This document shows, in pieces, positions 1 to 64,000 of a stretch of 64,000 bases of DNA. Made by a program: the position numbers and the translations under genes. How positions within the stretch are numbered: position 1 is the stretch's first letter; the number at the start of each line of letters is the position of its first letter. The notes beneath the pieces are model-generated. The model had not been told where the DNA came from, made no database searches, and saw only the letters and a program-made list of their open reading frames with translations. Origin of the DNA: Alphaproteobacteria bacterium (GTDB lineage: Bacteria; Pseudomonadota; Alphaproteobacteria; SMXQ01); contig JAURLI010000049.1 in NCBI GenBank assembly GCA_030831315.1, positions 1 to 64,000 of the forward strand, written 5' to 3'.

Positions 1-28
1 CGAAAGTAGCCAAGCGTGCGATCTTCAT
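1..28 (-). CDS. 5' end of an unidentified gene cut by the window edge
   Basis: Nine codons are visible on the minus strand, reading MKIARLATF, starting from an ATG at 28. A purine-rich stretch (AGAGAAGAG) lies a few bases upstream and could serve as ribosome binding site. Many fumarylacetoacetate-hydrolase-family proteins begin in a similar way, and such an enzyme would fit the neighbouring GST and gentisate-dioxygenase-like genes. Nine residues cannot establish a family, so this is only a suggestion. Confidence 0.45.
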
Positions 29-146
29 GTGTGTTCTCTTCTCTAGAGTTGATACACGACCCCCCCAAAGCGGGAGGCCGGTGAAAAGAATACCATTTCC
101 GTAAAGGCTTGGAAGTGGGACCTTTTAGGGAGGGGAAGGCCACGTT

Positions 147-992
147 TCAGGGGGTGGGCGACCATGCCCGGCTGGCCGGATCCCTGAGTTCCAGAACCAT
201 GGAGCGCACCCGGTCGCGGACCTTTTCCCCTTCCGTGCGCATCAGGTCGGTCCAGGTAACGTCCCAGTCGAACCAGTCCAGGATGGCGGTCTTGTAGGCG
301 GGCCGGGCCTTGAGGCGGGCATACCAGGCGGCCACCCGTGGCCGGTCCGCCCACAGGAAATCCATGGCGCAGCAGTTGAGCCGTTCCATGTAGGGGGCGA
401 GCGCGATGTCGGCCAGCGAGTAGTCCCCCACCAGCCAGTCCGGCCCGCCGCCCGCCAGCGCCGCCCCCGGCCCCTTGCCCGACAGGGCCGCATCGATCTG
501 GTCCATCAGCATGTCGTAGCGGCGCATCGCGGTGCGGAAATGGATGTTGTCGATGCCGTCCTCAAACGACGCGATCTTGCGCGCCTGCTTGTAGGGATCG
601 AGCGCGCCCGCGATCTGGTTGCCGTGCGACGCCACGTGCCGATAGGCGACCGCGGTGGTGACGACGCCGGCAGCCGCATGGATATTCTCGTCGGTCATGC
701 GGGTCCAGACCCGCATCTGGGCGAGCCTGTGGGGCTCCTTCGGGCGCAGCGCCGGGTCGGGGAAGACGTCGTCGAGGTATTCGTTGATGACGTTCGATTC
801 GACTAGGGTATGGCCGTCGTGTTCGAGCATCGGCACCAGGCCGAAGGGGTTCTTGGCGAGATATTCGGGCCGGTGCTGGTCGCGCTCGCGCAGGCGGATG
901 ATCTCGCCCTCCCACTTGAGGCCCTTTTCAGCAAGCGCCAGGCGCGTCTTCGCCGCGCAGACCGATGTGTGGTGATGATAGAGATAGAGCAT
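147..992 (-). CDS. Glutathione S-transferase family protein
   Basis: A 281-residue soluble protein with the two-domain GST layout. The N-terminal thioredoxin-like domain (about residues 1-80) carries a Ser/Cys pair in SVCAAKTRLAL where GSTs activate the glutathione thiol, the NPFGLVPML segment with the cis-proline, and the ESNVINEYLDD glutathione-contact segment. The rest is the all-helical C-terminal domain. Start ATG at 992 is preceded by a strong AGGAGGCGG. It lies downstream of ubiD, beyond that gene's terminator, so it probably has its own promoter. In gentisate and lignin-type pathways, GSTs act as maleylpyruvate isomerases or beta-etherases. Either role fits the surrounding catabolic genes but is inferred from context. 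At 281 residues it is longer than the usual 210-230. Confidence 0.9.
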   Translation of the reverse strand: MLYLYHHHTSVCAAKTRLALAEKGLKWEGEIIRLRERDQHRPEYLAKNPFGLVPMLEHDGHTLVESNVINEYLDDVFPDPALRPKEPHRLAQMRVWTRMTDENIHAAAGVVTTAVAYRHVASHGNQIAGALDPYKQARKIASFEDGIDNIHFRTAMRRYDMLMDQIDAALSGKGPGAALAGGGPDWLVGDYSLADIALAPYMERLNCCAMDFLWADRPRVAAWYARLKARPAYKTAILDWFDWDVTWTDLMRTEGEKVRDRVRSMVLELRDPASRAWSPTP

Positions 993-1045
993 TGCCGCCT
1001 CCTAGTTTTGTTGCGCGCAGCATAGCAGACCGCGGTGGCAGGCAA

Positions 1046-1074
1046 GAAAAAGGGGCGGCCTTTTGGGCCGCCCC
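1046..1074 (-). terminator. Rho-independent terminator of the marR-ubiD operon
   Basis: On the minus strand, a 9-bp GC-only stem (GGGGCGGCC and its complement at 1052-1060 and 1066-1074) with a 5-base loop is followed by TTTTTCTT. It lies 25 bases past the ubiD stop and separates ubiD from the GST gene. Confidence 0.85.
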
Positions 1075-1098
1075 CGGTACGCGAGTTTTACGGAACGC

Positions 1099-2571
1099 TT
1101 ACTTCTTCGGTTCGTCGAGGACCCAGCCGAACTTTTCGCGGGTTTCCTTGGCGAGCGCCGGCGACGGCATGTTCACGTGCGGGAACTGGTCGCGCCAGTG
1201 GAACGGACGGCACGCGTCGATGATGGCGCGGCTGTTCGTGAAGTCCTTGGTCTCGCGCTGTTCCGGCGTGATGCGCGGATCGAGCGGGGTGGACCAGGCG
1301 TTCTTGACGATGTCGATGGACGTCGCCGGGTCGGAGCGGGTCACGACGGCCCACATGACCTGTTCCAGGTTGGAGACGTCGATGTCGTCGTCCACCACGA
1401 CCACGTACTTGCCCGCATAGGCGCCGACATGGCACTGGCAGGCGACGTGGCCGGTCTGGCGGGCATGGCCCGGGTAACGCTGCTTGATCGCAACCGCGAC
1501 CATCATGCGCGAGGAGCCGCATTCGTCGGCCCACACGGCGGTCACGTCGGGCACGCCGGCGGCCTGGATGGCGCGCTTGAGCAGGGCCGAACGGGCCACC
1601 GCGCGATAACGGGCCAGCTCATCTGGCGGACGCTGCGGGGGGCACCCGAGGATGATCGGGTCGTTGCGGTGGTAGATCGCCTCGATGTGCATGACCGGTT
1701 CGGGGCGGGTGTCGGAAGCGTAGTAGCCGGTCCATTCGCCGAACGGACCTTCCTGACGCATTTCCTTCGGATCGATCCAGCCTTCGATGACCAGCTCGGC
1801 GTTGGCCGGGAACGGCAGGCCGGTGACCTTGCCCTTCACGCATTCCATCGCCTTGCCGCGGTAGCCGCCGACCAGGTCGTATTCGCACAGGCCGTAAGGA
1901 ACTTCCGAGGAGGCCATCAGGAACATCATCGGATCGCCGCCGACGACGATGCATGCCGGCATCTTCTCGCCGCGCGCCATGTACTTGTCGCGGTGGATAC
2001 GGCCATGCTTGCCCGGGGAGATGTAGAAGCCGACGGTCTTCTTGTCCTGGATCATGACGCGGTAGGTACCGGTGTTGATCCAGTTTTCGTCGGGGTCCTT
2101 GGTGACGTTGTAGGAGCCGGTGCCGATGTAGCGGCCGCCGTCTTCCTCATGCCACTTCGGCGTCGGGAACTTGGTGATGTCGATCTTGTCGCCCGTGAGG
2201 ATGTTTTCGAAGATCGGGCCGGTCTCGACGATCTTGTGCGGGATCGGCTTCTTGGTCTCGGTGATCTCGGCCAGGCCATCGGTCAGCTCGAGCTTCGACA
2301 TGTCGGCCGGGAAACCCAGCGTCATGCCTTTGCGCTTGCCGCCGAAGAAGTTGGTCAGCACGCGGTAGCTCGGGTCGCAGCCCGGGACTTCCGAAAACAG
2401 ACCGCAGGGCGCCGGGTCGGTGTGGTGCAGAAGCTCCGTCACCATGCCGATTTCCTTTTCCCAGCTCAGGCCCTTGAGATAACGCATCTCGCCGAGCTTG
2501 TCCGCCTCTTCGATCCACTGGCGCAGATCTTCGTAGGCGAAACGATGCTGAACGTTCTTTCCTGTCATCAT
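1099..2571 (-). CDS. UbiD family (prenylated-FMN-dependent) decarboxylase
   Basis: A 490-residue member of the UbiD/Fdc family, which uses prenylated FMN to (de)carboxylate aromatic or alpha,beta-unsaturated acids reversibly. The catalytic Arg-Glu-Glu set is visible: R171 in GTYRVMI, then E274 and E279 in EGPFGE, with the same five-residue spacing as E277/E282 of fungal Fdc1. The length is normal for the family. Start ATG at 2571 follows CGGAGCGA; a second ATG comes immediately after. It lies 52 bases downstream of the MarR gene on the same strand and probably shares its transcript. The partner UbiX prenyltransferase is not in this window, so the cofactor must come from elsewhere in the genome. 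In this locus it probably decarboxylates a hydroxylated aromatic acid; the substrate is unknown. Confidence 0.93.
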   Translation of the reverse strand: MMTGKNVQHRFAYEDLRQWIEEADKLGEMRYLKGLSWEKEIGMVTELLHHTDPAPCGLFSEVPGCDPSYRVLTNFFGGKRKGMTLGFPADMSKLELTDGLAEITETKKPIPHKIVETGPIFENILTGDKIDITKFPTPKWHEEDGGRYIGTGSYNVTKDPDENWINTGTYRVMIQDKKTVGFYISPGKHGRIHRDKYMARGEKMPACIVVGGDPMMFLMASSEVPYGLCEYDLVGGYRGKAMECVKGKVTGLPFPANAELVIEGWIDPKEMRQEGPFGEWTGYYASDTRPEPVMHIEAIYHRNDPIILGCPPQRPPDELARYRAVARSALLKRAIQAAGVPDVTAVWADECGSSRMMVAVAIKQRYPGHARQTGHVACQCHVGAYAGKYVVVVDDDIDVSNLEQVMWAVVTRSDPATSIDIVKNAWSTPLDPRITPEQRETKDFTNSRAIIDACRPFHWRDQFPHVNMPSPALAKETREKFGWVLDEPKK

Positions 2572-2623
2572 TCGCTCCGTTGGTTTTTCAGTTGAAAGTC
2601 ACTATCAAGTTCACTCAGGTCAT

Positions 2624-3109
2624 TCACGCGCTGGCGCGGCGGTTGCCCGCCCCGTTCAACGCGGAAATGGGATCGGCGCCCGACTGCTCGAGGTTGTCGA
2701 GCATGCGGACGATGAGGTCGCGGACATGCCGCGCTTCCTCGGGGCTGAAGCCCTTCATCAGGATGGTTTCGTAGTCCTTGAAGTAGACCGGCTGGTGCTG
2801 CAGCGCCAGCTTGCGGCCTTTTGCCGTCAGGCTGATGATCACCGAGCGGCCATCGGCCGCATCGCGGCGGCGCGCGATCAGGCCCATGCCTTCCATGCGG
2901 GTCAGCAGGCGCGACAGGGTCGAAAGTTCCACCCCCGTCAGCCGGGCCACCTCGTTCACCGTGCGGTCGCCCGCCAGCAGGCGGAACAGCACGCGCACGC
3001 CCTCGATCCTGAGGCCGAGCGGGCGCGCCCACTTGTTCACCAGCTCTTCGACCTGGCCGGTGATCAGATGCATCAGGAAGGGTATCGAGCGATCTTCGAT
3101 ATCGCGCAT
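2624..3109 (-). CDS. MarR family transcriptional regulator
   Basis: A 161-residue winged-helix regulator of typical MarR length. The recognition-helix region reads VNEVARLTGVELSTLSRLL, followed by a wing in the segment RRRDAADGRSVIISLT and a C-terminal dimerisation helix. MarR proteins usually bind a phenolic or aromatic ligand and then release DNA, which suits a catabolic locus. I chose the ATG at 3109 because AGGGGA lies five bases upstream; an upstream TTG at 3127 lacks such a site. It probably regulates itself and ubiD, and perhaps the divergent genes to the right. An inverted repeat at 3186-3199 is the best operator candidate. Confidence 0.9.
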   Translation of the reverse strand: MRDIEDRSIPFLMHLITGQVEELVNKWARPLGLRIEGVRVLFRLLAGDRTVNEVARLTGVELSTLSRLLTRMEGMGLIARRRDAADGRSVIISLTAKGRKLALQHQPVYFKDYETILMKGFSPEEARHVRDLIVRMLDNLEQSGADPISALNGAGNRRASA

Positions 3110-3185
3110 GGGTCCCCTGCGTCGCAAACCTCAAGGGCGGGGTTCGCCCCCGCGTTCGTGTTGGGGCGGAACATGACTCCATTTA

Positions 3186-3199
3186 GTTGCAAACGCAAC
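3186..3199. promoter_or_regulatory. Candidate MarR operator (inverted repeat)
   Basis: GTTGC-AAAC-GCAAC is a perfect 5-bp inverted repeat in an AT-rich patch 77 bases upstream of the marR start. Further TTGCAA-like half sites flank it. Its position suits autoregulation of marR-ubiD. No binding data exist here; this is inference from symmetry and position. Confidence 0.4.
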
Positions 3200-3263
3200 A
3201 ATTGAATTTGCAAGGAATCCCTTGGCCTTACCAGCGGTATTCTCGGTACCAGTTTATGGGAGC

Positions 3264-4013
3264 CTAGAAAATGCCGCGGCGGATGAGGTTGAGGCCGATC
3301 ACCACCATCGTCACCAGCAGGATCTTGCGGAACAGATCCTGGTCGATCTTGCCGCGCAGCCACTGGCCGACGACGAGGCCGACCATGACCGGGGCAAGGG
3401 TGAGAAGGCCGGGAATGACGTGGCGCCATTCCAGCACGCCGAAAGAGACGAAGGAGAAACCGGCAGGCACCAGCGTCAGAAGATAGACGAGGCCGATGCA
3501 GCCGATGAACTCCTCTTTCTTCAGCTTCAGCGCGACGTAATACATGATCACCGGCGGACCGCCGATCAGCGCGAGGCCGCCGAAGAACCCGCCCGCCGCC
3601 CCCGCCAGCACGCCAAGCGGGCGTTCCCAGCGCGGTCCGATGACGAAACTCGGCCGGGCGAGCGAGGCGGCGGCAAACACCGCGATGGCGAGGCCGAGCA
3701 CCACAGACACCATCGCCGTGTCGAGACGCACGAGGGAAAACGTGCCGACCCAGACGAACAGGCACAGCATCGTCAGCAGCAGCCAGAAGCGCTTGAGCGC
3801 CATCTTCAGGTGCCCGCCCGCGATGGCCTGGTAGAAATTGGTGGCGAGAATCGGGAAATAGAGCATCGCCACCGCGTCGCGGATGGGAATGACGCTCGAC
3901 ATGATGGGCAGTGCCACCATCGGCAGCCCGACGCCGAGCACGCCCTTGGAAAAGCCGCCGAGCGCGAGAGCCAGCGCGGCAACGGCAAGGGTGGTGGTGG
4001 TAAAATCGGACAC
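3264..4013 (-). CDS. TauE/SafE family membrane permease
   Basis: A hydrophobic protein of 249 residues with about eight predicted membrane helices. It has the family's repeated architecture: a glycine-rich N-terminal segment (GGFSKGVLGVGLPM) and a second copy (AAGGFFGGLALIGGPPVIMYY) with the GGPP motif. The family moves anions such as sulfite, sulfoacetate or organic acids across the inner membrane. I chose the GTG at 4013 because GGGGGAA lies just upstream; the longer reading from 4073 adds a basic stretch with no membrane character. It sits between the marR-ubiD pair and the divergent hydratase gene, so it may export or import a pathway acid. The transported substrate is unknown. Confidence 0.85.
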   Translation of the reverse strand: MSDFTTTTLAVAALALALGGFSKGVLGVGLPMVALPIMSSVIPIRDAVAMLYFPILATNFYQAIAGGHLKMALKRFWLLLTMLCLFVWVGTFSLVRLDTAMVSVVLGLAIAVFAAASLARPSFVIGPRWERPLGVLAGAAGGFFGGLALIGGPPVIMYYVALKLKKEEFIGCIGLVYLLTLVPAGFSFVSFGVLEWRHVIPGLLTLAPVMVGLVVGQWLRGKIDQDLFRKILLVTMVVIGLNLIRRGIF

Positions 4014-4141
4014 GGGATTCCCCCGATAACGGAAAGACGCCGCCTTGTTCGGCCTTTGGCGTCGCGCCGTCAACTTAAAAAATGCGGGCGGCGCGCGGGC
4101 GCGTTTGCGCTATACAATGTCGAGCCTCAAGGGATACCGAG

Positions 4142-5011
4142 ATGTCCAGCGAAGACAGCAGCGAAGATTTTTCCGACTGGGTCGGGCGCAGCGAAGATGT
4201 CCGTGACGTCATCGCGCCGATGCGCGTGGCGGAACTGAACGCGACGATCGATCGCGATGATGGCTTTCCTGTCCGTGGCGATGCCTTGCCCGCTCTTTAT
4301 CACTGGATGTTCGGGGCGTTTCTCGGCCTCGCCAAGACTTCCGACCTCGGCCCCGACGGGCATCCCAGGCGCGGCCTTTTCCTGCCGCCGATCCGCCTGC
4401 CCAGGCGCATGTGGGCCGCTTCCGACGTGACCTTTCATGGACCCCTTTCGGTCGGCGATGAAATTTCCCGCCACGCTGTGATTGAGAAGATAGAGGACAA
4501 GGCCGGGCGGTCGGGGCGTCTTACCTTCGTCACGGTGCGTCACGACTATTCCGGGGCCGCGGGCCTTGCACTGACCGACCGCCAGACCATCGTCTACCGC
4601 GAAGCCCCCGCGGACTCCGAGCGCGGCAGGGAACCGCCGACCAAACCGGCGCCCGCTGATGCCGCCTTTTCGCGCCGCCTCGTGCCCGATGTGGCGATGC
4701 TGTTTCGCTACTCGGCGCTGATCTTCAACGCGCACCGCATTCATTTCGATCAGCCGTTCGTCACCGTAGAGGAAGGCTATCCCGGCCTCGTCGTGCACGG
4801 GCCGCTGATCGCCACGCTGCTCGCCGACCTGTTGCGCCGCGAAAGGCCCAATGCGGACATCGCGCGCATCCGTTTCCGTGCCGCCGTACCGCTGTTTGCC
4901 GCGCGCGAAATGACCGTCGCCGGGCGCGAGACGGACACGGGCTTCCGCCTGTGGGCCGCCAACGACGCGGGTGGTTTTGCCGCCGAAGCGGATATAGAAA
5001 CAAGACGTTAG
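4142..5011 (+). CDS. MaoC-like / mesaconyl-C4-CoA (3-methylfumaryl-CoA) hydratase family protein
   Basis: A 289-residue double-hotdog protein resembling 3-methylfumaryl-CoA (mesaconyl-C4-CoA) hydratases and other FAS1-type dehydratases. The N-terminal hotdog contains the LPRRMWAASDVTFHGPLSVGDEI segment. The C-terminal hotdog contains HRIHFDQPFVTVEEGYPGLVVHGPL, in which the aspartate and histidine of the hydratase site are recognisable. The ATG at 4142 is preferred over an upstream ATG at 4082 because the extra residues look non-coding; a TATACAAT sequence lies at 4111-4118. It is the first gene of the rightward catabolic arm, 16 bases before the ferredoxin reductase. It probably hydrates an unsaturated acyl-CoA formed after ring cleavage, or is a C5-acid enzyme. 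The exact substrate is not determinable. Confidence 0.78.
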   Translation: MSSEDSSEDFSDWVGRSEDVRDVIAPMRVAELNATIDRDDGFPVRGDALPALYHWMFGAFLGLAKTSDLGPDGHPRRGLFLPPIRLPRRMWAASDVTFHGPLSVGDEISRHAVIEKIEDKAGRSGRLTFVTVRHDYSGAAGLALTDRQTIVYREAPADSERGREPPTKPAPADAAFSRRLVPDVAMLFRYSALIFNAHRIHFDQPFVTVEEGYPGLVVHGPLIATLLADLLRRERPNADIARIRFRAAVPLFAAREMTVAGRETDTGFRLWAANDAGGFAAEADIETRR

Positions 5012-5027
5012 TTCGGGGAGTTTGCTC

Positions 5028-6242
5028 ATGGACAGCATCGTCATCATCGGCGCGGGACACGCGGGCGGGCGCGCGGCCGAAGCCCTGCGCGCCGCGGGCT
5101 TTGCCGGGCGCATTGCGCTGATCGGCGCAGAATCCCACCTGCCCTACGAACGCCCGCCGCTGTCGAAGGAACTGCTCGCGGGCACGATGGAGGTGGAGAA
5201 GCTCACCTTCAATCCCGACAGTTTCTATGCGGAAAAGAACATCGACCTGCATCTCGGGATCGAGGCGCAGGAGATCGAGCTTAACCTCAAACGCGTGCGG
5301 CTCTCCGACGATACCGACCTGCATTTCGACAAGCTTTTGCTCGCGACCGGCGGGCGGGTGCGCCGCTTGTCGTGCCCCGGCGCTGGTCTTTCGGGCGTGC
5401 ATTACGTGCGCGACATCAACGATACCCTGCGGCTCCGCCCCGAACTGGAAGACGGCCGCCGCGTCGTCGTCATCGGCGGCGGCTTCATCGGTCTGGAAGT
5501 CGCGGCGACGGCGCGCAAGCGCGGCTGCCACGTCACCGTGGTCGAGCTTGCCGACCAGGTGCTGGCGCGCGTTGCCGATCCGTCGGTGGGCGCGCTGGTG
5601 GCCGACATGCACCGCGCGAACGGCGTGCATATCCTTACCGGCGTTTCGGTCGAGCGGCTCGAGGGCGATACGGAGGTGGCCGAAGTCGTCTGCACAGACG
5701 GCGAGACCATCGATACTGATCTCGTCGTTGCCGGCATCGGTATCCTGCCAAACAAGGAAATCGCCGAAAAGGCGGGCATCGTTTGCGCGAACGGCATCAC
5801 CTGCGACGAGTTCGGGCAAACCTCGGCCGCGGGCGTCTATGCCGCGGGCGACGTGGCGTTCCATTACAACCCGATCCTGAAGCGGCACCTGCGTCTCGAA
5901 TCCTGGGCCAATGCCCAGAACGGCGCCATCGCGGTGGCGCGCAACATGGTGCTCGATCCGGTTCCTTACGCCGAGGTGCCGTGGTTCTGGTCGGACCAGT
6001 ATGACCTGAACCTTCAGGTGGCGGGCGCACCGGAAAGCTGGGACCGGCTGGTGGTGCGCGGCGACCCGGCGGCGAAGAAGGGTATCGTGTTCTACATGGC
6101 CGCTGACAGCGTGGTCGGCGCCACCGCTTTCAACCAGGGGCGCGAGATGCGCTTCCTCAAACGCCTGATCGAAACCGGCAAGGCCGTCGCCGACGGTGAT
6201 CTCGCCGACGAGGGCAAGAAGCTGCGCGATCTGGCGGGCTGA
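5028..6242 (+). CDS. FAD-dependent ferredoxin reductase (Rieske oxygenase type)
   Basis: A 404-residue NAD(P)H:ferredoxin reductase of the putidaredoxin-reductase/BphA4 type. An FAD-binding GAGHAGGRAAEAL motif lies at the extreme N-terminus. A second Rossmann motif for NAD(P)H (VVIGGGFIGLEVAATA) lies near residue 150. The FAD-contact motif GVYAAGDVA lies near residue 270, and a short C-terminal domain follows. The ATG at 5028 follows GGGGAG by eight bases. It is 16 bases after the hydratase gene and close to a Rieske ferredoxin at 6463. These two, with the oxygenase subunits at 11150-13036, complete a three-component ring-hydroxylating system. It should pass electrons from NAD(P)H to the Rieske ferredoxin in the cytoplasm. 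Confidence 0.9.
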   Translation: MDSIVIIGAGHAGGRAAEALRAAGFAGRIALIGAESHLPYERPPLSKELLAGTMEVEKLTFNPDSFYAEKNIDLHLGIEAQEIELNLKRVRLSDDTDLHFDKLLLATGGRVRRLSCPGAGLSGVHYVRDINDTLRLRPELEDGRRVVVIGGGFIGLEVAATARKRGCHVTVVELADQVLARVADPSVGALVADMHRANGVHILTGVSVERLEGDTEVAEVVCTDGETIDTDLVVAGIGILPNKEIAEKAGIVCANGITCDEFGQTSAAGVYAAGDVAFHYNPILKRHLRLESWANAQNGAIAVARNMVLDPVPYAEVPWFWSDQYDLNLQVAGAPESWDRLVVRGDPAAKKGIVFYMAADSVVGATAFNQGREMRFLKRLIETGKAVADGDLADEGKKLRDLAG

Positions 6243-6272
6243 GGCCGGGAATCCCTACGCCCTTGCTGGGAC

Positions 6273-6302
6273 TTGACAGGGGTTTCCGAAAAAAGGTAAG
6301 AA
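6273..6302 (+). promoter_or_regulatory. Weak candidate promoter ahead of the Rieske ferredoxin operon
   Basis: A perfect TTGACA at 6273-6278 is followed 18 bases later by TAAGAA. The -10 match is poor. A small GGGGCC/GGCCCC hairpin lies at 6324-6343, between this site and the gene. The 220-base gap holds no other convincing gene. Confidence 0.3.
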
Positions 6303-6462
6303 GTCTAAGTATTTAGTCGATTGGGGGCCGTCCATTTGGCCCCTAACTGCTTGACTTAAAAAGGCTTCGGCAGGCTTCCCGGTGACCCGGGGGCGAGTCC
6401 GGGGCATTGTCTTGTTCATGGCCGCGGTGCGCAATACCGGGGCCGATCACACGGGGAGAGGC

Positions 6463-6768
6463 ATGGCAGCCCATCTTGTCGCGAAGACCAGCGAGATCGC
6501 CGAAAACGAGGCGAAGAAGGTCATCATCGGCGATCAGCACATCGCCATTTACAACCTCGGCGGCGAATTCTTCGCCTCCGACGACATCTGCACCCACGCC
6601 TATGCGTCGCTGGCCGAAGGCTACATCGAGGATGGCTGCGTTGAATGCCCGCTGCACGCGGGGCGTTTCGACATCAAGACCGGCAAGGCCCAGGGCGTGC
6701 CGGTGACCGAGGACCTCAAGACCTTCAAGGTGAAGGTCGAGGGCGACAGCATCTACGTCGAGGTCTGA
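6463..6768 (+). CDS. Rieske [2Fe-2S] ferredoxin
   Basis: A 101-residue soluble ferredoxin with the Rieske ligand pattern: C43-T-H45, sixteen residues, then C62-P-L-H65. The length is typical of ferredoxins that serve ring-hydroxylating oxygenases (about 100-110). The ATG at 6463 follows GGGGAGAGGC directly, which rules out the longer upstream reading. It lies 22 bases before the first CMD-like gene, so it starts the main rightward operon. It should carry electrons from the reductase at 5028-6242 to the oxygenase alpha subunit encoded on the opposite arm. Confidence 0.92.
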   Translation: MAAHLVAKTSEIAENEAKKVIIGDQHIAIYNLGGEFFASDDICTHAYASLAEGYIEDGCVECPLHAGRFDIKTGKAQGVPVTEDLKTFKVKVEGDSIYVEV

Positions 6769-6790
6769 GGACCCGGCGGGCGGAGACGGC

Positions 6791-7375
6791 ATGGCGGACA
6801 ATCCCGACACCATCGGCGCGGATATCCTTCCGCGCATCGACTTCGAAGCCTTCGAAGAGGAGCTTCGCGAATCGCTCCGCCCGAAGGTGGAGCGGCTCGG
6901 CTATTGCGGCGAGATCTGGCAGATCGGCGCCAATACGCCGAAATCCACGTTCCATTTCTCGGAACTGACCGAGGCGCTCAAGAACGAGATGGAGATGAAG
7001 ACCGTGGAACTGGTCGCCCTTACGGCGGCCGGGGTCATGGGCAACGTCTATGAAAAGAACCAGCACGAACGGCTGGCCGACAAGCTCGGCTACGGGCGCG
7101 ACTGGATTGCCCAGGTCAACGAGTTGCAGGCCCAGAAGGGCAAGCACATGACGGACGCCGAATGCGCCGTGCAGAAATTCGTGATGGCGGCGATCTATCG
7201 CCGTGGCCACGACTGCACGCCGCTGTTCAAGGACGTCATCGCCGCCATCGGCCCCGAACAGGCGGTCGGCGTGCTGTGGTCGGTCGGTCGCTGCGTCATG
7301 CACGCGGTGTTCCGCAATACTTTGGGGCTGGAACCGCCGGTCGGTTCGATCTTCGAGAAAAAGGCGGGCAAATGA
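6791..7375 (+). CDS. CMD/AhpD-like protein, first of a tandem pair
   Basis: A 194-residue, mostly helical protein that resembles the carboxymuconolactone decarboxylase-like fold. I do not recognise a specific named family. It opens with LPRIDFEAFEEELRESLRP and ends with GLEPPVGSIFE; both are shared with the next gene product. The CxxC redox pair of AhpD is absent. The stop overlaps the next start as ATGA, which implies translational coupling and perhaps a heteromeric complex. Inside a ring-hydroxylation operon it could handle a lactone or an unstable ring intermediate; no reaction can be assigned. Confidence 0.7.
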   Translation: MADNPDTIGADILPRIDFEAFEEELRESLRPKVERLGYCGEIWQIGANTPKSTFHFSELTEALKNEMEMKTVELVALTAAGVMGNVYEKNQHERLADKLGYGRDWIAQVNELQAQKGKHMTDAECAVQKFVMAAIYRRGHDCTPLFKDVIAAIGPEQAVGVLWSVGRCVMHAVFRNTLGLEPPVGSIFEKKAGK

Positions 7376-7917
7376 GCGACAAGCTGCCGCGCATCGAGTT
7401 CGAGGATATCGAGCCCAAGCTCAAGGAGCTGTTCCGCCCGCGCGTCGAGCGGCTCGGTTATCTCGGCGAGTTCTTCCGGGTGATGAGTGCCACGCCGGAA
7501 ACCATGACCGGCTTTTTCACCATCACCGAAAGCCTGAAGAAGGTTCTGCCCGACAACCTGACGGAGATCATTTCCCTCGCGTTGTCCTCGCGGCTCGGCA
7601 ACCTGTACGAGCAGTACCAGAACGAGCGCCTGTCGCTGAAGCTGGGCTTGTCCAAGGAATGGGTGGCGGAAGCGATTACGCCGAAAACCGGCGCCGACAG
7701 CATCTTCAGCGCCGAGGAAAAGGCGGTGCAGGCCTTCGCCATCGCGGTGATGGAAAACAAGGGCCAGGGCGTGGAGGCCGAGCTTGAGGCCGTGATCGCC
7801 GCCATCGGTCCGGAAAAGACGGTGGGCGTCATGTGGCTGATCACGCGCACGGTCAGCCATGCGCTGATTTCCAACACGCTGCAGCTGAAGCCGCCCGTCA
7901 CTTCGATCTTCGATTAG
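7372..7917 (+). CDS. CMD/AhpD-like protein, second of a tandem pair
   Basis: A 181-residue paralogue of the preceding protein. Shared blocks include LPRIEFEDIEPKL, RPRVERLGYLGE, GNLYEQYQNERL, VIAAIGPEKTVGV and the ending LKPPVTSIF. The copies have diverged strongly between blocks, so the duplication is old. The start at 7372 overlaps the previous stop by four bases. Like its partner it lacks an AhpD CxxC motif. The coupling suggests the two proteins are needed in equal amounts. Function is unknown. Confidence 0.7.
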   Translation: MSDKLPRIEFEDIEPKLKELFRPRVERLGYLGEFFRVMSATPETMTGFFTITESLKKVLPDNLTEIISLALSSRLGNLYEQYQNERLSLKLGLSKEWVAEAITPKTGADSIFSAEEKAVQAFAIAVMENKGQGVEAELEAVIAAIGPEKTVGVMWLITRTVSHALISNTLQLKPPVTSIFD

Positions 7918-7949
7918 TTCAACAGGGAAAGACAAAAGGCGAAACACAC

Positions 7950-8951
7950 ATGGCCGAGATCAAGGTTCCCGATACCTTCCTCTGGATCAACGAAACCGAC
8001 GTCTGCAATCTCATCGACCTGTCCGGCACGGTGGACGCGCTGGAAAAGGGCCTGATGATGGAAGCAGACGGCAAGGCCGTGAACATGACCAAGACCCAGA
8101 CGGTCTGGGGCTACGGCTCGCTCAACGTCACCGGCGCGCAGTTCGTCGGCAACGGCCTCGTCGGCGCCAAGGTATGGTCGAACGCTAACCTCGGCGCGGC
8201 GCCGATCATGGTGCTGCACAATTCCGAAGACGGTCAGATCGCCGCCATCATCGAGGCTTTCTCGCTCGGCCAGATGCGTACCGCGGCGCTGTCGTCTGTC
8301 GCCACCAAGTGGTGCTCCGATCCGAAGGCCGACGAAATGGCGATCATGGGTTCGGGCCATCAGGCGCTGCCGCAGGTGGCCGCCATCATGTCGGTGCGCA
8401 AGCTCAAGCGCGTGCGCGTGTGGTCGCGCACGGCTGCCAACCGCGATGCCTTCGTCGCCGATCTGAAGAAGGAATATCCCTCGGTCGAGATCCAGGGCTG
8501 CGACACGGTGGAAGCGGCGGCGAAGAACTGTCCGATCATCACCACCTTCACCCGCGCCAAGGAGCCGTTCCTCGAGGCATCCATGCTGGCGAAGGGTACG
8601 CACATCAACGCCGGCGGCGCGATCATCCCGTCGAACGCCGAAATCGCCCAGGACGTGTTCAAGCGCTGCGACAAGATCGTCTGCGACAACCTGGCGCAGG
8701 TGAAGTCGGGTTCGCGCGAACTGATCGAATACGTCAAGAACGGCGGCAGCTGGGACAACGTGACGCCCATCTGCAACCTGGTGAAGGACCAGAAGCCGCG
8801 TCCCGCCGGGGCCGACCTCACCATCTACAAGTTCATGGGCATGGGCCTCGCCGACATGGCGTCGGCGGTGGAAATCCTCAAGCGCGCGCGGGAAAAGGGC
8901 GTTGGCACGGCCTACCCGCATCCCAAGCGCTCGCATCCGCGCCTGACCTAG
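7950..8951 (+). CDS. Ornithine cyclodeaminase / mu-crystallin family NAD(P)-dependent reductase
   Basis: A 333-residue protein of the OCD/mu-crystallin family, which includes ornithine cyclodeaminase, alanine dehydrogenase, ketimine reductases and opine-type enzymes. The substrate domain has KTQTVWG and a GAKVWSN segment in place of the usual GxKxxs motif. The AFSLGQMRTAALSSVAT segment holds the family arginine. The Rossmann fold starts at MAIMGSGHQALPQ. THINAGGAIIPSNAEI corresponds to the conserved G-x-D/N segment. The ATG at 7950 is the first residue of recognisable homology. It follows the CMD-like pair and precedes the bicupin. In a catabolic setting it may reduce an imine or 2-oxo intermediate, or recycle a side product; the substrate is unknown. 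Confidence 0.85.
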   Translation: MAEIKVPDTFLWINETDVCNLIDLSGTVDALEKGLMMEADGKAVNMTKTQTVWGYGSLNVTGAQFVGNGLVGAKVWSNANLGAAPIMVLHNSEDGQIAAIIEAFSLGQMRTAALSSVATKWCSDPKADEMAIMGSGHQALPQVAAIMSVRKLKRVRVWSRTAANRDAFVADLKKEYPSVEIQGCDTVEAAAKNCPIITTFTRAKEPFLEASMLAKGTHINAGGAIIPSNAEIAQDVFKRCDKIVCDNLAQVKSGSRELIEYVKNGGSWDNVTPICNLVKDQKPRPAGADLTIYKFMGMGLADMASAVEILKRAREKGVGTAYPHPKRSHPRLT

Positions 8952-8998
8952 TTTTCCCGTAAACGCGTATTTGTGACCAAAACAAACGGAGACCATCA

Positions 8999-10135
8999 AT
9001 GGCTACTTTCGCCGACGTCCAGGCCAAGCTGGTAGACGCTTCCGGCCGTCAGACGACCGACAATCACAAGTGGGGCGATCACTCGCTCGACCTGTGGGAA
9101 CCGTTCATCGTCAGCAAGGAACAGATCGATGCCGAGGTCGAGCGCCTCGCCTCGATCCCGCGCCCCAATAACGGCGTGCGCCGCACCCATTTCGTCCACC
9201 CGCGCGCCGAGGACGGCACGCTCAGCTTCACGCCGGGCATTTCCTGCTCGGTCGACGTCCTGCTGCCCGGCGAGGAAACCGCCTTCGTGCGCCAGAATGC
9301 GTCGGTGGTGAACTTCCCGATCAAGGGCAAGGGCAAGCTGGTCATGGACGACCAGACCTTCGCCTTCAGCCAGTACGACCTGCTGACGACGCCGGCCATG
9401 AGCGTTCACAAGTACATCAATGATTCGAACGAGGTGCAGGTCCGCCTGCGCTATTCGAACAGCCCGATGCTCGAGCGCCTCAAGATTCACTGGCTGGATG
9501 AAGATCCGCCGCTGCCGGGCCAGGCCGATTACGACGTGACCGAAGCGGCCGGCGAGGGCAAGGAAATGCCCAAGAGCCCCTACGGCACCTTCCAGCTCAC
9601 CGACGACGGCGCTTACCTGCGCCCCTACGAAGAGCTGATCAACCCCGGCGCCATCGAGATCAAGCCGCATCTGTGGCCGTGGGACGGGGTCAAGTCGGAG
9701 CTCGACAAGCTCGCCGCCCTCGGTTCTTCCTACAAGGGCCGCCGGCTGTACCTGCTCTACGATCCGTCGACGGGCCGCACCAACGGCACCAACCCGAACT
9801 TCTTCTCCTGCATCACCATTCGCCCGCAGGGGATCGTCGATCGTCCGCACCGCCATGCGTCCGCCGCCATCAACTACTACTTCGGCGGCGAAGGCCATTC
9901 GGTGGTGCAGGGCAAGCGCTACGAATGGAAGGCCGGCGACCTGATGCTGTCGGCGCCGGGCTGGGCGATCCACAACCACGCGACCGACGTCGGCCCCGTG
10001 TACGAGATGACCATTCAGGACATGCCTTTCTGCATCAACACGGACAGCCTCCTGTGGCAGGAAGACCTGAAGGGCCCGATCTCGCTGCTCGGCTCGCACG
10101 CCGGTTTCGAAACCAACCGCGAAAAGGTAGCCTGA
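8999..10135 (+). CDS. Gentisate 1,2-dioxygenase-like bicupin
   Basis: A 378-residue double-cupin protein of the gentisate / 1-hydroxy-2-naphthoate / salicylate dioxygenase group, which cleaves hydroxylated aromatic rings with Fe(II). The second cupin keeps the metal motif: H284 and H286 in RPHRHAS, and H325/H327 in WAIHNHA. In the first cupin the matching HxH position reads VRQN (about residues 97-100), so that site appears to have lost its ligands; H137 remains nearby. Canonical gentisate dioxygenases I know bind iron in the first cupin, so this arrangement is inverted. The ATG at 8999 follows CGGAGA. The stop lies one base before the aldolase start. It is the best ring-cleavage candidate of the locus, with an unknown substrate. 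Confidence 0.85.
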   Translation: MATFADVQAKLVDASGRQTTDNHKWGDHSLDLWEPFIVSKEQIDAEVERLASIPRPNNGVRRTHFVHPRAEDGTLSFTPGISCSVDVLLPGEETAFVRQNASVVNFPIKGKGKLVMDDQTFAFSQYDLLTTPAMSVHKYINDSNEVQVRLRYSNSPMLERLKIHWLDEDPPLPGQADYDVTEAAGEGKEMPKSPYGTFQLTDDGAYLRPYEELINPGAIEIKPHLWPWDGVKSELDKLAALGSSYKGRRLYLLYDPSTGRTNGTNPNFFSCITIRPQGIVDRPHRHASAAINYYFGGEGHSVVQGKRYEWKAGDLMLSAPGWAIHNHATDVGPVYEMTIQDMPFCINTDSLLWQEDLKGPISLLGSHAGFETNREKVA

Positions 10136-10136
10136 C

Positions 10137-11048
10137 GTGATCAAGCTCAAGAAGGATTTCCTGAAGGGTTCCTACCCGCCGATCATCACGCCGTTCAAGC
10201 CGAACGGGGACGTGGATTTCGACTCGTTCCGCAAGTGCGTCGATTTCTCGATCCGCAACGGCAGCCACGGCGTGCTGATTTCGGGGACTACGTCGGAACC
10301 CTCGACGCTGACGATCGAAGAGCGCATCCAGCTCTACAAGGAAGCGATCGACGTGAACAAGGGCCGGGTGCCCGTGGTCTGCGCCACCGGTTCCCAGTCC
10401 GAGCGCGAGACGCAGATCCTGACCGACGGGGCGGAAAAGGCGGGCGCCGATGCGCTGCTCGTCGTGACGCCCTATTACATCCGCCCGCCCCAGCGCGGCC
10501 TTGCCCAGTACTACATCAACCTGTGCAAGCGCACTTCCCTGCCGGTGATGATCTATCACATCCCCGGCCGCACGGTGGTGTCCATGCAGCTCAACACGCT
10601 GAAGGACATCTGCGAAAAGGCGCCGAACATGGTCGGCATGAAGCATGCGGTCAATGACCTCGGCTTCGTCACCCACATGCTGGCGGAATTCGGCATGGAA
10701 TGGCGCGTCTTCGTCGGGCTCGAGGATCTGTCCTTCCCGATGATGACGATCGGCGCCTGCGGCCTGATGAATGCCGTCGGCAACCTGCATCCGAAGAAGC
10801 TCTCCCAGATGTGCGAGGCGGTGTTCAAGGGCGACCTCAAGGCCGCCCAGAAGCTGCACTACGAACTGGCCGAGCTGAACGAGGCGGTGTTCTACGACAC
10901 CAACCCGATCCCCATCAAATACATGATGTGGAAGATGGGCCTGATCGCCAAGAACAGCCACCGCCTGCCGATGGCTCCGGCGACGGCCGAACTCGGCAAG
11001 CGCCTCGACGGCGTGATGAAGCGCGCCGGCCTGAAGGCCAAGCGCTAG
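10137..11048 (+). CDS. DapA-family (dihydrodipicolinate synthase-like) aldolase/lyase
   Basis: A 303-residue TIM-barrel protein of the DHDPS / N-acetylneuraminate lyase superfamily. Visible features are GTTSEPSTLTIEER (pyruvate carboxylate binding), YYIRPPQRG, the YHIPGRT segment with the conserved tyrosine, and the Schiff-base lysine in VGMKHAVND. The start is GTG at 10137, one base after the dioxygenase stop. Relatives in aromatic pathways include hydratase-aldolases that release pyruvate. The position after a ring-cleaving dioxygenase makes a C-C lyase role more likely than lysine biosynthesis. The exact substrate is not evident. Confidence 0.85.
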   Translation: MIKLKKDFLKGSYPPIITPFKPNGDVDFDSFRKCVDFSIRNGSHGVLISGTTSEPSTLTIEERIQLYKEAIDVNKGRVPVVCATGSQSERETQILTDGAEKAGADALLVVTPYYIRPPQRGLAQYYINLCKRTSLPVMIYHIPGRTVVSMQLNTLKDICEKAPNMVGMKHAVNDLGFVTHMLAEFGMEWRVFVGLEDLSFPMMTIGACGLMNAVGNLHPKKLSQMCEAVFKGDLKAAQKLHYELAELNEAVFYDTNPIPIKYMMWKMGLIAKNSHRLPMAPATAELGKRLDGVMKRAGLKAKR

Positions 11049-11092
11049 CCTGCAAGCGTTCAGTACCGCGTACCCTCCGTTTGGTCACGGAG

Positions 11093-11128
11093 AAAGGCCC
11101 GGCCCCCGCGAAGGGGACCGGGCCTTTT
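11093..11128. terminator. Shared terminator between the two converging catabolic arms
   Basis: AAAGGCCCGGCCCC and its near-perfect complement (one bulged base) flank a short loop and end in TTTT. Read from either strand, the stem is followed by T-rich sequence or preceded by A-rich sequence, so it can stop both the rightward aldolase operon and the leftward oxygenase operon. Confidence 0.85.
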
Positions 11129-11149
11129 CGTTACGAAATTCGCGATTGT

Positions 11150-11779
11150 TTAAATCGGGTAGATGATCGAGGCGGGCACCAGCACCGAGTCGAACACGCA
11201 GATCTTTTCCTTGAACTTGAGGCGGCCGTTCTGGCGCACGATCTTGTCGAGGTAGCGCCCGGCGTTGAGGGTCTGGGTGTACTGGTTGGGCAGGGTTTCC
11301 ATCACTACGTAATTGGCGCAGGTCTCGACCACGCCGTTCTTCTCGCCGAGCACGCGGGTATTGGTGATGAAGTGCTTGGTGTAGCGTTCGTGATAGACGG
11401 TGGTCTTCTTCACCGACACGACGCGATCGAGCAGGCCGCCGCGCTTTTCGGCGAACATGGTGCCGAGCGGCAGGCCGAGGTCCCAGTTCTCCCGGCTGAC
11501 CAGCTTGTAGAGGCAGTCGTCGGTGAAGAAATCGGGCCAGTCGTCGATCGAGCCGTGATCGAGGGTATGGGCATAGGCCGCATGCAGTTCCTCGATCTCG
11601 AGCTTCAGCATCAATTCGTTGCCGATGCGGGCGCTGGCGACGGAGCGCGCGCCCTTCGTCTTCTTGGCGGACGCCTTGCGGGCGGGCGCCTTCTTCGCTG
11701 CGGCTTTCTTCTTCGCTGCCTTGCGGGTGGTCGCCTTTTTGGCGGTCTTCTTGCGGGTCTTCTTTGCTGCTCTTGCCAT
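11150..11779 (-). CDS. Ring-hydroxylating oxygenase beta subunit with a lysine/alanine-rich N-terminal tail
   Basis: A 209-residue protein. From about residue 56 it is a normal small subunit of an aromatic-ring-hydroxylating dioxygenase: a SnoaL/NTF2-like fold with LEIEELHAAYAHTLDHG, WPDFFTDDCLYKL and a closing IYPI. The first 51 residues are an extra tail built almost only of Lys, Ala, Arg and Thr, with 22 basic residues and no acidic residue before position 55, like the tails of bacterial histone-H1-like proteins. The ATG at 11779 lies three bases after the alpha-subunit TAA, which argues that the tail is translated. Beta subunits are normally structural, supporting the alpha3beta3 hexamer. 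A DNA- or RNA-binding or electrostatic role for the tail is speculation. Confidence 0.88.
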   Translation of the reverse strand: MARAAKKTRKKTAKKATTRKAAKKKAAAKKAPARKASAKKTKGARSVASARIGNELMLKLEIEELHAAYAHTLDHGSIDDWPDFFTDDCLYKLVSRENWDLGLPLGTMFAEKRGGLLDRVVSVKKTTVYHERYTKHFITNTRVLGEKNGVVETCANYVVMETLPNQYTQTLNAGRYLDKIVRQNGRLKFKEKICVFDSVLVPASIIYPI

Positions 11780-11782
11780 TGC

Positions 11783-13036
11783 TTACAGTCCCATGATCTG
11801 GCGGTAGGCCTTGTAGAAGGCGCGGATCGAGCTTTCGGTCACCATGTGCGGCGTGTTTTCGGTGTCGCGGCCGCCCATTTCGACGACGGCCTTGGCTTCC
11901 GGGTACCGCGACAGGCCCGACTGGCACGATTCCATCACTTCCGAATCGTCGACTGAAACGAAGCCTGCCGGGCCCATCAGGTTGGCCTGGCGCAGGCGGC
12001 GCATGGTCATCGCCTCGTCGTCGGTTTCGTAGCCGAAGAAGGTCCAGTGCAGTTCCATCTCTTCGGGCTTGAAGCAGCGGATCTGGCGCATGGCGACGGT
12101 GTTCGACTGCTGCTGGATGATCAGGTTCGGGAAGAAGGTGTGCATGACCACCGTTTCCGTACCCTTGGATACCCATTCGGGGAAGGGCTGCAGCATGTCG
12201 GGGTTCTGCAGCTTGAGATCGGGGTCGAGCTGGCGGATGTCGAGGTTCTCGCTCGTCACCTTCTGTTCGCCGCGGGTGGCCGCCTGGATGGCGTGGAAAC
12301 CGGTCGGGTCGTTTTCGACCTTGGCCGGTGTGTCGGCCCGGAACAGGCCGAAGGACACCAGGAACACGTGCAGCAGGCTGGCGTGGTAGGGGTCCTTGAT
12401 GTTCTCGAACTTGATCTTCCAGTTGGCGCGGATGCGCTGGCGCGAATAGCCGAGCACGTGCAGCTTGCGGCCGTCGAACACGCGGTTGAAGTAATGCATC
12501 ATCAGCGGGCCGAAGTAGTCGTCGACGCTCGGCATGTCGTGGCTGAAGGAGGCGAAGATCACACCGTTGCGCACCTCCACCTTCATGGCCTGAAGGCTCC
12601 AGTCCTCCATGCGGAAGTCGGCGGGCATGCCGCCCTGCTTCTTCACGCCGCGGCGGAAAGGCACGCCGATCAGCTTGCCGTCGAGCTGGTAGGTCCACTG
12701 GTGATAGGGGCAGATGAATTCCTTGGTGTTGCCGTGCTCCTGATAGCAGAGCTTGACGCCGCGGTGCGCGCATCGATTGGCCAGCACCCGTACCGAACCG
12801 TCAGTGTCGCGGCAGAAGATCACCGGCTTGTCGCCGATGAAGGTGCGGCGGTAATCGCCGGGGTTCGGGATCTCGCATTCGAGGCCGACGAAGTTGTAGG
12901 TGCGCCCGCCGAAGATGACATCCATTTCCTTCTGGAAGATCTTGGGGTCGGAGTAGACCCAGTAAGGCACGCGGGTGAACCCTTCTTCGGGCCACTTGCG
13001 TTCGGCAGCGGGGGTATTGGAAAGCACGGTCGCCAT
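11783..13036 (-). CDS. Ring-hydroxylating oxygenase alpha subunit (Rieske)
   Basis: A 417-residue catalytic subunit. The Rieske cluster ligands are C89-A-H91 and C109-P-Y-H112. The mononuclear iron site reads N212, D215, H218 and H223, the usual N-x2-D-x2-H-x4-H pattern, with the bridging aspartate D215 present. The downstream acidic segment SVDDSEVME supplies a candidate carboxylate ligand. I chose the ATG at 13036 because AGGAAA lies seven bases upstream; the longer reading adds 25 non-homologous residues. The length resembles salicylate-5-hydroxylase-type and benzoate/phthalate-type subunits. Beta follows immediately. Electron supply is likely from the ferredoxin and reductase on the facing arm. 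The substrate is probably an aromatic carboxylate, given the transporter and decarboxylases nearby. Confidence 0.93.
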   Translation of the reverse strand: MATVLSNTPAAERKWPEEGFTRVPYWVYSDPKIFQKEMDVIFGGRTYNFVGLECEIPNPGDYRRTFIGDKPVIFCRDTDGSVRVLANRCAHRGVKLCYQEHGNTKEFICPYHQWTYQLDGKLIGVPFRRGVKKQGGMPADFRMEDWSLQAMKVEVRNGVIFASFSHDMPSVDDYFGPLMMHYFNRVFDGRKLHVLGYSRQRIRANWKIKFENIKDPYHASLLHVFLVSFGLFRADTPAKVENDPTGFHAIQAATRGEQKVTSENLDIRQLDPDLKLQNPDMLQPFPEWVSKGTETVVMHTFFPNLIIQQQSNTVAMRQIRCFKPEEMELHWTFFGYETDDEAMTMRRLRQANLMGPAGFVSVDDSEVMESCQSGLSRYPEAKAVVEMGGRDTENTPHMVTESSIRAFYKAYRQIMGL

Positions 13037-13220
13037 TTTCGGTTTCCTGTCTGGAAGCGGGTTCGTGGACGAGGCTTCGTCCCTTGGGAATCCTGAATAC
13101 GTAGATATCAAAGTATCGGATCAGCCGCAAGGCAAAGCGGCTTGCAGCGCCGGGGGTCACTCCACCCCGACGCCGTCAAGGCGTTGATAATGCGCAATGA
13201 TCCGCTGGCGGGACCTGCCG

Positions 13221-15158
13221 TCAGTGTGCGCCCTTGCGCTTTTTCGCCTTCAGCCACATGCGGTTGGTGCTGATGGTGGCTGCCGCGATGGCGAGGCCGG
13301 TGAAGGTCGAAAGATGGAACGGCGTGATCATGAACAGGCCGGCGATGCCCATCAGAACGCGGCCCCACCATTCGGCGCAGATCGGCTCATAGCTCTCGAT
13401 TGCCGCGGCGACGAAGATCAAGCCGATAGTCGCGGTGACGAAGGTGATCGCCGTCTGCCACAGGGGCCCGATCCACAACAGCTCCGGCCCATAGACGAAG
13501 GTGAAGGGCACAAGGAATGCGGCCAGCGCGAAGCGCGTCGCGTGGCCGGCGATGGACAGCGGGTTGTCTCCTGATATCGATGATGCCGCGTAGGCCGCCA
13601 CCGCCACGGGCGGGGTCAGGGCGCTGAGCACCGCGAAATAGAGCAGGAACAAGTGGCCTGGCAGGGCGTCGATCTTGAGGTCGACCATCAGCGGCCCCAT
13701 CAGCACCGCCGCCAGGATGTATGCCGACGGCGTCGGCATGCCCATGCCCAGCACGATGGTGAGTGCGGCTGCGACCAGCAGGGTCAGCAGCACCTCGGCG
13801 CTGGTGATCATGTAGACCACGTGGGCGAACTTGGCCGCGAGGCCGGTCATGGTGATGCCGGCGATGACGAGGCCGGCTGCCGCGGTGGCGCCTGCCACGG
13901 GTACCGAGCGCATGGAGGTTTCCGCAACCGCCTTGTAGGCCTTGACCAGGTTGATGCGCGTGTCCTTGCGTAGCGCCGCGACGGCGATCACGGCGAGGGT
14001 GCCGTAAACGGCGACCATGCTCGGCGAATAACCCTCGAGCAGGGCCCAGACGAGGACCACCAGCGGCACGATGAACATGCCGCCGTTCTTGAGGGTAGCG
14101 AAGAATGCCGGGATCTGGTTGGGATCCATGCCGCCGAAGCCGAGGCGCACGGAGCGGAAATGCACCTGCGAATAGACGCCGACGTAATAGAGGATCGCAG
14201 GCAACAGCGCCGCGACGGCGATTTCCGCGTAATCGATGCCGGTATATTCCGCCATGATGAAGGCGGCCGAACCCATCACGGGGGGCATGATCGAACCCCC
14301 GGTGGAGGCCGCCACCTCGATACCGCCGGCAACCGCGCCGGTGTAGCCGACGCGCTTCATCACCGGGATGGTGACGGAGCCGGTGGTGACGACGTCGGAC
14401 GTCGGGCTGCCCGAAATCATGCCGTACATGCCTGACGATACGACGGCCACCTTGGCCGGGCCGCCCGGCCGCTTGCCGGCGATGGAGGCAGCGAAATCGT
14501 AGAAGAAATCGGCGCCCTTGGCGGCATAGAGGAACGTCCCGAACAGCACGAACATGAAGGCATAGGTCGCGGCCACGCGCACCGGCAGGCCCATGATGCC
14601 ATCGGTCGTGTAGACCATGATGTCGAGGAAATGGTTGTAGTCGATGTAGCCGTGCTTCAGCACGCCCGGCAGCAGGTGGCCGAGGAAGTTATAGGCGACG
14701 AAAATCAGCACCACGACCGTGAGGCCGAGGCCCGTCGTGCGCCGCGTAATTTCGATCGACAGAAGGAACGCGACCGTGCCGAAAAACATTTCAATCGGCG
14801 TCAGCGCCCAAAGGAGCGAAATGCGGTTGGCGATATCATCGGCGACGACGAAGAAGTAGGCACCGGTCGACATGGCAAGCCCGAACAGGATCCAGTCGAT
14901 CACCGAAGGCTTGTTCGGATCGGAGTCCGGCCTTGCGCCGACGGTCAGGAAGGCCAGCGCCATCATGCTCAGCAGGAACACCGCGGCGAGAGGCCACGGG
15001 TCGATGATGATGAACGTCGCCGCCGATATGACGTAGACGCCGATGATGAAGGCGAAGGGCGTAATCAGCCCCCAGTTGAGCCATCCCTTGGGATCGCGGC
15101 GGCATCCCACCGAAAACCAGGTTCCGGGATCGAGGAGTTTGTTCTTTTTCCGGGCCAT
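13221..15158 (-). CDS. TRAP transporter fused permease (DctQM type)
   Basis: A 645-residue inner-membrane protein with roughly 15-18 hydrophobic segments, matching TRAP permeases in which small and large subunits are fused. Recognisable DctM-like stretches include ISGSPTSDVVTTGSVTIP, STGGSIMPPVMGSAAFIMAE and LGMGMPTPSAYILAA. It uses a sodium gradient to import an organic acid delivered by a periplasmic binding protein. The TAXI protein upstream (15254-16246) is the obvious partner, and fused permeases typically pair with TAXI proteins. A 12-bp hairpin lies between the two genes. The oxygenase alpha gene follows after 184 bases. It probably imports the aromatic acid that the locus degrades. 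Confidence 0.92.
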   Translation of the reverse strand: MARKKNKLLDPGTWFSVGCRRDPKGWLNWGLITPFAFIIGVYVISAATFIIIDPWPLAAVFLLSMMALAFLTVGARPDSDPNKPSVIDWILFGLAMSTGAYFFVVADDIANRISLLWALTPIEMFFGTVAFLLSIEITRRTTGLGLTVVVLIFVAYNFLGHLLPGVLKHGYIDYNHFLDIMVYTTDGIMGLPVRVAATYAFMFVLFGTFLYAAKGADFFYDFAASIAGKRPGGPAKVAVVSSGMYGMISGSPTSDVVTTGSVTIPVMKRVGYTGAVAGGIEVAASTGGSIMPPVMGSAAFIMAEYTGIDYAEIAVAALLPAILYYVGVYSQVHFRSVRLGFGGMDPNQIPAFFATLKNGGMFIVPLVVLVWALLEGYSPSMVAVYGTLAVIAVAALRKDTRINLVKAYKAVAETSMRSVPVAGATAAAGLVIAGITMTGLAAKFAHVVYMITSAEVLLTLLVAAALTIVLGMGMPTPSAYILAAVLMGPLMVDLKIDALPGHLFLLYFAVLSALTPPVAVAAYAASSISGDNPLSIAGHATRFALAAFLVPFTFVYGPELLWIGPLWQTAITFVTATIGLIFVAAAIESYEPICAEWWGRVLMGIAGLFMITPFHLSTFTGLAIAAATISTNRMWLKAKKRKGAH

Positions 15159-15196
15159 GACGGGTCCAGTTTCTTGTCCGAGGGGCTATAGGGAAA

Positions 15197-15224
15197 CGGG
15201 GAAACGGCTCGGGCCGTTTCCCCG
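15197..15224 (-). promoter_or_regulatory. Intercistronic hairpin between TRAP binding protein and permease
   Basis: A perfect 12-bp stem (15197-15208 and 15213-15224) with a TCGG/CCGA loop lies 30 bases after the binding-protein stop and 38 bases before the permease start. On the transcribed strand it is followed by TTTCCCTAT, a poor terminator tail. Such a structure could partly terminate transcription or stabilise the upstream message, giving more binding protein than permease. Confidence 0.65.
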
Positions 15225-15253
15225 TCGGTATGTCTCAGGCGATTCCCGCCCGA

Positions 15254-16246
15254 TTACTTTGCCAGACCGGCTTCCCGGTAGGCCTTGAGCGCGCCCGGAT
15301 GATGCGGTGCAACGCTGCCTTCGGCAAGCGACTGCGGCGTCGTCGCCTTCTGGAGCGCGCGGTGTGCGCTGCGGAAGGTATCGATATTTGTAAGCACGCC
15401 CTTGACGATCTTGTAGGCGGTCTCATCCGGCATGTCCTTGTGGACCATGACCACGCCGCCCACGCAATGGGACAGCTTGTCTTCCTGGATGAACTTGTAC
15501 TCGCTTGCCTTGATCGTGCAGGCCTTGCCACCGAAGTCCGCGATCATCGCGTCGACGGCCTTCTGGCTCAGTCCGATCATGTTGAGCGGGATGCCCTTGT
15601 CAAGTTCGCGGATGCGCGCATGGTTGAAGGAGATGCCGAACACCTGCATGTCGATGCGGCGGTCCTGCATCAGCGACGTCATTTCCTGCGACGCAGCGCG
15701 CACGGCCTGCTTGAACGGCTTAATGTCGACGCCGCTCTTGGTGAAGGACGCGATGCCGATTTCGCCGTCGATATTGCCGGGGCGGTTGAAGGCAACGCGC
15801 AGGTTCTTCTGGTGCTTCTTAACGTCATCCATGGTCTTGATGCCGTACTGCTTGGCGACATCGCCGTTGATCAGTACGTGCATGTACTGGAAGCGGCTTT
15901 CGGCCGAATAGACGCGCAGCAGAACGCGCAGGTCCTTCTGGGGCTTGCCCTTGTAGGGGCCGATACCGCGGTAGCCCCATGCCAGTTCCGGATCGACGGC
16001 GAGGCCCATCGGCACCTTCTTGTCCTGCACCAGCTTGGCATTGGCGAGACCGCCGCCGCCCGTCTGGTAGGTGACCGTGGAGCCCGGATAGGCCTTGGCG
16101 AGCGTCTTGTCGAGGCCGGCGCCGAGCGCGGACCACAAGCCGCCCGGGCTGGCGCCTGCCAGCGTCAGGTTGAACTTGTCCTGGGCGACGGCCGGGGCCG
16201 CGGCGAAAGCGGTTGCGGCGAGTACGCCGATGAACAGTTTACGCAT
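15254..16246 (-). CDS. TAXI family TRAP transporter solute-binding protein
   Basis: A 330-residue periplasmic binding protein. A Sec signal peptide of about 22 residues (basic MRK, hydrophobic core, cleavage after AVA) is clear. The mature N-terminus reads FNLTLAGASPGGLWSALG, a TAXI-family signature (SPGG-x-W), followed by TYQTGGGGLANAKLV. The ATG at 16246 follows CAGGGAGA. It is the partner of the fused permease just downstream and lies 68 bases after the dihydroxyphthalate-decarboxylase-like gene. The ligand is probably an aromatic carboxylate, from context only. Confidence 0.92.
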   Translation of the reverse strand: MRKLFIGVLAATAFAAAPAVAQDKFNLTLAGASPGGLWSALGAGLDKTLAKAYPGSTVTYQTGGGGLANAKLVQDKKVPMGLAVDPELAWGYRGIGPYKGKPQKDLRVLLRVYSAESRFQYMHVLINGDVAKQYGIKTMDDVKKHQKNLRVAFNRPGNIDGEIGIASFTKSGVDIKPFKQAVRAASQEMTSLMQDRRIDMQVFGISFNHARIRELDKGIPLNMIGLSQKAVDAMIADFGGKACTIKASEYKFIQEDKLSHCVGGVVMVHKDMPDETAYKIVKGVLTNIDTFRSAHRALQKATTPQSLAEGSVAPHHPGALKAYREAGLAK

Positions 16247-16314
16247 ATCAGTCTCCCTGATTTGGTTTGCTTGAGACGGGGGTGGTTGGAGTGAGTACTT
16301 CTGCTCCGGAATTT

Positions 16315-17304
16315 CTATATTTTGCTGCGCTCAAGGGTGGAGGGTACGAAGATTTCCTCCGCCGTCAGGCGTCGTGAAGCAAGTCCCTGATCGAAATGAT
16401 ACCTTATAAAGGCCTCGACAGTCTTGCGGTTTTCGTCCAGCCCGTAGGGCCAGAAATCGTTGCCCATCAAGGCCTTGGCTTCCGCCGTATAGGCTTCCAT
16501 CCAGGGGTTGGTGGCGCGCGGGCTGTTGTCGTAGGCGACCTCCTGATAGGCCAGCGCCTTGGCCTGTTCGAAGGCCTTGAACACGCTGTCGGGCAGCCAC
16601 GGGTTCTCGGCCACCATTTTCTTGTGGATGCCGACCAGGTGCATGATCGGGAAGATCCCGGTGCGCTTGAAGTAGTCCTGCTCGGTCTTGATGAAGTCCG
16701 GCCACAGGCGCGCGACGTCCGGGTGGCCCTTGACGTAGCAGGTGGGTGAGCGCGGCGCGATGATGGCGTCCAGTTCGTTGTCGGCCAGCATCTGCTGCAG
16801 CGTCTTGCCCTTGGGAATGGCTGTCAGGCTGAGACCCTTGGGCGGGGTGAAATGCGTCTTCTGGGTACGCCCCGCCTGTTCGAGGCCGCCCCAGCGCCAG
16901 TCGACGTCCGACGGCTTCACGCCGTATTCGTCTTCGAGCACGCCGCGCACCCAGGTGACGGCGGTCACCTGGTATTCGGGGGTGCCCACCCTCTTGCCCT
17001 TCAGGTCCTTCGGCTTCTTGATGCCGGACTTTTTGTTGATGAACACGCCCGAGTGGCGGAACTTGCGTGCCGGAAAGGCAGGGATCGCGATATAGGGGCA
17101 ATCGCCATCCGCCGTCATCGTCAGGTAGTTCGAGAACGACAGTTCGGTGACGTGGAACTCTTCGTAATGGAGCGCCCGGTGGAACATTTCTTCCGGTTCC
17201 ACTTCGAGCACCGTCGCATCGCAGCCTTCGATCCTCACCCGGCCGTCGAGAAACGGGCGGGTGCGGTCGTACAGCGTGACCGCGACCGTGAGTTTCAGCG
17301 TCAT
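16315..17304 (-). CDS. 4,5-dihydroxyphthalate decarboxylase-like protein
   Basis: A 329-residue protein with the periplasmic-binding-like fold of 4,5-dihydroxyphthalate decarboxylases (Pht5-like), but without a signal peptide, so it acts in the cytoplasm. Characteristic segments are LYDRTRPFLDGRV, EMFHRALHYEEFHVTELSFSNY, YIAIPAFPARKFRHSGVFIN and LDAIIAPRSPTCY. The ATG at 17304 is chosen because homology begins exactly there. The longer reading from 17427 is not credible. It is the first gene of the leftward arm, ahead of the TRAP genes. With UbiD it gives the locus two candidate decarboxylases. Relatives include proteins of unknown substrate, so phthalate is only one possibility. Confidence 0.88.
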   Translation of the reverse strand: MTLKLTVAVTLYDRTRPFLDGRVRIEGCDATVLEVEPEEMFHRALHYEEFHVTELSFSNYLTMTADGDCPYIAIPAFPARKFRHSGVFINKKSGIKKPKDLKGKRVGTPEYQVTAVTWVRGVLEDEYGVKPSDVDWRWGGLEQAGRTQKTHFTPPKGLSLTAIPKGKTLQQMLADNELDAIIAPRSPTCYVKGHPDVARLWPDFIKTEQDYFKRTGIFPIMHLVGIHKKMVAENPWLPDSVFKAFEQAKALAYQEVAYDNSPRATNPWMEAYTAEAKALMGNDFWPYGLDENRKTVEAFIRYHFDQGLASRRLTAEEIFVPSTLERSKI

Positions 17305-17380
17305 GGAAATAACCCCCTGATTTACTTGGATTTTGTTGAATCCGCCTTGGGCTGGAGTATCCCTTGGCGGATGGGATGGG

Positions 17381-18439
17381 TCAAGCCGGGGAACGGCTCT
17401 CGAACACGCACCAGGCGAGCAGGCCAAGCAGGGTAATGGCCCCGGCCTGATGCAGCGCGCCGAGCGGCACCGGCACCACCATGATCAGCGTGGCGATGCC
17501 CAGCGTCATCTGGACAAGGGCCATCACCAGCACCGACATGGTGGCCGCCAGGGCACGGCCCTGCAGTCCTGAACCCGCGGCGTGGACGGCGAACCAGCAC
17601 ACGCCGGCCACCAGCGCGATCGCCAGCACGCGGTGGTCGAACTGGACCGTGGCGACGTTCTCGAAGAAGTTCCGCCACGCGGGCTCGAGCAGCAAAAGGC
17701 CCTCGGGCACCAGCATGCCGTCCATCAACGGGAAGGTGTTGTAGCTCATCCCCGCATCGAGACCGGCGACGAAGGCCCCGGACGCGACGGTGAGAAGGGC
17801 GAAGGCGAGCAGCGCGCGGGCCGGACGGGCAAGCGTTGCGGCACCGGACGGCCGCAGGGTCCGCCCCAGCACCAGCCAGAGCAGTGCCAGGAAAATGACG
17901 ATGGCGAGCAGCAGGTGCGCGGCGAGGCGGTAGGGGCTGACGCGCGGATCGTCGACGAGGCCCGATTTCACCATGATCCAGCCCATCAGGCCCTGTAACC
18001 CGCCCAGCACCAAAAGCCCCGTGAGCTGCCAGGCGAAACGCCCGCGCACCTGTCCGCGCAGGGCAAACCACGCAAGCGGCAGTGCGAAAGCAATGCCGAT
18101 CAGGCGGCCCCACAGGCGGTGGAACCATTCCATCAGGTAGATCGCCTGAAACTCTGCCAGGGTCATGCCGTAGTTGAGGCGCTGGTACTCGGGAAATTTT
18201 TTGTAGGCGATGAAGGCATCCTGCCATGCGGCGTCGCTGAGCGGCGGCAGCGCGCCCATGATCGGGTTCCAGTCGACGATGCTCAGCCCTGACTGGGTCA
18301 GGCGGGTAACGCCGCCCAGCACGACCATGACATAGACCATCACCAGCACGGCAATCAGCCAGATCGTGATCGCATCGAAGCCGGGCAGGGCGGGCGGCAT
18401 GGGGCGGGAAGCGGCGGGACTGGCGGGACTGGCGGTCAT
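17381..18439 (-). CDS. ctaA: COX15/CtaA family heme A synthase
   Basis: A 352-residue inner-membrane enzyme with about eight helices that oxidises the C8 methyl of heme O to give heme A for cytochrome aa3 oxidase. The four heme-ligand histidine regions of the family are present: EWFHRLWGR, YRLAAHLLLA, VQFDHRVLA and ALHQAGAI. VVLGGVTRLTQSGLSIVDW is the N-terminal family signature. The ATG at 18439 follows GGAGGT by seven bases. It lies 17 bases downstream of purU on the same strand. Its presence indicates an aerobic aa3-type respiratory chain. Confidence 0.94.
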   Translation of the reverse strand: MTASPASPAASRPMPPALPGFDAITIWLIAVLVMVYVMVVLGGVTRLTQSGLSIVDWNPIMGALPPLSDAAWQDAFIAYKKFPEYQRLNYGMTLAEFQAIYLMEWFHRLWGRLIGIAFALPLAWFALRGQVRGRFAWQLTGLLVLGGLQGLMGWIMVKSGLVDDPRVSPYRLAAHLLLAIVIFLALLWLVLGRTLRPSGAATLARPARALLAFALLTVASGAFVAGLDAGMSYNTFPLMDGMLVPEGLLLLEPAWRNFFENVATVQFDHRVLAIALVAGVCWFAVHAAGSGLQGRALAATMSVLVMALVQMTLGIATLIMVVPVPLGALHQAGAITLLGLLAWCVFESRSPA

Positions 18440-18456
18440 GGCGGACCTCCGGGGGT

Positions 18457-19323
18457 TCAGCGGAAAACGATGGTCTTCATGCCGTTCAGCAGCACGCGGC
18501 GCTCGGCATGCCAGCGTACGGCGCGGGCCAGCACCGCGCATTCGATGTCGCGGCCGATGGCAATCAGGTCGTCGGGCGTCATGGCGTGATCGACGCGCTC
18601 GACCGCCTGTTCGATGATCGGCCCCTCGTCGAGATCGGCGGTGATGTAATGCGCCGTCGCGCCGATGATCTTGACGCCGCGCTCGTGGGCGCGGGTATAG
18701 GGCTTGGCGCCCTTGAATCCCGGCAGGAAGGCGTGATGGATGTTGATGCAGCGCCCGGCGAGTGCGGCGCAGCTTTCCGGCGTCAGCACCTGCATGTAGC
18801 GCGCGAGCACGAGAAGTTCGGCACCGCTCTCGTCCATGATCGCGCGGATCTTTTCTTCCTGCCGTGCCTTTTCGCCGGGTGCGACGGGCAGGTAGTGGAA
18901 CGGAATGCCATGCCAGCGCACCAGGCTTTCCATGTCGGGGTGGTTGGAGACGACCGCCGTCACCTCGACCGGAAGTTCCTGCCAACGGTTGCGATGCAGC
19001 AGGTCATTCAGGCAATGGCCCATCTTCGATACCGCGATCACCACCTTCATCGGCGCATCGGCATCGTGGAAATGCCAGTCCATTGCGAACTTGCGGGCGA
19101 CCGGTTCGAAGGCGCGGGCGAAATCGTCGGCCGCGGCGATCGCCGGCGGGGCCTCGAACACGATGCGCTGGAAGAATTGGCTGGTGGCGCCGTCGCCGAA
19201 CTGGGCGGCAGCCAGAATATTCGCACCATGCCCGGCAAGACAGCCGGACACTGCGGCGACGATGCCGGGTCCGTCCGGGCAGGTAATGGTCAGGGTGCGG
19301 CGGGGCCGGGCGACAGGGGACAT
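18457..19323 (-). CDS. purU: Formyltetrahydrofolate deformylase
   Basis: A 288-residue enzyme that hydrolyses 10-formyl-THF to formate and THF, balancing one-carbon pools. An N-terminal ACT domain (TLTITCPDGPGIVAAVSGCL) precedes the formyltransferase domain. The latter has INIHHAFLPGFKGAKPY with the catalytic Asn/His, and ATAHYITADLDEGPIIEQ with the catalytic Asp. The ATG at 19323 is chosen because the sequence upstream is not homologous and includes a proline/arginine-rich run. In some alphaproteobacteria PurU supports demethylation catabolism, which could feed from an aromatic locus, but here it sits beside ctaA and no link is shown. Confidence 0.93.
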   Translation of the reverse strand: MSPVARPRRTLTITCPDGPGIVAAVSGCLAGHGANILAAAQFGDGATSQFFQRIVFEAPPAIAAADDFARAFEPVARKFAMDWHFHDADAPMKVVIAVSKMGHCLNDLLHRNRWQELPVEVTAVVSNHPDMESLVRWHGIPFHYLPVAPGEKARQEEKIRAIMDESGAELLVLARYMQVLTPESCAALAGRCINIHHAFLPGFKGAKPYTRAHERGVKIIGATAHYITADLDEGPIIEQAVERVDHAMTPDDLIAIGRDIECAVLARAVRWHAERRVLLNGMKTIVFR

Positions 19324-19434
19324 GCGGATAAGCGGTTTTCTGCGGTTCCTGAGGGCTTCCCTCTTATAGGAGGCGGCGGCCCCGTGCCACCCCAAAAGGC
19401 CCGGGCGCGGTGGGATAATTTTACACAATAATAA

Positions 19435-19463
19435 TTGACAAATAATCTAATCACACTTAGAAA
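19435..19463 (+). promoter_or_regulatory. Promoter of the sulfite/nitrite reductase operon
   Basis: A perfect TTGACA at 19435-19440 is followed after 17 bases by TAGAAA at 19458-19463. The surrounding 100 bases are strikingly AT-rich in this GC-rich genome. The reductase start lies 70 bases downstream. No operator could be assigned. Confidence 0.6.
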
Positions 19464-19533
19464 TTGTTTTTAGAATTAAACAACGTGTTTATGATGTAAT
19501 TTAGGAGGGTCGGCCGCGAGGCCGGCGTCTGTC

Positions 19534-21675
19534 ATGTCCGAAGGTCTCGCCACTACTCTGCGCAAGGAAGGCATCGGCGCTTTTTCCGGCATTGGGGCCG
19601 ACGCCGAGCCGCTCGCGCGCGCCAGCGACATCGCCGAATTCCGTGCCGCCTATGCCAAGCTCAAGGGCGGCGAATGGGATGCCGGCAAGTGGCAGGGCTA
19701 TCGCCTGCGCTTCGGCGTCTACGGGCAGCTGCAGCCGGGCGTGCACATGATCCGCATCAAGGTGCCGGGCGGCATCCTGCCGTTCGACTGGGCGCGCTGC
19801 GTGGCTGAGGCCAATCGCCGCTGGGCAGGACAGCACATCCATGTCTCTACCCGCCAGGACCTGCAAATCTATTTCGTGAAGCCCGATGACGTGGCCGACT
19901 GCCTTGAATTCCTGGCCGAGGCCGGCCTGACCACGCGCGAGGCCTGCGGCAATACCATCCGCAACCTGACGTCTTGCCATCTGTCGGGCGTCTGCCCGCG
20001 CGAACATGTCGATGCGGGCGCCGTCGCCGACCGGCTGGCGCGTGCCTGGATCCGCCATCCCCTGGCCCAGCACATGCCGCGCAAGTTCAAGTCCACGGTA
20101 TCGGGTTGCGAAACCGATTGCGCGTCGTCGCATATCCACGACCTTGGCCTTGTCGCCACGTGGAAGGACGGCAAGCCCGGCTTCAAGGTCTATGCGGGCG
20201 GCGGCACCGGCGGCCAGCCGGTGGCGGCGACGCTGGTCGCCGATTTTGTTACCGAGGACGAATTGCCCGCGGCGATGGAAGCGCTCCTGCGCCTGCACCA
20301 GCGCTATTCCAACCGGCGCGACCGCAACAAGGCGCGGCTCAAGTTCGTCAACCAGCGTTTCGGCGCGGAAAAGTTCCGGGCACTTTTCGAAGAAGCCTTC
20401 GCTGACACGCGCAAGCTGGCCCAGCGGCCGTGGCCGGCGCTCGATTGGCGCAAGGGCGATGCCTCCGCTCCCGAGCCCGCTTCGCCCGGCGGTATCGTCG
20501 CCGCCCGTGACGGCAGCGAGGCGGTGGTCGTCCACCAGGGTCTCGGCCTCTTTACCTCGGACGAGATCGACGCGCTGGTGACCCTCGCCGAAAAGGCAGG
20601 CGCGCGCGAGTTGCGTACGACGCGCGATCAGAACTTCGTCATCGTCGGATTGAAGCAGGACGCGGTCGCGGGTGTCGTTGCCGGCGTGCGCGCGCTCGGC
20701 TTCGATGTCGAAAACCACGTCGGCGATGTGCCCAACGTAGTGAGCTGCCCGGGCACGTCCACCTGCGGCATCGGCATCACCAATTCACAGGCCTTCGGCG
20801 GCACCATCCAGGCGCTGGTGAAGGACTACGCGCCCAAGCCCAACGTCACCGTGAAGATCTCGGGCTGCCAGAACGGCTGCGGCCTGCATCATGTTGCCGA
20901 CTTCGGCTTCCGCGGCATGGGCAAGAAGGTCGAAGGCCGCAACGCGCCGCACTACCAGCTCTACATCGGCGGCGATGAACGCGTGGTCGGCGCCATCGGC
21001 CTGTCGGGCCCGGTGGTTCCCGCGCGCCTTGCCGAAGACACGCTCAAGCTTTTGCTCGACGGCTACCGCGATGGCCGCAACGGCGAAGAAGGCGTGCGCG
21101 ACTGGGCGCTGCGTATCGGCAAGGACGGCATCCGCGAGCTGGTGAAACCGATCCAGGGCCGCGTCAATGCCGCCGACGAAGGGCTGTTCTTCGACTTCGG
21201 CCATGACTGGGAATTCACGCCGCCCGCGGGCCGTTCGCCCGAATGCGCGGCGGGCACGCTCGACGACGACCTGCAGAAGGACCTCGCCGACGACGCGCTG
21301 ATCAACCTCGACCGCGCGCTGGCGGCGGGCACCGATGATCTTGCGGGGCGTTTCGCCGATGCCGGATATCGCGCCGCCGCCCAACGCCTGCGCATCCGCG
21401 CGGGGCTGCCCGGCGAGGAGACGGATACCGACGAACAGGTGGCCTCGACCCTTCGCATGGCTTACGGCGCCGAGGCCGACGTTATCGCCGCGCTGGAGCG
21501 CATCGATGCCGCGCGCAACGGTGTGGTGGGAGCTTCCCTGCGTGAAGCGCTCGCTTACTGGATCGATCTTGCCGAGGAACAGGTGGCAAAGCCCGTCTCC
21601 TTCGGCGGCTTCGACATGGGCGCGCTCGGCGATTCGGACAGCGTCGTTGCCAGTCTTCTGAAGACCGGCAGCTAG
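19534..21675 (+). CDS. Assimilatory nitrite/sulfite reductase hemoprotein
   Basis: A 713-residue siroheme reductase built from two homologous halves. It performs six-electron reduction of sulfite to sulfide or nitrite to ammonia. The second half has the expected cluster/siroheme ligands: C405-x5-C411 in SCPGTSTC and C445-x3-C449 in GCQNGC. Unusually, the first half also has C148-x5-C154 and C192-x3-C196 in matching positions. The C-terminal 150 residues extend beyond the core. The ATG at 19534 follows an AGGAGG 25 bases upstream, so a nearer start signal is weak. It is followed by a siroheme synthase gene and a flavoprotein gene, making a self-contained reductase operon. Cysteine synthesis is the more likely role, since no nitrate genes are nearby. 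Confidence 0.9.
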   Translation: MSEGLATTLRKEGIGAFSGIGADAEPLARASDIAEFRAAYAKLKGGEWDAGKWQGYRLRFGVYGQLQPGVHMIRIKVPGGILPFDWARCVAEANRRWAGQHIHVSTRQDLQIYFVKPDDVADCLEFLAEAGLTTREACGNTIRNLTSCHLSGVCPREHVDAGAVADRLARAWIRHPLAQHMPRKFKSTVSGCETDCASSHIHDLGLVATWKDGKPGFKVYAGGGTGGQPVAATLVADFVTEDELPAAMEALLRLHQRYSNRRDRNKARLKFVNQRFGAEKFRALFEEAFADTRKLAQRPWPALDWRKGDASAPEPASPGGIVAARDGSEAVVVHQGLGLFTSDEIDALVTLAEKAGARELRTTRDQNFVIVGLKQDAVAGVVAGVRALGFDVENHVGDVPNVVSCPGTSTCGIGITNSQAFGGTIQALVKDYAPKPNVTVKISGCQNGCGLHHVADFGFRGMGKKVEGRNAPHYQLYIGGDERVVGAIGLSGPVVPARLAEDTLKLLLDGYRDGRNGEEGVRDWALRIGKDGIRELVKPIQGRVNAADEGLFFDFGHDWEFTPPAGRSPECAAGTLDDDLQKDLADDALINLDRALAAGTDDLAGRFADAGYRAAAQRLRIRAGLPGEETDTDEQVASTLRMAYGAEADVIAALERIDAARNGVVGASLREALAYWIDLAEEQVAKPVSFGGFDMGALGDSDSVVASLLKTGS

Positions 21676-21679
21676 CATC

Positions 21680-22237
21680 GTGTATCCCGTCGTCTTTCCC
21701 GCGGGGAGCTTCAGGGCCGTCCTCGTCGGGGCGGGCGAGGCCGCCCTGCGCCGCCTTGCCGGTCTCGATGCGGCGGGCGCCTCCGTGCGTGTCTTTTCAC
21801 CCGATGCAAATGGCCTGCTCGCGGAAGTTGCGGCGGATCGTCTTTCGATCGGCCTGCCCAAGCCGCGCGATCTCGCCGGGGCGACCCTCGTCTTCGTCGC
21901 GGGGCTCGACGATCTTGCTGCGGGGTCCATCGCCGATGCGGCGCGGGCCAGTGGCGTGCCGGTCAATGTCGAGGACCGCCCCGCACTTTGCGATTTCCAT
22001 GTTCCCGCCGTCCTGCGCCGGGGCGATCTGCTGCTGACCGTCTCGACGGGCGGTGCAGCACCCGGTCTTGCCGCCCGCCTGCGGGCGAAGCTCGAGGGCG
22101 ATTTCGGTCCCGAATGGGGCGAGCGCCTCGCCGCCCTTGCCGCCGAGCGTGTCCGCTGGAAGGCCGAAGGCGCCGATATCGCGGAGCTTTCCCGGCGCAC
22201 GCGGGAATGGTTGGACCGGCAGGGCTGGTTCGACTAA
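21680..22237 (+). CDS. Precorrin-2 dehydrogenase / sirohydrochlorin ferrochelatase (CysG N-domain-like)
   Basis: A 185-residue protein corresponding to the N-terminal half of CysG. It has a Rossmann fold starting VVFPAGSFRAVLVGAGEAALRR, then VNVEDRPALCDFHVPAVLRRGDL and STGGAAPGLAARLR, all typical of precorrin-2 dehydrogenases. It converts precorrin-2 to sirohydrochlorin with NAD and can insert iron to give siroheme. The methyltransferase half of CysG is absent. Start GTG at 21680 lies four bases after the reductase stop, so the two are coupled. It provides the cofactor of the reductase upstream. Confidence 0.9.
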   Translation: MYPVVFPAGSFRAVLVGAGEAALRRLAGLDAAGASVRVFSPDANGLLAEVAADRLSIGLPKPRDLAGATLVFVAGLDDLAAGSIADAARASGVPVNVEDRPALCDFHVPAVLRRGDLLLTVSTGGAAPGLAARLRAKLEGDFGPEWGERLAALAAERVRWKAEGADIAELSRRTREWLDRQGWFD

Positions 22238-22289
22238 AACTCGCCAATCCCGGCGCATCATTTTCTCATCCTTTCTGCGGCTTTCACCG

Positions 22290-25200
22290 ATGACGTCCTT
22301 TTCCCCAGGCTTCGGCCTTGCCTTCGATGACCTTTATTCCGATGCCGGTCTCGCGCGCGTCGACGGCGCCTTTGCCGACCATCTGAAGGCCGCCGACGTC
22401 GCCCTTTACAACCGCCTGATGGCGGCGCGTGCCAATCCGGCGGCACTCGCCGAAAAGGACGCCTCGCAGCTCCTGATCGACATGGGTCCCCATGTCGAGG
22501 ACTTCATCGGCGCGCTGTTCGGCATCGAGGCCGAGATCCGCAAGCTGCACGACGCCCATTCGGAACTGGCGCCGCTTTATCGCGTGAAGCGCCTGTTCGT
22601 GCAGCGCCGCGCGGTCAAAAAGCACAAGCCCGACGCCATCGAAGGCATCGACGGACCGACCCTGGAAGTAAAACTGACCAAGACCTTCGGCCCGTTCTCC
22701 GAGCTCACCTTCGCGCGCGCCGTCGAGGGCTGGATGGCCGACGAAGCGGCCAATGCCGATATCCTTGGCGTGGCCGAGGACTTCGCTGCCTGGGCGACGC
22801 TGTCACAGATGGGCCGCTTGCGCTTCAAGGCGGGCGTGCTGTTCAAGGTGCCGGGCCGGCCGGATCCGATGAACCTCGTCCCGGTCGATACGGAAGTGAA
22901 GGACGGCGTGCGCATGATCCGCTTGGCGAAAAGCCATGCGCTGCGCCATCGCGAGGGTTTCGCGCTGACCGATGCGGGCATGGACCTGACTCATGCCCTC
23001 GATCACGCGAACTACTGCATTTTCTGCCACAATCAGGGCAAGGACAGCTGCTCGCGCGGGCTTGCCGACCGCAAGGCGGGCGGCTTCCAGAAATCGCCCT
23101 TTGGCGTCAGCCTCGCGGGTTGCCCGCTCGAGGAAAAAATCTCGGAGATGAACACGCTGAAGGCGGACGGGCTGACGCTCGCCGCACTCGCGGTCGTCAC
23201 CGTGGACAACCCGATGACGGCGGCGACAGGGCACCGCATCTGCAACGATTGCATGAAGTCGTGCATCTACCAGAAGCAGGATCCGGTCAATATCCCCGAG
23301 GTCGAGACGCGCTCCCTCAAGGATGTGCTGGCGTTACCCTGGGGCTTTGAAATCTACGGCCTGCTCACGCGCTGGAACCCGATGAACCTCGCCCGCCCGG
23401 TGCCGAAACGGGCTTCGGGATACAAGGTGCTGGTCGTCGGCCTCGGCCCCGCGGGCTTCACCCTGTCGCACCACCTGATGAACGAGGGCCACGCGGTCGT
23501 CGCCGTCGACGGCCTCAAGATCGAACCGCTGGCCGCGGAAATCTCGGGTGTCGCGCTGGACGGCGCGCGCGTGCCGTTCAAGCCGGTGCGCGACGTCAAC
23601 GAGCTCTACGAAGATCTCGACGACCGCGTCATGGCGGGCTTCGGCGGCGTTGCCGAATACGGCATCACCGTGCGCTGGAACAAGAACTACCTGAAGCTGA
23701 TCCGCCTGCTGCTGGAACGGCGCCAGCGTTTCCGCATGTTCGGCGGCGTGCGCTTCGGCGGCACGCTCACGCCCGACAGCGCCTTCGCCGCGGGCTTCGA
23801 TCACGTGGCGCTCTGCGCGGGCGCGGGCAAGCCGACGATTCTCGGCATGAAGAACGGCCTCGCGCGCGGTGTGCGCGCGGCATCGGACTTCCTGATGGCG
23901 CTGCAGCTGACGGGTGCGGCCAAGGAAAGCTCCATCGCCAACCTGCAGGTGCGCCTGCCGGTCGTCGTCATCGGCGGCGGCCTGACCGCCATCGACACGG
24001 CGACCGAGGCGCTCGCCTATTACCCGGTGCAGGTGGAGAAGTTCCTCTCCCGCTACGAGGCGCTCGTCGCCGACAAGAGCGAGGCCGCCGTGCGCCGCGC
24101 CTGGGGCAAGGAAGAGGCGCTGATCGCCGACGAATTCATCAATCATGCCCGCGCCATCCGCGCCGAGCGCGAGCGGGCCGCGAAGGAACGCCGCGCGCCC
24201 GATATCATCAGCCTGCTGCGCGGCTGGGGCGGTTCCACCATCGCCTACCGGCGCTTCATGGTCGAAAGCCCGTCCTACACCCTGAACCACGAGGAAGTGG
24301 AAAAGGCGCTGGAAGAAGGCATCTCCTTCGCCGAAGGCCTGTCGCCGATCGAGGTCGATCTCGATCCCTTCGGCCATGCGCGCGCCCTCAAGCTCACGCG
24401 CATGGAAGAAGGCGATGGCGGACGCCTCCTCGATTCGGGCGAGATCGTAACTTTGCCCGCGCGCACGGTGCTGGTCGCCGCCGGCACCCAGCCCAACACG
24501 GTTCTGGCGCGCGAGACCGAAGGCCTGTTCCAGCTTCACGGCAAGTGGTTCACCACCCTCGATGAAGACGGCAACGCGCAGGAACCGGTGTTCTCCGCCA
24601 AGCCCGAGGCGGCCAACGTGATTGCATCGGTGCAGGCGGACGGCCGCGCCATTTCGTTTTTTGGCGACCTGCATCCGTCTTTCGCGGGCAACGTGGTCAA
24701 GGCCATGGGCTCGGCCAAGCGGGGCTTCCCGGTCGTCGGCCGCGTGCTGGCGAAACGTGCGCCCACGGCGGTGAGCGTCGATGGCCTGTTCGAAACCATG
24801 CGCGACGACCTGATCGCCACGGTCGTTGCCGTCAACCGGCTGACGCCCACCATCATCGAGGTGGTGGTGAAGGCCCCCGCCGCCGCGCGCGCCTTCCACC
24901 CGGGCCAGTTCTATCGCCTGCAGAATTACGAAAGCCTGGCGCCGCGCACCGGCGACACGATCCTTGCCATGGAAGGCCTCGCCATGACCGGCGCCTGGGT
25001 CGATCGCGAGGCGGGACTGGTCGCCGTGATCGCGCTCGAGATGGGCGGCTCGTCGGATCTCTGCGCGCATCTGAAGGAAGGCGAGCGCGTCGTCCTGATG
25101 GGGCCGACCGGCATGCCCACCGAAACGCCCGCGGGTGAAACCGTGGCGCTGGTGGGCGGCGGGCTCGGCAATGCCGTGCTCTTTTCCGTCGGCCAGGCGC

Positions 25201-25790
25201 TGCGCAAGGTGGGGTCGAAAGTTCTCTATTTCGCGGGCTACAAGGCCATCATCGACCGCTACAAGGTCGAAGAGATCGAGGCCGCCGCCGATGTCATCAT
25301 CTGGTGCTGCGACGAGGCCCCCGGTTTTGCGCCGACGCGCGAACAGGACAAGACCTTCGTCGGCAACATCGTCGAAGCCATCGCCGCTTATGGGAACGGC
25401 ACCCTTGGGGTGCCGGCGATTCCCTTGGATCAGGTCGATCGCGTGATCACCATCGGATCGGACGCGATGATGGCGGCGGTGGGCCGCGCGCGCCACACGG
25501 TGCTCAAGGATTTCCTCAAGCCCGGGCATGTGGCGATCGGCTCCATCAACTCGCCGATGCAGTGCATGATGAAGGAAATCTGCGCCCAGTGCCTGCAGCT
25601 CCACGTCGATCCCGAGACCGGCGAGGTCACGGTGGTGTTCTCCTGCTTCAACCAGGACCAGCCGCTCGATGTGGTGGATTTCGCCGCCCTGCGCGAACGC
25701 CTCGGCCAGAACCGGGTGCAGGAAAAGCTGACGCGCCAGTGGATCGACCGTTCGCTGCGTTCGCTTGGCCTGCGCGAAGACGCCGACTAG
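22290..25790 (+). CDS. Giant fused flavoprotein: GltD-like oxidoreductase plus PyrK-like electron transfer module
   Basis: A 1166-residue multidomain protein. Residues 1-230 are a helical region I do not recognise. Residues 240-330 hold GltD-type iron-sulfur cysteines (C243, C246, C254, C278, then C318, C321, C325). A double-Rossmann flavin/NAD(P)H domain follows, with VLVVGLGPAGFTLSHHL and VVVIGGGLTAIDTATEA. The last 350 residues resemble ferredoxin-NADP reductase/PyrK: RAFHPGQFYRL (flavin), VALVGGGLGNAV (nucleotide) and a C-terminal cysteine cluster (C-x5-C-x2-C followed by a distant Cys). The ATG at 22290 is chosen by family start. It lies 52 bases after the siroheme gene. It probably supplies NAD(P)H electrons to the reductase, replacing CysJ or a ferredoxin; that partnership is inferred. 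Confidence 0.85.
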   Translation: MTSFSPGFGLAFDDLYSDAGLARVDGAFADHLKAADVALYNRLMAARANPAALAEKDASQLLIDMGPHVEDFIGALFGIEAEIRKLHDAHSELAPLYRVKRLFVQRRAVKKHKPDAIEGIDGPTLEVKLTKTFGPFSELTFARAVEGWMADEAANADILGVAEDFAAWATLSQMGRLRFKAGVLFKVPGRPDPMNLVPVDTEVKDGVRMIRLAKSHALRHREGFALTDAGMDLTHALDHANYCIFCHNQGKDSCSRGLADRKAGGFQKSPFGVSLAGCPLEEKISEMNTLKADGLTLAALAVVTVDNPMTAATGHRICNDCMKSCIYQKQDPVNIPEVETRSLKDVLALPWGFEIYGLLTRWNPMNLARPVPKRASGYKVLVVGLGPAGFTLSHHLMNEGHAVVAVDGLKIEPLAAEISGVALDGARVPFKPVRDVNELYEDLDDRVMAGFGGVAEYGITVRWNKNYLKLIRLLLERRQRFRMFGGVRFGGTLTPDSAFAAGFDHVALCAGAGKPTILGMKNGLARGVRAASDFLMALQLTGAAKESSIANLQVRLPVVVIGGGLTAIDTATEALAYYPVQVEKFLSRYEALVADKSEAAVRRAWGKEEALIADEFINHARAIRAERERAAKERRAPDIISLLRGWGGSTIAYRRFMVESPSYTLNHEEVEKALEEGISFAEGLSPIEVDLDPFGHARALKLTRMEEGDGGRLLDSGEIVTLPARTVLVAAGTQPNTVLARETEGLFQLHGKWFTTLDEDGNAQEPVFSAKPEAANVIASVQADGRAISFFGDLHPSFAGNVVKAMGSAKRGFPVVGRVLAKRAPTAVSVDGLFETMRDDLIATVVAVNRLTPTIIEVVVKAPAAARAFHPGQFYRLQNYESLAPRTGDTILAMEGLAMTGAWVDREAGLVAVIALEMGGSSDLCAHLKEGERVVLMGPTGMPTETPAGETVALVGGGLGNAVLFSVGQALRKVGSKVLYFAGYKAIIDRYKVEEIEAAADVIIWCCDEAPGFAPTREQDKTFVGNIVEAIAAYGNGTLGVPAIPLDQVDRVITIGSDAMMAAVGRARHTVLKDFLKPGHVAIGSINSPMQCMMKEICAQCLQLHVDPETGEVTVVFSCFNQDQPLDVVDFAALRERLGQNRVQEKLTRQWIDRSLRSLGLREDAD

Positions 25791-25801
25791 GCCGCGAAAA
25801 T

Positions 25802-26314
25802 TTATTTCGCGTGCGGGTAGTCCTTCATCCACGCGGGCTGGCACTTGCCGGCCAGCGCGTCGTCAAGGTCCTCGACCGTGCCGTAGGGATGCTCCAGGTC
25901 GCGCGCGCGCTCCTTCGGGCAGTTGATGTAGGCCTCGATCAGGTTGCGGTCGGGATCGAGGAAGTAGATCGAGTTGGTGATGATGTGATCGACGCAGTGG
26001 TGGATCTCCACCCCCAGCGCGTTGATGTGCCGCCAGAAGGCGCGCAGCACCTCGAAACTGTCGGGTTCCAGTTCGAAGGCGAAATGCTCCATGCCGATGA
26101 AGGGTTGCGGCTCGACGACGGGGCGCGAGCCGTTGGGGTCCTTCGCCTGTTCCAGCGCCAGCATGACGATGCCGTCGGCCCCCATCAGGGTGCGGCCCGC
26201 CTCGTCCTTGCCCAGTTGATCGAAGCCGAAGACGTCTTCATAGAATTTCACCGAACGCGCGATGTCGGAGGCGCGAAGGGTGACGCGGGTGGTGCGCAGC
26301 AGCGTGTCGCTCAT
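25802..26314 (-). CDS. VOC family (glyoxalase/extradiol-type) protein
   Basis: A 170-residue vicinal-oxygen-chelate protein with two beta-alpha-beta-beta-beta units. TTRVTLRASDIARSVKFYEDVFGFDQLG is the typical first unit. MEHFAFELE and a closing DPDRNLIEAY provide candidate metal ligands (His and Glu). It lies 10 bases after a second VOC gene on the same strand, so the two are probably cotranscribed. Family members include lyases, isomerases, resistance proteins and extradiol dioxygenases; no reaction can be fixed. Confidence 0.82.
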   Translation of the reverse strand: MSDTLLRTTRVTLRASDIARSVKFYEDVFGFDQLGKDEAGRTLMGADGIVMLALEQAKDPNGSRPVVEPQPFIGMEHFAFELEPDSFEVLRAFWRHINALGVEIHHCVDHIITNSIYFLDPDRNLIEAYINCPKERARDLEHPYGTVEDLDDALAGKCQPAWMKDYPHAK

Positions 26315-26324
26315 GGTTCCCTCC

Positions 26325-26729
26325 TCAAGCCTTGCACCAGAATTCGTAGGGCAATCCGTCCTCGTCGCGGAAGCGGAGCGAGCGGCGGGTATCGTCCTCG
26401 TCCACCAGCACGCCGACGCCGCGCGCGTTCAGCCGGTCGATGATGCGGTCGAAGCCGTCTGCGTCGGTGATTTCATAGGTGACGCCGGCGAAGCCGATGG
26501 CGGAGCGGAAGTCGCGTTCCTCCGCGCCGTCCTTGGCCGGGCGCACCAGCAGCATGTGGTGGTTGTCTTCGAAGTCGGACGTCAGGAAATGCATGCCGCG
26601 CTGCAGCACGCCCTTGCGGTTGAAGCCGACGACTTCCTGGAAGAAGGCGGCGGTGGCCGCCGGGTCCTTCACCCGGATGACGAGATGCCCCGCCTTGCGG
26701 ACCTTGAAACCTTCGGGTTTTTTCCCCAT
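26325..26729 (-). CDS. VOC family protein
   Basis: A 134-residue VOC-fold protein. AGHLVIRVKDPAATAAFFQEVVGF forms the first unit, FEDNHHMLLV holds a histidine pair, and FRDEDGLPYEFWC is the final strand with the metal-binding glutamate position. It is first of the two-gene VOC pair. The second half (DGFDRIIDRLNARGVGVLVD) is typical of small dimeric members. Its substrate is unknown. Confidence 0.8.
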   Translation of the reverse strand: MGKKPEGFKVRKAGHLVIRVKDPAATAAFFQEVVGFNRKGVLQRGMHFLTSDFEDNHHMLLVRPAKDGAEERDFRSAIGFAGVTYEITDADGFDRIIDRLNARGVGVLVDEDDTRRSLRFRDEDGLPYEFWCKA

Positions 26730-26798
26730 GCGCGCCTCCCCGGGCTTGTTCGTTGGGGAAGCCTAGCACGGCCGGGCGGCGGGGCGGGAGGGGGGCAT

Positions 26799-27263
26799 TC
26801 AGCCCCGGGTCGTAGCCTTCGAAAGCACCGAAATCTGGAGCTTGCCGATGGCGATCCTGGCGCCGGGCTGGTTGGCGTCGAGCCATGCCTTGACCGGCAC
26901 GTTGGTCGCCGCCGATACGGCCGTCAGCTTTTGCAGGGCGCTCAATTCATCCCAGCCCTTGGGTGCCACGCCCGCCACGCGCGGCTGGGCGGCGTGGTGG
27001 CGCTGGCCCAGCTGCACCACGGCGGGAAAGAGATTGGCGACGACCGCCTCATAGACCGGGTCGTTCGCCTGCGCGCCGGCCGTGGCCTCCGCCGTGCGGT
27101 TGTGGCGCTTCTGGAAGTCGCTTTCGAGCACCAGCTGGGTCGCGGGGAAATCCACCTCCGCGCCGTTGGTCTGCTCGATATAGACGGTATCGCCGTCGAC
27201 CTCGATCACTTCGCCCACAACGTTGCGCGCTTCGTTGCGCACGATATCTCCGGGCTTGAACAT
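26799..27263 (-). CDS. Small hypothetical protein with KOW/SH3-like N-terminus
   Basis: A 154-residue soluble protein. The first 50 residues (MFKPGDIVRNEARNVVGEVIEVDGD, in parts) look like a KOW- or YodB-type SH3 barrel, as in small nucleic-acid or protein-binding modules. The C-terminal 80 residues are helical and end in VPVKAWLDANQPGARIAIGKLQISVLSK. A ribosome-binding AGAGAGGA lies upstream of the ATG at 27263. I do not recognise a family. Confidence 0.65.
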   Translation of the reverse strand: MFKPGDIVRNEARNVVGEVIEVDGDTVYIEQTNGAEVDFPATQLVLESDFQKRHNRTAEATAGAQANDPVYEAVVANLFPAVVQLGQRHHAAQPRVAGVAPKGWDELSALQKLTAVSAATNVPVKAWLDANQPGARIAIGKLQISVLSKATTRG

Positions 27264-27307
27264 GGGGCAATCCTCTCTTTTGCCGATCCTGCCACATGCG
27301 GCGCGGA

Positions 27308-28543
27308 TCAGCTTCTGAATTCCGGCAGTCTTCTCACGAACAGGGCGACGCAGAGGGTAATGGCGATCAGCGCGCCGCCGCAGATATAGAAGCTGTCGAT
27401 CAGACCGAAGCGCTCGACAACGAAGCCCATGATCAGCGGCACGAAGAAGGACGCGGCGCGGTTGGCCGTGGTGCGCAGGCCGATGCTGGCCCCTTGCACG
27501 CTTTCATCGACGGCGCGCGAAAGGATGCCGAAGGTCACCGGCTGGGTCAGCCCCTGGGCGAAGCCGCGCCCGAAGGTGGCGAGGACGAGGGCCACGAACA
27601 GCCCGCCCAGCATCGGCGTGATGGTGACGAAGGCGATGGAGGCGGTGACGAACCCGATCAGCACCCAGTGCGGCCGGAAGCGCTTTTCCCACCAGCCCGC
27701 CATCAGCGCACCCGCCATGCCGGCCCCCTCGGAAATGCCCACCAGCAGGCCGATGGCGCTGCCGAGATAGCCGATGTCCTTCAGGTAGACGATGTAAAAC
27801 GACGTCTGGATGCCGGTCGAGGAATTGCGCAGCACCGTCATGACGATGATGAAGGCGACCATGGGGACCGCCATCAGCGAAAACGTGCCCGCGTAGTCGC
27901 GCCAGTTGGGCATAAGCTCTTTCAGGCGGGTGCGCGCGGGCGGCGCATCGGCATTGGCGGGGGCCGCCACGCGCCGGTTGGTTTCCGGCACCTTGCGCAG
28001 CGCAACGAGGACGAGCAGCCCCGCCGCCCCGGTCACCGAGAAGGCGACCCAGGCGCCCGCGACGTCCCACACCGCGCCGATGATGACGGGGCCCAGCAAC
28101 GTGCCCGCGCGGGCGAAAACGGAAAAGCGCGCGATCTCGGTGGTCTTGCCCTTGGTCAGGCGCACGATCAGCGATTGCGCACCGACCCATACGGTGGTCT
28201 GGGCAAGCCCGGTGATCAGTTGCAGCAACACGATGCCCGCGAAGAAGGGCAGCAACGGATAAAGCGGGCAGGCGATGGCCATGGCGAAGGCATAGGCAAG
28301 CGTCACCCGCCGCGTGCCCAGCTTGTCCATCAGCACGCCGCCGTGAATGGCGAGCAGGAATGGCAGCAGGCCGCCGATGCCGATGGCGATGCCGATCTCG
28401 CTCGCCGACAGGTTGAGCTGGATCGCCCACAGCGGCAGCGCCACCTTCAGCATCATGCCGACGCCGTTGCTGGCGAAGCCGACGGCATAGGTCGCCCAGA
28501 TCGTGCCGGGCGATATGAGGGCTGCGGGCGCGGCGGTGCTCAC
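27308..28543 (-). CDS. MFS transporter
   Basis: A 411-residue inner-membrane transporter with 12 predicted helices. The loop 2-3 signature of the major facilitator superfamily is visible as GGVLMDKLGTRRVTLAYAFA. A central cytoplasmic loop around residues 190-220 carries basic residues. Start GTG at 28543 overlaps the helicase stop as GTGA, so the pair is translationally coupled. Substrate is unknown; an efflux role is as likely as uptake. Confidence 0.88.
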   Translation of the reverse strand: MSTAAPAALISPGTIWATYAVGFASNGVGMMLKVALPLWAIQLNLSASEIGIAIGIGGLLPFLLAIHGGVLMDKLGTRRVTLAYAFAMAIACPLYPLLPFFAGIVLLQLITGLAQTTVWVGAQSLIVRLTKGKTTEIARFSVFARAGTLLGPVIIGAVWDVAGAWVAFSVTGAAGLLVLVALRKVPETNRRVAAPANADAPPARTRLKELMPNWRDYAGTFSLMAVPMVAFIIVMTVLRNSSTGIQTSFYIVYLKDIGYLGSAIGLLVGISEGAGMAGALMAGWWEKRFRPHWVLIGFVTASIAFVTITPMLGGLFVALVLATFGRGFAQGLTQPVTFGILSRAVDESVQGASIGLRTTANRAASFFVPLIMGFVVERFGLIDSFYICGGALIAITLCVALFVRRLPEFRS

Positions 28544-31272
28544 GCGAGGAACTCCTTGATGGCGGTGGCGGTCTCGGCGAGGCCTGCGCGGGCCACGGGC
28601 GCTCCTTCGGGGAAGGCGCGGGTAAAGCGCGACGGGCAGGCACGGTCCAAGAGCACGAAGCAGCCGTGGTCGCCCGCGCGCCGGATCAGCCGCCCGAAGG
28701 CCTGTTTCAGCTTGAGGCGCGTCAGCATCTCGTCATAGGCGCGGTTGCCGAAGCGCTGCTTGCGGGCGCGGTGCAGGATGTCGGGGCGCGGCCAGGGCGT
28801 GCGGTCGAACACGATCAGGCGCAGGCTTCGCCCCGGTACGTCCACGCCGTCGCGCACGGCATCGGTGCCCAAGAGGCACGAGTTTTCATCTTCGCGGAAA
28901 ATGTCCACCAGCGTCGGCGTGTCCATCGCATCCACGTGCTGGGCATAGAGCGCCAGGCCTGCATCGTCGAGCGCCGGGGCGATGCGCGTGTGCGTCGCGC
29001 GCAGCCGCGCGATGGAGGTGAACAGGCCGAGCGCGCCGCCGCCCGCCGCCATGAACAGGGTGCGGTAGGCCGCCGCCACCGCGTCGGCATCGTCCTTGTC
29101 CACATCGGTGACGATGAAGATGCGCGCCTGTTTCGCGTAATCGAACGGCGACGGATGGCGCGCGCGCATCACCGGCTGGGGCAGGTGCGCGGCGCCGGTG
29201 CGCGCTTCGGCCACCTTCCAGTCGGCCTCGATGTCGCCGGTGGCATCCGTCAGGGTCGCCGATGTCACCACCACGCCATGGGCTTCGGCAAAGACCGTGT
29301 CGGCGAGCGGCTTGGTCGGGTCCACCCAGTGGCGGTGCATGCCGACGTCGACCTCTCGGCCGCCCGCGCGTTCGATGCCGAACCAGTCGACGAAGTCCTC
29401 GGGGGTTTCCTCGCCCAGCGCCGCCAGCATCGAGCGCCACGCGGCGAGCGGGCCGCCCGCGCGATGCTCTATCGAACGCACGGCCCCTTCGATGCGCAGC
29501 CGTGTCGCGGAATCAAGATCGTCGGCGCGATCATCGAGGAGGCGCGCGAGCCGTCGCGTGACGCGGCCCAAGGGTTCGGCGATGTCGCGCAGCCCGTAAT
29601 CGAGATTCGCGGCTGCTTCCAGCACGCCCTCGCCGAGCGGCCGCGCTTCGGCCTCCAGTGAATAGCCCGCTTCCGAGCCCTTGGCGCGGGCCAGCACCTG
29701 GGCGCGCAGGCGGGCGAGGAAGATTTCCATGCCGCCCTTGGGCATGTTCTCGGCGATGCGTTGCAGCCAGCCCGTCGCGGGCAGTTTCGCCGCCGCACGC
29801 ACGGCGTCCTTCAATGCTTCGCCCGCTTCGCCGTCCATTTCGACGAGATCGCCGATGCGCCGTTCCAGCCCGCGCGCGCGTGAACGGCGCCGGTCCTCGG
29901 CGCCCGCCAGCCAGCGGCGCAGTTCCGCCGCCTCGCGCCCAGTCAGGTGGATGGCGAAGGCGCTGTCGGCGGCACCGAACAGGTGATGGCCTTCGTCGAA
30001 GACGTAGCGCGTCGGCACGAAGGCGTCGTCGAGGCCCGACAGTGCCGACTGCGCCATGACGAGGGCATGGTTGGCGACGACGATTTCCGCGCGGCGCGCG
30101 CGGCGCACGGTCTTTTCGATGAAGCATTTGTGGTAATGGGGGCAGGCGGCGTAGATGCATTCGCCGCGCCGGTCGGCCAAGCCAATCGTGCGGGCGGGGC
30201 CAAGGATTTCGATCAGCCAGGCGGGGAAGTCGCCGCCCACCATGTCGCCGTCGCGCGACGCGGCCGCCCAGCGCGCCATCAGGCCGAGCACGGCGCCCTG
30301 GCGCGGATCGAGGCCGGCCGCCGTCACCGCGTCTTCAAGGTTCAGGAGGCAGAGGTAGTTTTCCCGTCCCTTGCGCACCACGGCCTTGAGGGCCTTTCGC
30401 ACCGGGTCGGGGTAGAGGCGGTCCAGCTCCTGGTCGATCTGGCGTTGCAGGTTGCGGGTGAAGGTCGATATCCACACCGCGCCCCGGTTCTTTTCCGCCC
30501 AGACGCTGGCGGGCGCGATGTAGCCGAGCGTCTTGCCGGTGCCGGTCTCGGCCTCGGCCAGCACCATCTGCGGCATGCCCGCCTCGGTCCGCGGCGTAAA
30601 CGCATGGGTGACGGCGGAGGCATAGTCCGCCTGTTCGGGCCGCGCCTCGCCCCCATTGCCCACCAGTTCATCGAGGCGCTGGCGCGTCTCCATGTCGGTG
30701 ACGGGGTAATGGGCGGCGGGGGGCTCGGGCGCTTCTTCGGCCCATTCCGGCAGGCCCCGCCACACGGCGAGCGCCTGCGCGCCCTTTTCGGCGGCGTCCA
30801 GTTCAAGGCCGAGGGCAGTCAGCACGTGGGGCCCCCAGCCCCAGCCGCCGGCCGCCATCAGCCGGGCCATGTCGCGAAGCTCGGGATTTTCGCCGGCCTG
30901 TTCCGGCAGCTCCGCCAGAAGGGCGCGCACGGCGGCGATGAGGGCCACCGCCTCGTCCTCGTGGCCCGCGCCGACGGTGATGCCGAGTGCGCGGGCAAGG
31001 CCGCGCGGCGTGGGCACGCAGAAGCGGGCGGGGCGGGTGAAGGCGAAAAGTTCCAGCGCGTCGAGGGCCGGAAAGGCCCCGAGATTGAGCCTGCGCGCCG
31101 CATGGGGGGCGTGGACCAGCACGTGGGGGGTGGCCCGGAGGCGGGTTTCCGCCTCGCGCCGGGTCAGGGTCGCCACCTCGCCGTCGGCCGAAAGCGTCAG
31201 CGCCCCCTTGGGCGTGGCGATCAGCACGGGGGCGTCGAAGGCTATGGAAATGCGGTGGGGTTCGCCGGACAT
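28540..31272 (-). CDS. DinG/XPD-type superfamily 2 DNA helicase
   Basis: A 910-residue ATP-dependent helicase. Walker A reads AETGTGKT (241-248) and the Walker B box reads FDEGHH. Between them, cysteines in ENYLCLLNLE and GECIYAACPHYHKCF supply the [4Fe-4S] cluster of XPD-like helicases. The C-terminal RecA domain contains LGTDAVRDGVDVPG and a KQAFGRLIRRAGDHG motif VI. The first 125 residues are not helicase; they resemble a degenerate DEDD exonuclease domain (VLVHAPHAARRL, LDALELFAF), as fused to DinG in some bacteria, but the catalytic acids seem absent. It probably unwinds R-loops or damaged DNA. The stop overlaps the MFS start. Confidence 0.88.
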   Translation of the reverse strand: MSGEPHRISIAFDAPVLIATPKGALTLSADGEVATLTRREAETRLRATPHVLVHAPHAARRLNLGAFPALDALELFAFTRPARFCVPTPRGLARALGITVGAGHEDEAVALIAAVRALLAELPEQAGENPELRDMARLMAAGGWGWGPHVLTALGLELDAAEKGAQALAVWRGLPEWAEEAPEPPAAHYPVTDMETRQRLDELVGNGGEARPEQADYASAVTHAFTPRTEAGMPQMVLAEAETGTGKTLGYIAPASVWAEKNRGAVWISTFTRNLQRQIDQELDRLYPDPVRKALKAVVRKGRENYLCLLNLEDAVTAAGLDPRQGAVLGLMARWAAASRDGDMVGGDFPAWLIEILGPARTIGLADRRGECIYAACPHYHKCFIEKTVRRARRAEIVVANHALVMAQSALSGLDDAFVPTRYVFDEGHHLFGAADSAFAIHLTGREAAELRRWLAGAEDRRRSRARGLERRIGDLVEMDGEAGEALKDAVRAAAKLPATGWLQRIAENMPKGGMEIFLARLRAQVLARAKGSEAGYSLEAEARPLGEGVLEAAANLDYGLRDIAEPLGRVTRRLARLLDDRADDLDSATRLRIEGAVRSIEHRAGGPLAAWRSMLAALGEETPEDFVDWFGIERAGGREVDVGMHRHWVDPTKPLADTVFAEAHGVVVTSATLTDATGDIEADWKVAEARTGAAHLPQPVMRARHPSPFDYAKQARIFIVTDVDKDDADAVAAAYRTLFMAAGGGALGLFTSIARLRATHTRIAPALDDAGLALYAQHVDAMDTPTLVDIFREDENSCLLGTDAVRDGVDVPGRSLRLIVFDRTPWPRPDILHRARKQRFGNRAYDEMLTRLKLKQAFGRLIRRAGDHGCFVLLDRACPSRFTRAFPEGAPVARAGLAETATAIKEFLA

Positions 31273-31300
31273 TGGCGCAGTATAATGATCCGCCCGCCTG

Positions 31301-31329
31301 TTGACGAATGCCCCGGTGACCCCTAGGTT
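31301..31329 (+). promoter_or_regulatory. Promoter of lysS
   Basis: TTGACG (31301-31306), a 17-base spacer and TAGGTT (31324-31329) lie 32 bases before the GTG start of the lysyl-tRNA synthetase. A GGAGG sits at 31347-31351. A separate perfect TATAAT at 31281-31286 lacks a matching -35. Confidence 0.6.
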
Positions 31330-31361
31330 CCGGCCACGTTTTTAGTGGAGGTATAAGGACC

Positions 31362-32966
31362 GTGACCGCCAAGCCGCGTGATCTTGCGATGGACTCGAAC
31401 GCCTGGCCGTTTGTGGAGGCGCGCAAGGTGCTCGCCCGCCTCGACGGCAAGCAGGGCGACGCCATTCGCAAACGCGGCTACGTCCTGTTCGAGACCGGCT
31501 ACGGCCCCTCGGGCCTGCCGCATATCGGCACCTTCGGCGAGGTCTGCCGCACCACGATGGTGCGCAAGGCCTTCGAGATGATCTCGGATATTCCGACCAA
31601 GCTGATCGCCTTTTCCGACGACATGGACGGGTTGCGCCGGGTGCCCGACAACATTCCCAAGCGCGACCATATCGAGAAGTTCCGCGAGCTGCCGCTGACG
31701 TCCGTGCCCGATCCCTTCGAGTGCCACAACTCGTTCGGCGAGCACAACAACGCCCAGCTGCGCATGTTCCTCGACACCTTCGGCTTCGACTACGAATTCC
31801 GCTCGGCCACCGAATGCTACAAGGCGGGGCTGTTCGACGACGTGAAGATGAAGGTGCTCGAGCATTACGACGAGATCATGGAAGTCATGCTGCCGACGCT
31901 CGGGCCGGAACGCCGCGCGACCTATTCGCCGTTCCTGCCGCTGTGCCCGTGGACCAACCGCGTCCTTCAGGTGCCGGTGATCGAGCGCAACCTGGAAAAG
32001 GGCACCTTCGTCTATCAGGACGCCGACAACCAGACCTACGAGGTCCAGGTGCGCGGCGCCGCCTGCAAGCTGCAGTGGAAGGTGGACTGGGCGATGCGCT
32101 GGACGGCGCTTGCGGTCGATTACGAAATGTCGGGCAAGGACCTGATCGATTCGGTGCGGCTATCGTCGAAGATCTGCCGCATCCTCGGCGGCCGTCCGCC
32201 CGAGACCTTCACCTACGAGCTGTTCCTCGACGACAAGGGCCAGAAGATTTCCAAGTCCAAGGGCAACGGCCTGACGGTGGAGGAATGGCTCGCCTACGCG
32301 CCGCACGAAAGCCTCGCCTATTACATGTACCAGGCGCCGCAGCGCGCCAAGCGGCTCTACTTCGACGTCATTCCGAAGTGCGTGGACGAATACCTCGCGC
32401 ATCTCGGCAATTACGTGAAGGAGGACGAGGCCAAGCGCCTGCAGAACCCCGTCCACCACATTCACGCGCACGAGGCGTCGGTGCCGGCCCCCCAGGCGGG
32501 GCTGTCCTACAGCATCCTTCTGAACCTGGCGTCGGTCTGCAACAGCGAGGACAAGGCGGTGCTGTGGGGCTTCATCACCCGCTACGCGCCGGAAGCCACG
32601 CCCGCGACCGCGCCGATGCTCGACCGGCTGGTGGGTTATGCCATCCGCTACTACCAGGACTTCGTGAAGCCCGGGAAGGTCTACCGCAAGGCGACCGAGG
32701 CCGAGCGCGCGGCGCTTTCCGACCTGCTGGCCGAACTCAGGAAGCTGCCCGCGACGGCGGTGGCCGAGGATATCCAGTACCAGGTCTATGAAGTGGGCAA
32801 GCGCCACCCGTTCGACGATCTCAAGTCGTGGTTCGCGGCGCTCTATGAAATCCTGCTCGGCCAGAAGACCGGCCCGCGCATGGGCTCCTTCATCGAGCTT
32901 TACGGCGTGGCGGAAATGTCTGCGCTGATCGAGCGCGCACTCAAGGGTGAAGACCTCGCCGCCTAG
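31362..32966 (+). CDS. lysS: Class I lysyl-tRNA synthetase
   Basis: A 534-residue class I enzyme (LysK type) that charges tRNA-Lys, as in archaea and many alphaproteobacteria. The HIGH motif is present as GLPHIGTFGE and the KMSKS motif as KISKSKGNG. The length is right for the bacterial class I form. The start is GTG at 31362, ten bases after GGAGG; a later ATG at 31389 lacks a ribosome site. No class II lysyl-tRNA synthetase is seen here. The stop lies within a 16-bp palindrome (32957-32972) shared with the converging dedA gene. Confidence 0.95.
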   Translation: MTAKPRDLAMDSNAWPFVEARKVLARLDGKQGDAIRKRGYVLFETGYGPSGLPHIGTFGEVCRTTMVRKAFEMISDIPTKLIAFSDDMDGLRRVPDNIPKRDHIEKFRELPLTSVPDPFECHNSFGEHNNAQLRMFLDTFGFDYEFRSATECYKAGLFDDVKMKVLEHYDEIMEVMLPTLGPERRATYSPFLPLCPWTNRVLQVPVIERNLEKGTFVYQDADNQTYEVQVRGAACKLQWKVDWAMRWTALAVDYEMSGKDLIDSVRLSSKICRILGGRPPETFTYELFLDDKGQKISKSKGNGLTVEEWLAYAPHESLAYYMYQAPQRAKRLYFDVIPKCVDEYLAHLGNYVKEDEAKRLQNPVHHIHAHEASVPAPQAGLSYSILLNLASVCNSEDKAVLWGFITRYAPEATPATAPMLDRLVGYAIRYYQDFVKPGKVYRKATEAERAALSDLLAELRKLPATAVAEDIQYQVYEVGKRHPFDDLKSWFAALYEILLGQKTGPRMGSFIELYGVAEMSALIERALKGEDLAA

Positions 32967-32975
32967 GCGGCGCGT

Positions 32976-33596
32976 CTATTCTCCGCCGCCGGCGCTTTCT
33001 TTTTCGGCCTTGTGCCGTTTGATCTGGCGGCGCAGCAGAAGCGCCACCACGACGACGAAGGTGGCAAGCAGGCCCACGCCGACAATCTTGACCGCGTCGC
33101 CCAGCAAATGCTCGGGCAGCGATGCGGTCACCATTTCCGATGCCACGGCGAAGCCCCAGCCGAAACCGACGAAGCTCGCCGCCCAGACGGCGGCGGCGAT
33201 GCAGTTGATCACCGCGAACTTGAGCCACGGATAATGGATCATGCCGATGGTGACCGATGAAATGTTGCGCACGCCGTAGATGAAGCGGAACGACAGGATG
33301 AACCACACCCCGTAACGGCGCATCAGCTCCGAGACGTGGAACACGCCCGGTTCCCATTTGGGGTAACGCTTGAGAAGGTTGGGCCCGTAGCGGCGGCCGA
33401 GGTAATACCAGGTCTGGTCGCCGAGGAACGACCCCGTCCACGCGCACAGGAAAAGCCAGAACGGGTTGAGAATGCCGTAATGGCCCGCATAGCCGCCGAA
33501 GATGACGACGGTTTCGCCTTCGAAGAAGGTCCAGACGAAGATCACCGGGTAGGCGAGGTGCCCCCAGTCCCGGAAAATCTCTGCGATCTGTTCCAT
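32976..33596 (-). CDS. DedA family inner-membrane protein
   Basis: A 206-residue membrane protein with the DedA (SNARE-associated) signature: FFEGETVVIFGGYAGHYG near the N-terminus and the re-entrant motif FRFIYGVRNISSVTIGM with conserved arginines. Five or so helices are predicted. Relatives act as undecaprenyl-phosphate or other phospholipid transporters, or in membrane homeostasis. It is transcribed towards lysS and is separated by 110 bases from the aminotransferase gene upstream. Confidence 0.9.
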   Translation of the reverse strand: MEQIAEIFRDWGHLAYPVIFVWTFFEGETVVIFGGYAGHYGILNPFWLFLCAWTGSFLGDQTWYYLGRRYGPNLLKRYPKWEPGVFHVSELMRRYGVWFILSFRFIYGVRNISSVTIGMIHYPWLKFAVINCIAAAVWAASFVGFGWGFAVASEMVTASLPEHLLGDAVKIVGVGLLATFVVVVALLLRRQIKRHKAEKESAGGGE

Positions 33597-33706
33597 AGAC
33601 CCTGACGCCGGTTGAAAATGCGGGCCTGCGCGCGATGTGCCAGCCGGGGCGGACTTTGCTTGGGGGCAGCCCCCGCGTCAAGGCCCCTGTCCGGGGGGGG
33701 GCTGGT

Positions 33707-34588
33707 TCAGGCCGCCCGCGTCCCCCTGGCCCAGGCGAAGTAAAGCTCGCGGGCGCGGGCATAGGCCGGGCCCGGCTGCAATTCCCGTTCGCCCAGCTTG
33801 ATGCAGGGGGTGACCTTGGCGTAGTTGCCGGTGGCGAAAACCTCGTCTGCGGCCATCAGGTCGTCGAAGGTGAGCGAGCACTCGCGCACCTCGTGCCCAT
33901 CCGCGCGCAGAAGGCCGATCACCCGCTGGCGGGTGATGCCGTCGAGAAACGTGCCGTTTGGCACCGGCGTCATCACCGTGCCGCTAACCGCGCAGAAGAT
34001 ATTGGCGGTGGCGAATTCGGCGACGTTGCCGTTGGCGTCCAGTACCACGGCATTGCCGAAGCCCGCCGCCCGCGCCGCGCGCAGCGCCGCCGCCGATTGC
34101 GGGTAAAGGCAGGAGGCCTTGGCGAGCGTCGGCGCGGATTCGGGCGAAGGCCTGCGAATGCGCGACAGGTGTGCGGAAAAGCCGCGTGGTTCGGGCATCG
34201 GCGCCTCGAACAGGGTGAGGACGAATTTCGTCGTGTCCGCCTTGGGGCTGACGAAGCCTTCGTCGGCATAGAACATCGGCCGGATGTAAAGCTCGGCGCC
34301 TGCGGGAAACTGGGCGATGCCCTCGCGGGCGAGCGCTTCGATGCGGGCGGCATCGACGGGGGGATCGAGGCCCAGCACCCGGGCCGAGGCGACGGCTCGG
34401 GCGCAATGGCGGTCGAGATCGGGGGCGAGCCCGGCGAAGGCCCGTGCCCCGTCGAACACGACGGAAGCCATCCATGCCCCGTTGGTCATCGGCCCCATGA
34501 TCGGCGGATTGCCCCAGACCCAGGCGCCGTCGATGTAGTGCAGGCCGTGGGTGTCGGAGCGCGCGCGGGTATTTTTTGTCTCTGTCAT
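33707..34588 (-). CDS. Branched-chain-type (class IV) aminotransferase
   Basis: A 293-residue fold-type IV PLP enzyme. The Schiff-base lysine is in TLAKASCLYPQS, the conserved glutamate in VAEFATANIF, and the phosphate-binding stretch in LDGITRQRVIGLL. The length and order fit branched-chain amino acid aminotransferases (IlvE); D-amino acid transaminase or aminodeoxychorismate lyase activity cannot be excluded. The start ATG at 34588 has only a moderate upstream ribosome site. The gap to dedA (33597-33706) has a run of nine or more G residues and a GGGGG/CCCCC hairpin. Confidence 0.88.
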   Translation of the reverse strand: MTETKNTRARSDTHGLHYIDGAWVWGNPPIMGPMTNGAWMASVVFDGARAFAGLAPDLDRHCARAVASARVLGLDPPVDAARIEALAREGIAQFPAGAELYIRPMFYADEGFVSPKADTTKFVLTLFEAPMPEPRGFSAHLSRIRRPSPESAPTLAKASCLYPQSAAALRAARAAGFGNAVVLDANGNVAEFATANIFCAVSGTVMTPVPNGTFLDGITRQRVIGLLRADGHEVRECSLTFDDLMAADEVFATGNYAKVTPCIKLGERELQPGPAYARARELYFAWARGTRAA

Positions 34589-34703
34589 GGGCTGATTTTC
34601 ACCGATTGGCGCGCCATCACGAAGCGCTTTCGGCGGCCCTGTTCACGGCGGGGCCCTTGGGCTAACTTCAGTGGGCGTTTTTGCCCGCGATGGAGATGTT
34701 TTC

Positions 34704-35753
34704 GTGAGCCTGTGGCCCCTTGCGCGCGCGGCGCTGTTCGCGCTGCCTGCCGAAACCGCCCATGGTCTGACCATCAGGGGGTTGCGTGCCGGGCTTGGTC
34801 CGCGCATGGGCCGGGCCGAGACGAACGACGCGCTCGCCATCGACGTCTTCGGCCGTCGTTTTCCCAATCCGCTCGGCCTTGCCGCCGGCTTCGACAAGGA
34901 TGCCCGCGTGGTCGCGCCGATGCTGGCGATGGGCTTCGGCTTCGTCGAAGTCGGCACCCTGACGCCGCGTCCGCAGCCGGGCAATCCACGCCCGCGCCTG
35001 TTCCGCCTGAAAGAGGACCGCGCGGTGATCAACCGGCTCGGCTTCAACAACGGTGGTGCCGCGGCGGCGGCGAAACGGCTTACCGCGTTTCGCGCCCGCG
35101 ATGCGAACGCCATCGTCGGCGTCAACATCGGCCGCAACAAGACCTCGACCGATGCGGTTGCCGATTACGCGGAAGCTGCCCGCGTGCTGGGGCCGCTTGC
35201 CGATTACCTGGTGATCAATGTGTCCTCGCCGAACACGCCGGGCCTGCGCGACCTGCAGGGTGCGGGTGCGATGGCGGAACTGGTCGCGGCGGTGCGCGCC
35301 TCACGCGGCGAAACCGCGCCGCCGGTGCTGGTCAAGATCGCCCCGGACCTGACCGACGGCCAGCTCGCCGACATCTGCGCGCTGGCACGCGCGGGCGGCA
35401 TGGACGGGCTGACCGTATCCAACACCACCATCGAGCGCCCCGACACGCTCAAGAGCGACAACCGCGCCGAGACCGGCGGGCTGTCCGGTGCACCCCTGAT
35501 GGAACGCGCCACGCGGCTTCTGGCCGATGCCTATGTCGAGGTGCGCGGCAAGGTGCCGCTGGTGGGGGTGGGGGGCATCGCCTCGGCCGCCGATGCCTAT
35601 GCCAAGATCCGGGCGGGGGCGAGCCTGGTGCAGCTCTATACGGCCATGGTCTACGAGGGCCCCGGCCTGCCGGGGCGCATCCTCGCGGGGCTTGTCGAGC
35701 GGCTCAAGGCCGACGGTTTCGCCCATATCCGGGACGCCGTCGGCGCCGGTTGA
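34704..35753 (+). CDS. pyrD: Dihydroorotate dehydrogenase (quinone)
   Basis: A 349-residue class 2 PyrD that oxidises dihydroorotate to orotate in pyrimidine synthesis and passes electrons to ubiquinone. An N-terminal amphipathic membrane helix (WPLARAALFALPAETAHGL) is typical. FMN-site segments GLAAGFDKDA and NRLGFNNGGA, the catalytic serine in VINVSSPNTPGLR, and VGVGGIASAADAYAKIRAGA are all present. I prefer the GTG at 34704, seven bases after GGAGA, because the family begins there; a GTG at 34671 would add 11 residues. It probably has its own promoter in the gap to the divergent aminotransferase. Confidence 0.95.
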   Translation: MSLWPLARAALFALPAETAHGLTIRGLRAGLGPRMGRAETNDALAIDVFGRRFPNPLGLAAGFDKDARVVAPMLAMGFGFVEVGTLTPRPQPGNPRPRLFRLKEDRAVINRLGFNNGGAAAAAKRLTAFRARDANAIVGVNIGRNKTSTDAVADYAEAARVLGPLADYLVINVSSPNTPGLRDLQGAGAMAELVAAVRASRGETAPPVLVKIAPDLTDGQLADICALARAGGMDGLTVSNTTIERPDTLKSDNRAETGGLSGAPLMERATRLLADAYVEVRGKVPLVGVGGIASAADAYAKIRAGASLVQLYTAMVYEGPGLPGRILAGLVERLKADGFAHIRDAVGAG

Positions 35754-35767
35754 GGCTGCCCGGCAGG

Positions 35768-35784
35768 GTTAGCAATTGTTAACC
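35768..35784 (+). promoter_or_regulatory. Candidate CtrA-like box upstream of the EAL gene
   Basis: GTTA, seven bases, then TTAACC resembles the alphaproteobacterial CtrA motif (TTAA-N7-TTAA) with one substitution in the first half. It lies about 100 bases upstream of the TipF-like gene, where cell-cycle and flagellar control would be expected. The match is imperfect. Confidence 0.35.
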
Positions 35785-35879
35785 ATATTTCAAGACCTTG
35801 GCGGCACAGTCAGGGGGCCGGACACAGGGTCCGGGCCGTTCAACCGCGGGTCCAGCGACCCCTCCGTTCCGGAGCCAGC

Positions 35880-37100
35880 GTGCTGAAGCATCTGTTCATC
35901 GCCGCCGCCTATTTCCTCCTCGCGCTCGCCGTGGCGCTGGTACTGCCCAGTTTCGCGCCGGGCATCAGCACGGCCGCGGGCTTCATTGCCGGCGGCGTGG
36001 TGCTGGTTGCGGGCGCGCTCGCTCATGAAGTCTGGGCCCGCCTCGATGCGGCCGAGGTCAACGAATACCGGATCGACAACCTGCGCACCGAGGTGGAGCG
36101 CCTGCGCGTCGACAACATGCGTCTCGATGGCGCCATCGCGGCCCTGGTTGAGGGCGGCGACAGCAAGGCGAAGAAGGATCTCGACCGCGTCGTGTCCGAA
36201 GTGCGCGTGCTGCAAAGCCTGATCGAGCAGGTCTCGGCCAAGGCGTCTGCGCCGCAGAAGCCCGTTGCCGAAGCCTCGGCGCCGAAGGGCGAGGACGGAT
36301 TCGACGACAATCAGCTTCTCGATATCGTTCGCGAAGGCCTCAAGCGCGACCGCGTCGATCTTTATCTTCAGCCCGTCGTCAGCCTGCCCCAGCGCAAGAC
36401 CCGGTTCTACGAATGCTTCTCGCGCATCCGCGATGAACAGGGCCGCGTCGTGCTGCCCGAGCGCTATCTGGAAGTCGCCCGTCGCGAAGGTTTTGTCGGC
36501 GCCATCGACAACCTGCTGCTGTTCCGCTGCGTCCAGCTGGTGCGCCGCGCCCAGAGCCGCAACCACAACGTCGGCTTCTTCTGCAACATCTCGGCAAACA
36601 CGCTGGCTGACCGCGCGTTCTTCTCGGATTTCGTGGATTTTCTGGCGTCCAACGTGGAACTTTCCCGCAACCTGATCTTCGAATTCAGCCAGGAAGACGT
36701 CGAAGCGCAAGGGCCGGAAATCGACGAATACATTTCTCGCCTCGGCCGCCTCGGTTTCTTCTTCTCCCTCGACCGCGTGCGCGATCTTGCCAAGCTCGAT
36801 ATCCAGGGCCTCGGCCGCAAGCGCTTCAAGTACATCAAGATCGATTCGGCGCAGCTTCTCGACCGCGAAAAGGCGTTGCCCGCTTCCGATGCGGAAGATG
36901 GAAACGGCCCCGCGATCATCGGGGTCAATGTCGCGGCGCTCAAGCGCGTGCTCGACGTGCATGGCATCGACCTGATCGCCGAAAAGATCGAATCCGAACA
37001 GGACCTGATCGAGTTGCTCGACTACCGTATCGACTACGGTCAGGGCTATCTGTTCGGCGAGCCCCGCATCTCCAAGGATGTCGTCGCCAGCGCGGCCTGA
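35880..37100 (+). CDS. Membrane-anchored degenerate EAL protein, TipF-like
   Basis: A 406-residue protein with two N-terminal membrane helices (about 5-23 and 29-50), a coiled coil (about 55-120) and a C-terminal EAL domain (about 145-400). This order matches TipF, the Caulobacter flagellum-placement protein that binds c-di-GMP. The EAL signature is altered: ECF replaces EAL (E178 kept), and SLDRVRDL replaces the DDFGTGYSSL loop, losing the second metal-binding Asp. KID, AEKIE and the terminal GQGYLFGEP remain. It is therefore more likely a c-di-GMP sensor than a phosphodiesterase. The start is GTG at 35880. Confidence 0.8.
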   Translation: MLKHLFIAAAYFLLALAVALVLPSFAPGISTAAGFIAGGVVLVAGALAHEVWARLDAAEVNEYRIDNLRTEVERLRVDNMRLDGAIAALVEGGDSKAKKDLDRVVSEVRVLQSLIEQVSAKASAPQKPVAEASAPKGEDGFDDNQLLDIVREGLKRDRVDLYLQPVVSLPQRKTRFYECFSRIRDEQGRVVLPERYLEVARREGFVGAIDNLLLFRCVQLVRRAQSRNHNVGFFCNISANTLADRAFFSDFVDFLASNVELSRNLIFEFSQEDVEAQGPEIDEYISRLGRLGFFFSLDRVRDLAKLDIQGLGRKRFKYIKIDSAQLLDREKALPASDAEDGNGPAIIGVNVAALKRVLDVHGIDLIAEKIESEQDLIELLDYRIDYGQGYLFGEPRISKDVVASAA

Positions 37101-37170
37101 GGGGAAGCCCTTCACAGACGCGCCCCGGCATGGCAAAAGAACGGCGCCCAAGAACTTCGGCGCCGCACCC

Positions 37171-38052
37171 ATGTCAGCCTTTGAAATTCCCATCCTGCCC
37201 GGCATCGCTTCCCTGATGGAGCGTTATGACGGCGTGATCCTCGACCTGTGGGGCGTGGTGCACGACGGCAAGACGCCTTACCCGGGCGCGACGGCGACGC
37301 TCGCGCGGCTGTCGGAGGCGGCAAAGCCGGTCGTGATGCTGTCCAACGCGCCGCGCCGCGCCGATGCGGTGATGGAGGGCATGGACCAGATCGGCATTCC
37401 CCGGATGCTCTACACGGATGTCCTGTCCTCGGGCGAGCTTGCCTGGCGGGCGCTCAAGGACCGGCCCGACGACTGGCTCAAGGGCCTCGGGCAGCGCTGC
37501 CTGCATATCGGCCCGGAACGTGACAGGGGTCTTTTCGACGGGCTCGACCTCGCCCAGATCGCGGCGCCCGAACCGGGCAGCTTCATCCTCAACACGGGTC
37601 CCTGGCGCGACGAGGAAACCGTCGAGGACTACGAAGACGTCCTTGCCGCGAGCGCTGCGGCAGGCATGGCGATGATCTGCGCCAACCCCGATATGGAAGT
37701 GATCCGCGGCGGCGTGCGCATCATCTGCGCGGGCGCGCTGGCGGCGCGTTATCAGGAGCTGGGCGGTCAGGTCCGTTCCTACGGCAAGCCCTATGCCGAA
37801 ACCTACGAGGCCTGCCTCAGGTTGATGAACCTCGGCCCCGATGCGCGCCTGCTCGCCATCGGCGATTCGCTCGCTACCGATATCAGGGGCGCCAATGTGG
37901 CCGGCATAGATGCGGTGCTGGTGACTTCGGGCATCCATGCCCGGGAACTGGGCCTGTCGTTTGGCGAGAAGCCCGATCCCGAAGGGCTCGCCGCGGTTGC
38001 GCTGAAGGCGGGTGTCACCATCGCCGCCGCCATCCCGGCCTTCCATTGGTAG
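37171..38052 (+). CDS. HAD superfamily hydrolase (TIGR01459-like)
   Basis: A 293-residue HAD protein of subclass IIA. Motif I reads VILDLWGVVHDG, so the nucleophile Asp is kept but the second Asp of the usual DxD is a tryptophan, which is normal for this subfamily and argues against ordinary phosphatase chemistry. LSNAPR supplies motif II, and IGDSLATDIRGANVAGIDAVLV supplies motif IV. The ATG at 37171 is the family start; the longer reading from 37078 overlaps the previous gene. Physiological substrate unknown. It follows the TipF-like gene after 70 bases. Confidence 0.85.
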   Translation: MSAFEIPILPGIASLMERYDGVILDLWGVVHDGKTPYPGATATLARLSEAAKPVVMLSNAPRRADAVMEGMDQIGIPRMLYTDVLSSGELAWRALKDRPDDWLKGLGQRCLHIGPERDRGLFDGLDLAQIAAPEPGSFILNTGPWRDEETVEDYEDVLAASAAAGMAMICANPDMEVIRGGVRIICAGALAARYQELGGQVRSYGKPYAETYEACLRLMNLGPDARLLAIGDSLATDIRGANVAGIDAVLVTSGIHARELGLSFGEKPDPEGLAAVALKAGVTIAAAIPAFHW

Positions 38053-38181
38053 GCCTTTAGGGGCGGCTTCTCGCCTCTGGACGTTGCTTTCTCCACCCTT
38101 TAGGGTTTTCCGGCCGCAAACGATGAACGGCGTCCCCGGCGGGGGCGGCGGATAAACGGACGGGCAGGGAGTTTGGGGGAC

Positions 38182-40050
38182 ATGCGCCTCACGCGTATTC
38201 AGATGATGCTGGCGGCCGGCGCCACGCTGACGGCGATCTGGCTCGGCTTCGTCGCCTATTACGTGGTCAGCCAGTTCGGCTGGCAGAACGTCCTGTTCAT
38301 GCTGCCCCATGAAATCGGGGCCCTGCTCGCGGGCATCTTTACGCCGCTCGCCTTTCTCTGGCTCCTGATTGTCGCCATCGGGGCGCGCACGCGCCTTGCC
38401 GATGTCGCCGACGCGCTGGGCAGCCGTCTCGATGCGCTCGCCTATCCGCCGGGAAATGCCGAGGAAAAAGCCAACGCTGTCATTGCCGCCATCGAAGCCG
38501 GAAACAACCGGTTGCTTGAGGCGACCGATCGCAATGCGGCCGAGGCCGAGGCGCGCATCACCAAGGTTGCCCGCGAATTCGAAGGCCGTTTCGCCGCCGG
38601 AGCCGAGGCCATCGCCGCGGCCGCCGAGGGCGCCGCCGGGCGCGTCGGCGCCGTTACCGAAACCTTGGATGCGCGCCGCACCGGCCTGATTTCGGCTGCA
38701 GAGGCGACGGTCGGCCGCATGGGCGATCTGTTCGATGCCATGCGCAAGCACGAAGAGGCGCTGGCCCATGCGGCGCAGGATCTCGATGAACGGGCGGCCT
38801 CGCTCGAAAAACTGGGATCGCGTCAGCAGCTGGCGCTTGAGAACGCGGCCCAGACGCTCGAGCGCCGCGCCGCCGATGCCACCAAGATCATGGGCGAGCA
38901 GATGACCAAGCTCGTCGACGAAAGCGAAAAGGGCGCCGCGCGCATCGATCATCTCGCGCAGTCGAACAGCGAACATGTCGCGGCCATGCGCGGCGAATAC
39001 GCGACCTTGACAGCGGATACGACGGCGGCCGCGAAGACCGTCGAAACCGCGACCGCGCGTCTGCGCGATGCGGGCGAGACGCTGGCGCGCGATCTCGATG
39101 CGGCGGCGGACCGCCTGCTCGTGCAAACCCGGGCGATCGGCGAAAACGCCGAAACCTCGGCGGCGCGCGTGGGCGATGCGACGGAAAACATCAGCCGTGC
39201 CGGCGGCGCTTTGGCGCGGGCGAGCGAATCGGCCATTTCCGACATGGACGCGGCGGGCGAATCCCTCGAATCTGGCACGGCGGAAATCCGGCGCTCGGGC
39301 GACAGCGCGCGCGACCAGATGGACCGGGCGAGCGAGATCATGGCGCGCCAGACGGCGGCGATCGAGAATGCCGCCCTCAAGTCGGTAGCTTCCGTGCGTG
39401 CCGCCGGGCAGGTGCTGGATGCCAGCGGGCGGGCGCTCGATGCCGCTTCGGAAGCGGCCCGCGCGCGCGCCGGCGAAGTGAAGGCGCTGCTTGATGATGA
39501 AGTGAAGCGCCTTGGTGAAACCGCGGCCCATACCACCCAGCGCGCGCGTGAGGTGGGCGATGCCTATACCCGTCAGGCCGATGCGCTGCGCGCCGCATCC
39601 GACCAGGCGGCCCAGCGGGCCGAGGAAATCCGCCAGGCGCTTGAGCGCCAGAGCCAGGCATTGGCGGCGGCCGCGGCGGAAATCGCCGCCAAGTCCGCGG
39701 CGATCGACCGCTCGGTCGCGTCCGAGGTCGATTCGCTGGCCCGTGCCGCCGCCGAAGCCGCTCAGCAGGCGGAAGCCATCGCCGCCACGCTGGCGCGCGA
39801 AAGCGCGCAGATGGCCGAGGCTGCCACCGACGCTGACCGCCGCCTGCGCGAGGCGGGCGAGGCGCTGGCGCGGGAAGCGGGCGCCCTTTCCGGCGCGGTG
39901 TCCGACGCCTCGAGCCGGATCGAAGGCGTCCGTACCGCGCTCGATGGCGAGAACCGCGACCTGCGCAAGACCGCCGATGAAGTGGCGACCGAACTGCATG
40001 CCCTCGGCGCCCTGTTCCGCCAGCGCGCGCGCGAAATCGAGATTGCCTAG
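38182..40050 (+). CDS. Long coiled-coil membrane protein, ended early by an in-frame amber codon
   Basis: A 622-residue reading that ends at TAG (40048-40050). Two membrane helices (about residues 7-25 and 45-65) are followed by more than 500 residues of alanine- and glutamate-rich helix with heptad-like spacing, rich in repeated arrays such as AAETAR-, SESA- and AQRAEEIR-like units. I do not recognise a family beyond large coiled-coil inner-membrane proteins. The ATG at 38182 follows GGGAG; a TTG at 38173 is a weaker choice. The same frame stays open beyond the stop to 40629, so this is probably the front part of an 815-residue protein. Either the gene is freshly broken, the TAG is a sequencing error, or it is read through. 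Confidence 0.8.
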   Translation: MRLTRIQMMLAAGATLTAIWLGFVAYYVVSQFGWQNVLFMLPHEIGALLAGIFTPLAFLWLLIVAIGARTRLADVADALGSRLDALAYPPGNAEEKANAVIAAIEAGNNRLLEATDRNAAEAEARITKVAREFEGRFAAGAEAIAAAAEGAAGRVGAVTETLDARRTGLISAAEATVGRMGDLFDAMRKHEEALAHAAQDLDERAASLEKLGSRQQLALENAAQTLERRAADATKIMGEQMTKLVDESEKGAARIDHLAQSNSEHVAAMRGEYATLTADTTAAAKTVETATARLRDAGETLARDLDAAADRLLVQTRAIGENAETSAARVGDATENISRAGGALARASESAISDMDAAGESLESGTAEIRRSGDSARDQMDRASEIMARQTAAIENAALKSVASVRAAGQVLDASGRALDAASEAARARAGEVKALLDDEVKRLGETAAHTTQRAREVGDAYTRQADALRAASDQAAQRAEEIRQALERQSQALAAAAAEIAAKSAAIDRSVASEVDSLARAAAEAAQQAEAIAATLARESAQMAEAATDADRRLREAGEALAREAGALSGAVSDASSRIEGVRTALDGENRDLRKTADEVATELHALGALFRQRAREIEIA

Positions 40051-40629
40051 GGCGAGGCGCGCGATCGCGTCGAGGACTCCGGGCGTAGCCTTGAAAACCA
40101 GACCAGCGAGTTCGCGGGCGCTTTGTCCGCGGCGGCAGAGCGCACCGAGTCGATCGTTTCGGCGTTCAGGATTCAAACCGACGCGCTGCTGTCAGCTTCG
40201 CAGAAGGCATCGGAGGAGGCGGCGAAGGTGCGTCTCAACAGCCTCGATGCCGAACGCGACAGGTTCCTGCGCGCATCGCGCCTGGTCATCGACGAGCTGA
40301 ATTCCATCGGCGTCGATATCACGCGCCTGATGGACAAGCCGCTGGCGGAAAAGCTGTGGAAGCAGTTCGCCCGCGGCGACAAGAGCGTGTTCCTGCGCGG
40401 CATGATCGTCGAGGCCGATCTGAAGAAGCTGCAGGGCGCGATTCGCTCGACCTATGAAGGCAATGCGGAATTCCGCAAATATGCCGACCGCTACCTCGAC
40501 CTGTTCGAGAACCTGCTGGCCCAGGCAGCGGCTTCCGATCCCGAAAACCTGCTGTCTTCGGCTTTCGTCACGGCGGACGTCGGCAAGGTTTACGTTCTTT
40601 TGTCGCGCGCCATCGGGCGCATGAACTGA
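40051..40629 (+). pseudogene. C-terminal part of the coiled-coil protein, after the amber codon
   Basis: 192 codons stay open in the same frame as the preceding 622-residue protein. They read GEARDRVEDSGRSLENQ onwards, with the same helical, acidic character, and end in a compact domain with DKPLAEKLWKQFARGDKS and LLSSAFVTADVGKVYVLL. The first potential start inside is a TTG at 40123 with no ribosome site, so independent translation is doubtful. One base change (for example CAG to TAG) would join the two parts. The globular C-terminal domain looks conserved and would be lost from the truncated protein. Confidence 0.75.
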
Positions 40630-40661
40630 CGACGGCCCGCGCGGCCGCAAGGAGACGGCCA

Positions 40662-41129
40662 GTGGAGGCTTCCCCCGGATTTTTGTCGCTTTCGGTCACG
40701 GTCGTGCTCGCCGTGGCCATGGTGGCGGCTTGTGTTCTCGTCCATTACGAGACCTTGCGCTACGCCTCGGTTCTGATGCCGAGACTGACGATCAGGCCGC
40801 GCAAGCGCATCCTGTTCGTCATGGGAGCGGCCTTCATCGCTCATTCGGCGGAAGTCTGGCTCTGCGCCGCCATGTTTTACGTTATCGGCCATTTCGGGGG
40901 GCTGGGCGGCATCGCCGGGAAGTTCGGTGGCAGCTTTTACGAGTACCTCTACTTTTCCACGGTCAGCTATACGTCGCTTGGGATCGGCGATCTGTATCCG
41001 ACCGGGGTGCTGCGCATCCTGACCGGGGTCGAGGCGCTGGTGGGCCTCGCCATGATCGCCTGGACGGGGTCCTTTACCTACCTGGCCATGGAAAAGTTCT
41101 GGAGCCTGCACCGTACCAGCACTGATTGA
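40662..41129 (+). CDS. Small ion-channel-like membrane protein
   Basis: A 155-residue membrane protein with helices at about 8-28, 50-76 and 118-142. Between the last two sits a pore-loop-like segment, T100-VSYTSLGIGD-L, which resembles a potassium-channel filter (T-x-G-Y-G-D) with extra residues. The two-helix-plus-pore arrangement fits the Ion_trans_2 family. The start is GTG at 40662, after AAGGAGA. It follows the broken coiled-coil gene after 32 bases and could be cotranscribed. Ion selectivity cannot be predicted from the variant filter. Confidence 0.75.
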   Translation: MEASPGFLSLSVTVVLAVAMVAACVLVHYETLRYASVLMPRLTIRPRKRILFVMGAAFIAHSAEVWLCAAMFYVIGHFGGLGGIAGKFGGSFYEYLYFSTVSYTSLGIGDLYPTGVLRILTGVEALVGLAMIAWTGSFTYLAMEKFWSLHRTSTD

Positions 41130-41186
41130 GGCGGGGCTCCGGCCCGGCTTGGGCAAGGGCCGGAAAGGGGCTGCCGCCGGGGGGCC

Positions 41187-41215
41187 TTGACGGGGGCCGG
41201 AAATCCCGGTAAACA
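41187..41215 (+). promoter_or_regulatory. Promoter of rpmB
   Basis: TTGACG (41187-41192), a 17-base spacer and TAAACA (41210-41215) lie about 70 bases upstream of the rpmB start. This is one of the best promoter matches in the window. Confidence 0.65.
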
Positions 41216-41285
41216 GCCGCTTCCGCGCTTGCTCCGCCATCCGGTGGGGTCGCGCCAAGTATTTGTGAAACAACGGGAAATCGCC

Positions 41286-41573
41286 ATGACTCGTCGCTGC
41301 CAGGTGACCGGAAAGCAGGCCATGACCGGCAACAAGGTGAGCCACGCGAACAACAAGTCGCGTCGCCGCTTCCTGCCCAACGTCCAGTACACCTCGTTGC
41401 TGAGCGACACGCTCGGCGAAATGGTCCGTCTGCGGCTCTCGCCCAACGGCATCCGTACCGTGGAAAAGGCCGGAGGGCTCGATGCCTTCCTGAAGTCCAC
41501 GCCGATTTCGAAGCTCGAACCCGAAGCCGCCAAGGTGAAGCGCCGGATCGAGCGTAAGGCTGCGGCCAACTGA
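41286..41573 (+). CDS. rpmB: 50S ribosomal protein L28
   Basis: A 95-residue basic protein of the large ribosomal subunit. [20 protein letters not shown] and the following [13 protein letters not shown] match L28 throughout. The ATG at 41286 is fixed by homology; the longer reading is spurious. A promoter at 41187-41215 and a strong terminator at 41595-41623 make it monocistronic. Alphaproteobacteria commonly place rpmB near the cobST genes, as here. Confidence 0.96.
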
Positions 41574-41594
41574 CCGCATCCCCCGGGAGATGAA

Positions 41595-41623
41595 AAAGGC
41601 CCGCCGTCCGGCGGGCCTTTTTT
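41595..41623 (+). terminator. Rho-independent terminator of rpmB
   Basis: A GC-rich stem (AAGGCCCGCC and its complement) with a GTCC-like loop is followed by TTTTTTC. It lies 20 bases after the rpmB stop. Confidence 0.9.
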
Positions 41624-41635
41624 CTATGCCCCAAA

Positions 41636-41662
41636 GCAAAGGGCGCGCCGGCGGGCGCGCCC
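41636..41662 (-). terminator. Terminator of the dienelactone hydrolase gene
   Basis: On the minus strand, GGGCGCGCC pairs with its complement across a 4-base loop (41641-41662) and is followed by TTTGCTTT. It lies 25 bases after the hydrolase stop, back to back with the rpmB terminator. Confidence 0.75.
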
Positions 41663-41686
41663 TTCTTCGTCGGGATATGCCGACGC

Positions 41687-42541
41687 TTACTTCACGTTGG
41701 CCTTGAGGAACGCGACGGTGCGTTCCCAGGCCTGCTTCGCCGCCTCGGCGTTGTAGCGCTCGGGGTTGGCATCGTTGTTGAAGGCATGCTTGGTGCCGGG
41801 ATACTGGTGCATCTCGACCGACTTGCCGGCCGCCTTGAGGCCGGCCATGTAGGCCTCGATGCCGCCGTTGATGTTCTTGTCATCGGCAGCGTAGTGCAGC
41901 ATCAGCTTGGCCTGGATCTTGTCGAGATCCTTGGTCGGCTGACGTCCGTAATAGGCGACGGCGGCCTTCAGATCGGCGTCGGCGACCGCCAGCATGTTGG
42001 TGCGCTGGCCGCCCCAGCAGAAGCCGACCGCGCCGACCTTGCCGCTGGAACGATGGTGCTTCGCCGCATAGCGCGAGGTGGCGACCAGATTCTTTACGAC
42101 ATCGCCGCCCTTGAGCTTGCCGATCATGTCGCGGGCCTTGTCGCGATCCTTAGGCGTGCCGCCGACGGGCGACAGCATGTCCGGCGCCACGGCGACGAAA
42201 CCTTCGACCGCGAGACGGCGGGCGACGTCGCGGATGTGGTCGGTAAGACCACGGTTTTCATGGATCACGACCACGGCGGGACGCTTGCTGCCCGTCTTGG
42301 GCCGCGCCACGTAGGCCACCATCATGCCGGTGCCGCCCGGAATCTTGACCATGCCGGTGGTCAGGCGGGCATCCTTGGCGTCGATCATCGCCGCTTCGGC
42401 GCCGGTGCCTTCGAGCAGCGGCAGAAGTGCAGCGGCAGCAGCGGCGCTGCCCGCGGTCTTGGCGAGCTTGCCGAGGAACACGCGGCGCGGTTCGGCGCTG
42501 TGCACATAGTGGTCGTAAATTTCGAGAATTCTGTCGTCCAT
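41687..42541 (-). CDS. Dienelactone hydrolase family protein
   Basis: A 284-residue alpha/beta hydrolase of the carboxymethylenebutenolidase type. The nucleophile is C175 in GFCWGG, with E95 in HENRG, the aspartate at 220-221 (YAADD) and H252 in TKHAF. A twin-arginine-like stretch (RRVFLGKLAKTAG) and alanine-rich hydrophobic run occupy residues 19-50, so the protein is probably exported by Tat or membrane-anchored. The ATG at 42541 follows AGGAGGC. It may cleave lactones from chlorinated or other aromatic ring fission, but it lies 24 kb from the catabolic locus and a general hydrolase role is as likely. Confidence 0.9.
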   Translation of the reverse strand: MDDRILEIYDHYVHSAEPRRVFLGKLAKTAGSAAAAAALLPLLEGTGAEAAMIDAKDARLTTGMVKIPGGTGMMVAYVARPKTGSKRPAVVVIHENRGLTDHIRDVARRLAVEGFVAVAPDMLSPVGGTPKDRDKARDMIGKLKGGDVVKNLVATSRYAAKHHRSSGKVGAVGFCWGGQRTNMLAVADADLKAAVAYYGRQPTKDLDKIQAKLMLHYAADDKNINGGIEAYMAGLKAAGKSVEMHQYPGTKHAFNNDANPERYNAEAAKQAWERTVAFLKANVK

Positions 42542-42646
42542 AAGTCCTTGCCTCCTGAATGGAACCGGGTCCGCGAATCCGTCTGCGTGATCCTTGGCCG
42601 CCCTTCGGGGGCGGGCGCTTTTCGCGCCGGGAGCCGGTCTATTGAA

Positions 42647-42677
42647 GTAATAGAGCGATCCTGACAGCGACTGTCAA
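42647..42677 (-). promoter_or_regulatory. Promoter/operator of the dienelactone hydrolase gene
   Basis: On the minus strand, TTGACA (42672-42677) is followed by TATTAC (42647-42652) at a slightly long 19-base spacing. The -35 box overlaps a palindrome, TGACAG-CGA-CTGTCA (42662-42676), and the -10 overlaps CTATT-GAAGT-AATAG (42639-42653). Symmetry over both promoter boxes suggests a bound repressor. Confidence 0.45.
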
Positions 42678-42734
42678 TCCCGCGCAGACGGGCGGAATGT
42701 TTTGATATTCAACGGGAAATAAGGCTTTCCTGTG

Positions 42735-42752
42735 GTTCACGAAATCGTGAAC
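42735..42752 (-). repeat. 18-bp perfect palindrome just past cobT
   Basis: GTTCACGA-AA-TCGTGAAC-like symmetry forms an 8-bp stem with a 2-base loop, seven bases after the cobT stop. It lacks a T-run on the minus strand, so it is a weak terminator at best and may be a protein-binding site. Confidence 0.5.
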
Positions 42753-42758
42753 GGGCCC

Positions 42759-44675
42759 TCAGCGGGCGGCCGGGCGGGGGCTGCCAGAAGTGCTGCCGGA
42801 GCCTTTCGAGGCCGTGGACCGCCCGACCCCGCCGCGCCGCCGGGCGCGGTCGTCTTCGGGCACGAAGTCCTCGTCGAACAGCTCGGAGAGCTTGTCCATC
42901 ATGGTGCCGCCCAGCTGTTCGGCATCGACGATGGTCACCGCGCGCTTGTAGTAGCGGGTCACATCGTGGCCGATGCCGATGGCGACCAGTTCGACGGGCG
43001 AATAATCCTCGACCCACTGGATGACCCGGCGCAGGTGCTGTTCGAGGTAATTGCCGGGATTGACCGAGAGCGTCGAATCGTCGACCGGGGCGCCGTCGGA
43101 GATGACCATCAGGATCTTGCGCTGCTCGGGCCGGCCGATCAGGCGGTTGTGGGCCCACATCAGCGCTTCGCCGTCGATGTTTTCCTTGAGCAGCCCTTCG
43201 CGCAGCATCAGGCCGAGGTGCTTGCGTGTGCGCCGCCACGGCGCATCGGCGGCCTTGTAGATGATGTGGCGCAGGTCGTTGAGGCGGCCGGGCTTCACCG
43301 GCTTGCCTGCGGCGATCCAGCGCTCGCGCGACTGGCCGCCTTTCCAGGCGCGCGTGGTGAAGCCGAGAATCTCGACCTTGACGGCGCAGCGTTCAAGCGT
43401 GCGCGCGAGGATGTCGGCGCTCATCGCGGCCAGGGTAATGGGACGCCCGCGCATGGAACCCGAATTGTCGATGAGCAGCGACACCACGGTGTCGCGGAAC
43501 TCCATCTCCTTTTCCTGCTTGTAGGAAAGCGGGTAGAGCGGATTGGTGACGATGCGGTGCAGGCGCGCGGCGTCCAGCATGCCCTCGTCGAGGTCGAACT
43601 GCCAGGCGCGCGACTGCTGCGCCATCAGCTGGCGCTGGAGCCGGTTGGCGAGCCGCCCGATCACGCCCTGGAGGCTGGACAGCTGGTTGTCGAGATGGGC
43701 GCGCAGGCGCGACAGTTCCTGTTCGTCGCACAGGTCCTTGGCATCGACGATCTCGTCGAATTCGGCGGTGAAGGTCTTGTAGTCGGGGCGGTCGTTGCCG
43801 AACGGTCCCTGGGGTGCCCAGCGGATGTCGGGGGGCAGGGATTCGCCGTCGCCCATGCCTTCGGAGGTGTCCTCGATGGACTCGTCGGACATGCCCTGCT
43901 CGCCGTCCTCGGTCTCGTCCATGGACTGCTCGCCGTGGGTCTCCATGGATTCGGAATCCTCCGAATCCATGCCCTGCTTTTCGGGGTTGGCGGTTTCGTC
44001 CTCGTCCGAGTCGCCTTCGCCGCCGGCTTCCATGTCCTCTTCGGCATCGACGTCGCCGAGCGCCAGATCGGTAATGAACTTGTTGAGGGCGAGGGCGAAT
44101 TCTTCCTGGTTCTGGATATTGTCCTTGAGCGCCGTGAAGTCCTCGCCGGCGCGTTCCATCACCCAGTTACGCCAGGAATTGACCAGCGAGCGGATGTTTT
44201 CCGGGGCACCCTTGCCGGTCAGTTCCTCGCGCACGATCAGGCCGATGACTTCGGGCACCGGCACGCTTTCGAATTCGTTGACGCGGTCGAAGGCCATTGC
44301 CTTGCAGCGGTCCGTCAACGCGGCATCGAGGTTTTCCGACATGCCCTTCATGCGCGTCGCGCCGATGGACTCGTAGCGGGCCTGTTCGACCTCGTTGTAG
44401 ATCTTCCGCGCGGTTTCGCCGTGCGGCATCTTGGATGCATGCAGCTTGTCGTCGTGAAAGCGCAGTTTCAGCGCCATCGAATCGGCGTAACCGCGGATCT
44501 TTGATACTTCGTGATCGGGGAGCGAGCGCGGCGGTGTCTGCAGGCGCACGTGCTTGCCGCGGATGCGCGGCGGGTCGGGGGTAAACTCGACCTCCAGCTC
44601 GCGCTCGTGGGCCACCGCGCGCATGGTGGCGGCGGTGACGCGGCGGAACTCTTCGACCGGGTTGTCCTTGCTCAT
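42759..44675 (-). CDS. cobT: Cobaltochelatase subunit CobT
   Basis: A 638-residue protein of the CobT family. The N-terminal half is helical. The middle (about residues 205-290) is highly acidic, with [18 protein letters not shown]-like runs, typical of AAA+/MIDAS chelatase partners. The C-terminal VWA domain has the MIDAS motif DNSGSM. With CobS it forms the chaperone complex that helps CobN insert cobalt into hydrogenobyrinate a,c-diamide. It lies 37 bases downstream of cobS. No cobN is in the window. Confidence 0.95.
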
Positions 44676-44712
44676 AACCTTGGGCTCACGACCTGCGGAC
44701 GCCTGGGTGGAT

Positions 44713-45732
44713 CTAGGCGTCCTTGCTTTCCGGCTTGGCCTGTCGCACCGATTCGTTCAGTTCGACGCCGAAACAGCGCTGGTAGTATTCGGCCACCGTC
44801 GAGCGCTCCATCTCGTCGCACTTGTTGAGGAAGCTGACGCGGAAGGCATAGCCGACGTCGCCGAAGATGCGCGCATTTTCGGCCCAGGTGATGACGGTGC
44901 GCGGCGACATGACCGTGGAAATGTCGCCCGACATGAAGCCAGCGCGGGTCAGGTCGGCGAGCGAAATCATGTTGGCGACGGTTTCGCGGCCCTTCTTGTT
45001 GTCATAGGTCGGCGACTTCGCCAGCACGATCTTCATTTCCTCGTCATGCGGCAGGTAATTCAGCGTGGCGATCACGTGCCAGCGGTCGAGCTGGCCCTGG
45101 TTGAGCTGCTGCGTGCCGTGATAGAGGCCCGTGGTATCGCCGAGGCCGACGGTATTGGCCGTGGCGAAAAGGCGGAAATAGGGATGCGGCCGGATGACCT
45201 TGTTCTGGTCGACCAGCGTCAGCTTGCCGTCCACTTCCAGCACGCGCTGGATGACGAACATGACGTCCGGGCGGCCGGCGTCGTATTCGTCGAACACGAG
45301 CGCGGTCGGCGTCTGCAGCGCCCAGGGCAGGATGCCCTCGCGGTATTCGGTGATCTGCTTGCCGTCGCGCAGCACGATCGCGTCCTTGCCGAGCAGGTCG
45401 ATGCGGCTGATGTGGCTGTCGAGGTTGACGCGCACGCAGGGCCAGTTGAGGCGGGCGGCGACCTGTTCGATATGGGTCGACTTGCCGGTGCCGTGATAGC
45501 CCTGGATCATCACCCGCCGGTTATGGGCAAAGCCCGCGAGGATGGCCAGCGTGGTGTCGTGATCGAAGTGATAGGCATCGTCGATCTCAGGCACATAGTC
45601 GCTGCGCTGGCTGAAGGCGGGCACCATCAGGTCCGAATCGAGGCCGAAGGCCTGCTTTACGGAGACTTCGATGTCGGGCTTGTCGAGGGGGTGGACCGGG
45701 GTGTGGGAGTCACTCGTGATCGTCGTTGCCAT
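44713..45732 (-). CDS. cobS: Cobaltochelatase subunit CobS (AAA+ ATPase)
   Basis: A 339-residue AAA+ ATPase of the MoxR/CobS group. Walker A is GYHGTGKS (78-85), and Walker B is in [11 protein letters not shown] sensor stretch [14 protein letters not shown] follows. It powers cobalt insertion together with CobT and CobN in aerobic B12 synthesis. The ATG at 45732 is the family start. It precedes cobT and follows the J-domain gene on the same strand, an arrangement common in alphaproteobacteria. Confidence 0.95.
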
Positions 45733-45785
45733 AAAAACCTGTTCCGTCTTCCTGGGTCACTAAATCTGTCTGGGCGCGGCCTGTG

Positions 45786-46412
45786 TCATGCGCCGAGGCG
45801 GCTCTTGAGGGTCGCATAGGCTTGATTGATCAATTTTAACCGCTCTTCCGCCTGCTTGTCGCCCCCATTGGCATCGGGATGGTGCAGTTTCACCAGTTCC
45901 TTGTAGCGCGCTTTCAGCCGGGCCACGGTCAGCGGCGGGACCAATTCCATCACATCGAGGGCCTGGCGCTCGGAATCCCCGGTTTCCTTGGCTTTGCGGC
46001 GCTGTGCCCGCTCCCTTGTCTTGGCGCGGACGGCCTCTTCGGCGGCGGCCTCGTCCTCGAAAAGGCCGAAACCGTCCTTGAAGCGCGCGAACCGGCTGCG
46101 GGCCACGCGCCCGCCGAGATGACCGAGAGGCCATGTCGGACGCCAGCCGACGATGTCCGCGCGGATCATCGCCTCGACCTCCTGGTCGGAGCGGCCGGCG
46201 CAGAAATTCCATCCCTTGTTGTATTCGCGAACATGATCGAGACAGAACCAGTAGTACTCGTTCACGTGTTCGGGCGATTTGGGCGCACGGAATTCGCCGG
46301 GCAGTGCGCAACCGACATGATTGCAACGCTGCTCGCTGGCGGCTTGTTCACTGGCCGCTTGCCGCAGGGTGGTTTCAATCCCCCCGACACGCCTTGGTCC
46401 GCGCTTGGACAT
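45786..46412 (-). CDS. J-domain (DnaJ-like) protein
   Basis: A 208-residue protein. The J domain is at the C-terminus (about residues 155-208), with the HPD tripeptide in LVKLHHPDANGG needed to stimulate DnaK. The N-terminal part contains a repeated QAASEQAASEQ segment and then cysteine/histidine pairs (C-NHVG-C, C-LDH) that may bind zinc. It lies between EamA and cobS on the same strand. Such type III co-chaperones are often kept next to cobST and bolA in alphaproteobacteria. Confidence 0.9.
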   Translation of the reverse strand: MSKRGPRRVGGIETTLRQAASEQAASEQRCNHVGCALPGEFRAPKSPEHVNEYYWFCLDHVREYNKGWNFCAGRSDQEVEAMIRADIVGWRPTWPLGHLGGRVARSRFARFKDGFGLFEDEAAAEEAVRAKTRERAQRRKAKETGDSERQALDVMELVPPLTVARLKARYKELVKLHHPDANGGDKQAEERLKLINQAYATLKSRLGA

Positions 46413-46466
46413 CCGCCAAATATGGTGGTTTCCGTGTGCCCGTGCAAGCCGCGCAAATGCTCGCGT

Positions 46467-47387
46467 TCAGCCCTTCGCCCGCGTCGCGGTCTCGGCGGAA
46501 ATCGCGGCAAGGCCGGCAAGGATCAGCGCGAAGCCGACGATGTTCGTCGTGCCGATGGCCTCGTTGAGAACGACCATCGAACTGAGAGCGCCGACCACCG
46601 GCACGGCGAGGCTCGCCATCGCCGTGGTGATGGCGGGAAGCGCGCGCGTCACGGTGGTCCATGCCCAGAGCGTAAAGGCGGTGGCGAGCGGGCCGTTGTA
46701 GGCGAGTGTCAGCCACAGGTTCGCACTCGGCCGCAGCGCCAGCGGATCTTCCCACACGAAGGCAAGAACGGCGACGGGCAGGGTGCCGATGATCATCTGC
46801 CAGGGCGCGAGTTGCAGGGGTGTCAGCGCGAAGCGATGGGTCTTGATGTGGACGATGGTGATGGCCCAGAGGAACGCCGCACCGAGCAGCATGGCGTTGC
46901 CTGCCAGCGCTGCCTCGTTGCGCCAGTCAAAACCGAAGGGATTGAACAGGGTGACGATCCCGCCGAGGCCGAGTGCCAGTCCAGCCGCCTTTGCCTTCGT
47001 CAGCCGTTCATCCAGAAAGATCGCGGCGATGGGCGTGACCCAGATCAGGGTCGTGTAGCAGAGAATGACCGAGCGCCCGGCATCGACCCGCGCCAGTCCG
47101 AGATTGATCAGGGCCATGAAGGCGGCGAGCTGCAGCAGTGCGACCGACAGAACCACGGGCATGTCGGCGCGGCCGGGCAGACGCAGGCGGCCGGTCGCGG
47201 CGAGCAGTGCGAAAAGGCAGATCGCCCCCATGGCGAGACGGGCGAAGGCGAAAGTCAGGGGTTCGATCTCGCGCAGCGCGATCTTCATGATCGGCCAGTT
47301 GCAGCCCCACACGACGATGACCGCGCCCATGAGGGCAAGCGCCGCGCGCGGGCGCAGGGATACAGGGGATGGTGGTGGCTTCATCAT
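46467..47387 (-). CDS. EamA/DMT family transporter
   Basis: A 306-residue inner-membrane protein with ten predicted helices in two EamA repeats, each starting with a WG-x-N or WA-type segment (VIVVWGCNWPIMKIALRE; FLWAITIVHIKT). The family exports amino acids or metabolites. The ATG at 47387 is chosen because the sequence before it is polar and unlike the family. It lies 54 bases before the J-domain gene. Substrate unknown. Confidence 0.87.
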   Translation of the reverse strand: MMKPPPSPVSLRPRAALALMGAVIVVWGCNWPIMKIALREIEPLTFAFARLAMGAICLFALLAATGRLRLPGRADMPVVLSVALLQLAAFMALINLGLARVDAGRSVILCYTTLIWVTPIAAIFLDERLTKAKAAGLALGLGGIVTLFNPFGFDWRNEAALAGNAMLLGAAFLWAITIVHIKTHRFALTPLQLAPWQMIIGTLPVAVLAFVWEDPLALRPSANLWLTLAYNGPLATAFTLWAWTTVTRALPAITTAMASLAVPVVGALSSMVVLNEAIGTTNIVGFALILAGLAAISAETATRAKG

Positions 47388-47469
47388 TTCAGGGCAGCGA
47401 CCGGGACGTGACGGGCAAAAGCGAATATCATGTTTCGACCAAGGCAACATTCACGGATTTGAGAAGCAG

Positions 47470-47757
47470 ATGCCCCAAACCGCCCCCGACGGCCCCGTGG
47501 CCAGCGCCATCCGGGCCAAACTGACCGCAGCGTTTGCGCCCCAGCGGCTCGCCATCGTCGATGAATCCCGCTTGCATGCGGGCCATGCCGGTGCGCGCGA
47601 AGATGGTGAAAGTCATTTCCGGATCGAGATCGTTTCCGCAGCATTTCGCGGGCTCAGCCGCGTCGAGCGACACCGCCGCGTCAACGCGGTCCTGGCTGAG
47701 GAACTGGCGGGCCGGATTCACGCACTTTCCCTTGATGTGCGTGATCCGGACGCGTAA
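47470..47757 (+). CDS. bolA: BolA family protein
   Basis: A 95-residue small protein with the BolA fold: a conserved serine-histidine pair in GESHFRIEIVS and the helix-loop FRGLSRVERHRRVNAVL. BolA proteins partner with monothiol glutaredoxins in iron-sulfur trafficking or act as transcription factors. The ATG at 47470 is fixed by family start. It is divergent from the EamA gene and is followed by an AT-rich gap. Confidence 0.93.
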   Translation: MPQTAPDGPVASAIRAKLTAAFAPQRLAIVDESRLHAGHAGAREDGESHFRIEIVSAAFRGLSRVERHRRVNAVLAEELAGRIHALSLDVRDPDA

Positions 47758-48044
47758 AGAGCGGAATATTTCAGGCGATAAATTGTATATTTCGATTCGT
47801 TAGGTATTGGTTTTGCAAAAAAAATATGGTTAACATCAAAATTCTCTTTTAAGTTGTATTCTATGCAGAAAGTTCTGTGGTTTGCTGGTGGAAGTTAGTA
47901 TCATTCAAAAAAAGATTGGGGAAATTTGTCTGCCAGACTTGTCTCGATGGGGTGTGGCGCCGCAAGTTTTCAAAAAAGACCGGATCTACCGGCGATTCCA
48001 TGGCGGCAGATTTTCTTGCAGGCTAAAGTTGCGCAGGGGGCGCT
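47758..48044. other. AT-rich intergenic stretch before the RHH gene
   Basis: This gap of 287 bases is markedly AT-rich, unlike the flanking GC-rich genes. It contains A8 and similar runs, a GGTTAAC element and several TAT-rich stretches that could serve as promoter or protein-binding sites, including TTGCAA and TTAAGTTGTATTCTATG. I see no coding frame with a convincing start. An AGGGGG ribosome site lies at its end for the next gene. It may be a promoter with an architectural-protein site, or a trace of transferred DNA. Confidence 0.5.
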
Positions 48045-48350
48045 ATGCATATCTGTAAGAACGTGAATGTGGGAACACGCCGGACCAGCATCCGCCTCGA
48101 AGAGGAGATGTGGACGGCCGTCGATGAACTTTGCACCCGCGAGGGCATGACGATTCATGAACTCTGTTCCTTGATCGACAAGTTTCGCGGGGCCAACAGC
48201 CTGACGGCGGCGCTTCGGGTGTTTCTCGTGATGTATTACCGTCTCGCGGCGACCGAGGCGGGCCACATCAGCGCCGGGCATGGCATCAGCGTCGGGGGAC
48301 ATGGCGCGGACCGCTGGCGTCCCCTGATCGCCCAGGTCTTTCAGAACTGA
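48045..48350 (+). CDS. Ribbon-helix-helix domain protein
   Basis: A 101-residue protein. The N-terminal strand and helices (RRTSIRLEEEMWTAVDELC) match the alphaproteobacterial RHH family with a conserved TSIRLE segment, and the middle (GMTIHELCSLID) continues the fold. Such proteins bind DNA as dimers. The C-terminal 40 residues are rich in glycine and histidine. The ATG at 48045 follows AGGGGG. It probably regulates itself through the AT-rich sequence upstream. Targets unknown. Confidence 0.8.
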   Translation: MHICKNVNVGTRRTSIRLEEEMWTAVDELCTREGMTIHELCSLIDKFRGANSLTAALRVFLVMYYRLAATEAGHISAGHGISVGGHGADRWRPLIAQVFQN

Positions 48351-48369
48351 TCTTTCCGCGAATCCGGCT

Positions 48370-48936
48370 TTAGCCTTCGCGCTTCGGGCCGGTGTAGTGT
48401 TCAGGCCAGCGCTGCCGCACCACCTCGCCGTCGGCGGCGAGGGCGTGACAGGTGTCGATGCGCGGCGGCTTTTTCCCTGACGCTTCTTCGCTTCCATGGC
48501 GCTGCCGGGCCCGCGTCGGCCCCATGGTCTGATAGGCGATGGTGCCGATGGGGCCGAGCATCTCGACCAGGTGCACGCAGCCGCGCACGCCGCCCAGCAG
48601 TTCCCGCACCCTCAGATTCCAGCCCGGTTTGATGCGCTCGCCGATCAGCACCTTGTAGGCGGGGGTGATGTCGGCGCAGGTGTGATGCGGTCCGGCATCC
48701 AGTGCGGCATCGACGTCGCGTACGGTCATCGTGTCATCGACCGTGAGCCGCAGGCGCATATTGTGAACAGCAGTGCCGGCCGTGACCTGGCCCCGCCACA
48801 TGTTGTGAAAGTCATAGTCCTTGGTATCGACGAGATGGCCTTCGATATCGAACAGGCCGTCCTCGCGCTCGAAACCCTCGAGGGTAATGACGCGCTTGTG
48901 CAGGCGTTTGCGGGCGACGGGCGGGCTGAGAGGCAT
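48370..48936 (-). CDS. DUF2889 family protein
   Basis: A 188-residue protein of a conserved family without known function. Family landmarks are LEGFEREDGLFDIEGHLVDTK (in parts), DFHNMWRG and RGCVHLVEMLGPIGTIAYQT. In other bacteria such genes sit near lactate, iron-sulfur or aromatic catabolic genes, but here it converges on the RHH gene. The C-terminal tail is basic. Confidence 0.8.
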   Translation of the reverse strand: MPLSPPVARKRLHKRVITLEGFEREDGLFDIEGHLVDTKDYDFHNMWRGQVTAGTAVHNMRLRLTVDDTMTVRDVDAALDAGPHHTCADITPAYKVLIGERIKPGWNLRVRELLGGVRGCVHLVEMLGPIGTIAYQTMGPTRARQRHGSEEASGKKPPRIDTCHALAADGEVVRQRWPEHYTGPKREG

Positions 48937-49025
48937 GGCGAATACCTGACCTGTGATCGGGGCGTGGCGAATGATAAAGCCGCGGGGCCGTGGCGCACAA
49001 CCCGCGAGGGCACGCGATGGGCGGC

Positions 49026-50300
49026 CTAGGCGGCCTTGCCGGGAGGGATGATCTGCACCGCGGTCAGGCGATTGCCTTTGCGCCCGAGAACCTGAAAGCG
49101 GAAATCGTAGAACGTAAAGACCTGGCCCGGATCGGGAATCTGGCGCGATTCGTGAAGCACCAGCCCCGCGATTGTGGCGGCGCCCTCATCGGGAAGACCC
49201 CAGTCGAAGCGGCGGTTGAGGTCGCGGATAGTCACGTCGCCGTCGGCGATGATCGACCCGTCGCGTTGGGGCCTTATGCCGCGTCTCGGCACATCGGTTT
49301 CATCCGATATTTCGCCGACGATTTCCTCAAGGATGTCTTCAAGGGTGACGATGCCGAGCAGATCGCCGTATTCATCCACCACCAGGGCGAAATGCTCGCC
49401 GCGCCGGCGAAAGGATTGCAGCTGGGACAAAAGGTCCGTGGTTTCAGGTATGAACCATGGCTCCGATGCCAGTGCCGCGACGTCGAGGTTCGACGTGTCT
49501 CCCCTGCGTTCCTCGACCGCCTTCAGAAGGGCTTTCGCGTGCAGGACGCCGATGATGTTTTCCGGTTTGTCGCGCCACAGCGGGATGCGGGTATAGGGGC
49601 TTGCCACGACCTCGCGCACGATTTCAGCAGGCGGCAGCGATGCATCCACCGTCGCGACGCTGGAGCGGTGGCGCATCACCTCTCCGACCTCGACGTCGCC
49701 GAGATCGAGGATGGAATGCAGCATGATGCGCTCGCGCCGGGTTTCCTGCTCCTCGCCGCCCTTGTGCAGTTCGATCGCGCCGCGCAGTTCCTCTTCCGTC
49801 TGTGCCCCCTGGCCGGAGGTCTCGCTCACGCGCAAGATTCGCAAGAGGATGCGCACGATGACGGTCACTGCGCGCGCCAGCGGCGCGAACAGGATGAGGA
49901 TCAGCCGGACCGTCGGTGCCACTGCAATGGACATGCGGTCGGCATGGCTGATGGCATAGGTCTTGGGCAGTACTTCCGAGAAAATGACGACCAGCGCGGT
50001 CATGGCGAGCGTCGCGTAGGCGAGGCCGGCTTCGCCGAAAATGCTCGTCAGGGTATGGGTTGCGAGAACCGAGGCCAGAATATTGACGAGGTTGTTGCCG
50101 ATCAGGATCGAGCCCAGCAACCGCTCCTTGTCCCGGCGCAGGCGGTTGACCAGGCCGGCGCGCGCGTCCCCGGAAATCTCGCGCTGGTGCATGAGCGGCC
50201 GGGACGCCGCGGTCAGGGCCGTTTCGGCGCCGGAAAAGAACGCCGAAAACGCGAGCAGCAGCACGACAATGGCGAGGAGGGCGATGCTCAGCGTGTCCAT
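49026..50300 (-). CDS. CNNM/CorB family transporter (DUF21-CBS-CorC)
   Basis: A 424-residue inner-membrane protein. The N-terminal DUF21 domain has four helices with the signature FFSGAETALTAAS. Two CBS domains follow (YTRIPLWRDKPENIIGVLHAK and ALVVDEYGDLLGIVTLEDILEEIVGE), then a C-terminal CorC_HlyC domain. The family exports magnesium or cobalt or senses magnesium. The ATG at 50300 lies one base before the aroB stop. It is third in an aroK-aroB-corB transcript. Confidence 0.9.
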   Translation of the reverse strand: MDTLSIALLAIVVLLLAFSAFFSGAETALTAASRPLMHQREISGDARAGLVNRLRRDKERLLGSILIGNNLVNILASVLATHTLTSIFGEAGLAYATLAMTALVVIFSEVLPKTYAISHADRMSIAVAPTVRLILILFAPLARAVTVIVRILLRILRVSETSGQGAQTEEELRGAIELHKGGEEQETRRERIMLHSILDLGDVEVGEVMRHRSSVATVDASLPPAEIVREVVASPYTRIPLWRDKPENIIGVLHAKALLKAVEERRGDTSNLDVAALASEPWFIPETTDLLSQLQSFRRRGEHFALVVDEYGDLLGIVTLEDILEEIVGEISDETDVPRRGIRPQRDGSIIADGDVTIRDLNRRFDWGLPDEGAATIAGLVLHESRQIPDPGQVFTFYDFRFQVLGRKGNRLTAVQIIPPGKAA

Positions 50301-50301
50301 G

Positions 50302-51417
50302 TTACGCCAGCCGTTCCATCAGAAGCTTGCGCACCGCATCGGGCGGCACATCGCGCGCGATAATGCCTTGGCCGATCTCGTTGGCGAGAATGAAGGTGAT
50401 CTTGCCGCCATGCACCTTCTTGTCTTTCTGCATGTGCGCGATCAGGCGGTCGGCGTCGAAGCCGTAACCCGCCGGTCCTGAGGGCAGGCCCACCGCGTCC
50501 AGGTGGCGGGCGAGCCGCGCCGCGCGGCCTTCCGGACAAAGGCCCAGCCGTTCGGAAAGCTCAAGCGCCAGCACCATGCCGATGGCGACCGATTCGCCGT
50601 GCAGGAGCGTGTCGGAAAATCCCGTTTCCGCCTCCATGGCGTGGCCGAAGGTGTGCCCGAGGTTGAGCAGTGCCCGTTCGCCCTGTTCGCGTTCGTCCGT
50701 CGAGACGACATCGGCTTTCGCCTTGCAACTGACCGCGACCGCTTCTTCACGCAGCGCCTCGTTGCCGCCGATCAGGTCGGAGCCGTTTTTCTCCAGCCAC
50801 TGGAAGAAGCCGGCATCGCGGATGACGCCGTATTTCACCACTTCCGCATAGCCTGCCAGGAGTTCGCGGGTGGGCAGCGTGGCCAGTGCGCCGATATCGG
50901 CCAGAACCATGCGTGGCTGGTAGAAGGCGCCGACGAGATTCTTGCCCTGGCGCGTGTTGATGCCGGTCTTGCCGCCGACGGAACTGTCCACCTGGGCGAG
51001 CAGGGTGGTCGGGATCTGCACAAAATCTATGCCGCGCAGCGCGATCGCCGCAGTAAAGCCGGTCAGGTCGCCGATCACGCCGCCGCCGAACGCCACCAGC
51101 ATGGAGCCGCGTTCGATGCCGCCACCCAGAATGTCGTCGAGCAGGCGTTCGAGGTGGGCGAAGTCCTTGGTGTGTTCGCCCGGTTCCATCACGATCGTGC
51201 GATGAGCGATGCAGGATGCGTCGAGCGACGCTTCGAGCGTGGTGAGGTGAAGGGAGGCGACATTGGCGTCGGTGACGATGATCACGCTGCGCCCGGCAGC
51301 GTGCTCGCCCAGCAGCGGCGCAAGCTGTTCTCCGGCCGTGGCGAGGACATCCTTGCCGATGCGGATCTCGTAGGAGCGGTCGCCGAGGGAAACTTCTATG
51401 GTGCTGTGCTTGCTCAT
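50302..51417 (-). CDS. aroB: 3-dehydroquinate synthase
   Basis: A 371-residue enzyme that makes 3-dehydroquinate from DAHP, using NAD and a divalent metal, in the shikimate pathway. The NAD motif is GGGVIGDLTGFTAA. QIPTTLLAQVDSSVGGKTGIN is the family signature, and metal ligands fall in NLGHTFGHAME. The ATG at 51417 precedes recognised homology by about 20 residues. It is 28 bases after aroK on the same strand. Confidence 0.96.
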   Translation of the reverse strand: MSKHSTIEVSLGDRSYEIRIGKDVLATAGEQLAPLLGEHAAGRSVIIVTDANVASLHLTTLEASLDASCIAHRTIVMEPGEHTKDFAHLERLLDDILGGGIERGSMLVAFGGGVIGDLTGFTAAIALRGIDFVQIPTTLLAQVDSSVGGKTGINTRQGKNLVGAFYQPRMVLADIGALATLPTRELLAGYAEVVKYGVIRDAGFFQWLEKNGSDLIGGNEALREEAVAVSCKAKADVVSTDEREQGERALLNLGHTFGHAMEAETGFSDTLLHGESVAIGMVLALELSERLGLCPEGRAARLARHLDAVGLPSGPAGYGFDADRLIAHMQKDKKVHGGKITFILANEIGQGIIARDVPPDAVRKLLMERLA

Positions 51418-51445
51418 TGTCCTTAATGCCCTGTGGGGCGGGTGT

Positions 51446-52123
51446 TTATTTGCGTTTGCCGCTTGCCGTCCGGCGTCGCCGCAGCCCGTTCTTTCGGGAC
51501 TTGCCGCGGGCCGCCTTTTTGGGGCGCACCGAAAGCGGCCCGTTGCCGAGATGCGCCTCGAGCGCCGACACGATACTGTCGGCCACGGTTTCGGCAGGCG
51601 CCTCCCCGGTTTCGACCGTCAGGTCGGCCTCCGCATAGACAGGGTAGCGCTGGTCGATCAGTCTGGCGAGAATCTCTCGCGGGTCGCCCTTTTTCAGCAG
51701 GGGCCGCCCGCCGCGCCGCGCCGTGCGTCCAACCAGCGTTTCCAGGTCCGCCTTGAGCCAGACAGAGATACCGCGTTCGCGGATGGCGGCGCGTGTCGCC
51801 GCATCCATGAAGGCCCCGCCACCGGTGGCGATGACCGCAGGCTCGCCAGTCAGCAGCCGGGCGATGACGCGCCTTTCGCCGGAGCGGAAGATGGCCTCGC
51901 CCTCATGGGTGAAGATTTCCTCGATCGTCGCGCCCGCGGCGCGCTCGATCTCGGCATCGGCGTCGAGGAAGGCGAGGCCCAGCCGCTCCGCGAGCAGCCG
52001 GCCGACCGAGCTCTTGCCCGCACCCATCAGCCCGACCAGAACGATTGACCGCGTAAGGTGGCCTGCCGGGCCGGCCTCGGTATTCTCGGATGTCTGTGGA
52101 TTTTCGGCGGATTGGGTGGGCAT
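51446..52123 (-). CDS. aroK: Shikimate kinase
   Basis: A 225-residue kinase that phosphorylates shikimate. The P-loop is GLMGAGKS (31-38), followed by LLAERLGLAFLDADAEIE with shikimate-binding Asp, and IATGGGAFM. It is longer than the usual 170-180 residues: a 25-residue hydrophilic N-terminus and a basic C-terminal tail of about 30 residues are added. The ATG at 52123 lies at the head of the aroK-aroB-corB set, after a 226-base divergent gap. Confidence 0.95.
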   Translation of the reverse strand: MPTQSAENPQTSENTEAGPAGHLTRSIVLVGLMGAGKSSVGRLLAERLGLAFLDADAEIERAAGATIEEIFTHEGEAIFRSGERRVIARLLTGEPAVIATGGGAFMDAATRAAIRERGISVWLKADLETLVGRTARRGGRPLLKKGDPREILARLIDQRYPVYAEADLTVETGEAPAETVADSIVSALEAHLGNGPLSVRPKKAARGKSRKNGLRRRRTASGKRK

Positions 52124-52349
52124 GTCCTTGTTTCCCGGGCCTTCCGGCTGTTTCCGCCGGGGCAGGCGCCTGTGGCTGCCACAAAGTAGCCATAGTGGAA
52201 TTTTAGTGTAAACATAATAAGATGCACGTCGTCATCGGGCTACCGATGGTGAAATCCCTGATGGCCTGTGAGTTATGTCTGCATCCTGCGGACGCTGCAC
52301 TCGCAGGCCCGCAATAGACAGAAGACGGACGCTTCCGCGCGACAGCTCG

Positions 52350-52490
52350 ATGAATATGATTTCCCGTATCGTTCTCGTTGTCCTGGCCCTTGTGATCATT
52401 GGCGGGGCTGTGTTTCTCGCGAGCTGGGATATCCCCGCGCCGTCGGCGCCGGTGGAAAAGGCGATTCCGAATGACCGTATCTTCCGCTAG
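52350..52490 (+). CDS. Small single-pass membrane protein
   Basis: A 46-residue peptide with one hydrophobic segment (SRIVLVVLALVIIGGAVFLAS) and a short polar tail. The start ATG at 52350 has a second ATG two codons later. It overlaps the next gene's start by 20 bases in another frame. Comparable tiny membrane proteins precede similar secreted proteins in related genomes, in my recollection, but I cannot verify this. Function unknown. Confidence 0.55.
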   Translation: MNMISRIVLVVLALVIIGGAVFLASWDIPAPSAPVEKAIPNDRIFR

Positions 52491-54345
52491 GCGGCCTGCA
52501 ATGGCCGCCTTGAAGATGCCGCGCACGCTCGCCGTGGCGACGGCCGTCCTGCTGGCGGCGGTGCCCGCCTGGGCGCAGGACCGTCCGGTGACCCTTACGG
52601 CGCCCCAGCCCCTCGGCGCTCCTGCGGCTGCGACACCTTCCGCCGACGCGTCCTCCAAGCCCGTCGAGGCAGCGCCCGGTATCAAGATCGACAAGCTCGA
52701 AGAGCTTGACCCGAATTCGGTGGGCCTGCTCGATGTGGGCGCCGGTGGCTTTGGCATAGGCATGTGGAAAGGGACGCCGCGCGCGCTGGTGGAAACCCTG
52801 CTGCCGGCCCTTCCCGGTGCGCCGCAATCTCCGGTGGGTCGCAGCCTTTATCGCCGGCTTCTGCTTAGTGCGGCCGAAGCGCCTGCGGGCGAAGGGGCGA
52901 AGGATCGCCCCAGTCTCGTCGCCATGCGCATCGGCCGGCTGCTTGCCCAGGGCGACGTCGCTTCGGCGCAAAACCTGCTGCGGGTCGTACCCCAGCGTCA
53001 CGACGATCCGGCGATTGGGCGCGCACGCGCCGAAGTCGCCTTCCTGATGAACGATAATGCCGGGGCCTGCGCCGAAGTGCGCGCGCGGCTCGGCCAGAAC
53101 GACACCACCCTCTGGCGCAAGGCCCACGTCTTTTGCCAGTTGCTGGCGGGCGATGTGCCAGGGGCGAATATCGGCATGGGTCTGCTGCAGGAACAGGGAA
53201 TCGAGGATGCGCCGTTCTTCGGTCTCGCCCGCATGCTGGCGGGTGACAAGGGCGTCGCCGTCAACGGCCTCGAAAAGCCCGAACCCCTGCACATCGCGAT
53301 GATGCGCGCGGCCAAGGTCCAGATTCCGCCCGCCGTTGTCGTCGAAAGCGGCGCTGCGGTCCTGCGGTCGGTGGCGCTCAGTCCCAATGCCGATCTCGAT
53401 ACCCGTCTTGCCGCGGCCGAGCAGGCGGAAATGCGCGGTGCCTTCGAGGCCGAGGCCCTGCGCCAGCTGTATCTCTCGGTCAATTTCACCCCGGCCGAAT
53501 TGTCCGGCGCCTTGAGCGCCGCTGAAAAACTCTCCGGCCCGCGTGCCCGTGCGCTGCTCTACCGTGCCGCCCGCGGGCAGTCGGTCGCTTCGGCCCAGGC
53601 CGAAATCCTCGCCCGCGCCTTTGCCTTGGCGCGCAAGGACGGCCGCCTCCCGGTCGCCATGCGCGTCATGATGCCGATTCTGTCGGCGATTGAGCCCGGC
53701 GAGGACCTCGCCTGGTTCGCCGCCGATGCGGGCAGTGCCATTTATGCCCTGGGCGAGCCGGCGGCGGCGGCGAAGTGGTTTGCCCTCGCCATGGCGAAGC
53801 CCGATACGGCGGCGAAGGCGAAGGACGGTGCGGCAAAGCTTCCCTCGGCGCAGGCGCTTTGGCCGATGGCCCAGCTCGCGTCGCTGCCCATCGCCGCCCC
53901 GGCCGATCCATCTGCGACGGACGGCGCGCCTCGCGAACCGGTTCCTGCCCCCGCCCTCGACGCGCAGGCCTTTGAGCGCTGGTGGCAGGCCGCCAGCGTG
54001 CTCGGTAATGACGAACGTGGCCGCCGCGCCACTCGTATCCTTGCGCTTGCTGAGGCGCTGGGTGCCAAGATTGACGATGGGTTCTGGGCTCGCTTGGTCA
54101 CGGTTTCTGCCGTGCCGCAGGCGACATTGCCTTCGGCGGGGCTGATGAACGGCCTGAAGCGGGCGGCAGCAGCCGGACGCATCGGCGAAACGGTTCTGCT
54201 GGCATTGTCGGCGCTCGGCGCCGATCATCCGGCAAAGACGGATATCCGGGTTCTCGCGCCGGTGGTGCGCGCACTCAGGGAAGCGGGTCTTCAAGAGCCT
54301 GCACGCAGGTTAGCGGTCGAATCAGTGTTCGAAGATCAGGGCTGA
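52471..54345 (+). CDS. Secreted hypothetical protein
   Basis: A 624-residue protein with a Sec signal peptide (basic PRT, LAVATAVLLAAVPAWA, cleavage before QDR). The mature part is alpha-helical, alanine-rich and arranged in repeated helical pairs, perhaps a TPR-like solenoid, but no catalytic motif is visible. Start choice is open: ATG 52471 (after GGAAAAGG, overlapping the small membrane gene) or ATG 52501 (just after its stop). It precedes xerD by 37 bases. I do not recognise a family; a periplasmic scaffold role is possible. Confidence 0.7.
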   Translation: MTVSSARRPAMAALKMPRTLAVATAVLLAAVPAWAQDRPVTLTAPQPLGAPAAATPSADASSKPVEAAPGIKIDKLEELDPNSVGLLDVGAGGFGIGMWKGTPRALVETLLPALPGAPQSPVGRSLYRRLLLSAAEAPAGEGAKDRPSLVAMRIGRLLAQGDVASAQNLLRVVPQRHDDPAIGRARAEVAFLMNDNAGACAEVRARLGQNDTTLWRKAHVFCQLLAGDVPGANIGMGLLQEQGIEDAPFFGLARMLAGDKGVAVNGLEKPEPLHIAMMRAAKVQIPPAVVVESGAAVLRSVALSPNADLDTRLAAAEQAEMRGAFEAEALRQLYLSVNFTPAELSGALSAAEKLSGPRARALLYRAARGQSVASAQAEILARAFALARKDGRLPVAMRVMMPILSAIEPGEDLAWFAADAGSAIYALGEPAAAAKWFALAMAKPDTAAKAKDGAAKLPSAQALWPMAQLASLPIAAPADPSATDGAPREPVPAPALDAQAFERWWQAASVLGNDERGRRATRILALAEALGAKIDDGFWARLVTVSAVPQATLPSAGLMNGLKRAAAAGRIGETVLLALSALGADHPAKTDIRVLAPVVRALREAGLQEPARRLAVESVFEDQG

Positions 54346-54382
54346 TTGGAGCGTGGCCGCCAGCAATGCGGCCGTGATTTAA

Positions 54383-55378
54383 ATGGCAAGACATCGCAAT
54401 ACTGCCGAAGGGCCCAAGGCTCTCGGCCCGCATCTTGACGCCTTTTCAGAAATGCTGGCGGCGGAGCGCGGCGCGTCGCGTAATACGATCGCAGCCTATC
54501 ATCAGGATCTGACCGATTTCGCACGCTTCCTCGACAAGGAAGGGCGGATGCTGGCAGATGCCGATGTGCAGGTGGTGCGAAAATACCTGGGATCGCTCGC
54601 CGAAAGCGGGCGCGGCGCGCGCACGGCGGCGCGACGGCTTTCGGCTCTCAGGCAGTTCTACAGGTTCCTTTATTCCGACGGCATTCGTTCCGACGACCCC
54701 ACTGCGGGCATAGATGCGCCCACGCGCATGCATTCGTTGCCCAAGACCCTGTCGGAAGAAGATGTGTCGCTGCTGCTTGCTGTGGCGCGCACGCGCCGCG
54801 GCCGCCAGGGCATGCGCCTCAGGGCCCTTCTGGAAATCATCTACGCAACGGGTCTGCGCGTTTCGGAACTGGTTGGGCTGCCCTTGTCGGCCCTGACCGG
54901 TGACGGGCAATTCCTTGTCGTCAACGGCAAGGGCGGCAAGGAGCGGTTGGTGCCGCTGTCGGAAGCCGCGCGTCGCGCGGTCAATGAATGGCTGCCCCAG
55001 CGCCGCATGATGGTGGGCGAGCGCGGCTCCCCCTGGCTTTTCCCGACCAGCGCCGCCGATGGCCATCTCACGCGCCAGCGCTTTGCGCAGTTGCTGAAGG
55101 AACTGGCGGTGGAAGCGGGCCTCGATCGCGAGAAGGTTTCGCCCCACGTTCTGCGCCATGCCTTCGCCAGTCACCTGCTGGCTCACGGCGCCGACTTGCG
55201 CAGCGTGCAGCAGATGCTGGGCCACGCCGATATTTCGACGACGCAGATCTATACTCATGTGCTCGAGGGGCGCCTGCAGCGGCTGGTGAACGAAAATCAT
55301 CCGCTGGCGCGGCGCGGCCGCCCGCGGGCGCGGCCGCCCGCTGGTGAGGCGTCAGAAACCGGTGACAAAAAGTCCTGA
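54383..55378 (+). CDS. xerD: Tyrosine recombinase XerD
   Basis: A 331-residue tyrosine recombinase that resolves chromosome dimers at dif with XerC. The N-terminal core-binding domain includes RGASRNTIAAYHQDLTDFARFL. The catalytic residues are the Arg in TGLRVSELVGL, the Lys in GKGGKERLVPL, HVLRHAF (H-x-x-R), GHADISTTQIYTHV with the His and nucleophilic Tyr. The length is typical. It is followed by accA, a common alphaproteobacterial order. No adjacent dif site was evident. Confidence 0.94.
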   Translation: MARHRNTAEGPKALGPHLDAFSEMLAAERGASRNTIAAYHQDLTDFARFLDKEGRMLADADVQVVRKYLGSLAESGRGARTAARRLSALRQFYRFLYSDGIRSDDPTAGIDAPTRMHSLPKTLSEEDVSLLLAVARTRRGRQGMRLRALLEIIYATGLRVSELVGLPLSALTGDGQFLVVNGKGGKERLVPLSEAARRAVNEWLPQRRMMVGERGSPWLFPTSAADGHLTRQRFAQLLKELAVEAGLDREKVSPHVLRHAFASHLLAHGADLRSVQQMLGHADISTTQIYTHVLEGRLQRLVNENHPLARRGRPRARPPAGEASETGDKKS

Positions 55379-55444
55379 AACCTTGCAATTTGACAAACCG
55401 GCTCTGTCGGGGCATGTAGGTCAAAATTCCTGAACGGCGGTTTC

Positions 55445-56401
55445 ATGCCTACTTTCCTAGAATTCGAAAAACCCATTGCCGAACTCGAAGGCAAGATCGA
55501 GGAACTGCGCCATCTGGATGCCGGTGGCGACGTTTCGATTGCTGACGAAGTGTCCAAGCTGCAGGCCAAGGTCAATCGGCTGCTGAAGGACACCTACGGG
55601 AAGCTCTCGCCCTGGCAGAAGGTGCAGGTCGCGCGCCATCCCGAGCGGCCGCACTTCGCCGATTACGTGAAGGACCTGGTGGAGGATTTCACGCCTCTGG
55701 CGGGGGATCGCAACTTCGCCGAGGACGCGGCCATCGTCGGCGGCATCGGCCGTTTCCGGGGCCGTTCGGTCGTGGTCGTCGGCAATGAAAAGGGCAACGA
55801 CACCGAATCGCGCGTTCGCCACAACTTCGGCATGGCGCGCCCTGAAGGCTATCGCAAGGCGCGTCGGCTGTTCGACATGGCCGACCATTTCCACTTGCCG
55901 GTGATCACGCTGGTGGATACCGCGGGCGCCTATCCCGGCGTCGGTGCCGAGGAGCGCGGCCAGGCCGAGGCCATTGCCCGTTCGATCCAGTCCTGTCTCG
56001 GCCTGCGCGTGCCCATCGTTTCCGTCGTCATCGGCGAAGGCGGTTCCGGCGGCGCCATTGCGCTGGCCGCGGCGGACCGTGTGCTGATGCTCGAGCACGC
56101 CATCTATTCCGTGATTTCGCCCGAAGGCTGCGCTTCGATCCTGTGGCGCACCAACGAGGCGGCCCAGGATGCGGCCGAGGCGCTGCGCCTGACCGCCGAC
56201 GATCTCAGGCGGCTCAAGGTCATCGATGGCGTGATCGAAGAACCGGTTGGTGGGGCGCATCGTAACCGGCGCGAGGCCGTTCGCCGCGTCGGCGACGCGA
56301 TTTCCGACAACCTGGAAGAGCTGATCGGTGTCGAAGGCGGTGCCCTGCGCACCCGCCGCCGCGAAAAATTCGTCGAAATGGGGAAGATCGGCCTGCACTA
56401 G
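55445..56401 (+). CDS. accA: Acetyl-CoA carboxylase carboxyltransferase subunit alpha
   Basis: A 318-residue subunit that, with AccD, moves the carboxyl group from biotin to acetyl-CoA in fatty acid synthesis. [18 protein letters not shown] begins the family. [13 protein letters not shown]-like, [18 protein letters not shown] and [12 protein letters not shown] (oxyanion hole) are all present. The ATG at 55445 fits. An 8-bp GATCGGCC inverted repeat spans the stop codon (56386-56408) and may help end the transcript against converging secA. Confidence 0.96.
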
Positions 56402-56428
56402 GCCGATCATGCCGAAGGACTGGCGCGG

Positions 56429-59167
56429 CTAGCTGATCTTGCCGTGGCAGTGCTTGTACTTGCGGCCCGAGCCGCAGGGACACGGCGCATTGCGCGACAC
56501 CCGGCCCCAGGTCGAGGGATCGTTGGGGTCGGTTTCGCCCCCGCGCGCGGCGCGTGAACTTACCGGGCGCTGCTGCCGGTCCTCGTTATCGTCGTCGTCG
56601 TCGTCATCGTCGTCGAGCATCGCGATGTCTTCGCGGCCTTCGCGGACGTTGACGGGACCGCGGGGATCGAGATTCAGCTCGTCGGGATTGGTGAAGTTCA
56701 GCTCCACGTGGCTCAGCACCTGGGTGATGTTCTCGCGCAGCTGGTCGAGCATCTTCTCGAACAGTTCGAAGGCTTCGGTCTTGTATTCGTTGAGCGGATC
56801 GCGCTGCGCATAGGCGCGCAGGTTAATGCCCTGGCGCAGGTGGTCGAGCGTCAGCAGGTGATCCTTCCAGGTCTGGTCGAGGATCTGCAACAGCAGGCTC
56901 TTTTCGACCATGCGCATCACGTCGGGGCCGTAACTCGCCGCCTTTTCCGCCATGCGCCGGTCGGAGGCGTTGGTCAGGCGTTCGCGGATTTCCCCGTCTG
57001 CGATGCCCTCCTCTTTGGCCCAATCGTCGATCGGCAGGTCGAGGCCGAGAACCCGCAACGTCTCCTCGTGCAGGAGATGGGTATTCCAGTCTTCGGGATA
57101 GGCGCGCTCGGGGATGCCGCGCGACACGATGTCGTCGATCACCTCGTGGCGCATGGCCAGGATGGTGTCCGAAACGTCGTCGGTCTTCATCAGCTCCTTG
57201 CGCTGCTCGTAGATGACCTTGCGCTGGTCGTTCATCACGTCGTCGTAGCGCAGCAGGTTCTTGCGCATGTCGAAGTTGTGCGCCTCGACCTTTTCCTGCG
57301 CCTTCTGCAGGGCCTTGGACACCCAGGGATGGGTGATCGCCTCGCCCTCTTCGAGGCCGAGGCGCTTGAGCATCGCATCCATGCGTTCGGAACCGAAAAT
57401 GCGCATCAGGTCGTCTTCCAGGGACAGGAAGAACTTGGACGCGCCGGGGTCGCCCTGACGGCCCGAGCGGCCGCGCAGCTGGTTGTCGATGCGACGCGCC
57501 TCGTGGCGTTCGGAGCCGAGCACGAAAAGGCCGCCCCCTTCGAGCGCGATCTTGCGGCCGGCCTCGATCTCGGCGCGGATGGCGGCGATCTTCTGGTCGC
57601 GTTCCGGCCCTTCGGGGACGCCCGACAGCTCCTGTTCGACGCGCATGTCGAAATTGCCGCCGAGCTGGATGTCGGTGCCGCGGCCGGCCATGTTGGTGGC
57701 GATGGTGACGGTGCCCGGCTTGCCCGCCTGGGCGATGATCTGGGCTTCCTGTTCGTGGTAGCGCGCATTCAGCACATTGTGGGGAATCTTGCGCTGCTTC
57801 AGGGCCTCGGCCAGGCTTTCGGACTTTTCGATGGACACGGTGCCGACGAGGACCGGCTGGCCGCGCTTGTGGCAGTCCTCGATCTGGTCGAGGATCGCCT
57901 CGGTCTTTTCGCGGAACGTGCGGTAAACCTCGTCCTCGTGGTCGATGCGCACGCAGGGGCGGTTGGTTGGCATGTTGATGACGCCGAGCTTGTAGATGCT
58001 CTCGAATTCGGCGGCTTCCGTCATCGCCGTGCCGGTCATGCCGGCGAGCTTCGGATACATGCGGAAATAGTTCTGGAACGTGATCGAGGCGAGGGTCTGG
58101 TTCTCGTTCTCGATCGTGCAGCGCTCCTTGGCTTCCAGCGCCTGGTGCAGGCCTTCCGAGTAGCGGCGGCCTTCCATCATGCGGCCGGTAAACTCGTCGA
58201 TGATGACGACCTTGTCGTCCTTCACGATGTAGTCGCGGTCGCGCATGAACAGCTTGTGGGCACGCAGCGCCTGGTTGGAATGGTGCACAAGCGAGACGTT
58301 CTCGATGTCGTAAAGCGAGCCGCTGGTGATCAGCCCCGCATCGCGCAGCATCTGTTCCATCTTTTCGACGCCGGCTTCCGTGAATGTCACGGCGCGGACC
58401 TTTTCGTCCATTTCGAAATCAGCGGCGTCGAGGCCAGGGATCAGGCGGTCGACCTTGGCGTAGAGCTCAGAAGAATCCTCGGCCGCCCCTGAAATGATCA
58501 GCGGCGTGCGCGCCTCGTCGATCAGGATGCTGTCCACTTCGTCGACGATTGCGAAGTTGAACGGGCGCTGCACCATGTCTTCCAGGTGGAATTTCATGTT
58601 GTCGCGCAGGTAGTCGAAACCGAATTCGTTGTTGGTGCCGTAGGTGACATCGGCATTGTAGGCGGTACGGCGCTGGTCATCGCTGAGGCCATGGACGATG
58701 GTGCCCACCGTGAGGCCGAGGAAGCGGTAGACCCGCCCCATCCATTCGGCGTCGCGCTTGGCGAGGTAGTCGTTCACCGTGACCACGTGCACACCCTTGC
58801 CGCCAATCGCGTTCAGGTAGACCGGCAGGGTCGCCACCAGGGTCTTGCCTTCGCCGGTCGACATTTCGGCGATGGCCCCCGAATTGAGCACCATGCCGCC
58901 CATCAGCTGGACGTCGAAATGACGCTGGCCGAGGGTGCGCCTGGCCGCCTCGCGCACGGTGGCGAAGGCGTCCTCAAGCAGGGCGTCGAGGCTTTCGCCC
59001 GCATCCAGCCGCCCCCTGAGCCAGCCGGTCCGGGCCTTCAGCTCGTCGTCGGAGAGCTTTTCGACCTCTGCCTCCAGCGCATTGATGGCATCAACCCGGG
59101 GCTGAAGCTTGCGGATGAAGCGGTCGTTGTGGCTGGGAAAAAGGCGCTTGGTGAGGGCGGAAAGCAT
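56429..59167 (-). CDS. secA: Preprotein translocase ATPase SecA
   Basis: A 912-residue motor of the Sec pathway. Walker A is [12 protein letters not shown], followed by [15 protein letters not shown] and the second nucleotide fold with [12 protein letters not shown] and [10 protein letters not shown]. The C-terminal zinc-binding tail is [13 protein letters not shown], the SecB/lipid contact. A run of nine Asp lies about 50 residues before the end. The ATG at 59167 is chosen by homology; the longer reading adds 17 residues. It is divergent from the parvulin gene. Confidence 0.97.
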
Positions 59168-59378
59168 GATTTTTCCGATTTTTGCCCGAGGGCGAATGGG
59201 CCAACTTTGAGTGTGCAAGACAGATAGAGACGCCTGCCGCCCGTGTCAATGACGGGCGGGTCGGTCCGCACGCCAAAATACGCCCGGGAGGCCCCGAATT
59301 CCCTGTGATTTTCCGATATCCGTGGTAATTTCCCGGCCCGCGGGACGGCTGGGTCCGCCCGCGTTCCCGAGGAGCCCC

Positions 59379-60266
59379 ATGAGCCTGTCCCTGCCTTTCG
59401 TCCACCCCCTGCGCCTGCTTGCCCTTGCCGGATTTATCACGTTCGGCGCAGCGGAAGCTGCCGCGCAGCAGCGCGGCCAGTCGTCCGACAGTGTGGTTGC
59501 GCGGGTCGATGGGCATGAGATCTACGCCTCCGACGTGCAGGATGCACTTTCGCAGCTTCCTCCCGAATACATGAACATGCCGGCCGAACAGCTTTTTCGT
59601 GCCGTCATCGAACAGTTGATCGATCGCCAGATCGTCGTGCGGCGTGCCCGCGACCAGAAGCTCGAACGCGATCTCGACGTGCAGAAGACGATGAAGCAGC
59701 TCGAGGCGCGCGTGCTCGAACAGGTCTACCTGCGGCGCATGGTCGAAAAGAAAATCACCGACGAAGCCGTTGCCCGCCGCTACGAACGCGACAAGGCGCA
59801 GCTGGTGCGCGAGAAGAAAGTTCGTGCGCGCCATATTCTGGTGAAGACCCGCGATGAGGCGATCGCCATCATGCGCGAGATTTCCCGTGGCAAGGACTTC
59901 GCGGCGATGGCGAAGGAAAAGTCCATCGGCCCGTCTGGACCCCAGGGCGGCGATCTCGGCTTTTTCACCCGCGAACAGATGGTGCCCGCATTTTCGCAGA
60001 TGGCCTTCAGCCTGAAGAAGGGCGAGGTGGCCCGTGCCCCCGTCCAGACCCAGTACGGCTGGCATGTCATCAAGGTCGAAGACATCCAGGAAGCCGCCCC
60101 GCCGACCTTGGCCGAGGTCAAGGACGAGCTGCGTGCCAAGATGGGCGAGGAATTGATCGAGGGCGAGATCAAGCGCCTGCGCGAGGGCGCCAAGGTCGAG
60201 CGCTTCGGCATGGACGGCAAGCCCCTGCCGCCGGGCGAACAGGCCCCGGCCGCCGGCGGGCGCTGA
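59379..60266 (+). CDS. Periplasmic parvulin-type peptidyl-prolyl isomerase
   Basis: A 295-residue protein. A Sec signal peptide ends near AEAAAQQ. A SurA-like helical N-domain (about residues 35-140) precedes one parvulin domain (RARHILVKTRDEA, GPQGGDLGFFTREQMVPAF, GWHVIKVED). It catalyses proline isomerisation and assists outer-membrane protein folding. The ATG at 59379 follows GAGGAG by five bases. It precedes argJ. The C-terminus is rich in Pro, Gly and Ala. Confidence 0.9.
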   Translation: MSLSLPFVHPLRLLALAGFITFGAAEAAAQQRGQSSDSVVARVDGHEIYASDVQDALSQLPPEYMNMPAEQLFRAVIEQLIDRQIVVRRARDQKLERDLDVQKTMKQLEARVLEQVYLRRMVEKKITDEAVARRYERDKAQLVREKKVRARHILVKTRDEAIAIMREISRGKDFAAMAKEKSIGPSGPQGGDLGFFTREQMVPAFSQMAFSLKKGEVARAPVQTQYGWHVIKVEDIQEAAPPTLAEVKDELRAKMGEELIEGEIKRLREGAKVERFGMDGKPLPPGEQAPAAGGR

Positions 60267-60370
60267 GCCCCCGCTATTGGCAATCCGTCTGATCTAAGTT
60301 ATCTGCTTGTAGTGATGTGCGCGCTTGCGCGCGGGCATCCGTCTTTCATCGCGCCCCGCAGGTACCTCCC

Positions 60371-61609
60371 ATGCCGCCCAAATCCCCGCTTGCGCCGAAA
60401 TCCTTTCCCAAGCTGCCCGCCGTTGCCGGCGTGCGCCTGGCCGCTACCGCCTGTGGCATCAAGAAGCGCGGGCGCCCGGACCTGATGGTGGCGGAACTCG
60501 CCCCGGGCACGACGGTGGCCGGCATGTTCACCAAGTCGCTGACCGCAGGGCCGGCGGTGGTCTGGGACCGCGCTGCCGTGAAGAACGGGCGCGGGCGCGC
60601 CATTGTCGTCAATGCCGGCAACGCCAACGTGTTTACCGGGCGCAAGGGTGCGGCCGATGTGCGCGCGACGGCGATGGCCGTGGCGAAGCTGCTCGGCTGC
60701 GCGGCGGACGATGTGCTGGTGTCGTCGACGGGCGTCATCGGCGTGCCGCTGCCGGTCGCCAAGATCACCCGGGCGCTGCCCGGGGTGGCGAAGGCGCTCA
60801 AGGAAGGCGCGTGGGCCGCAGCGGCGGAGGCCATCTGCACCACCGATACGTTCCCCAAGGGCGCCGGGACGACGGCCAGGATCGGCGGCACAACCGTGCG
60901 CATCGCGGGCTTTGCCAAGGGATCGGGCATGATCGCGCCGAACATGGCGACGATGCTGGGTTACGTCTTCACCGACGCGGCCCTGCCGGCACCCGTGCTG
61001 CGCAAGCTCCTGAAGGAAACCTGCGACCGGTCCTTCAACGCGATCACGGTCGATTCCGACACCTCGACGTCGGACACCGTGCTGCTGGCCGCGACCGGAC
61101 AGGCGGGCAAGCACCCGAAAGTTTCGCGCATCGACGATCCTGCCCTGAAGGATTTCCGCAAGAAGCTGCAGGCGGTGATGACCGATCTCGCCCATCAGAT
61201 CGTGCGCGACGGCGAAGGTGCGACCAAGTTCATCACGGTCAAGGTCACGGGCGCGGCGTCGGATCGCGCCGCGAAAGTCATCGCCATGTCGATCGCCAAT
61301 TCGCCGCTGGTCAAGACGGCCATCGCCGGCGAGGACGCCAACTGGGGCCGCATCGTCGCCGCCGTCGGCAAGGCGGGCGAACGCATCGACGCCGACCGCA
61401 TGACGGTCAGCGTCGGCGGCGTACGCATCACGGAAAACGGTGCCCCGCGCAAGAACTACAAGGAAGCCCCCGTCGCCTGTCACATGAAGGGCCAGTACAT
61501 CGACATCGCCGTCGATGTCGCGGCGAAGGGCGGGCGCGGCGAGGCCACGGTGTGGACTTGCGACCTGACCCACGGCTACATCACCATCAATGGCGACTAC
61601 CGCAGCTAG
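60371..61609 (+). CDS. argJ: Bifunctional ornithine acetyltransferase / N-acetylglutamate synthase
   Basis: A 412-residue enzyme that transfers acetyl from N-acetylornithine to glutamate in arginine synthesis. It is made as a precursor that cleaves itself at the Ala-Thr bond in [10 protein letters not shown], which creates the catalytic Thr of the beta chain. Other landmarks are [19 protein letters not shown] and [12 protein letters not shown]. The ATG at 60371 fits the family. The stop overlaps mutT by 20 bases. Confidence 0.95.
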
Positions 61610-62030
61610 CGCGGGCGCGCGGCCCATCATCCTCGTCGCGGCGGCAGCCCTGCTCGATGCCGACGGCCGGGTGCTGATCGCCAAGCGGCCGGAAGGCAAG
61701 TCAATGGCTGGCCTGTGGGAATTTCCGGGCGGCAAGGTCCACGCTGGCGAAACCCCTGAAGAGGCGCTGGTGCGTGAACTGCGCGAGGAACTGGCCATCG
61801 AGGTCTGCGGGCCCTGCCTGCATCCGCTGACCTTCGCCTCCCACGCCTATGACGATTTTCACCTGTTGATGCCGCTTTACCAGTGCCGCAACTGGGAGGG
61901 CACGCCTGCGCCCCAGGAAGGTCAGGAGATACGCTGGGTGTTTCCGGCGCGCCTTTACGGCCTGCCGATGCCGCCCGCCGATGCGCCGCTGATTTCGGCG
62001 CTGTGCGATCTGGAAAAGCCGCCCGCCTGA
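61590..62030 (+). CDS. mutT: 8-oxo-dGTP diphosphatase (Nudix, MutT type)
   Basis: A 146-residue Nudix hydrolase that removes oxidised dGTP. The Nudix box reads GKVHAGETPEEALVRELREE (G-x5-E-x7-REUxEE). The flanking AKRPEGKSMAGLWEFPGG is the MutT-specific substrate segment. Start ATG at 61590 overlaps the argJ end by 20 bases, which couples the two genes. It converges on a cytochrome gene with only four bases between stops. Confidence 0.93.
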   Translation: MATTAASAGARPIILVAAAALLDADGRVLIAKRPEGKSMAGLWEFPGGKVHAGETPEEALVRELREELAIEVCGPCLHPLTFASHAYDDFHLLMPLYQCRNWEGTPAPQEGQEIRWVFPARLYGLPMPPADAPLISALCDLEKPPA

Positions 62031-62034
62031 CGGT

Positions 62035-62382
62035 TCAGTTGTGGGGTACCGCGCGTCCGCGTCCGCCCACGTCGAGGGAGCGGATATAGGCGGTCAGGTC
62101 GTCGATGTCGCGCCGCGACAGGTTGAAGTTGGGCATCGGCGGGTGCGGATTGCGGATCCAGTTCTTCAAATAGGTTTCGGTCTTGGCCGGGTCGTTGGCG
62201 AGCGCGATGAAGGGCGGCGCCGCATCGCCGCCGCGCATGTTCTGACCGATCACATGGCAAGACGAGCACCAGCGCCGCGCAATGCGCAGCCCTTCGCTGG
62301 CATCGCCCTGTGCAAAGGCGGGCGCTGCGGCAAGCATCGCAGGCAGGACGATCATCAGGGCGGCAATCAGACGGACGATCAT
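62035..62382 (-). CDS. Periplasmic monohaem cytochrome c
   Basis: A 115-residue protein with a signal peptide of about 25 residues (AAPAFAQ). The haem motif is C39-S-S-C42-H43. M83 in PPMPNF is the likely sixth ligand. The mature protein of about 90 residues is class I cytochrome c. The C-terminal helix region RRDIDDLTAYIRSL is typical. It could accept electrons in respiration. No partner genes lie beside it; a methyltransferase gene lies upstream. Confidence 0.9.
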   Translation of the reverse strand: MIVRLIAALMIVLPAMLAAAPAFAQGDASEGLRIARRWCSSCHVIGQNMRGGDAAPPFIALANDPAKTETYLKNWIRNPHPPMPNFNLSRRDIDDLTAYIRSLDVGGRGRAVPHN

Positions 62383-62429
62383 GGCAACCTCTCGCGCAGG
62401 GAAAGTGCAAACGCTCCGCTCTTTGAAGG

Positions 62430-63362
62430 TTACCGCCGTTTGCCCTCGTCGGTAAATGGCTGTCCTGTCTGATCGCCCGCGGGAATTTCCGTAACGCCCA
62501 GGTGGTCTGCGAGTCGCGCTGTGGCCGATCCGGGTTTCAGCGCCTTGGGTTGTCCCGGCCCCGGCGCCCAGCCGGCCATGAAGACGACCTCGAAGCTGGC
62601 GGTGATGCGGCCGTCCGGACCGGCCGGGTAGCGCGCCGCCGCTTCCATCAAGGTGGCGCGCCGGGTCATGCCCTTGCGCCGCTCGGCTACCGCATTGCTT
62701 TCGCCCATGGCGCCGAGGTCGCGCATGAGGGCGAGCGCGTCGGGGAAACTGACGCGGATGGTTTCGACATCGGCGACCGGCATGGCGAAGCCCGCGCGTG
62801 CGAGCAGGTCGCCCGCGTCGCGCACGTCGGCGAAGGGAGACACCCGGGGACTGGCGCCGCCTTCGACGGCAAGTTCCGCTTCCATCAGAGCCACGCGCAA
62901 TTCCGCCAGCGTGCCGACGCCGAAAAGCGCTGCCATGAACAACCCGTCGGGCGCCAGCGCACGCCGTGCCTGCGCCAGCGCGCCCGGCAGGTCATTGGTC
63001 CAGTGCAGGGCCAGGTTGCTGACGATCAGATCGAAGGCACCATCGGCAAAGGGCAGAAGCTCTTCATCGGCGGCGGCGGCGGGCAGGTCATTCGCCGCCG
63101 ATGCCGCGCCCGCCATTTCCGGCGCGAGATCGCACTGGACGATGAACGCGGTTCCCGGGCGCGCACCAAGTGCTGCGCCCAACGCGCCACGCCGGCAGCC
63201 GAGATCGAGGATGCGGGGAAAATCGCGGCGCACATCGGCAAGCCGGTCGAGCAAACGAGCACCCACTTCAGCGAACAGGAAGTCGTGGTCGGCAGGCATT
63301 GCGGCCGCGCGCGCGCGGTGGGCGCGGACGGTGCGTCGGTGAAAAGGTGCCGGGATGTTCAT
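62430..63362 (-). CDS. SAM-dependent methyltransferase, NDUFAF5/BioC-like
   Basis: A 310-residue class I methyltransferase. Motif I is ILDLGCRRGALGAAL, with the acidic residue in CDLAPEMA and the post-motif FADGAFDLIVSNLALHWTNDLPGAL. The layout, with an N-terminal arginine-rich HRRTVRAHRARAAAMPADHDFL, matches the mitochondrial complex I assembly factor NDUFAF5 and bacterial homologues, which hydroxylate or modify a NADH dehydrogenase arginine; BioC function is an alternative. The ATG at 63362 is 60 bases from the EAL gene. Confidence 0.85.
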   Translation of the reverse strand: MNIPAPFHRRTVRAHRARAAAMPADHDFLFAEVGARLLDRLADVRRDFPRILDLGCRRGALGAALGARPGTAFIVQCDLAPEMAGAASAANDLPAAAADEELLPFADGAFDLIVSNLALHWTNDLPGALAQARRALAPDGLFMAALFGVGTLAELRVALMEAELAVEGGASPRVSPFADVRDAGDLLARAGFAMPVADVETIRVSFPDALALMRDLGAMGESNAVAERRKGMTRRATLMEAAARYPAGPDGRITASFEVVFMAGWAPGPGQPKALKPGSATARLADHLGVTEIPAGDQTGQPFTDEGKRR

Positions 63363-63422
63363 CGTGCCAAAATCGCACGACCCGCGTCCGGCATAAAGCC
63401 CCTGACGTTTGGGGGCGGTATG

Positions 63423-64000
63423 TCAGGCGCTCTGCGCCAGACGCGGGCCTTTCGATCTAAGGGCGGGAAGCCAGGTTTTTTCGCAGTCGGCGATCTCGAC
63501 AGGCCGGAAAAAATGATACCCCTGGGCGGCATCGCAATCGTGGTCCATCAGGAATTTTGCCTGTTCCGCCGTTTCCACCCCTTCGGCAACCACCTTCAGG
63601 TCCAGATTATGCGCCATGCTGATGATGCTGGCGGCAATCGAGCGGTTTCGGGAACCCGATGACAGGTCGTTGACGAACATGCGGTCGATTTTCAGACAAT
63701 CGACGCGCATTCTTACCAGCTGGGCCAGCGACGAATAACCGGTGCCGAAATCGTCCACCGCGATGCTGAGGCCGATTTCCTCGAGCGCGAGCAGGATTTT
63801 GGTGGTTACCGCAATGTCCTGCATCAGGGCGGTTTCGGTAATCTCCATCTGGATTCTTTTCGGATCGACGCCATGACGCCGCAAAATTTCGCGTATCTTG
63901 GCGGGCAAGGCTGAATTCGTGAGCTGGCGCGTCGACATGTTGACCGAAAACGTGAAGTCGGCGGGCAGCAGGTTCTCTTTTTCCCACCTGGCGCAAAGGG
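63423..64000 (-). CDS. EAL-domain c-di-GMP phosphodiesterase, partial
   Basis: The C-terminal part of a larger protein running off the window edge; the frame stays open to 64000 with LLPADFTFSVNMSTRQL upstream. The EAL half is canonical: MEITETALM, VDDFGTGYSSL (both metal-binding Asp kept), LKIDRMFV, VAEGVET and GYHFFRP. It should hydrolyse c-di-GMP to pGpG. An upstream GGDEF or sensor domain is likely but outside the window. It contrasts with the degenerate EAL at 35880-37100. Confidence 0.9.
   Translation of the reverse strand, partial: LCARWEKENLLPADFTFSVNMSTRQLTNSALPAKIREILRRHGVDPKRIQMEITETALMQDIAVTTKILLALEEIGLSIAVDDFGTGYSSLAQLVRMRVDCLKIDRMFVNDLSSGSRNRSIAASIISMAHNLDLKVVAEGVETAEQAKFLMDHDCDAAQGYHFFRPVEIADCEKTWLPALRSKGPRLAQSA

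Follow-up and report, generated by a model that had tools for sequence, protein, structure and literature searches.

Gene content and organization of the locus

Which ring-cleavage pathway is encoded by the compact aromatic-acid locus at the left end of the 64,000-nucleotide stretch of DNA analysed here (the window)? A preliminary description recognised a TAXI-TRAP transporter, a three-component Rieske oxygenase split over two converging arms, UbiD, a 4,5-dihydroxyphthalate-decarboxylase-like protein (DHPD), a bicupin, a DapA-type aldolase, a glutathione S-transferase (GST) and a MarR regulator, and could name no pathway for the mixture. Every named gene is indeed present, with an intact reading frame and good family matches. 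The parts of the cluster are all drawn from known superfamilies, and we likewise found no described pathway that matches the ring-cleavage module. The chances are about even that the locus forms a complete unit for the breakdown of an aromatic carboxylic acid, comprising import, entry steps, bicupin cleavage, trimming and a final split by the DapA-like protein.

The two arms converge at about 11.05–11.15 kb of the window. The + arm encodes, in order, a MaoC-like protein, a ferredoxin reductase, a Rieske ferredoxin, two carboxymuconolactone-decarboxylase-fold proteins (CMD1 and CMD2), an OCD/mu-crystallin-fold oxidoreductase (OCD-like protein), the bicupin and the DapA-like aldolase, and the - arm encodes the Rieske oxygenase beta and alpha subunits, the TAXI permease, the TAXI binding protein and DHPD. 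The TauE, MarR, UbiD and GST genes lie on the - strand in the left part of the locus. Because base 1 is the contig edge, the cluster may extend past it; its other limit is the DHPD start codon at 17304, beyond which sequence reading places a COX15-like housekeeping gene.

The preliminary description had proposed a genome-wide search for the same gene set. Gene order is retained in genomes of the same family (L031–L037 and L046) and partly in L044, which belongs to another family, and the same set is also kept in sister genera and more distant bacteria. It is therefore a real functional unit, not assembled by chance. Many bacteria carry the core, among them alphaproteobacteria of marine and fresh waters, sphingomonads, Paraburkholderia and actinobacteria. 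The host of the window is itself an alphaproteobacterium, of a mostly uncultured kind. No paper describing the core cluster was found in the literature, and the annotation of its genes on the Paraburkholderia plasmid is generic (cupin, hypothetical protein, ornithine cyclodeaminase).

Mutual exclusion of DapA and HpaH

The DapA/DHDPS-fold class I aldolase (positions 10137–11048, + strand) has its best NCBIfam score with TIGR02313, the model for 2,4-dihydroxyhept-2-ene-1,7-dioate aldolase (307 bits, below the cut-off of 396.7), and also exceeds the ordinary dapA cut-off (TIGR00674, 260 versus 206). Its Schiff-base Lys169, Tyr140 and Arg145 (equivalent to DHDPS Arg138) are invariant in 44 of 44 sequences. 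A separate DapA homologue elsewhere in the genome, 36% identical to the locus protein, could be the housekeeping enzyme; this second homologue and the catabolic context argue against a lysine-biosynthetic role for the DapA of the locus.

Among 88 loci, the bicupin gene has DapA as a neighbour in 52 and HpaH in 14, and never both; HpaI is present in 12, each time with HpaH. On the bicupin tree DapA and HpaH have been exchanged in at least four independent changes. The HpaH and HpaI of sphingomonads score above their equivalog cut-offs (355 versus 351.5 and 402 versus 368.8, respectively), as do those of Cupriavidus pBB1 (446 and 402). HpaH, HpaI and a semialdehyde dehydrogenase are absent from the window, and the closest ALDHs encoded in the rest of the genome share 31–33% identity with the sphingomonad ALDH. 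From the exclusion and repeated exchange it follows that hydration and cleavage of a C7 2-oxo-diacid, with pyruvate and a C4 semialdehyde as products, is the most likely reaction of the DapA-like protein; the substrate of ring cleavage is therefore probably an acid of the salicylate type.

OCD-like and CMD-like proteins

The OCD-like protein (7950–8951, + strand; PF02423, E 4.9e-41) has Ile225 at the position of the catalytic Asp (OCD Asp228) in 48 of 48 ungapped rows, as judged from the alignment to 1omo and a homologue alignment, and Lys74 and Arg110 are kept in 50 of 50 rows. By these sequence criteria it is a new subfamily, with Ile for the catalytic Asp throughout, and it may reduce the product of ring cleavage with NAD(P)H. 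To our knowledge, an OCD-fold enzyme that reduces an ene-oxo acid is without precedent. A scan of 72,556 plasmid records gave, at the cut-offs used, eight with the OCD subfamily, and these are also the eight with the bicupin.

CMD1 (6791–7375, + strand) carries a YExxQHE motif, and its AlphaFold2 model (pLDDT 91.7) has Foldseek matches to the AhpD/CMD family (6e8l and 3lvy); although its PF02627 score is below the cut-off (19.6 versus 23), its fold thus agrees with CMD. Its paralogue CMD2 (7372–7917, + strand), which overlaps it by 4 bases and is 41% identical, has Asn for the motif His and no PF02627 match. OCD and CMD are linked across the 88 loci (both in 39, neither in 31), but not significantly so by phylogenetically independent pairs, and both are missing from some bicupin-DapA loci.

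An unlikely alternative places nitrogen in the substrate (e.g. aminosalicylate): the bicupin would produce an enamine or imine, the OCD-fold protein would reduce or deaminate it, and DapA would release pyruvate and aspartate- or succinate-semialdehyde. Imines are OCD-family substrates, and the solved structures nearest to the OCD-like protein include mu-crystallin, which likewise lacks the catalytic Asp; aspartate semialdehyde is handled by DHDPS chemistry, and of the NCBIfam models the 5-aminosalicylate dioxygenase MabB scores best with the bicupin, although its 79 bits are below the cut-off of 650. Against this, the Asp catalytic in OCD and AlaDH is Ile throughout, HpaH and HpaI, whose C7 diacid substrates contain no nitrogen, serve in the sphingomonad and Cupriavidus versions, and no deaminase or amidase was recognised among the locus genes.

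Probable entry steps, transport and regulation

The Rieske oxygenase consists of an FAD-dependent ferredoxin reductase (5028–6242, + strand; NF041682 AndAa, 389 bits, below the cut-off of 650), a [2Fe-2S] ferredoxin (6463–6768, + strand; PF00355, E 1.6e-20), a beta subunit (11150–11779, - strand; PF00866, E 1.3e-12) with an unusual lysine-rich N-terminal tail (a weak PF07382 HC2 match, below its cut-off), and an alpha subunit of the salicylate-oxygenase family (11783–13036, - strand; residue numbers refer to the 442-aa ORF 11783–13111). NagG is the nearest of the solved structures to the alpha subunit (7c8z, E 4.5e-132, 49% identity). The carboxylate-binding Arg342, corresponding to TPADO Arg309 and NagG Arg323, is conserved in all copies examined. 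Judged from these residues and similarities, the oxygenase belongs with the aryl-carboxylate enzymes, salicylate 5-hydroxylase being the nearest, in line with the preliminary description. The Trp and Met257 of the NagG pocket are Phe257 and Gln276 here (Leu in most relatives).

The UbiD-family prenyl-FMN decarboxylase (1099–2571, - strand; TIGR00148, 287.6 bits, above the cut-off of 244.85) has 7pda as its best solved relative (E 6e-110) and reads EGPFGE at its motif; a ubiX gene lies elsewhere in the genome (237 bits, over the cut-off). UbiD would act as a peripheral entry step. DHPD (16315–17304, - strand) matches PDB 9jp7 over nearly its full length (E 1.3e-100) and is probably cytosolic, because its N-terminus, MTLKLTVAVTLYDRTRPF, does not read like a signal peptide. 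UbiD, DHPD and the Rieske oxygenase seem able to stand in for one another at the entry to the pathway. On the bicupin tree each of the three is frequently gained or lost (12–14 changes each).

Both parts of the TAXI-TRAP transporter pass their family cut-offs, namely the fused permease (13221–15158, - strand; TIGR02123, 563.5 versus 320.65 bits) and the solute-binding protein (15254–16246, - strand; TIGR02122, 132 versus 84). The TauE/SafE-family membrane transporter (3264–4013, - strand; PF01925, E 4e-28), also encoded in L031, L033, L035, L044 and L046, is possibly an anion exporter. The gene for the MaoC/FAS1-dehydratase-like protein (4142–5011, + strand; PF13452, E 2.4e-8) is retained in closer relatives only. 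Upstream of the MarR-family regulator gene (2624–3109, - strand; PF12802/PF01047) lies a candidate operator, CAATTGTTGCGTTTGCAACTA (3184–3204, - strand), whose 19-base core has exact matches in just three of 132 loci, L031, L035 and L047. It occurs once in the window, against a chance expectation of 0.03 per window with three mismatches.

This sole candidate operator lies at marR, so that co-regulation of the arms is hypothetical, and the locus might do two jobs: the Rieske oxygenase, UbiD, DHPD and TAXI would take a phthalate isomer to protocatechuate or a related acid, and the bicupin, DapA, OCD and CMD would serve another compound. The strong similarity of DHPD to 4,5-dihydroxyphthalate decarboxylase, the 39% identity of the alpha subunit to terephthalate dioxygenase and the frequent turnover of the entry genes are consistent with such a division. 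However, we consider it quite unlikely: the converging arms are conserved as a pair in several genera as well as in one other family, and no ring-cleavage gene besides the bicupin was recognised in the locus. Moreover, of the terephthalate-dioxygenase signature N224, S243 and R390 (PMC9060491), the first two are absent, Phe257 and Gln276 being present, and R390 aligns with Met423.

The putative bicupin dioxygenase

The iron site of the putative ring-cleavage dioxygenase (8999–10135, + strand) is formed by His284/His286/His325 of the C-terminal cupin, and the best fold matches of the bicupin model are salicylate 1,2-dioxygenase (SDO, E 4e-20) and gentisate dioxygenases (GDOs). These three residues, His327 (the SDO His162 equivalent) and the equivalent of SDO Arg83 are invariant in 37 bicupin sequences. 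The order of the cupin domains appears to be swapped, the iron cupin being second, not first. Gln108, Arg127, Trp172 and Asp174, which PMC11264262 gives as conserved throughout the GDOs, are Thr273, Asn292, Glu336 and Thr338 here, and because these equivalents are missing, salicylate itself is uncertain as the substrate. In the same alignment 5-nitrosalicylate dioxygenase has Tyr at the Arg127 position. The score with the gentisate-dioxygenase model TIGR02272 is 61.9 bits, far under the cut-off of 442.1, and with the pocket differences and the apparent swap this leaves the reading of the bicupin as a gentisate dioxygenase unsupported.

In a gentisate pathway, a salicylate 5-hydroxylase would supply gentisate to the bicupin, the GST would isomerise maleylpyruvate, and an FAH hydrolase encoded elsewhere would finish. 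The nearness of the alpha subunit to NagG, the GDO/SDO fold, the GST gene at the locus edge and one locus (L105) that carries Rieske oxygenase, bicupin, FAH-family and GST genes together speak for this route. It is nevertheless improbable, given the bicupin score and pocket, and the NagG pocket Trp/Met that are Phe and Gln/Leu in the alpha-subunit clade. The GST (147–992, - strand; PF02798) reaches 73.7 bits with maiA TIGR01262, below the cut-off of 171, and among the relatives is found only in a same-genus genome (L031/L047), so that it need not belong to the pathway and its membership is doubtful. Family profiles matched no FAH family member or fumarylpyruvate hydrolase among the locus genes, and the gentisate route leaves DapA, or HpaH and HpaI, without a role. 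For the final carbon–carbon cleavage the DapA-like aldolase is a better candidate than an FAH hydrolase/GST route. Of the sequence of events first suggested, import, hydroxylation, decarboxylation and ring cleavage have good support as a plan, whereas isomerisation by the GST and lysis by an FAH hydrolase lack support.

In 1-hydroxy-2-naphthoate degradation the bicupin dioxygenase PhdI is followed by PhdJ, a DapA-fold hydratase-aldolase, which is the pairing seen here. Although several of the hosts are sphingomonads and Paraburkholderia and the solved SDO binds 1-hydroxy-2-naphthoate (PMC11264262), a polycyclic aromatic route with the bicupin as hydroxynaphthoate dioxygenase and DapA as carboxybenzalpyruvate hydratase-aldolase is very improbable, since replacement by HpaH and HpaI suggests that the product is a C7 diacid and not benzo-fused, Arg145, which would bind the carboxylated aldehyde, is invariant, and no upper PAH, naphthalene or phenanthrene genes were recognised in the locus.

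Proposed pathway

Gene content, conservation, residue comparisons, the exclusion between DapA and HpaH + HpaI, and the OCD-bicupin linkage were observed directly. We tentatively propose an unrecognised central pathway with interchangeable entry modules, in which the swapped-domain bicupin would directly open a mono-hydroxylated aromatic (di)carboxylic acid, an OCD-fold ene reductase and a CMD-fold decarboxylase would follow, and either DapA or HpaH + HpaI would yield pyruvate and succinate semialdehyde. The TAXI-TRAP transporter would bring the acid into the cell, where the Rieske oxygenase, UbiD and DHPD-like protein would turn it into an acid of the 2-hydroxybenzoate (salicylate) type, perhaps with a second carboxyl. 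Cleavage between the carboxyl- and hydroxyl-bearing carbons would give an unsaturated 2-oxo-heptanedioate or a carboxylated form, to be brought to the level of a C7 2-oxo-diacid by reduction (OCD-like) and decarboxylation or isomerisation (CMD-like). Hydration and retro-aldol cleavage by the DapA-like protein would then release pyruvate and succinate (or fumarate) semialdehyde.

We infer the chemical steps, their order and the substrate throughout, and the growth substrate is a candidate only. A balanced scheme can be written from 2-hydroxyterephthalate: C8H6O5 + O2 would give C8H6O7, and 2[H] would convert this to C8H8O7, with the formula and skeleton of 5-oxopent-3-ene-1,2,5-tricarboxylate. 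Loss of CO2 would leave C7H8O5, the HpaH substrate, and hence pyruvate and succinate semialdehyde. Plain salicylate would balance too, either with reduction of the diene by OCD or, if no reduction takes place, with fumarate semialdehyde as the product. If correct, the proposal would add a new aromatic-acid ring-cleavage route in alphaproteobacteria, sphingomonads, Paraburkholderia and actinobacteria, and would suggest functions open to experiment for three groups: a clade of bicupins, an OCD-fold subfamily lacking the usual catalytic Asp, and a CMD-fold family whose Pfam signal is very weak or absent. It would also be a clean case of one DapA-fold enzyme replacing a hydratase and an aldolase.

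Comparison with known systems

The bicupin shares its fold, three-His iron site and His162 and Arg83 equivalents with salicylate/gentisate 1,2-dioxygenases (2phd, 3bu7 and 2d40), but in those enzymes the iron cupin is the first domain, the four pocket residues differ as described above, and its score is far under the family cut-off. MabB is its top NCBIfam model, at a score similarly remote from the cut-off. The oxygenase resembles NagGH with its ferredoxin and reductase (7c8z) in its three components, alpha-subunit identity and carboxylate-binding Arg, and differs in the pocket Trp/Met. DHPD matches 4,5-dihydroxyphthalate decarboxylase (9jp7) nearly end to end, whereas the partner phthalate dioxygenase was not recognised in the locus. 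The succession of a bicupin and a DapA-fold enzyme in PhdI/PhdJ is a likeness of known enzyme types; unlike that system, the locus adds OCD and CMD, and its relatives show the HpaH/HpaI interchange. In contrast to homoprotocatechuate (4-hydroxyphenylacetate) meta-cleavage, HpaD, HpaE and HpaG were not recognised in the window, but the proposed C7 2-oxo-diacid end steps are the same, sibling clusters having HpaH + HpaI and the window one DapA-fold enzyme.

Gene content and distribution of the locus

The source genome (G000) comprises 2.7 Mb in 89 contigs and is 99.2% complete; base 1 of the window is the edge of contig C30. ORF calling and family scans confirmed every gene named in the preliminary description of the locus (bases 1–17304, two arms converging at ~11.1 kb), and detected no FAH-family hydrolase within it. 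A search of 10 same-family genomes found the bicupin (8999–10135, + strand), a putative ring-cleavage dioxygenase, in nine, and one genome of another family has it at substantial identity; one further class-level match is weak. In the syntenic copies, the DapA aldolase, bicupin, ornithine cyclodeaminase-fold (OCD), carboxymuconolactone decarboxylase-fold (CMD), ferredoxin and reductase genes stay together and, where the contigs reach far enough, are variously joined by genes for Rieske alpha/beta, the TAXI transporter, a 4,5-dihydroxyphthalate-decarboxylase-like protein (DHPD), TauE, MarR and UbiD. The bicupin is carried by 8 of 289 genomes in a sample of the class, and further sampling mostly returned known loci. 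When 84,980 species genomes were scanned, 80 bicupin loci were found, hosted by marine or freshwater Rhodospirillales-type bacteria, sphingomonads, Paraburkholderia, Defluviicoccus, gammaproteobacteria and actinobacteria, and the recurrent core in the neighbourhood maps is [CMD]-OCD-bicupin-[DapA]. At five Defluviicoccus loci (L064, L073, L081, L100 and L108) the bicupin–DapA pair adjoins conserved genes whose products resemble ribosomal protein L15 and SecY by sequence; a possible decarboxylase of the amidohydrolase-2 family is encoded close by.

The lower route

In most sphingomonad loci, DapA is absent after the bicupin and a hydratase and an aldolase are found there, often followed downstream by a succinate-semialdehyde-dehydrogenase-like ALDH. 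The copies tested exceed the curated cut-offs for HpaH (2-oxo-hept-4-ene-1,7-dioate hydratase) and HpaI (4-hydroxy-2-oxoheptanedioate aldolase), respectively, and both genes are also present on Cupriavidus necator pBB1. We counted 88 bicupin neighbourhoods, some of them related to one another and some on short contigs: 52 have DapA close by, 14 have HpaH and none has both, and each of the 12 with HpaI also has HpaH. In a maximum-likelihood phylogeny of 89 bicupins, at least four changes of lower route are needed, for example between the sister rows L112 (DapA) and L103/L120 (HpaH). Such non-orthologous replacement provides good evidence that DapA (10137–11048, + strand) fulfils the function of HpaH plus HpaI.

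The top NCBIfam model for the DapA-like protein is TIGR02313 (2,4-dihydroxyhept-2-ene-1,7-dioate aldolase), at 307 bits and below its cut-off; the protein also exceeds the ordinary dapA cut-off. Lys169, Tyr140 and Arg145 are invariant in these proteins. Arg145 is the counterpart of the DHDPS arginine to which the aspartate-semialdehyde carboxylate binds, and this suits a C4 semialdehyde product. The acyclic DHDPS intermediate, 4-hydroxy-2-oxo-6-aminoheptanedioate, is the HpaI substrate in 6-amino form, so that the reverse reaction is chemically plausible. Overall, the assignment of the lower route has fairly good support.

The bicupin

The best matches of the bicupin AlphaFold2 model (mean pLDDT 79.9) are salicylate 1,2-dioxygenase (SDO) and gentisate dioxygenases. 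In profile searches its C-terminal cupin aligns to the N-terminal, iron-binding cupin of 3bu7, 2d40 and SDO entries, and its N-terminal cupin to their C-terminal one; the domain order thus appears swapped, although cupins are all mutually related. His284, His286, His325 and His327 (SDO 119, 121, 160 and 162) are invariant, as is Arg248 (SDO Arg83). The bicupin, described at the outset as gentisate-dioxygenase-like, is not a gentisate dioxygenase on that family's defining features, since Asn292, Thr273, Glu336 and Thr338 stand in for Arg127, Gln108, Trp172 and Asp174. Loss of Arg127 need not preclude salicylate-type cleavage, because in the same alignment 5-nitrosalicylate dioxygenase has Tyr at this position.

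The source genome also contains a 78-aa C-terminal fragment of a second bicupin type (contig C33, 38559–38792; L045, 13560–13793), with 92% identity to a full-length same-genus copy (L041); the remainder was not found within the 20 kb examined. Other same-family genomes have full-length copies of this type, and tandem copies, 12 in all, of a secreted, solute-binding-subunit-like protein lie near it in four loci (L040, L041, L043 and L045).

OCD and CMD proteins

The OCD-fold protein (7950–8951, + strand) has Ile225 at the position of the alanine dehydrogenase Asp, as in 48 of 48 sequences, while Lys74 and Arg110 are invariant in 50 sequences; an ordinary deaminase was dropped because the catalytic Asp is absent. 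Among 72,556 plasmid records, the eight with OCD (E < 1e-50) are exactly the eight with the bicupin (E < 1e-40, sphingomonad query). CMD1 (6791–7375, + strand) has a confidently modelled AhpD/CMD-type fold (pLDDT 91.7) with a conserved Glu-His motif, and CMD2 (7372–7917, + strand), which overlaps it by 4 bases, has Asn for the motif His; the two may assemble into a hetero-oligomer in which one subunit is inactive. From the carbon and hydrogen balance, we infer that OCD would be a reductase and CMD a decarboxylase. Linkage between OCD and CMD is strong in raw counts and not significant by phylogenetically independent pairs. Substitution of FAH for CMD was set aside, as the four loci with FAH-family genes and without CMD are too few to claim it; all three FAH-family genes tested from such loci fall below the HpaG cut-off, and one of the four loci also has a GST.

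Entry steps and regulation

Rieske alpha is 49% identical to the salicylate 5-hydroxylase NagG and keeps the substrate-carboxylate-binding Arg; the pocket differs from those of both NagG and terephthalate dioxygenase. AromaDeg holds several salicylate-5-hydroxylase-related clusters of unknown function (PMC4250580). DHPD (16315–17304, − strand) strongly resembles 4,5-dihydroxyphthalate decarboxylase, and UbiD (1099–2571, − strand) exceeds its family cut-off, with ubiX found in the genome. UbiD, DHPD and Rieske alpha each require 12–14 changes on the bicupin tree, the pattern expected if entry modules are interchangeable. Three Paraburkholderia clusters carry an additional enoyl-CoA hydratase-family protein, MaoC protein, CoA ligase and ALDH. 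The sole such hydratase-family protein tested (L071) exceeds the p-hydroxycinnamoyl-CoA hydratase/lyase cut-off, and the route may therefore be fed from hydroxycinnamates in this clade.

The first ~46 codons of Rieske beta (11150–11779, − strand) encode a lysine/alanine-rich, histone-H1-like tail (MARAAKKTRKKTAKKATTRKAAKKK...); its counterpart in another genus (L034) has a similar but longer tail, and those in L032, L035 and L044 have none. In L085, a quinolinate phosphoribosyltransferase-like gene (4465–5367) adjoins a DHPD gene of a bicupin locus, possibly a sign of a connection to pyridine carboxylates, or else a coincidence.

A 21-base motif 5' of marR (3184–3204), with a 19-base core conserved across three genera, occurs once in the window. 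A search for operator sites common to both arms gave one candidate only, at marR; with this lone candidate there is no sequence evidence for MarR control of both arms, and their co-regulation is thus unsupported.

Comparison with described systems

Searches of the open-licence literature for the gene set (OCD, cupin, Rieske and DapA; salicylate, ring cleavage) returned no paper describing it. In a published account of a PAH cluster from a marine Roseobacter, a gentisate-dioxygenase-like enzyme is reported to be 26% identical to PhdI, with no mention of OCD or decarboxylases. The present locus is a real, conserved catabolic unit, in which known superfamilies are combined in a way that we have not found described.
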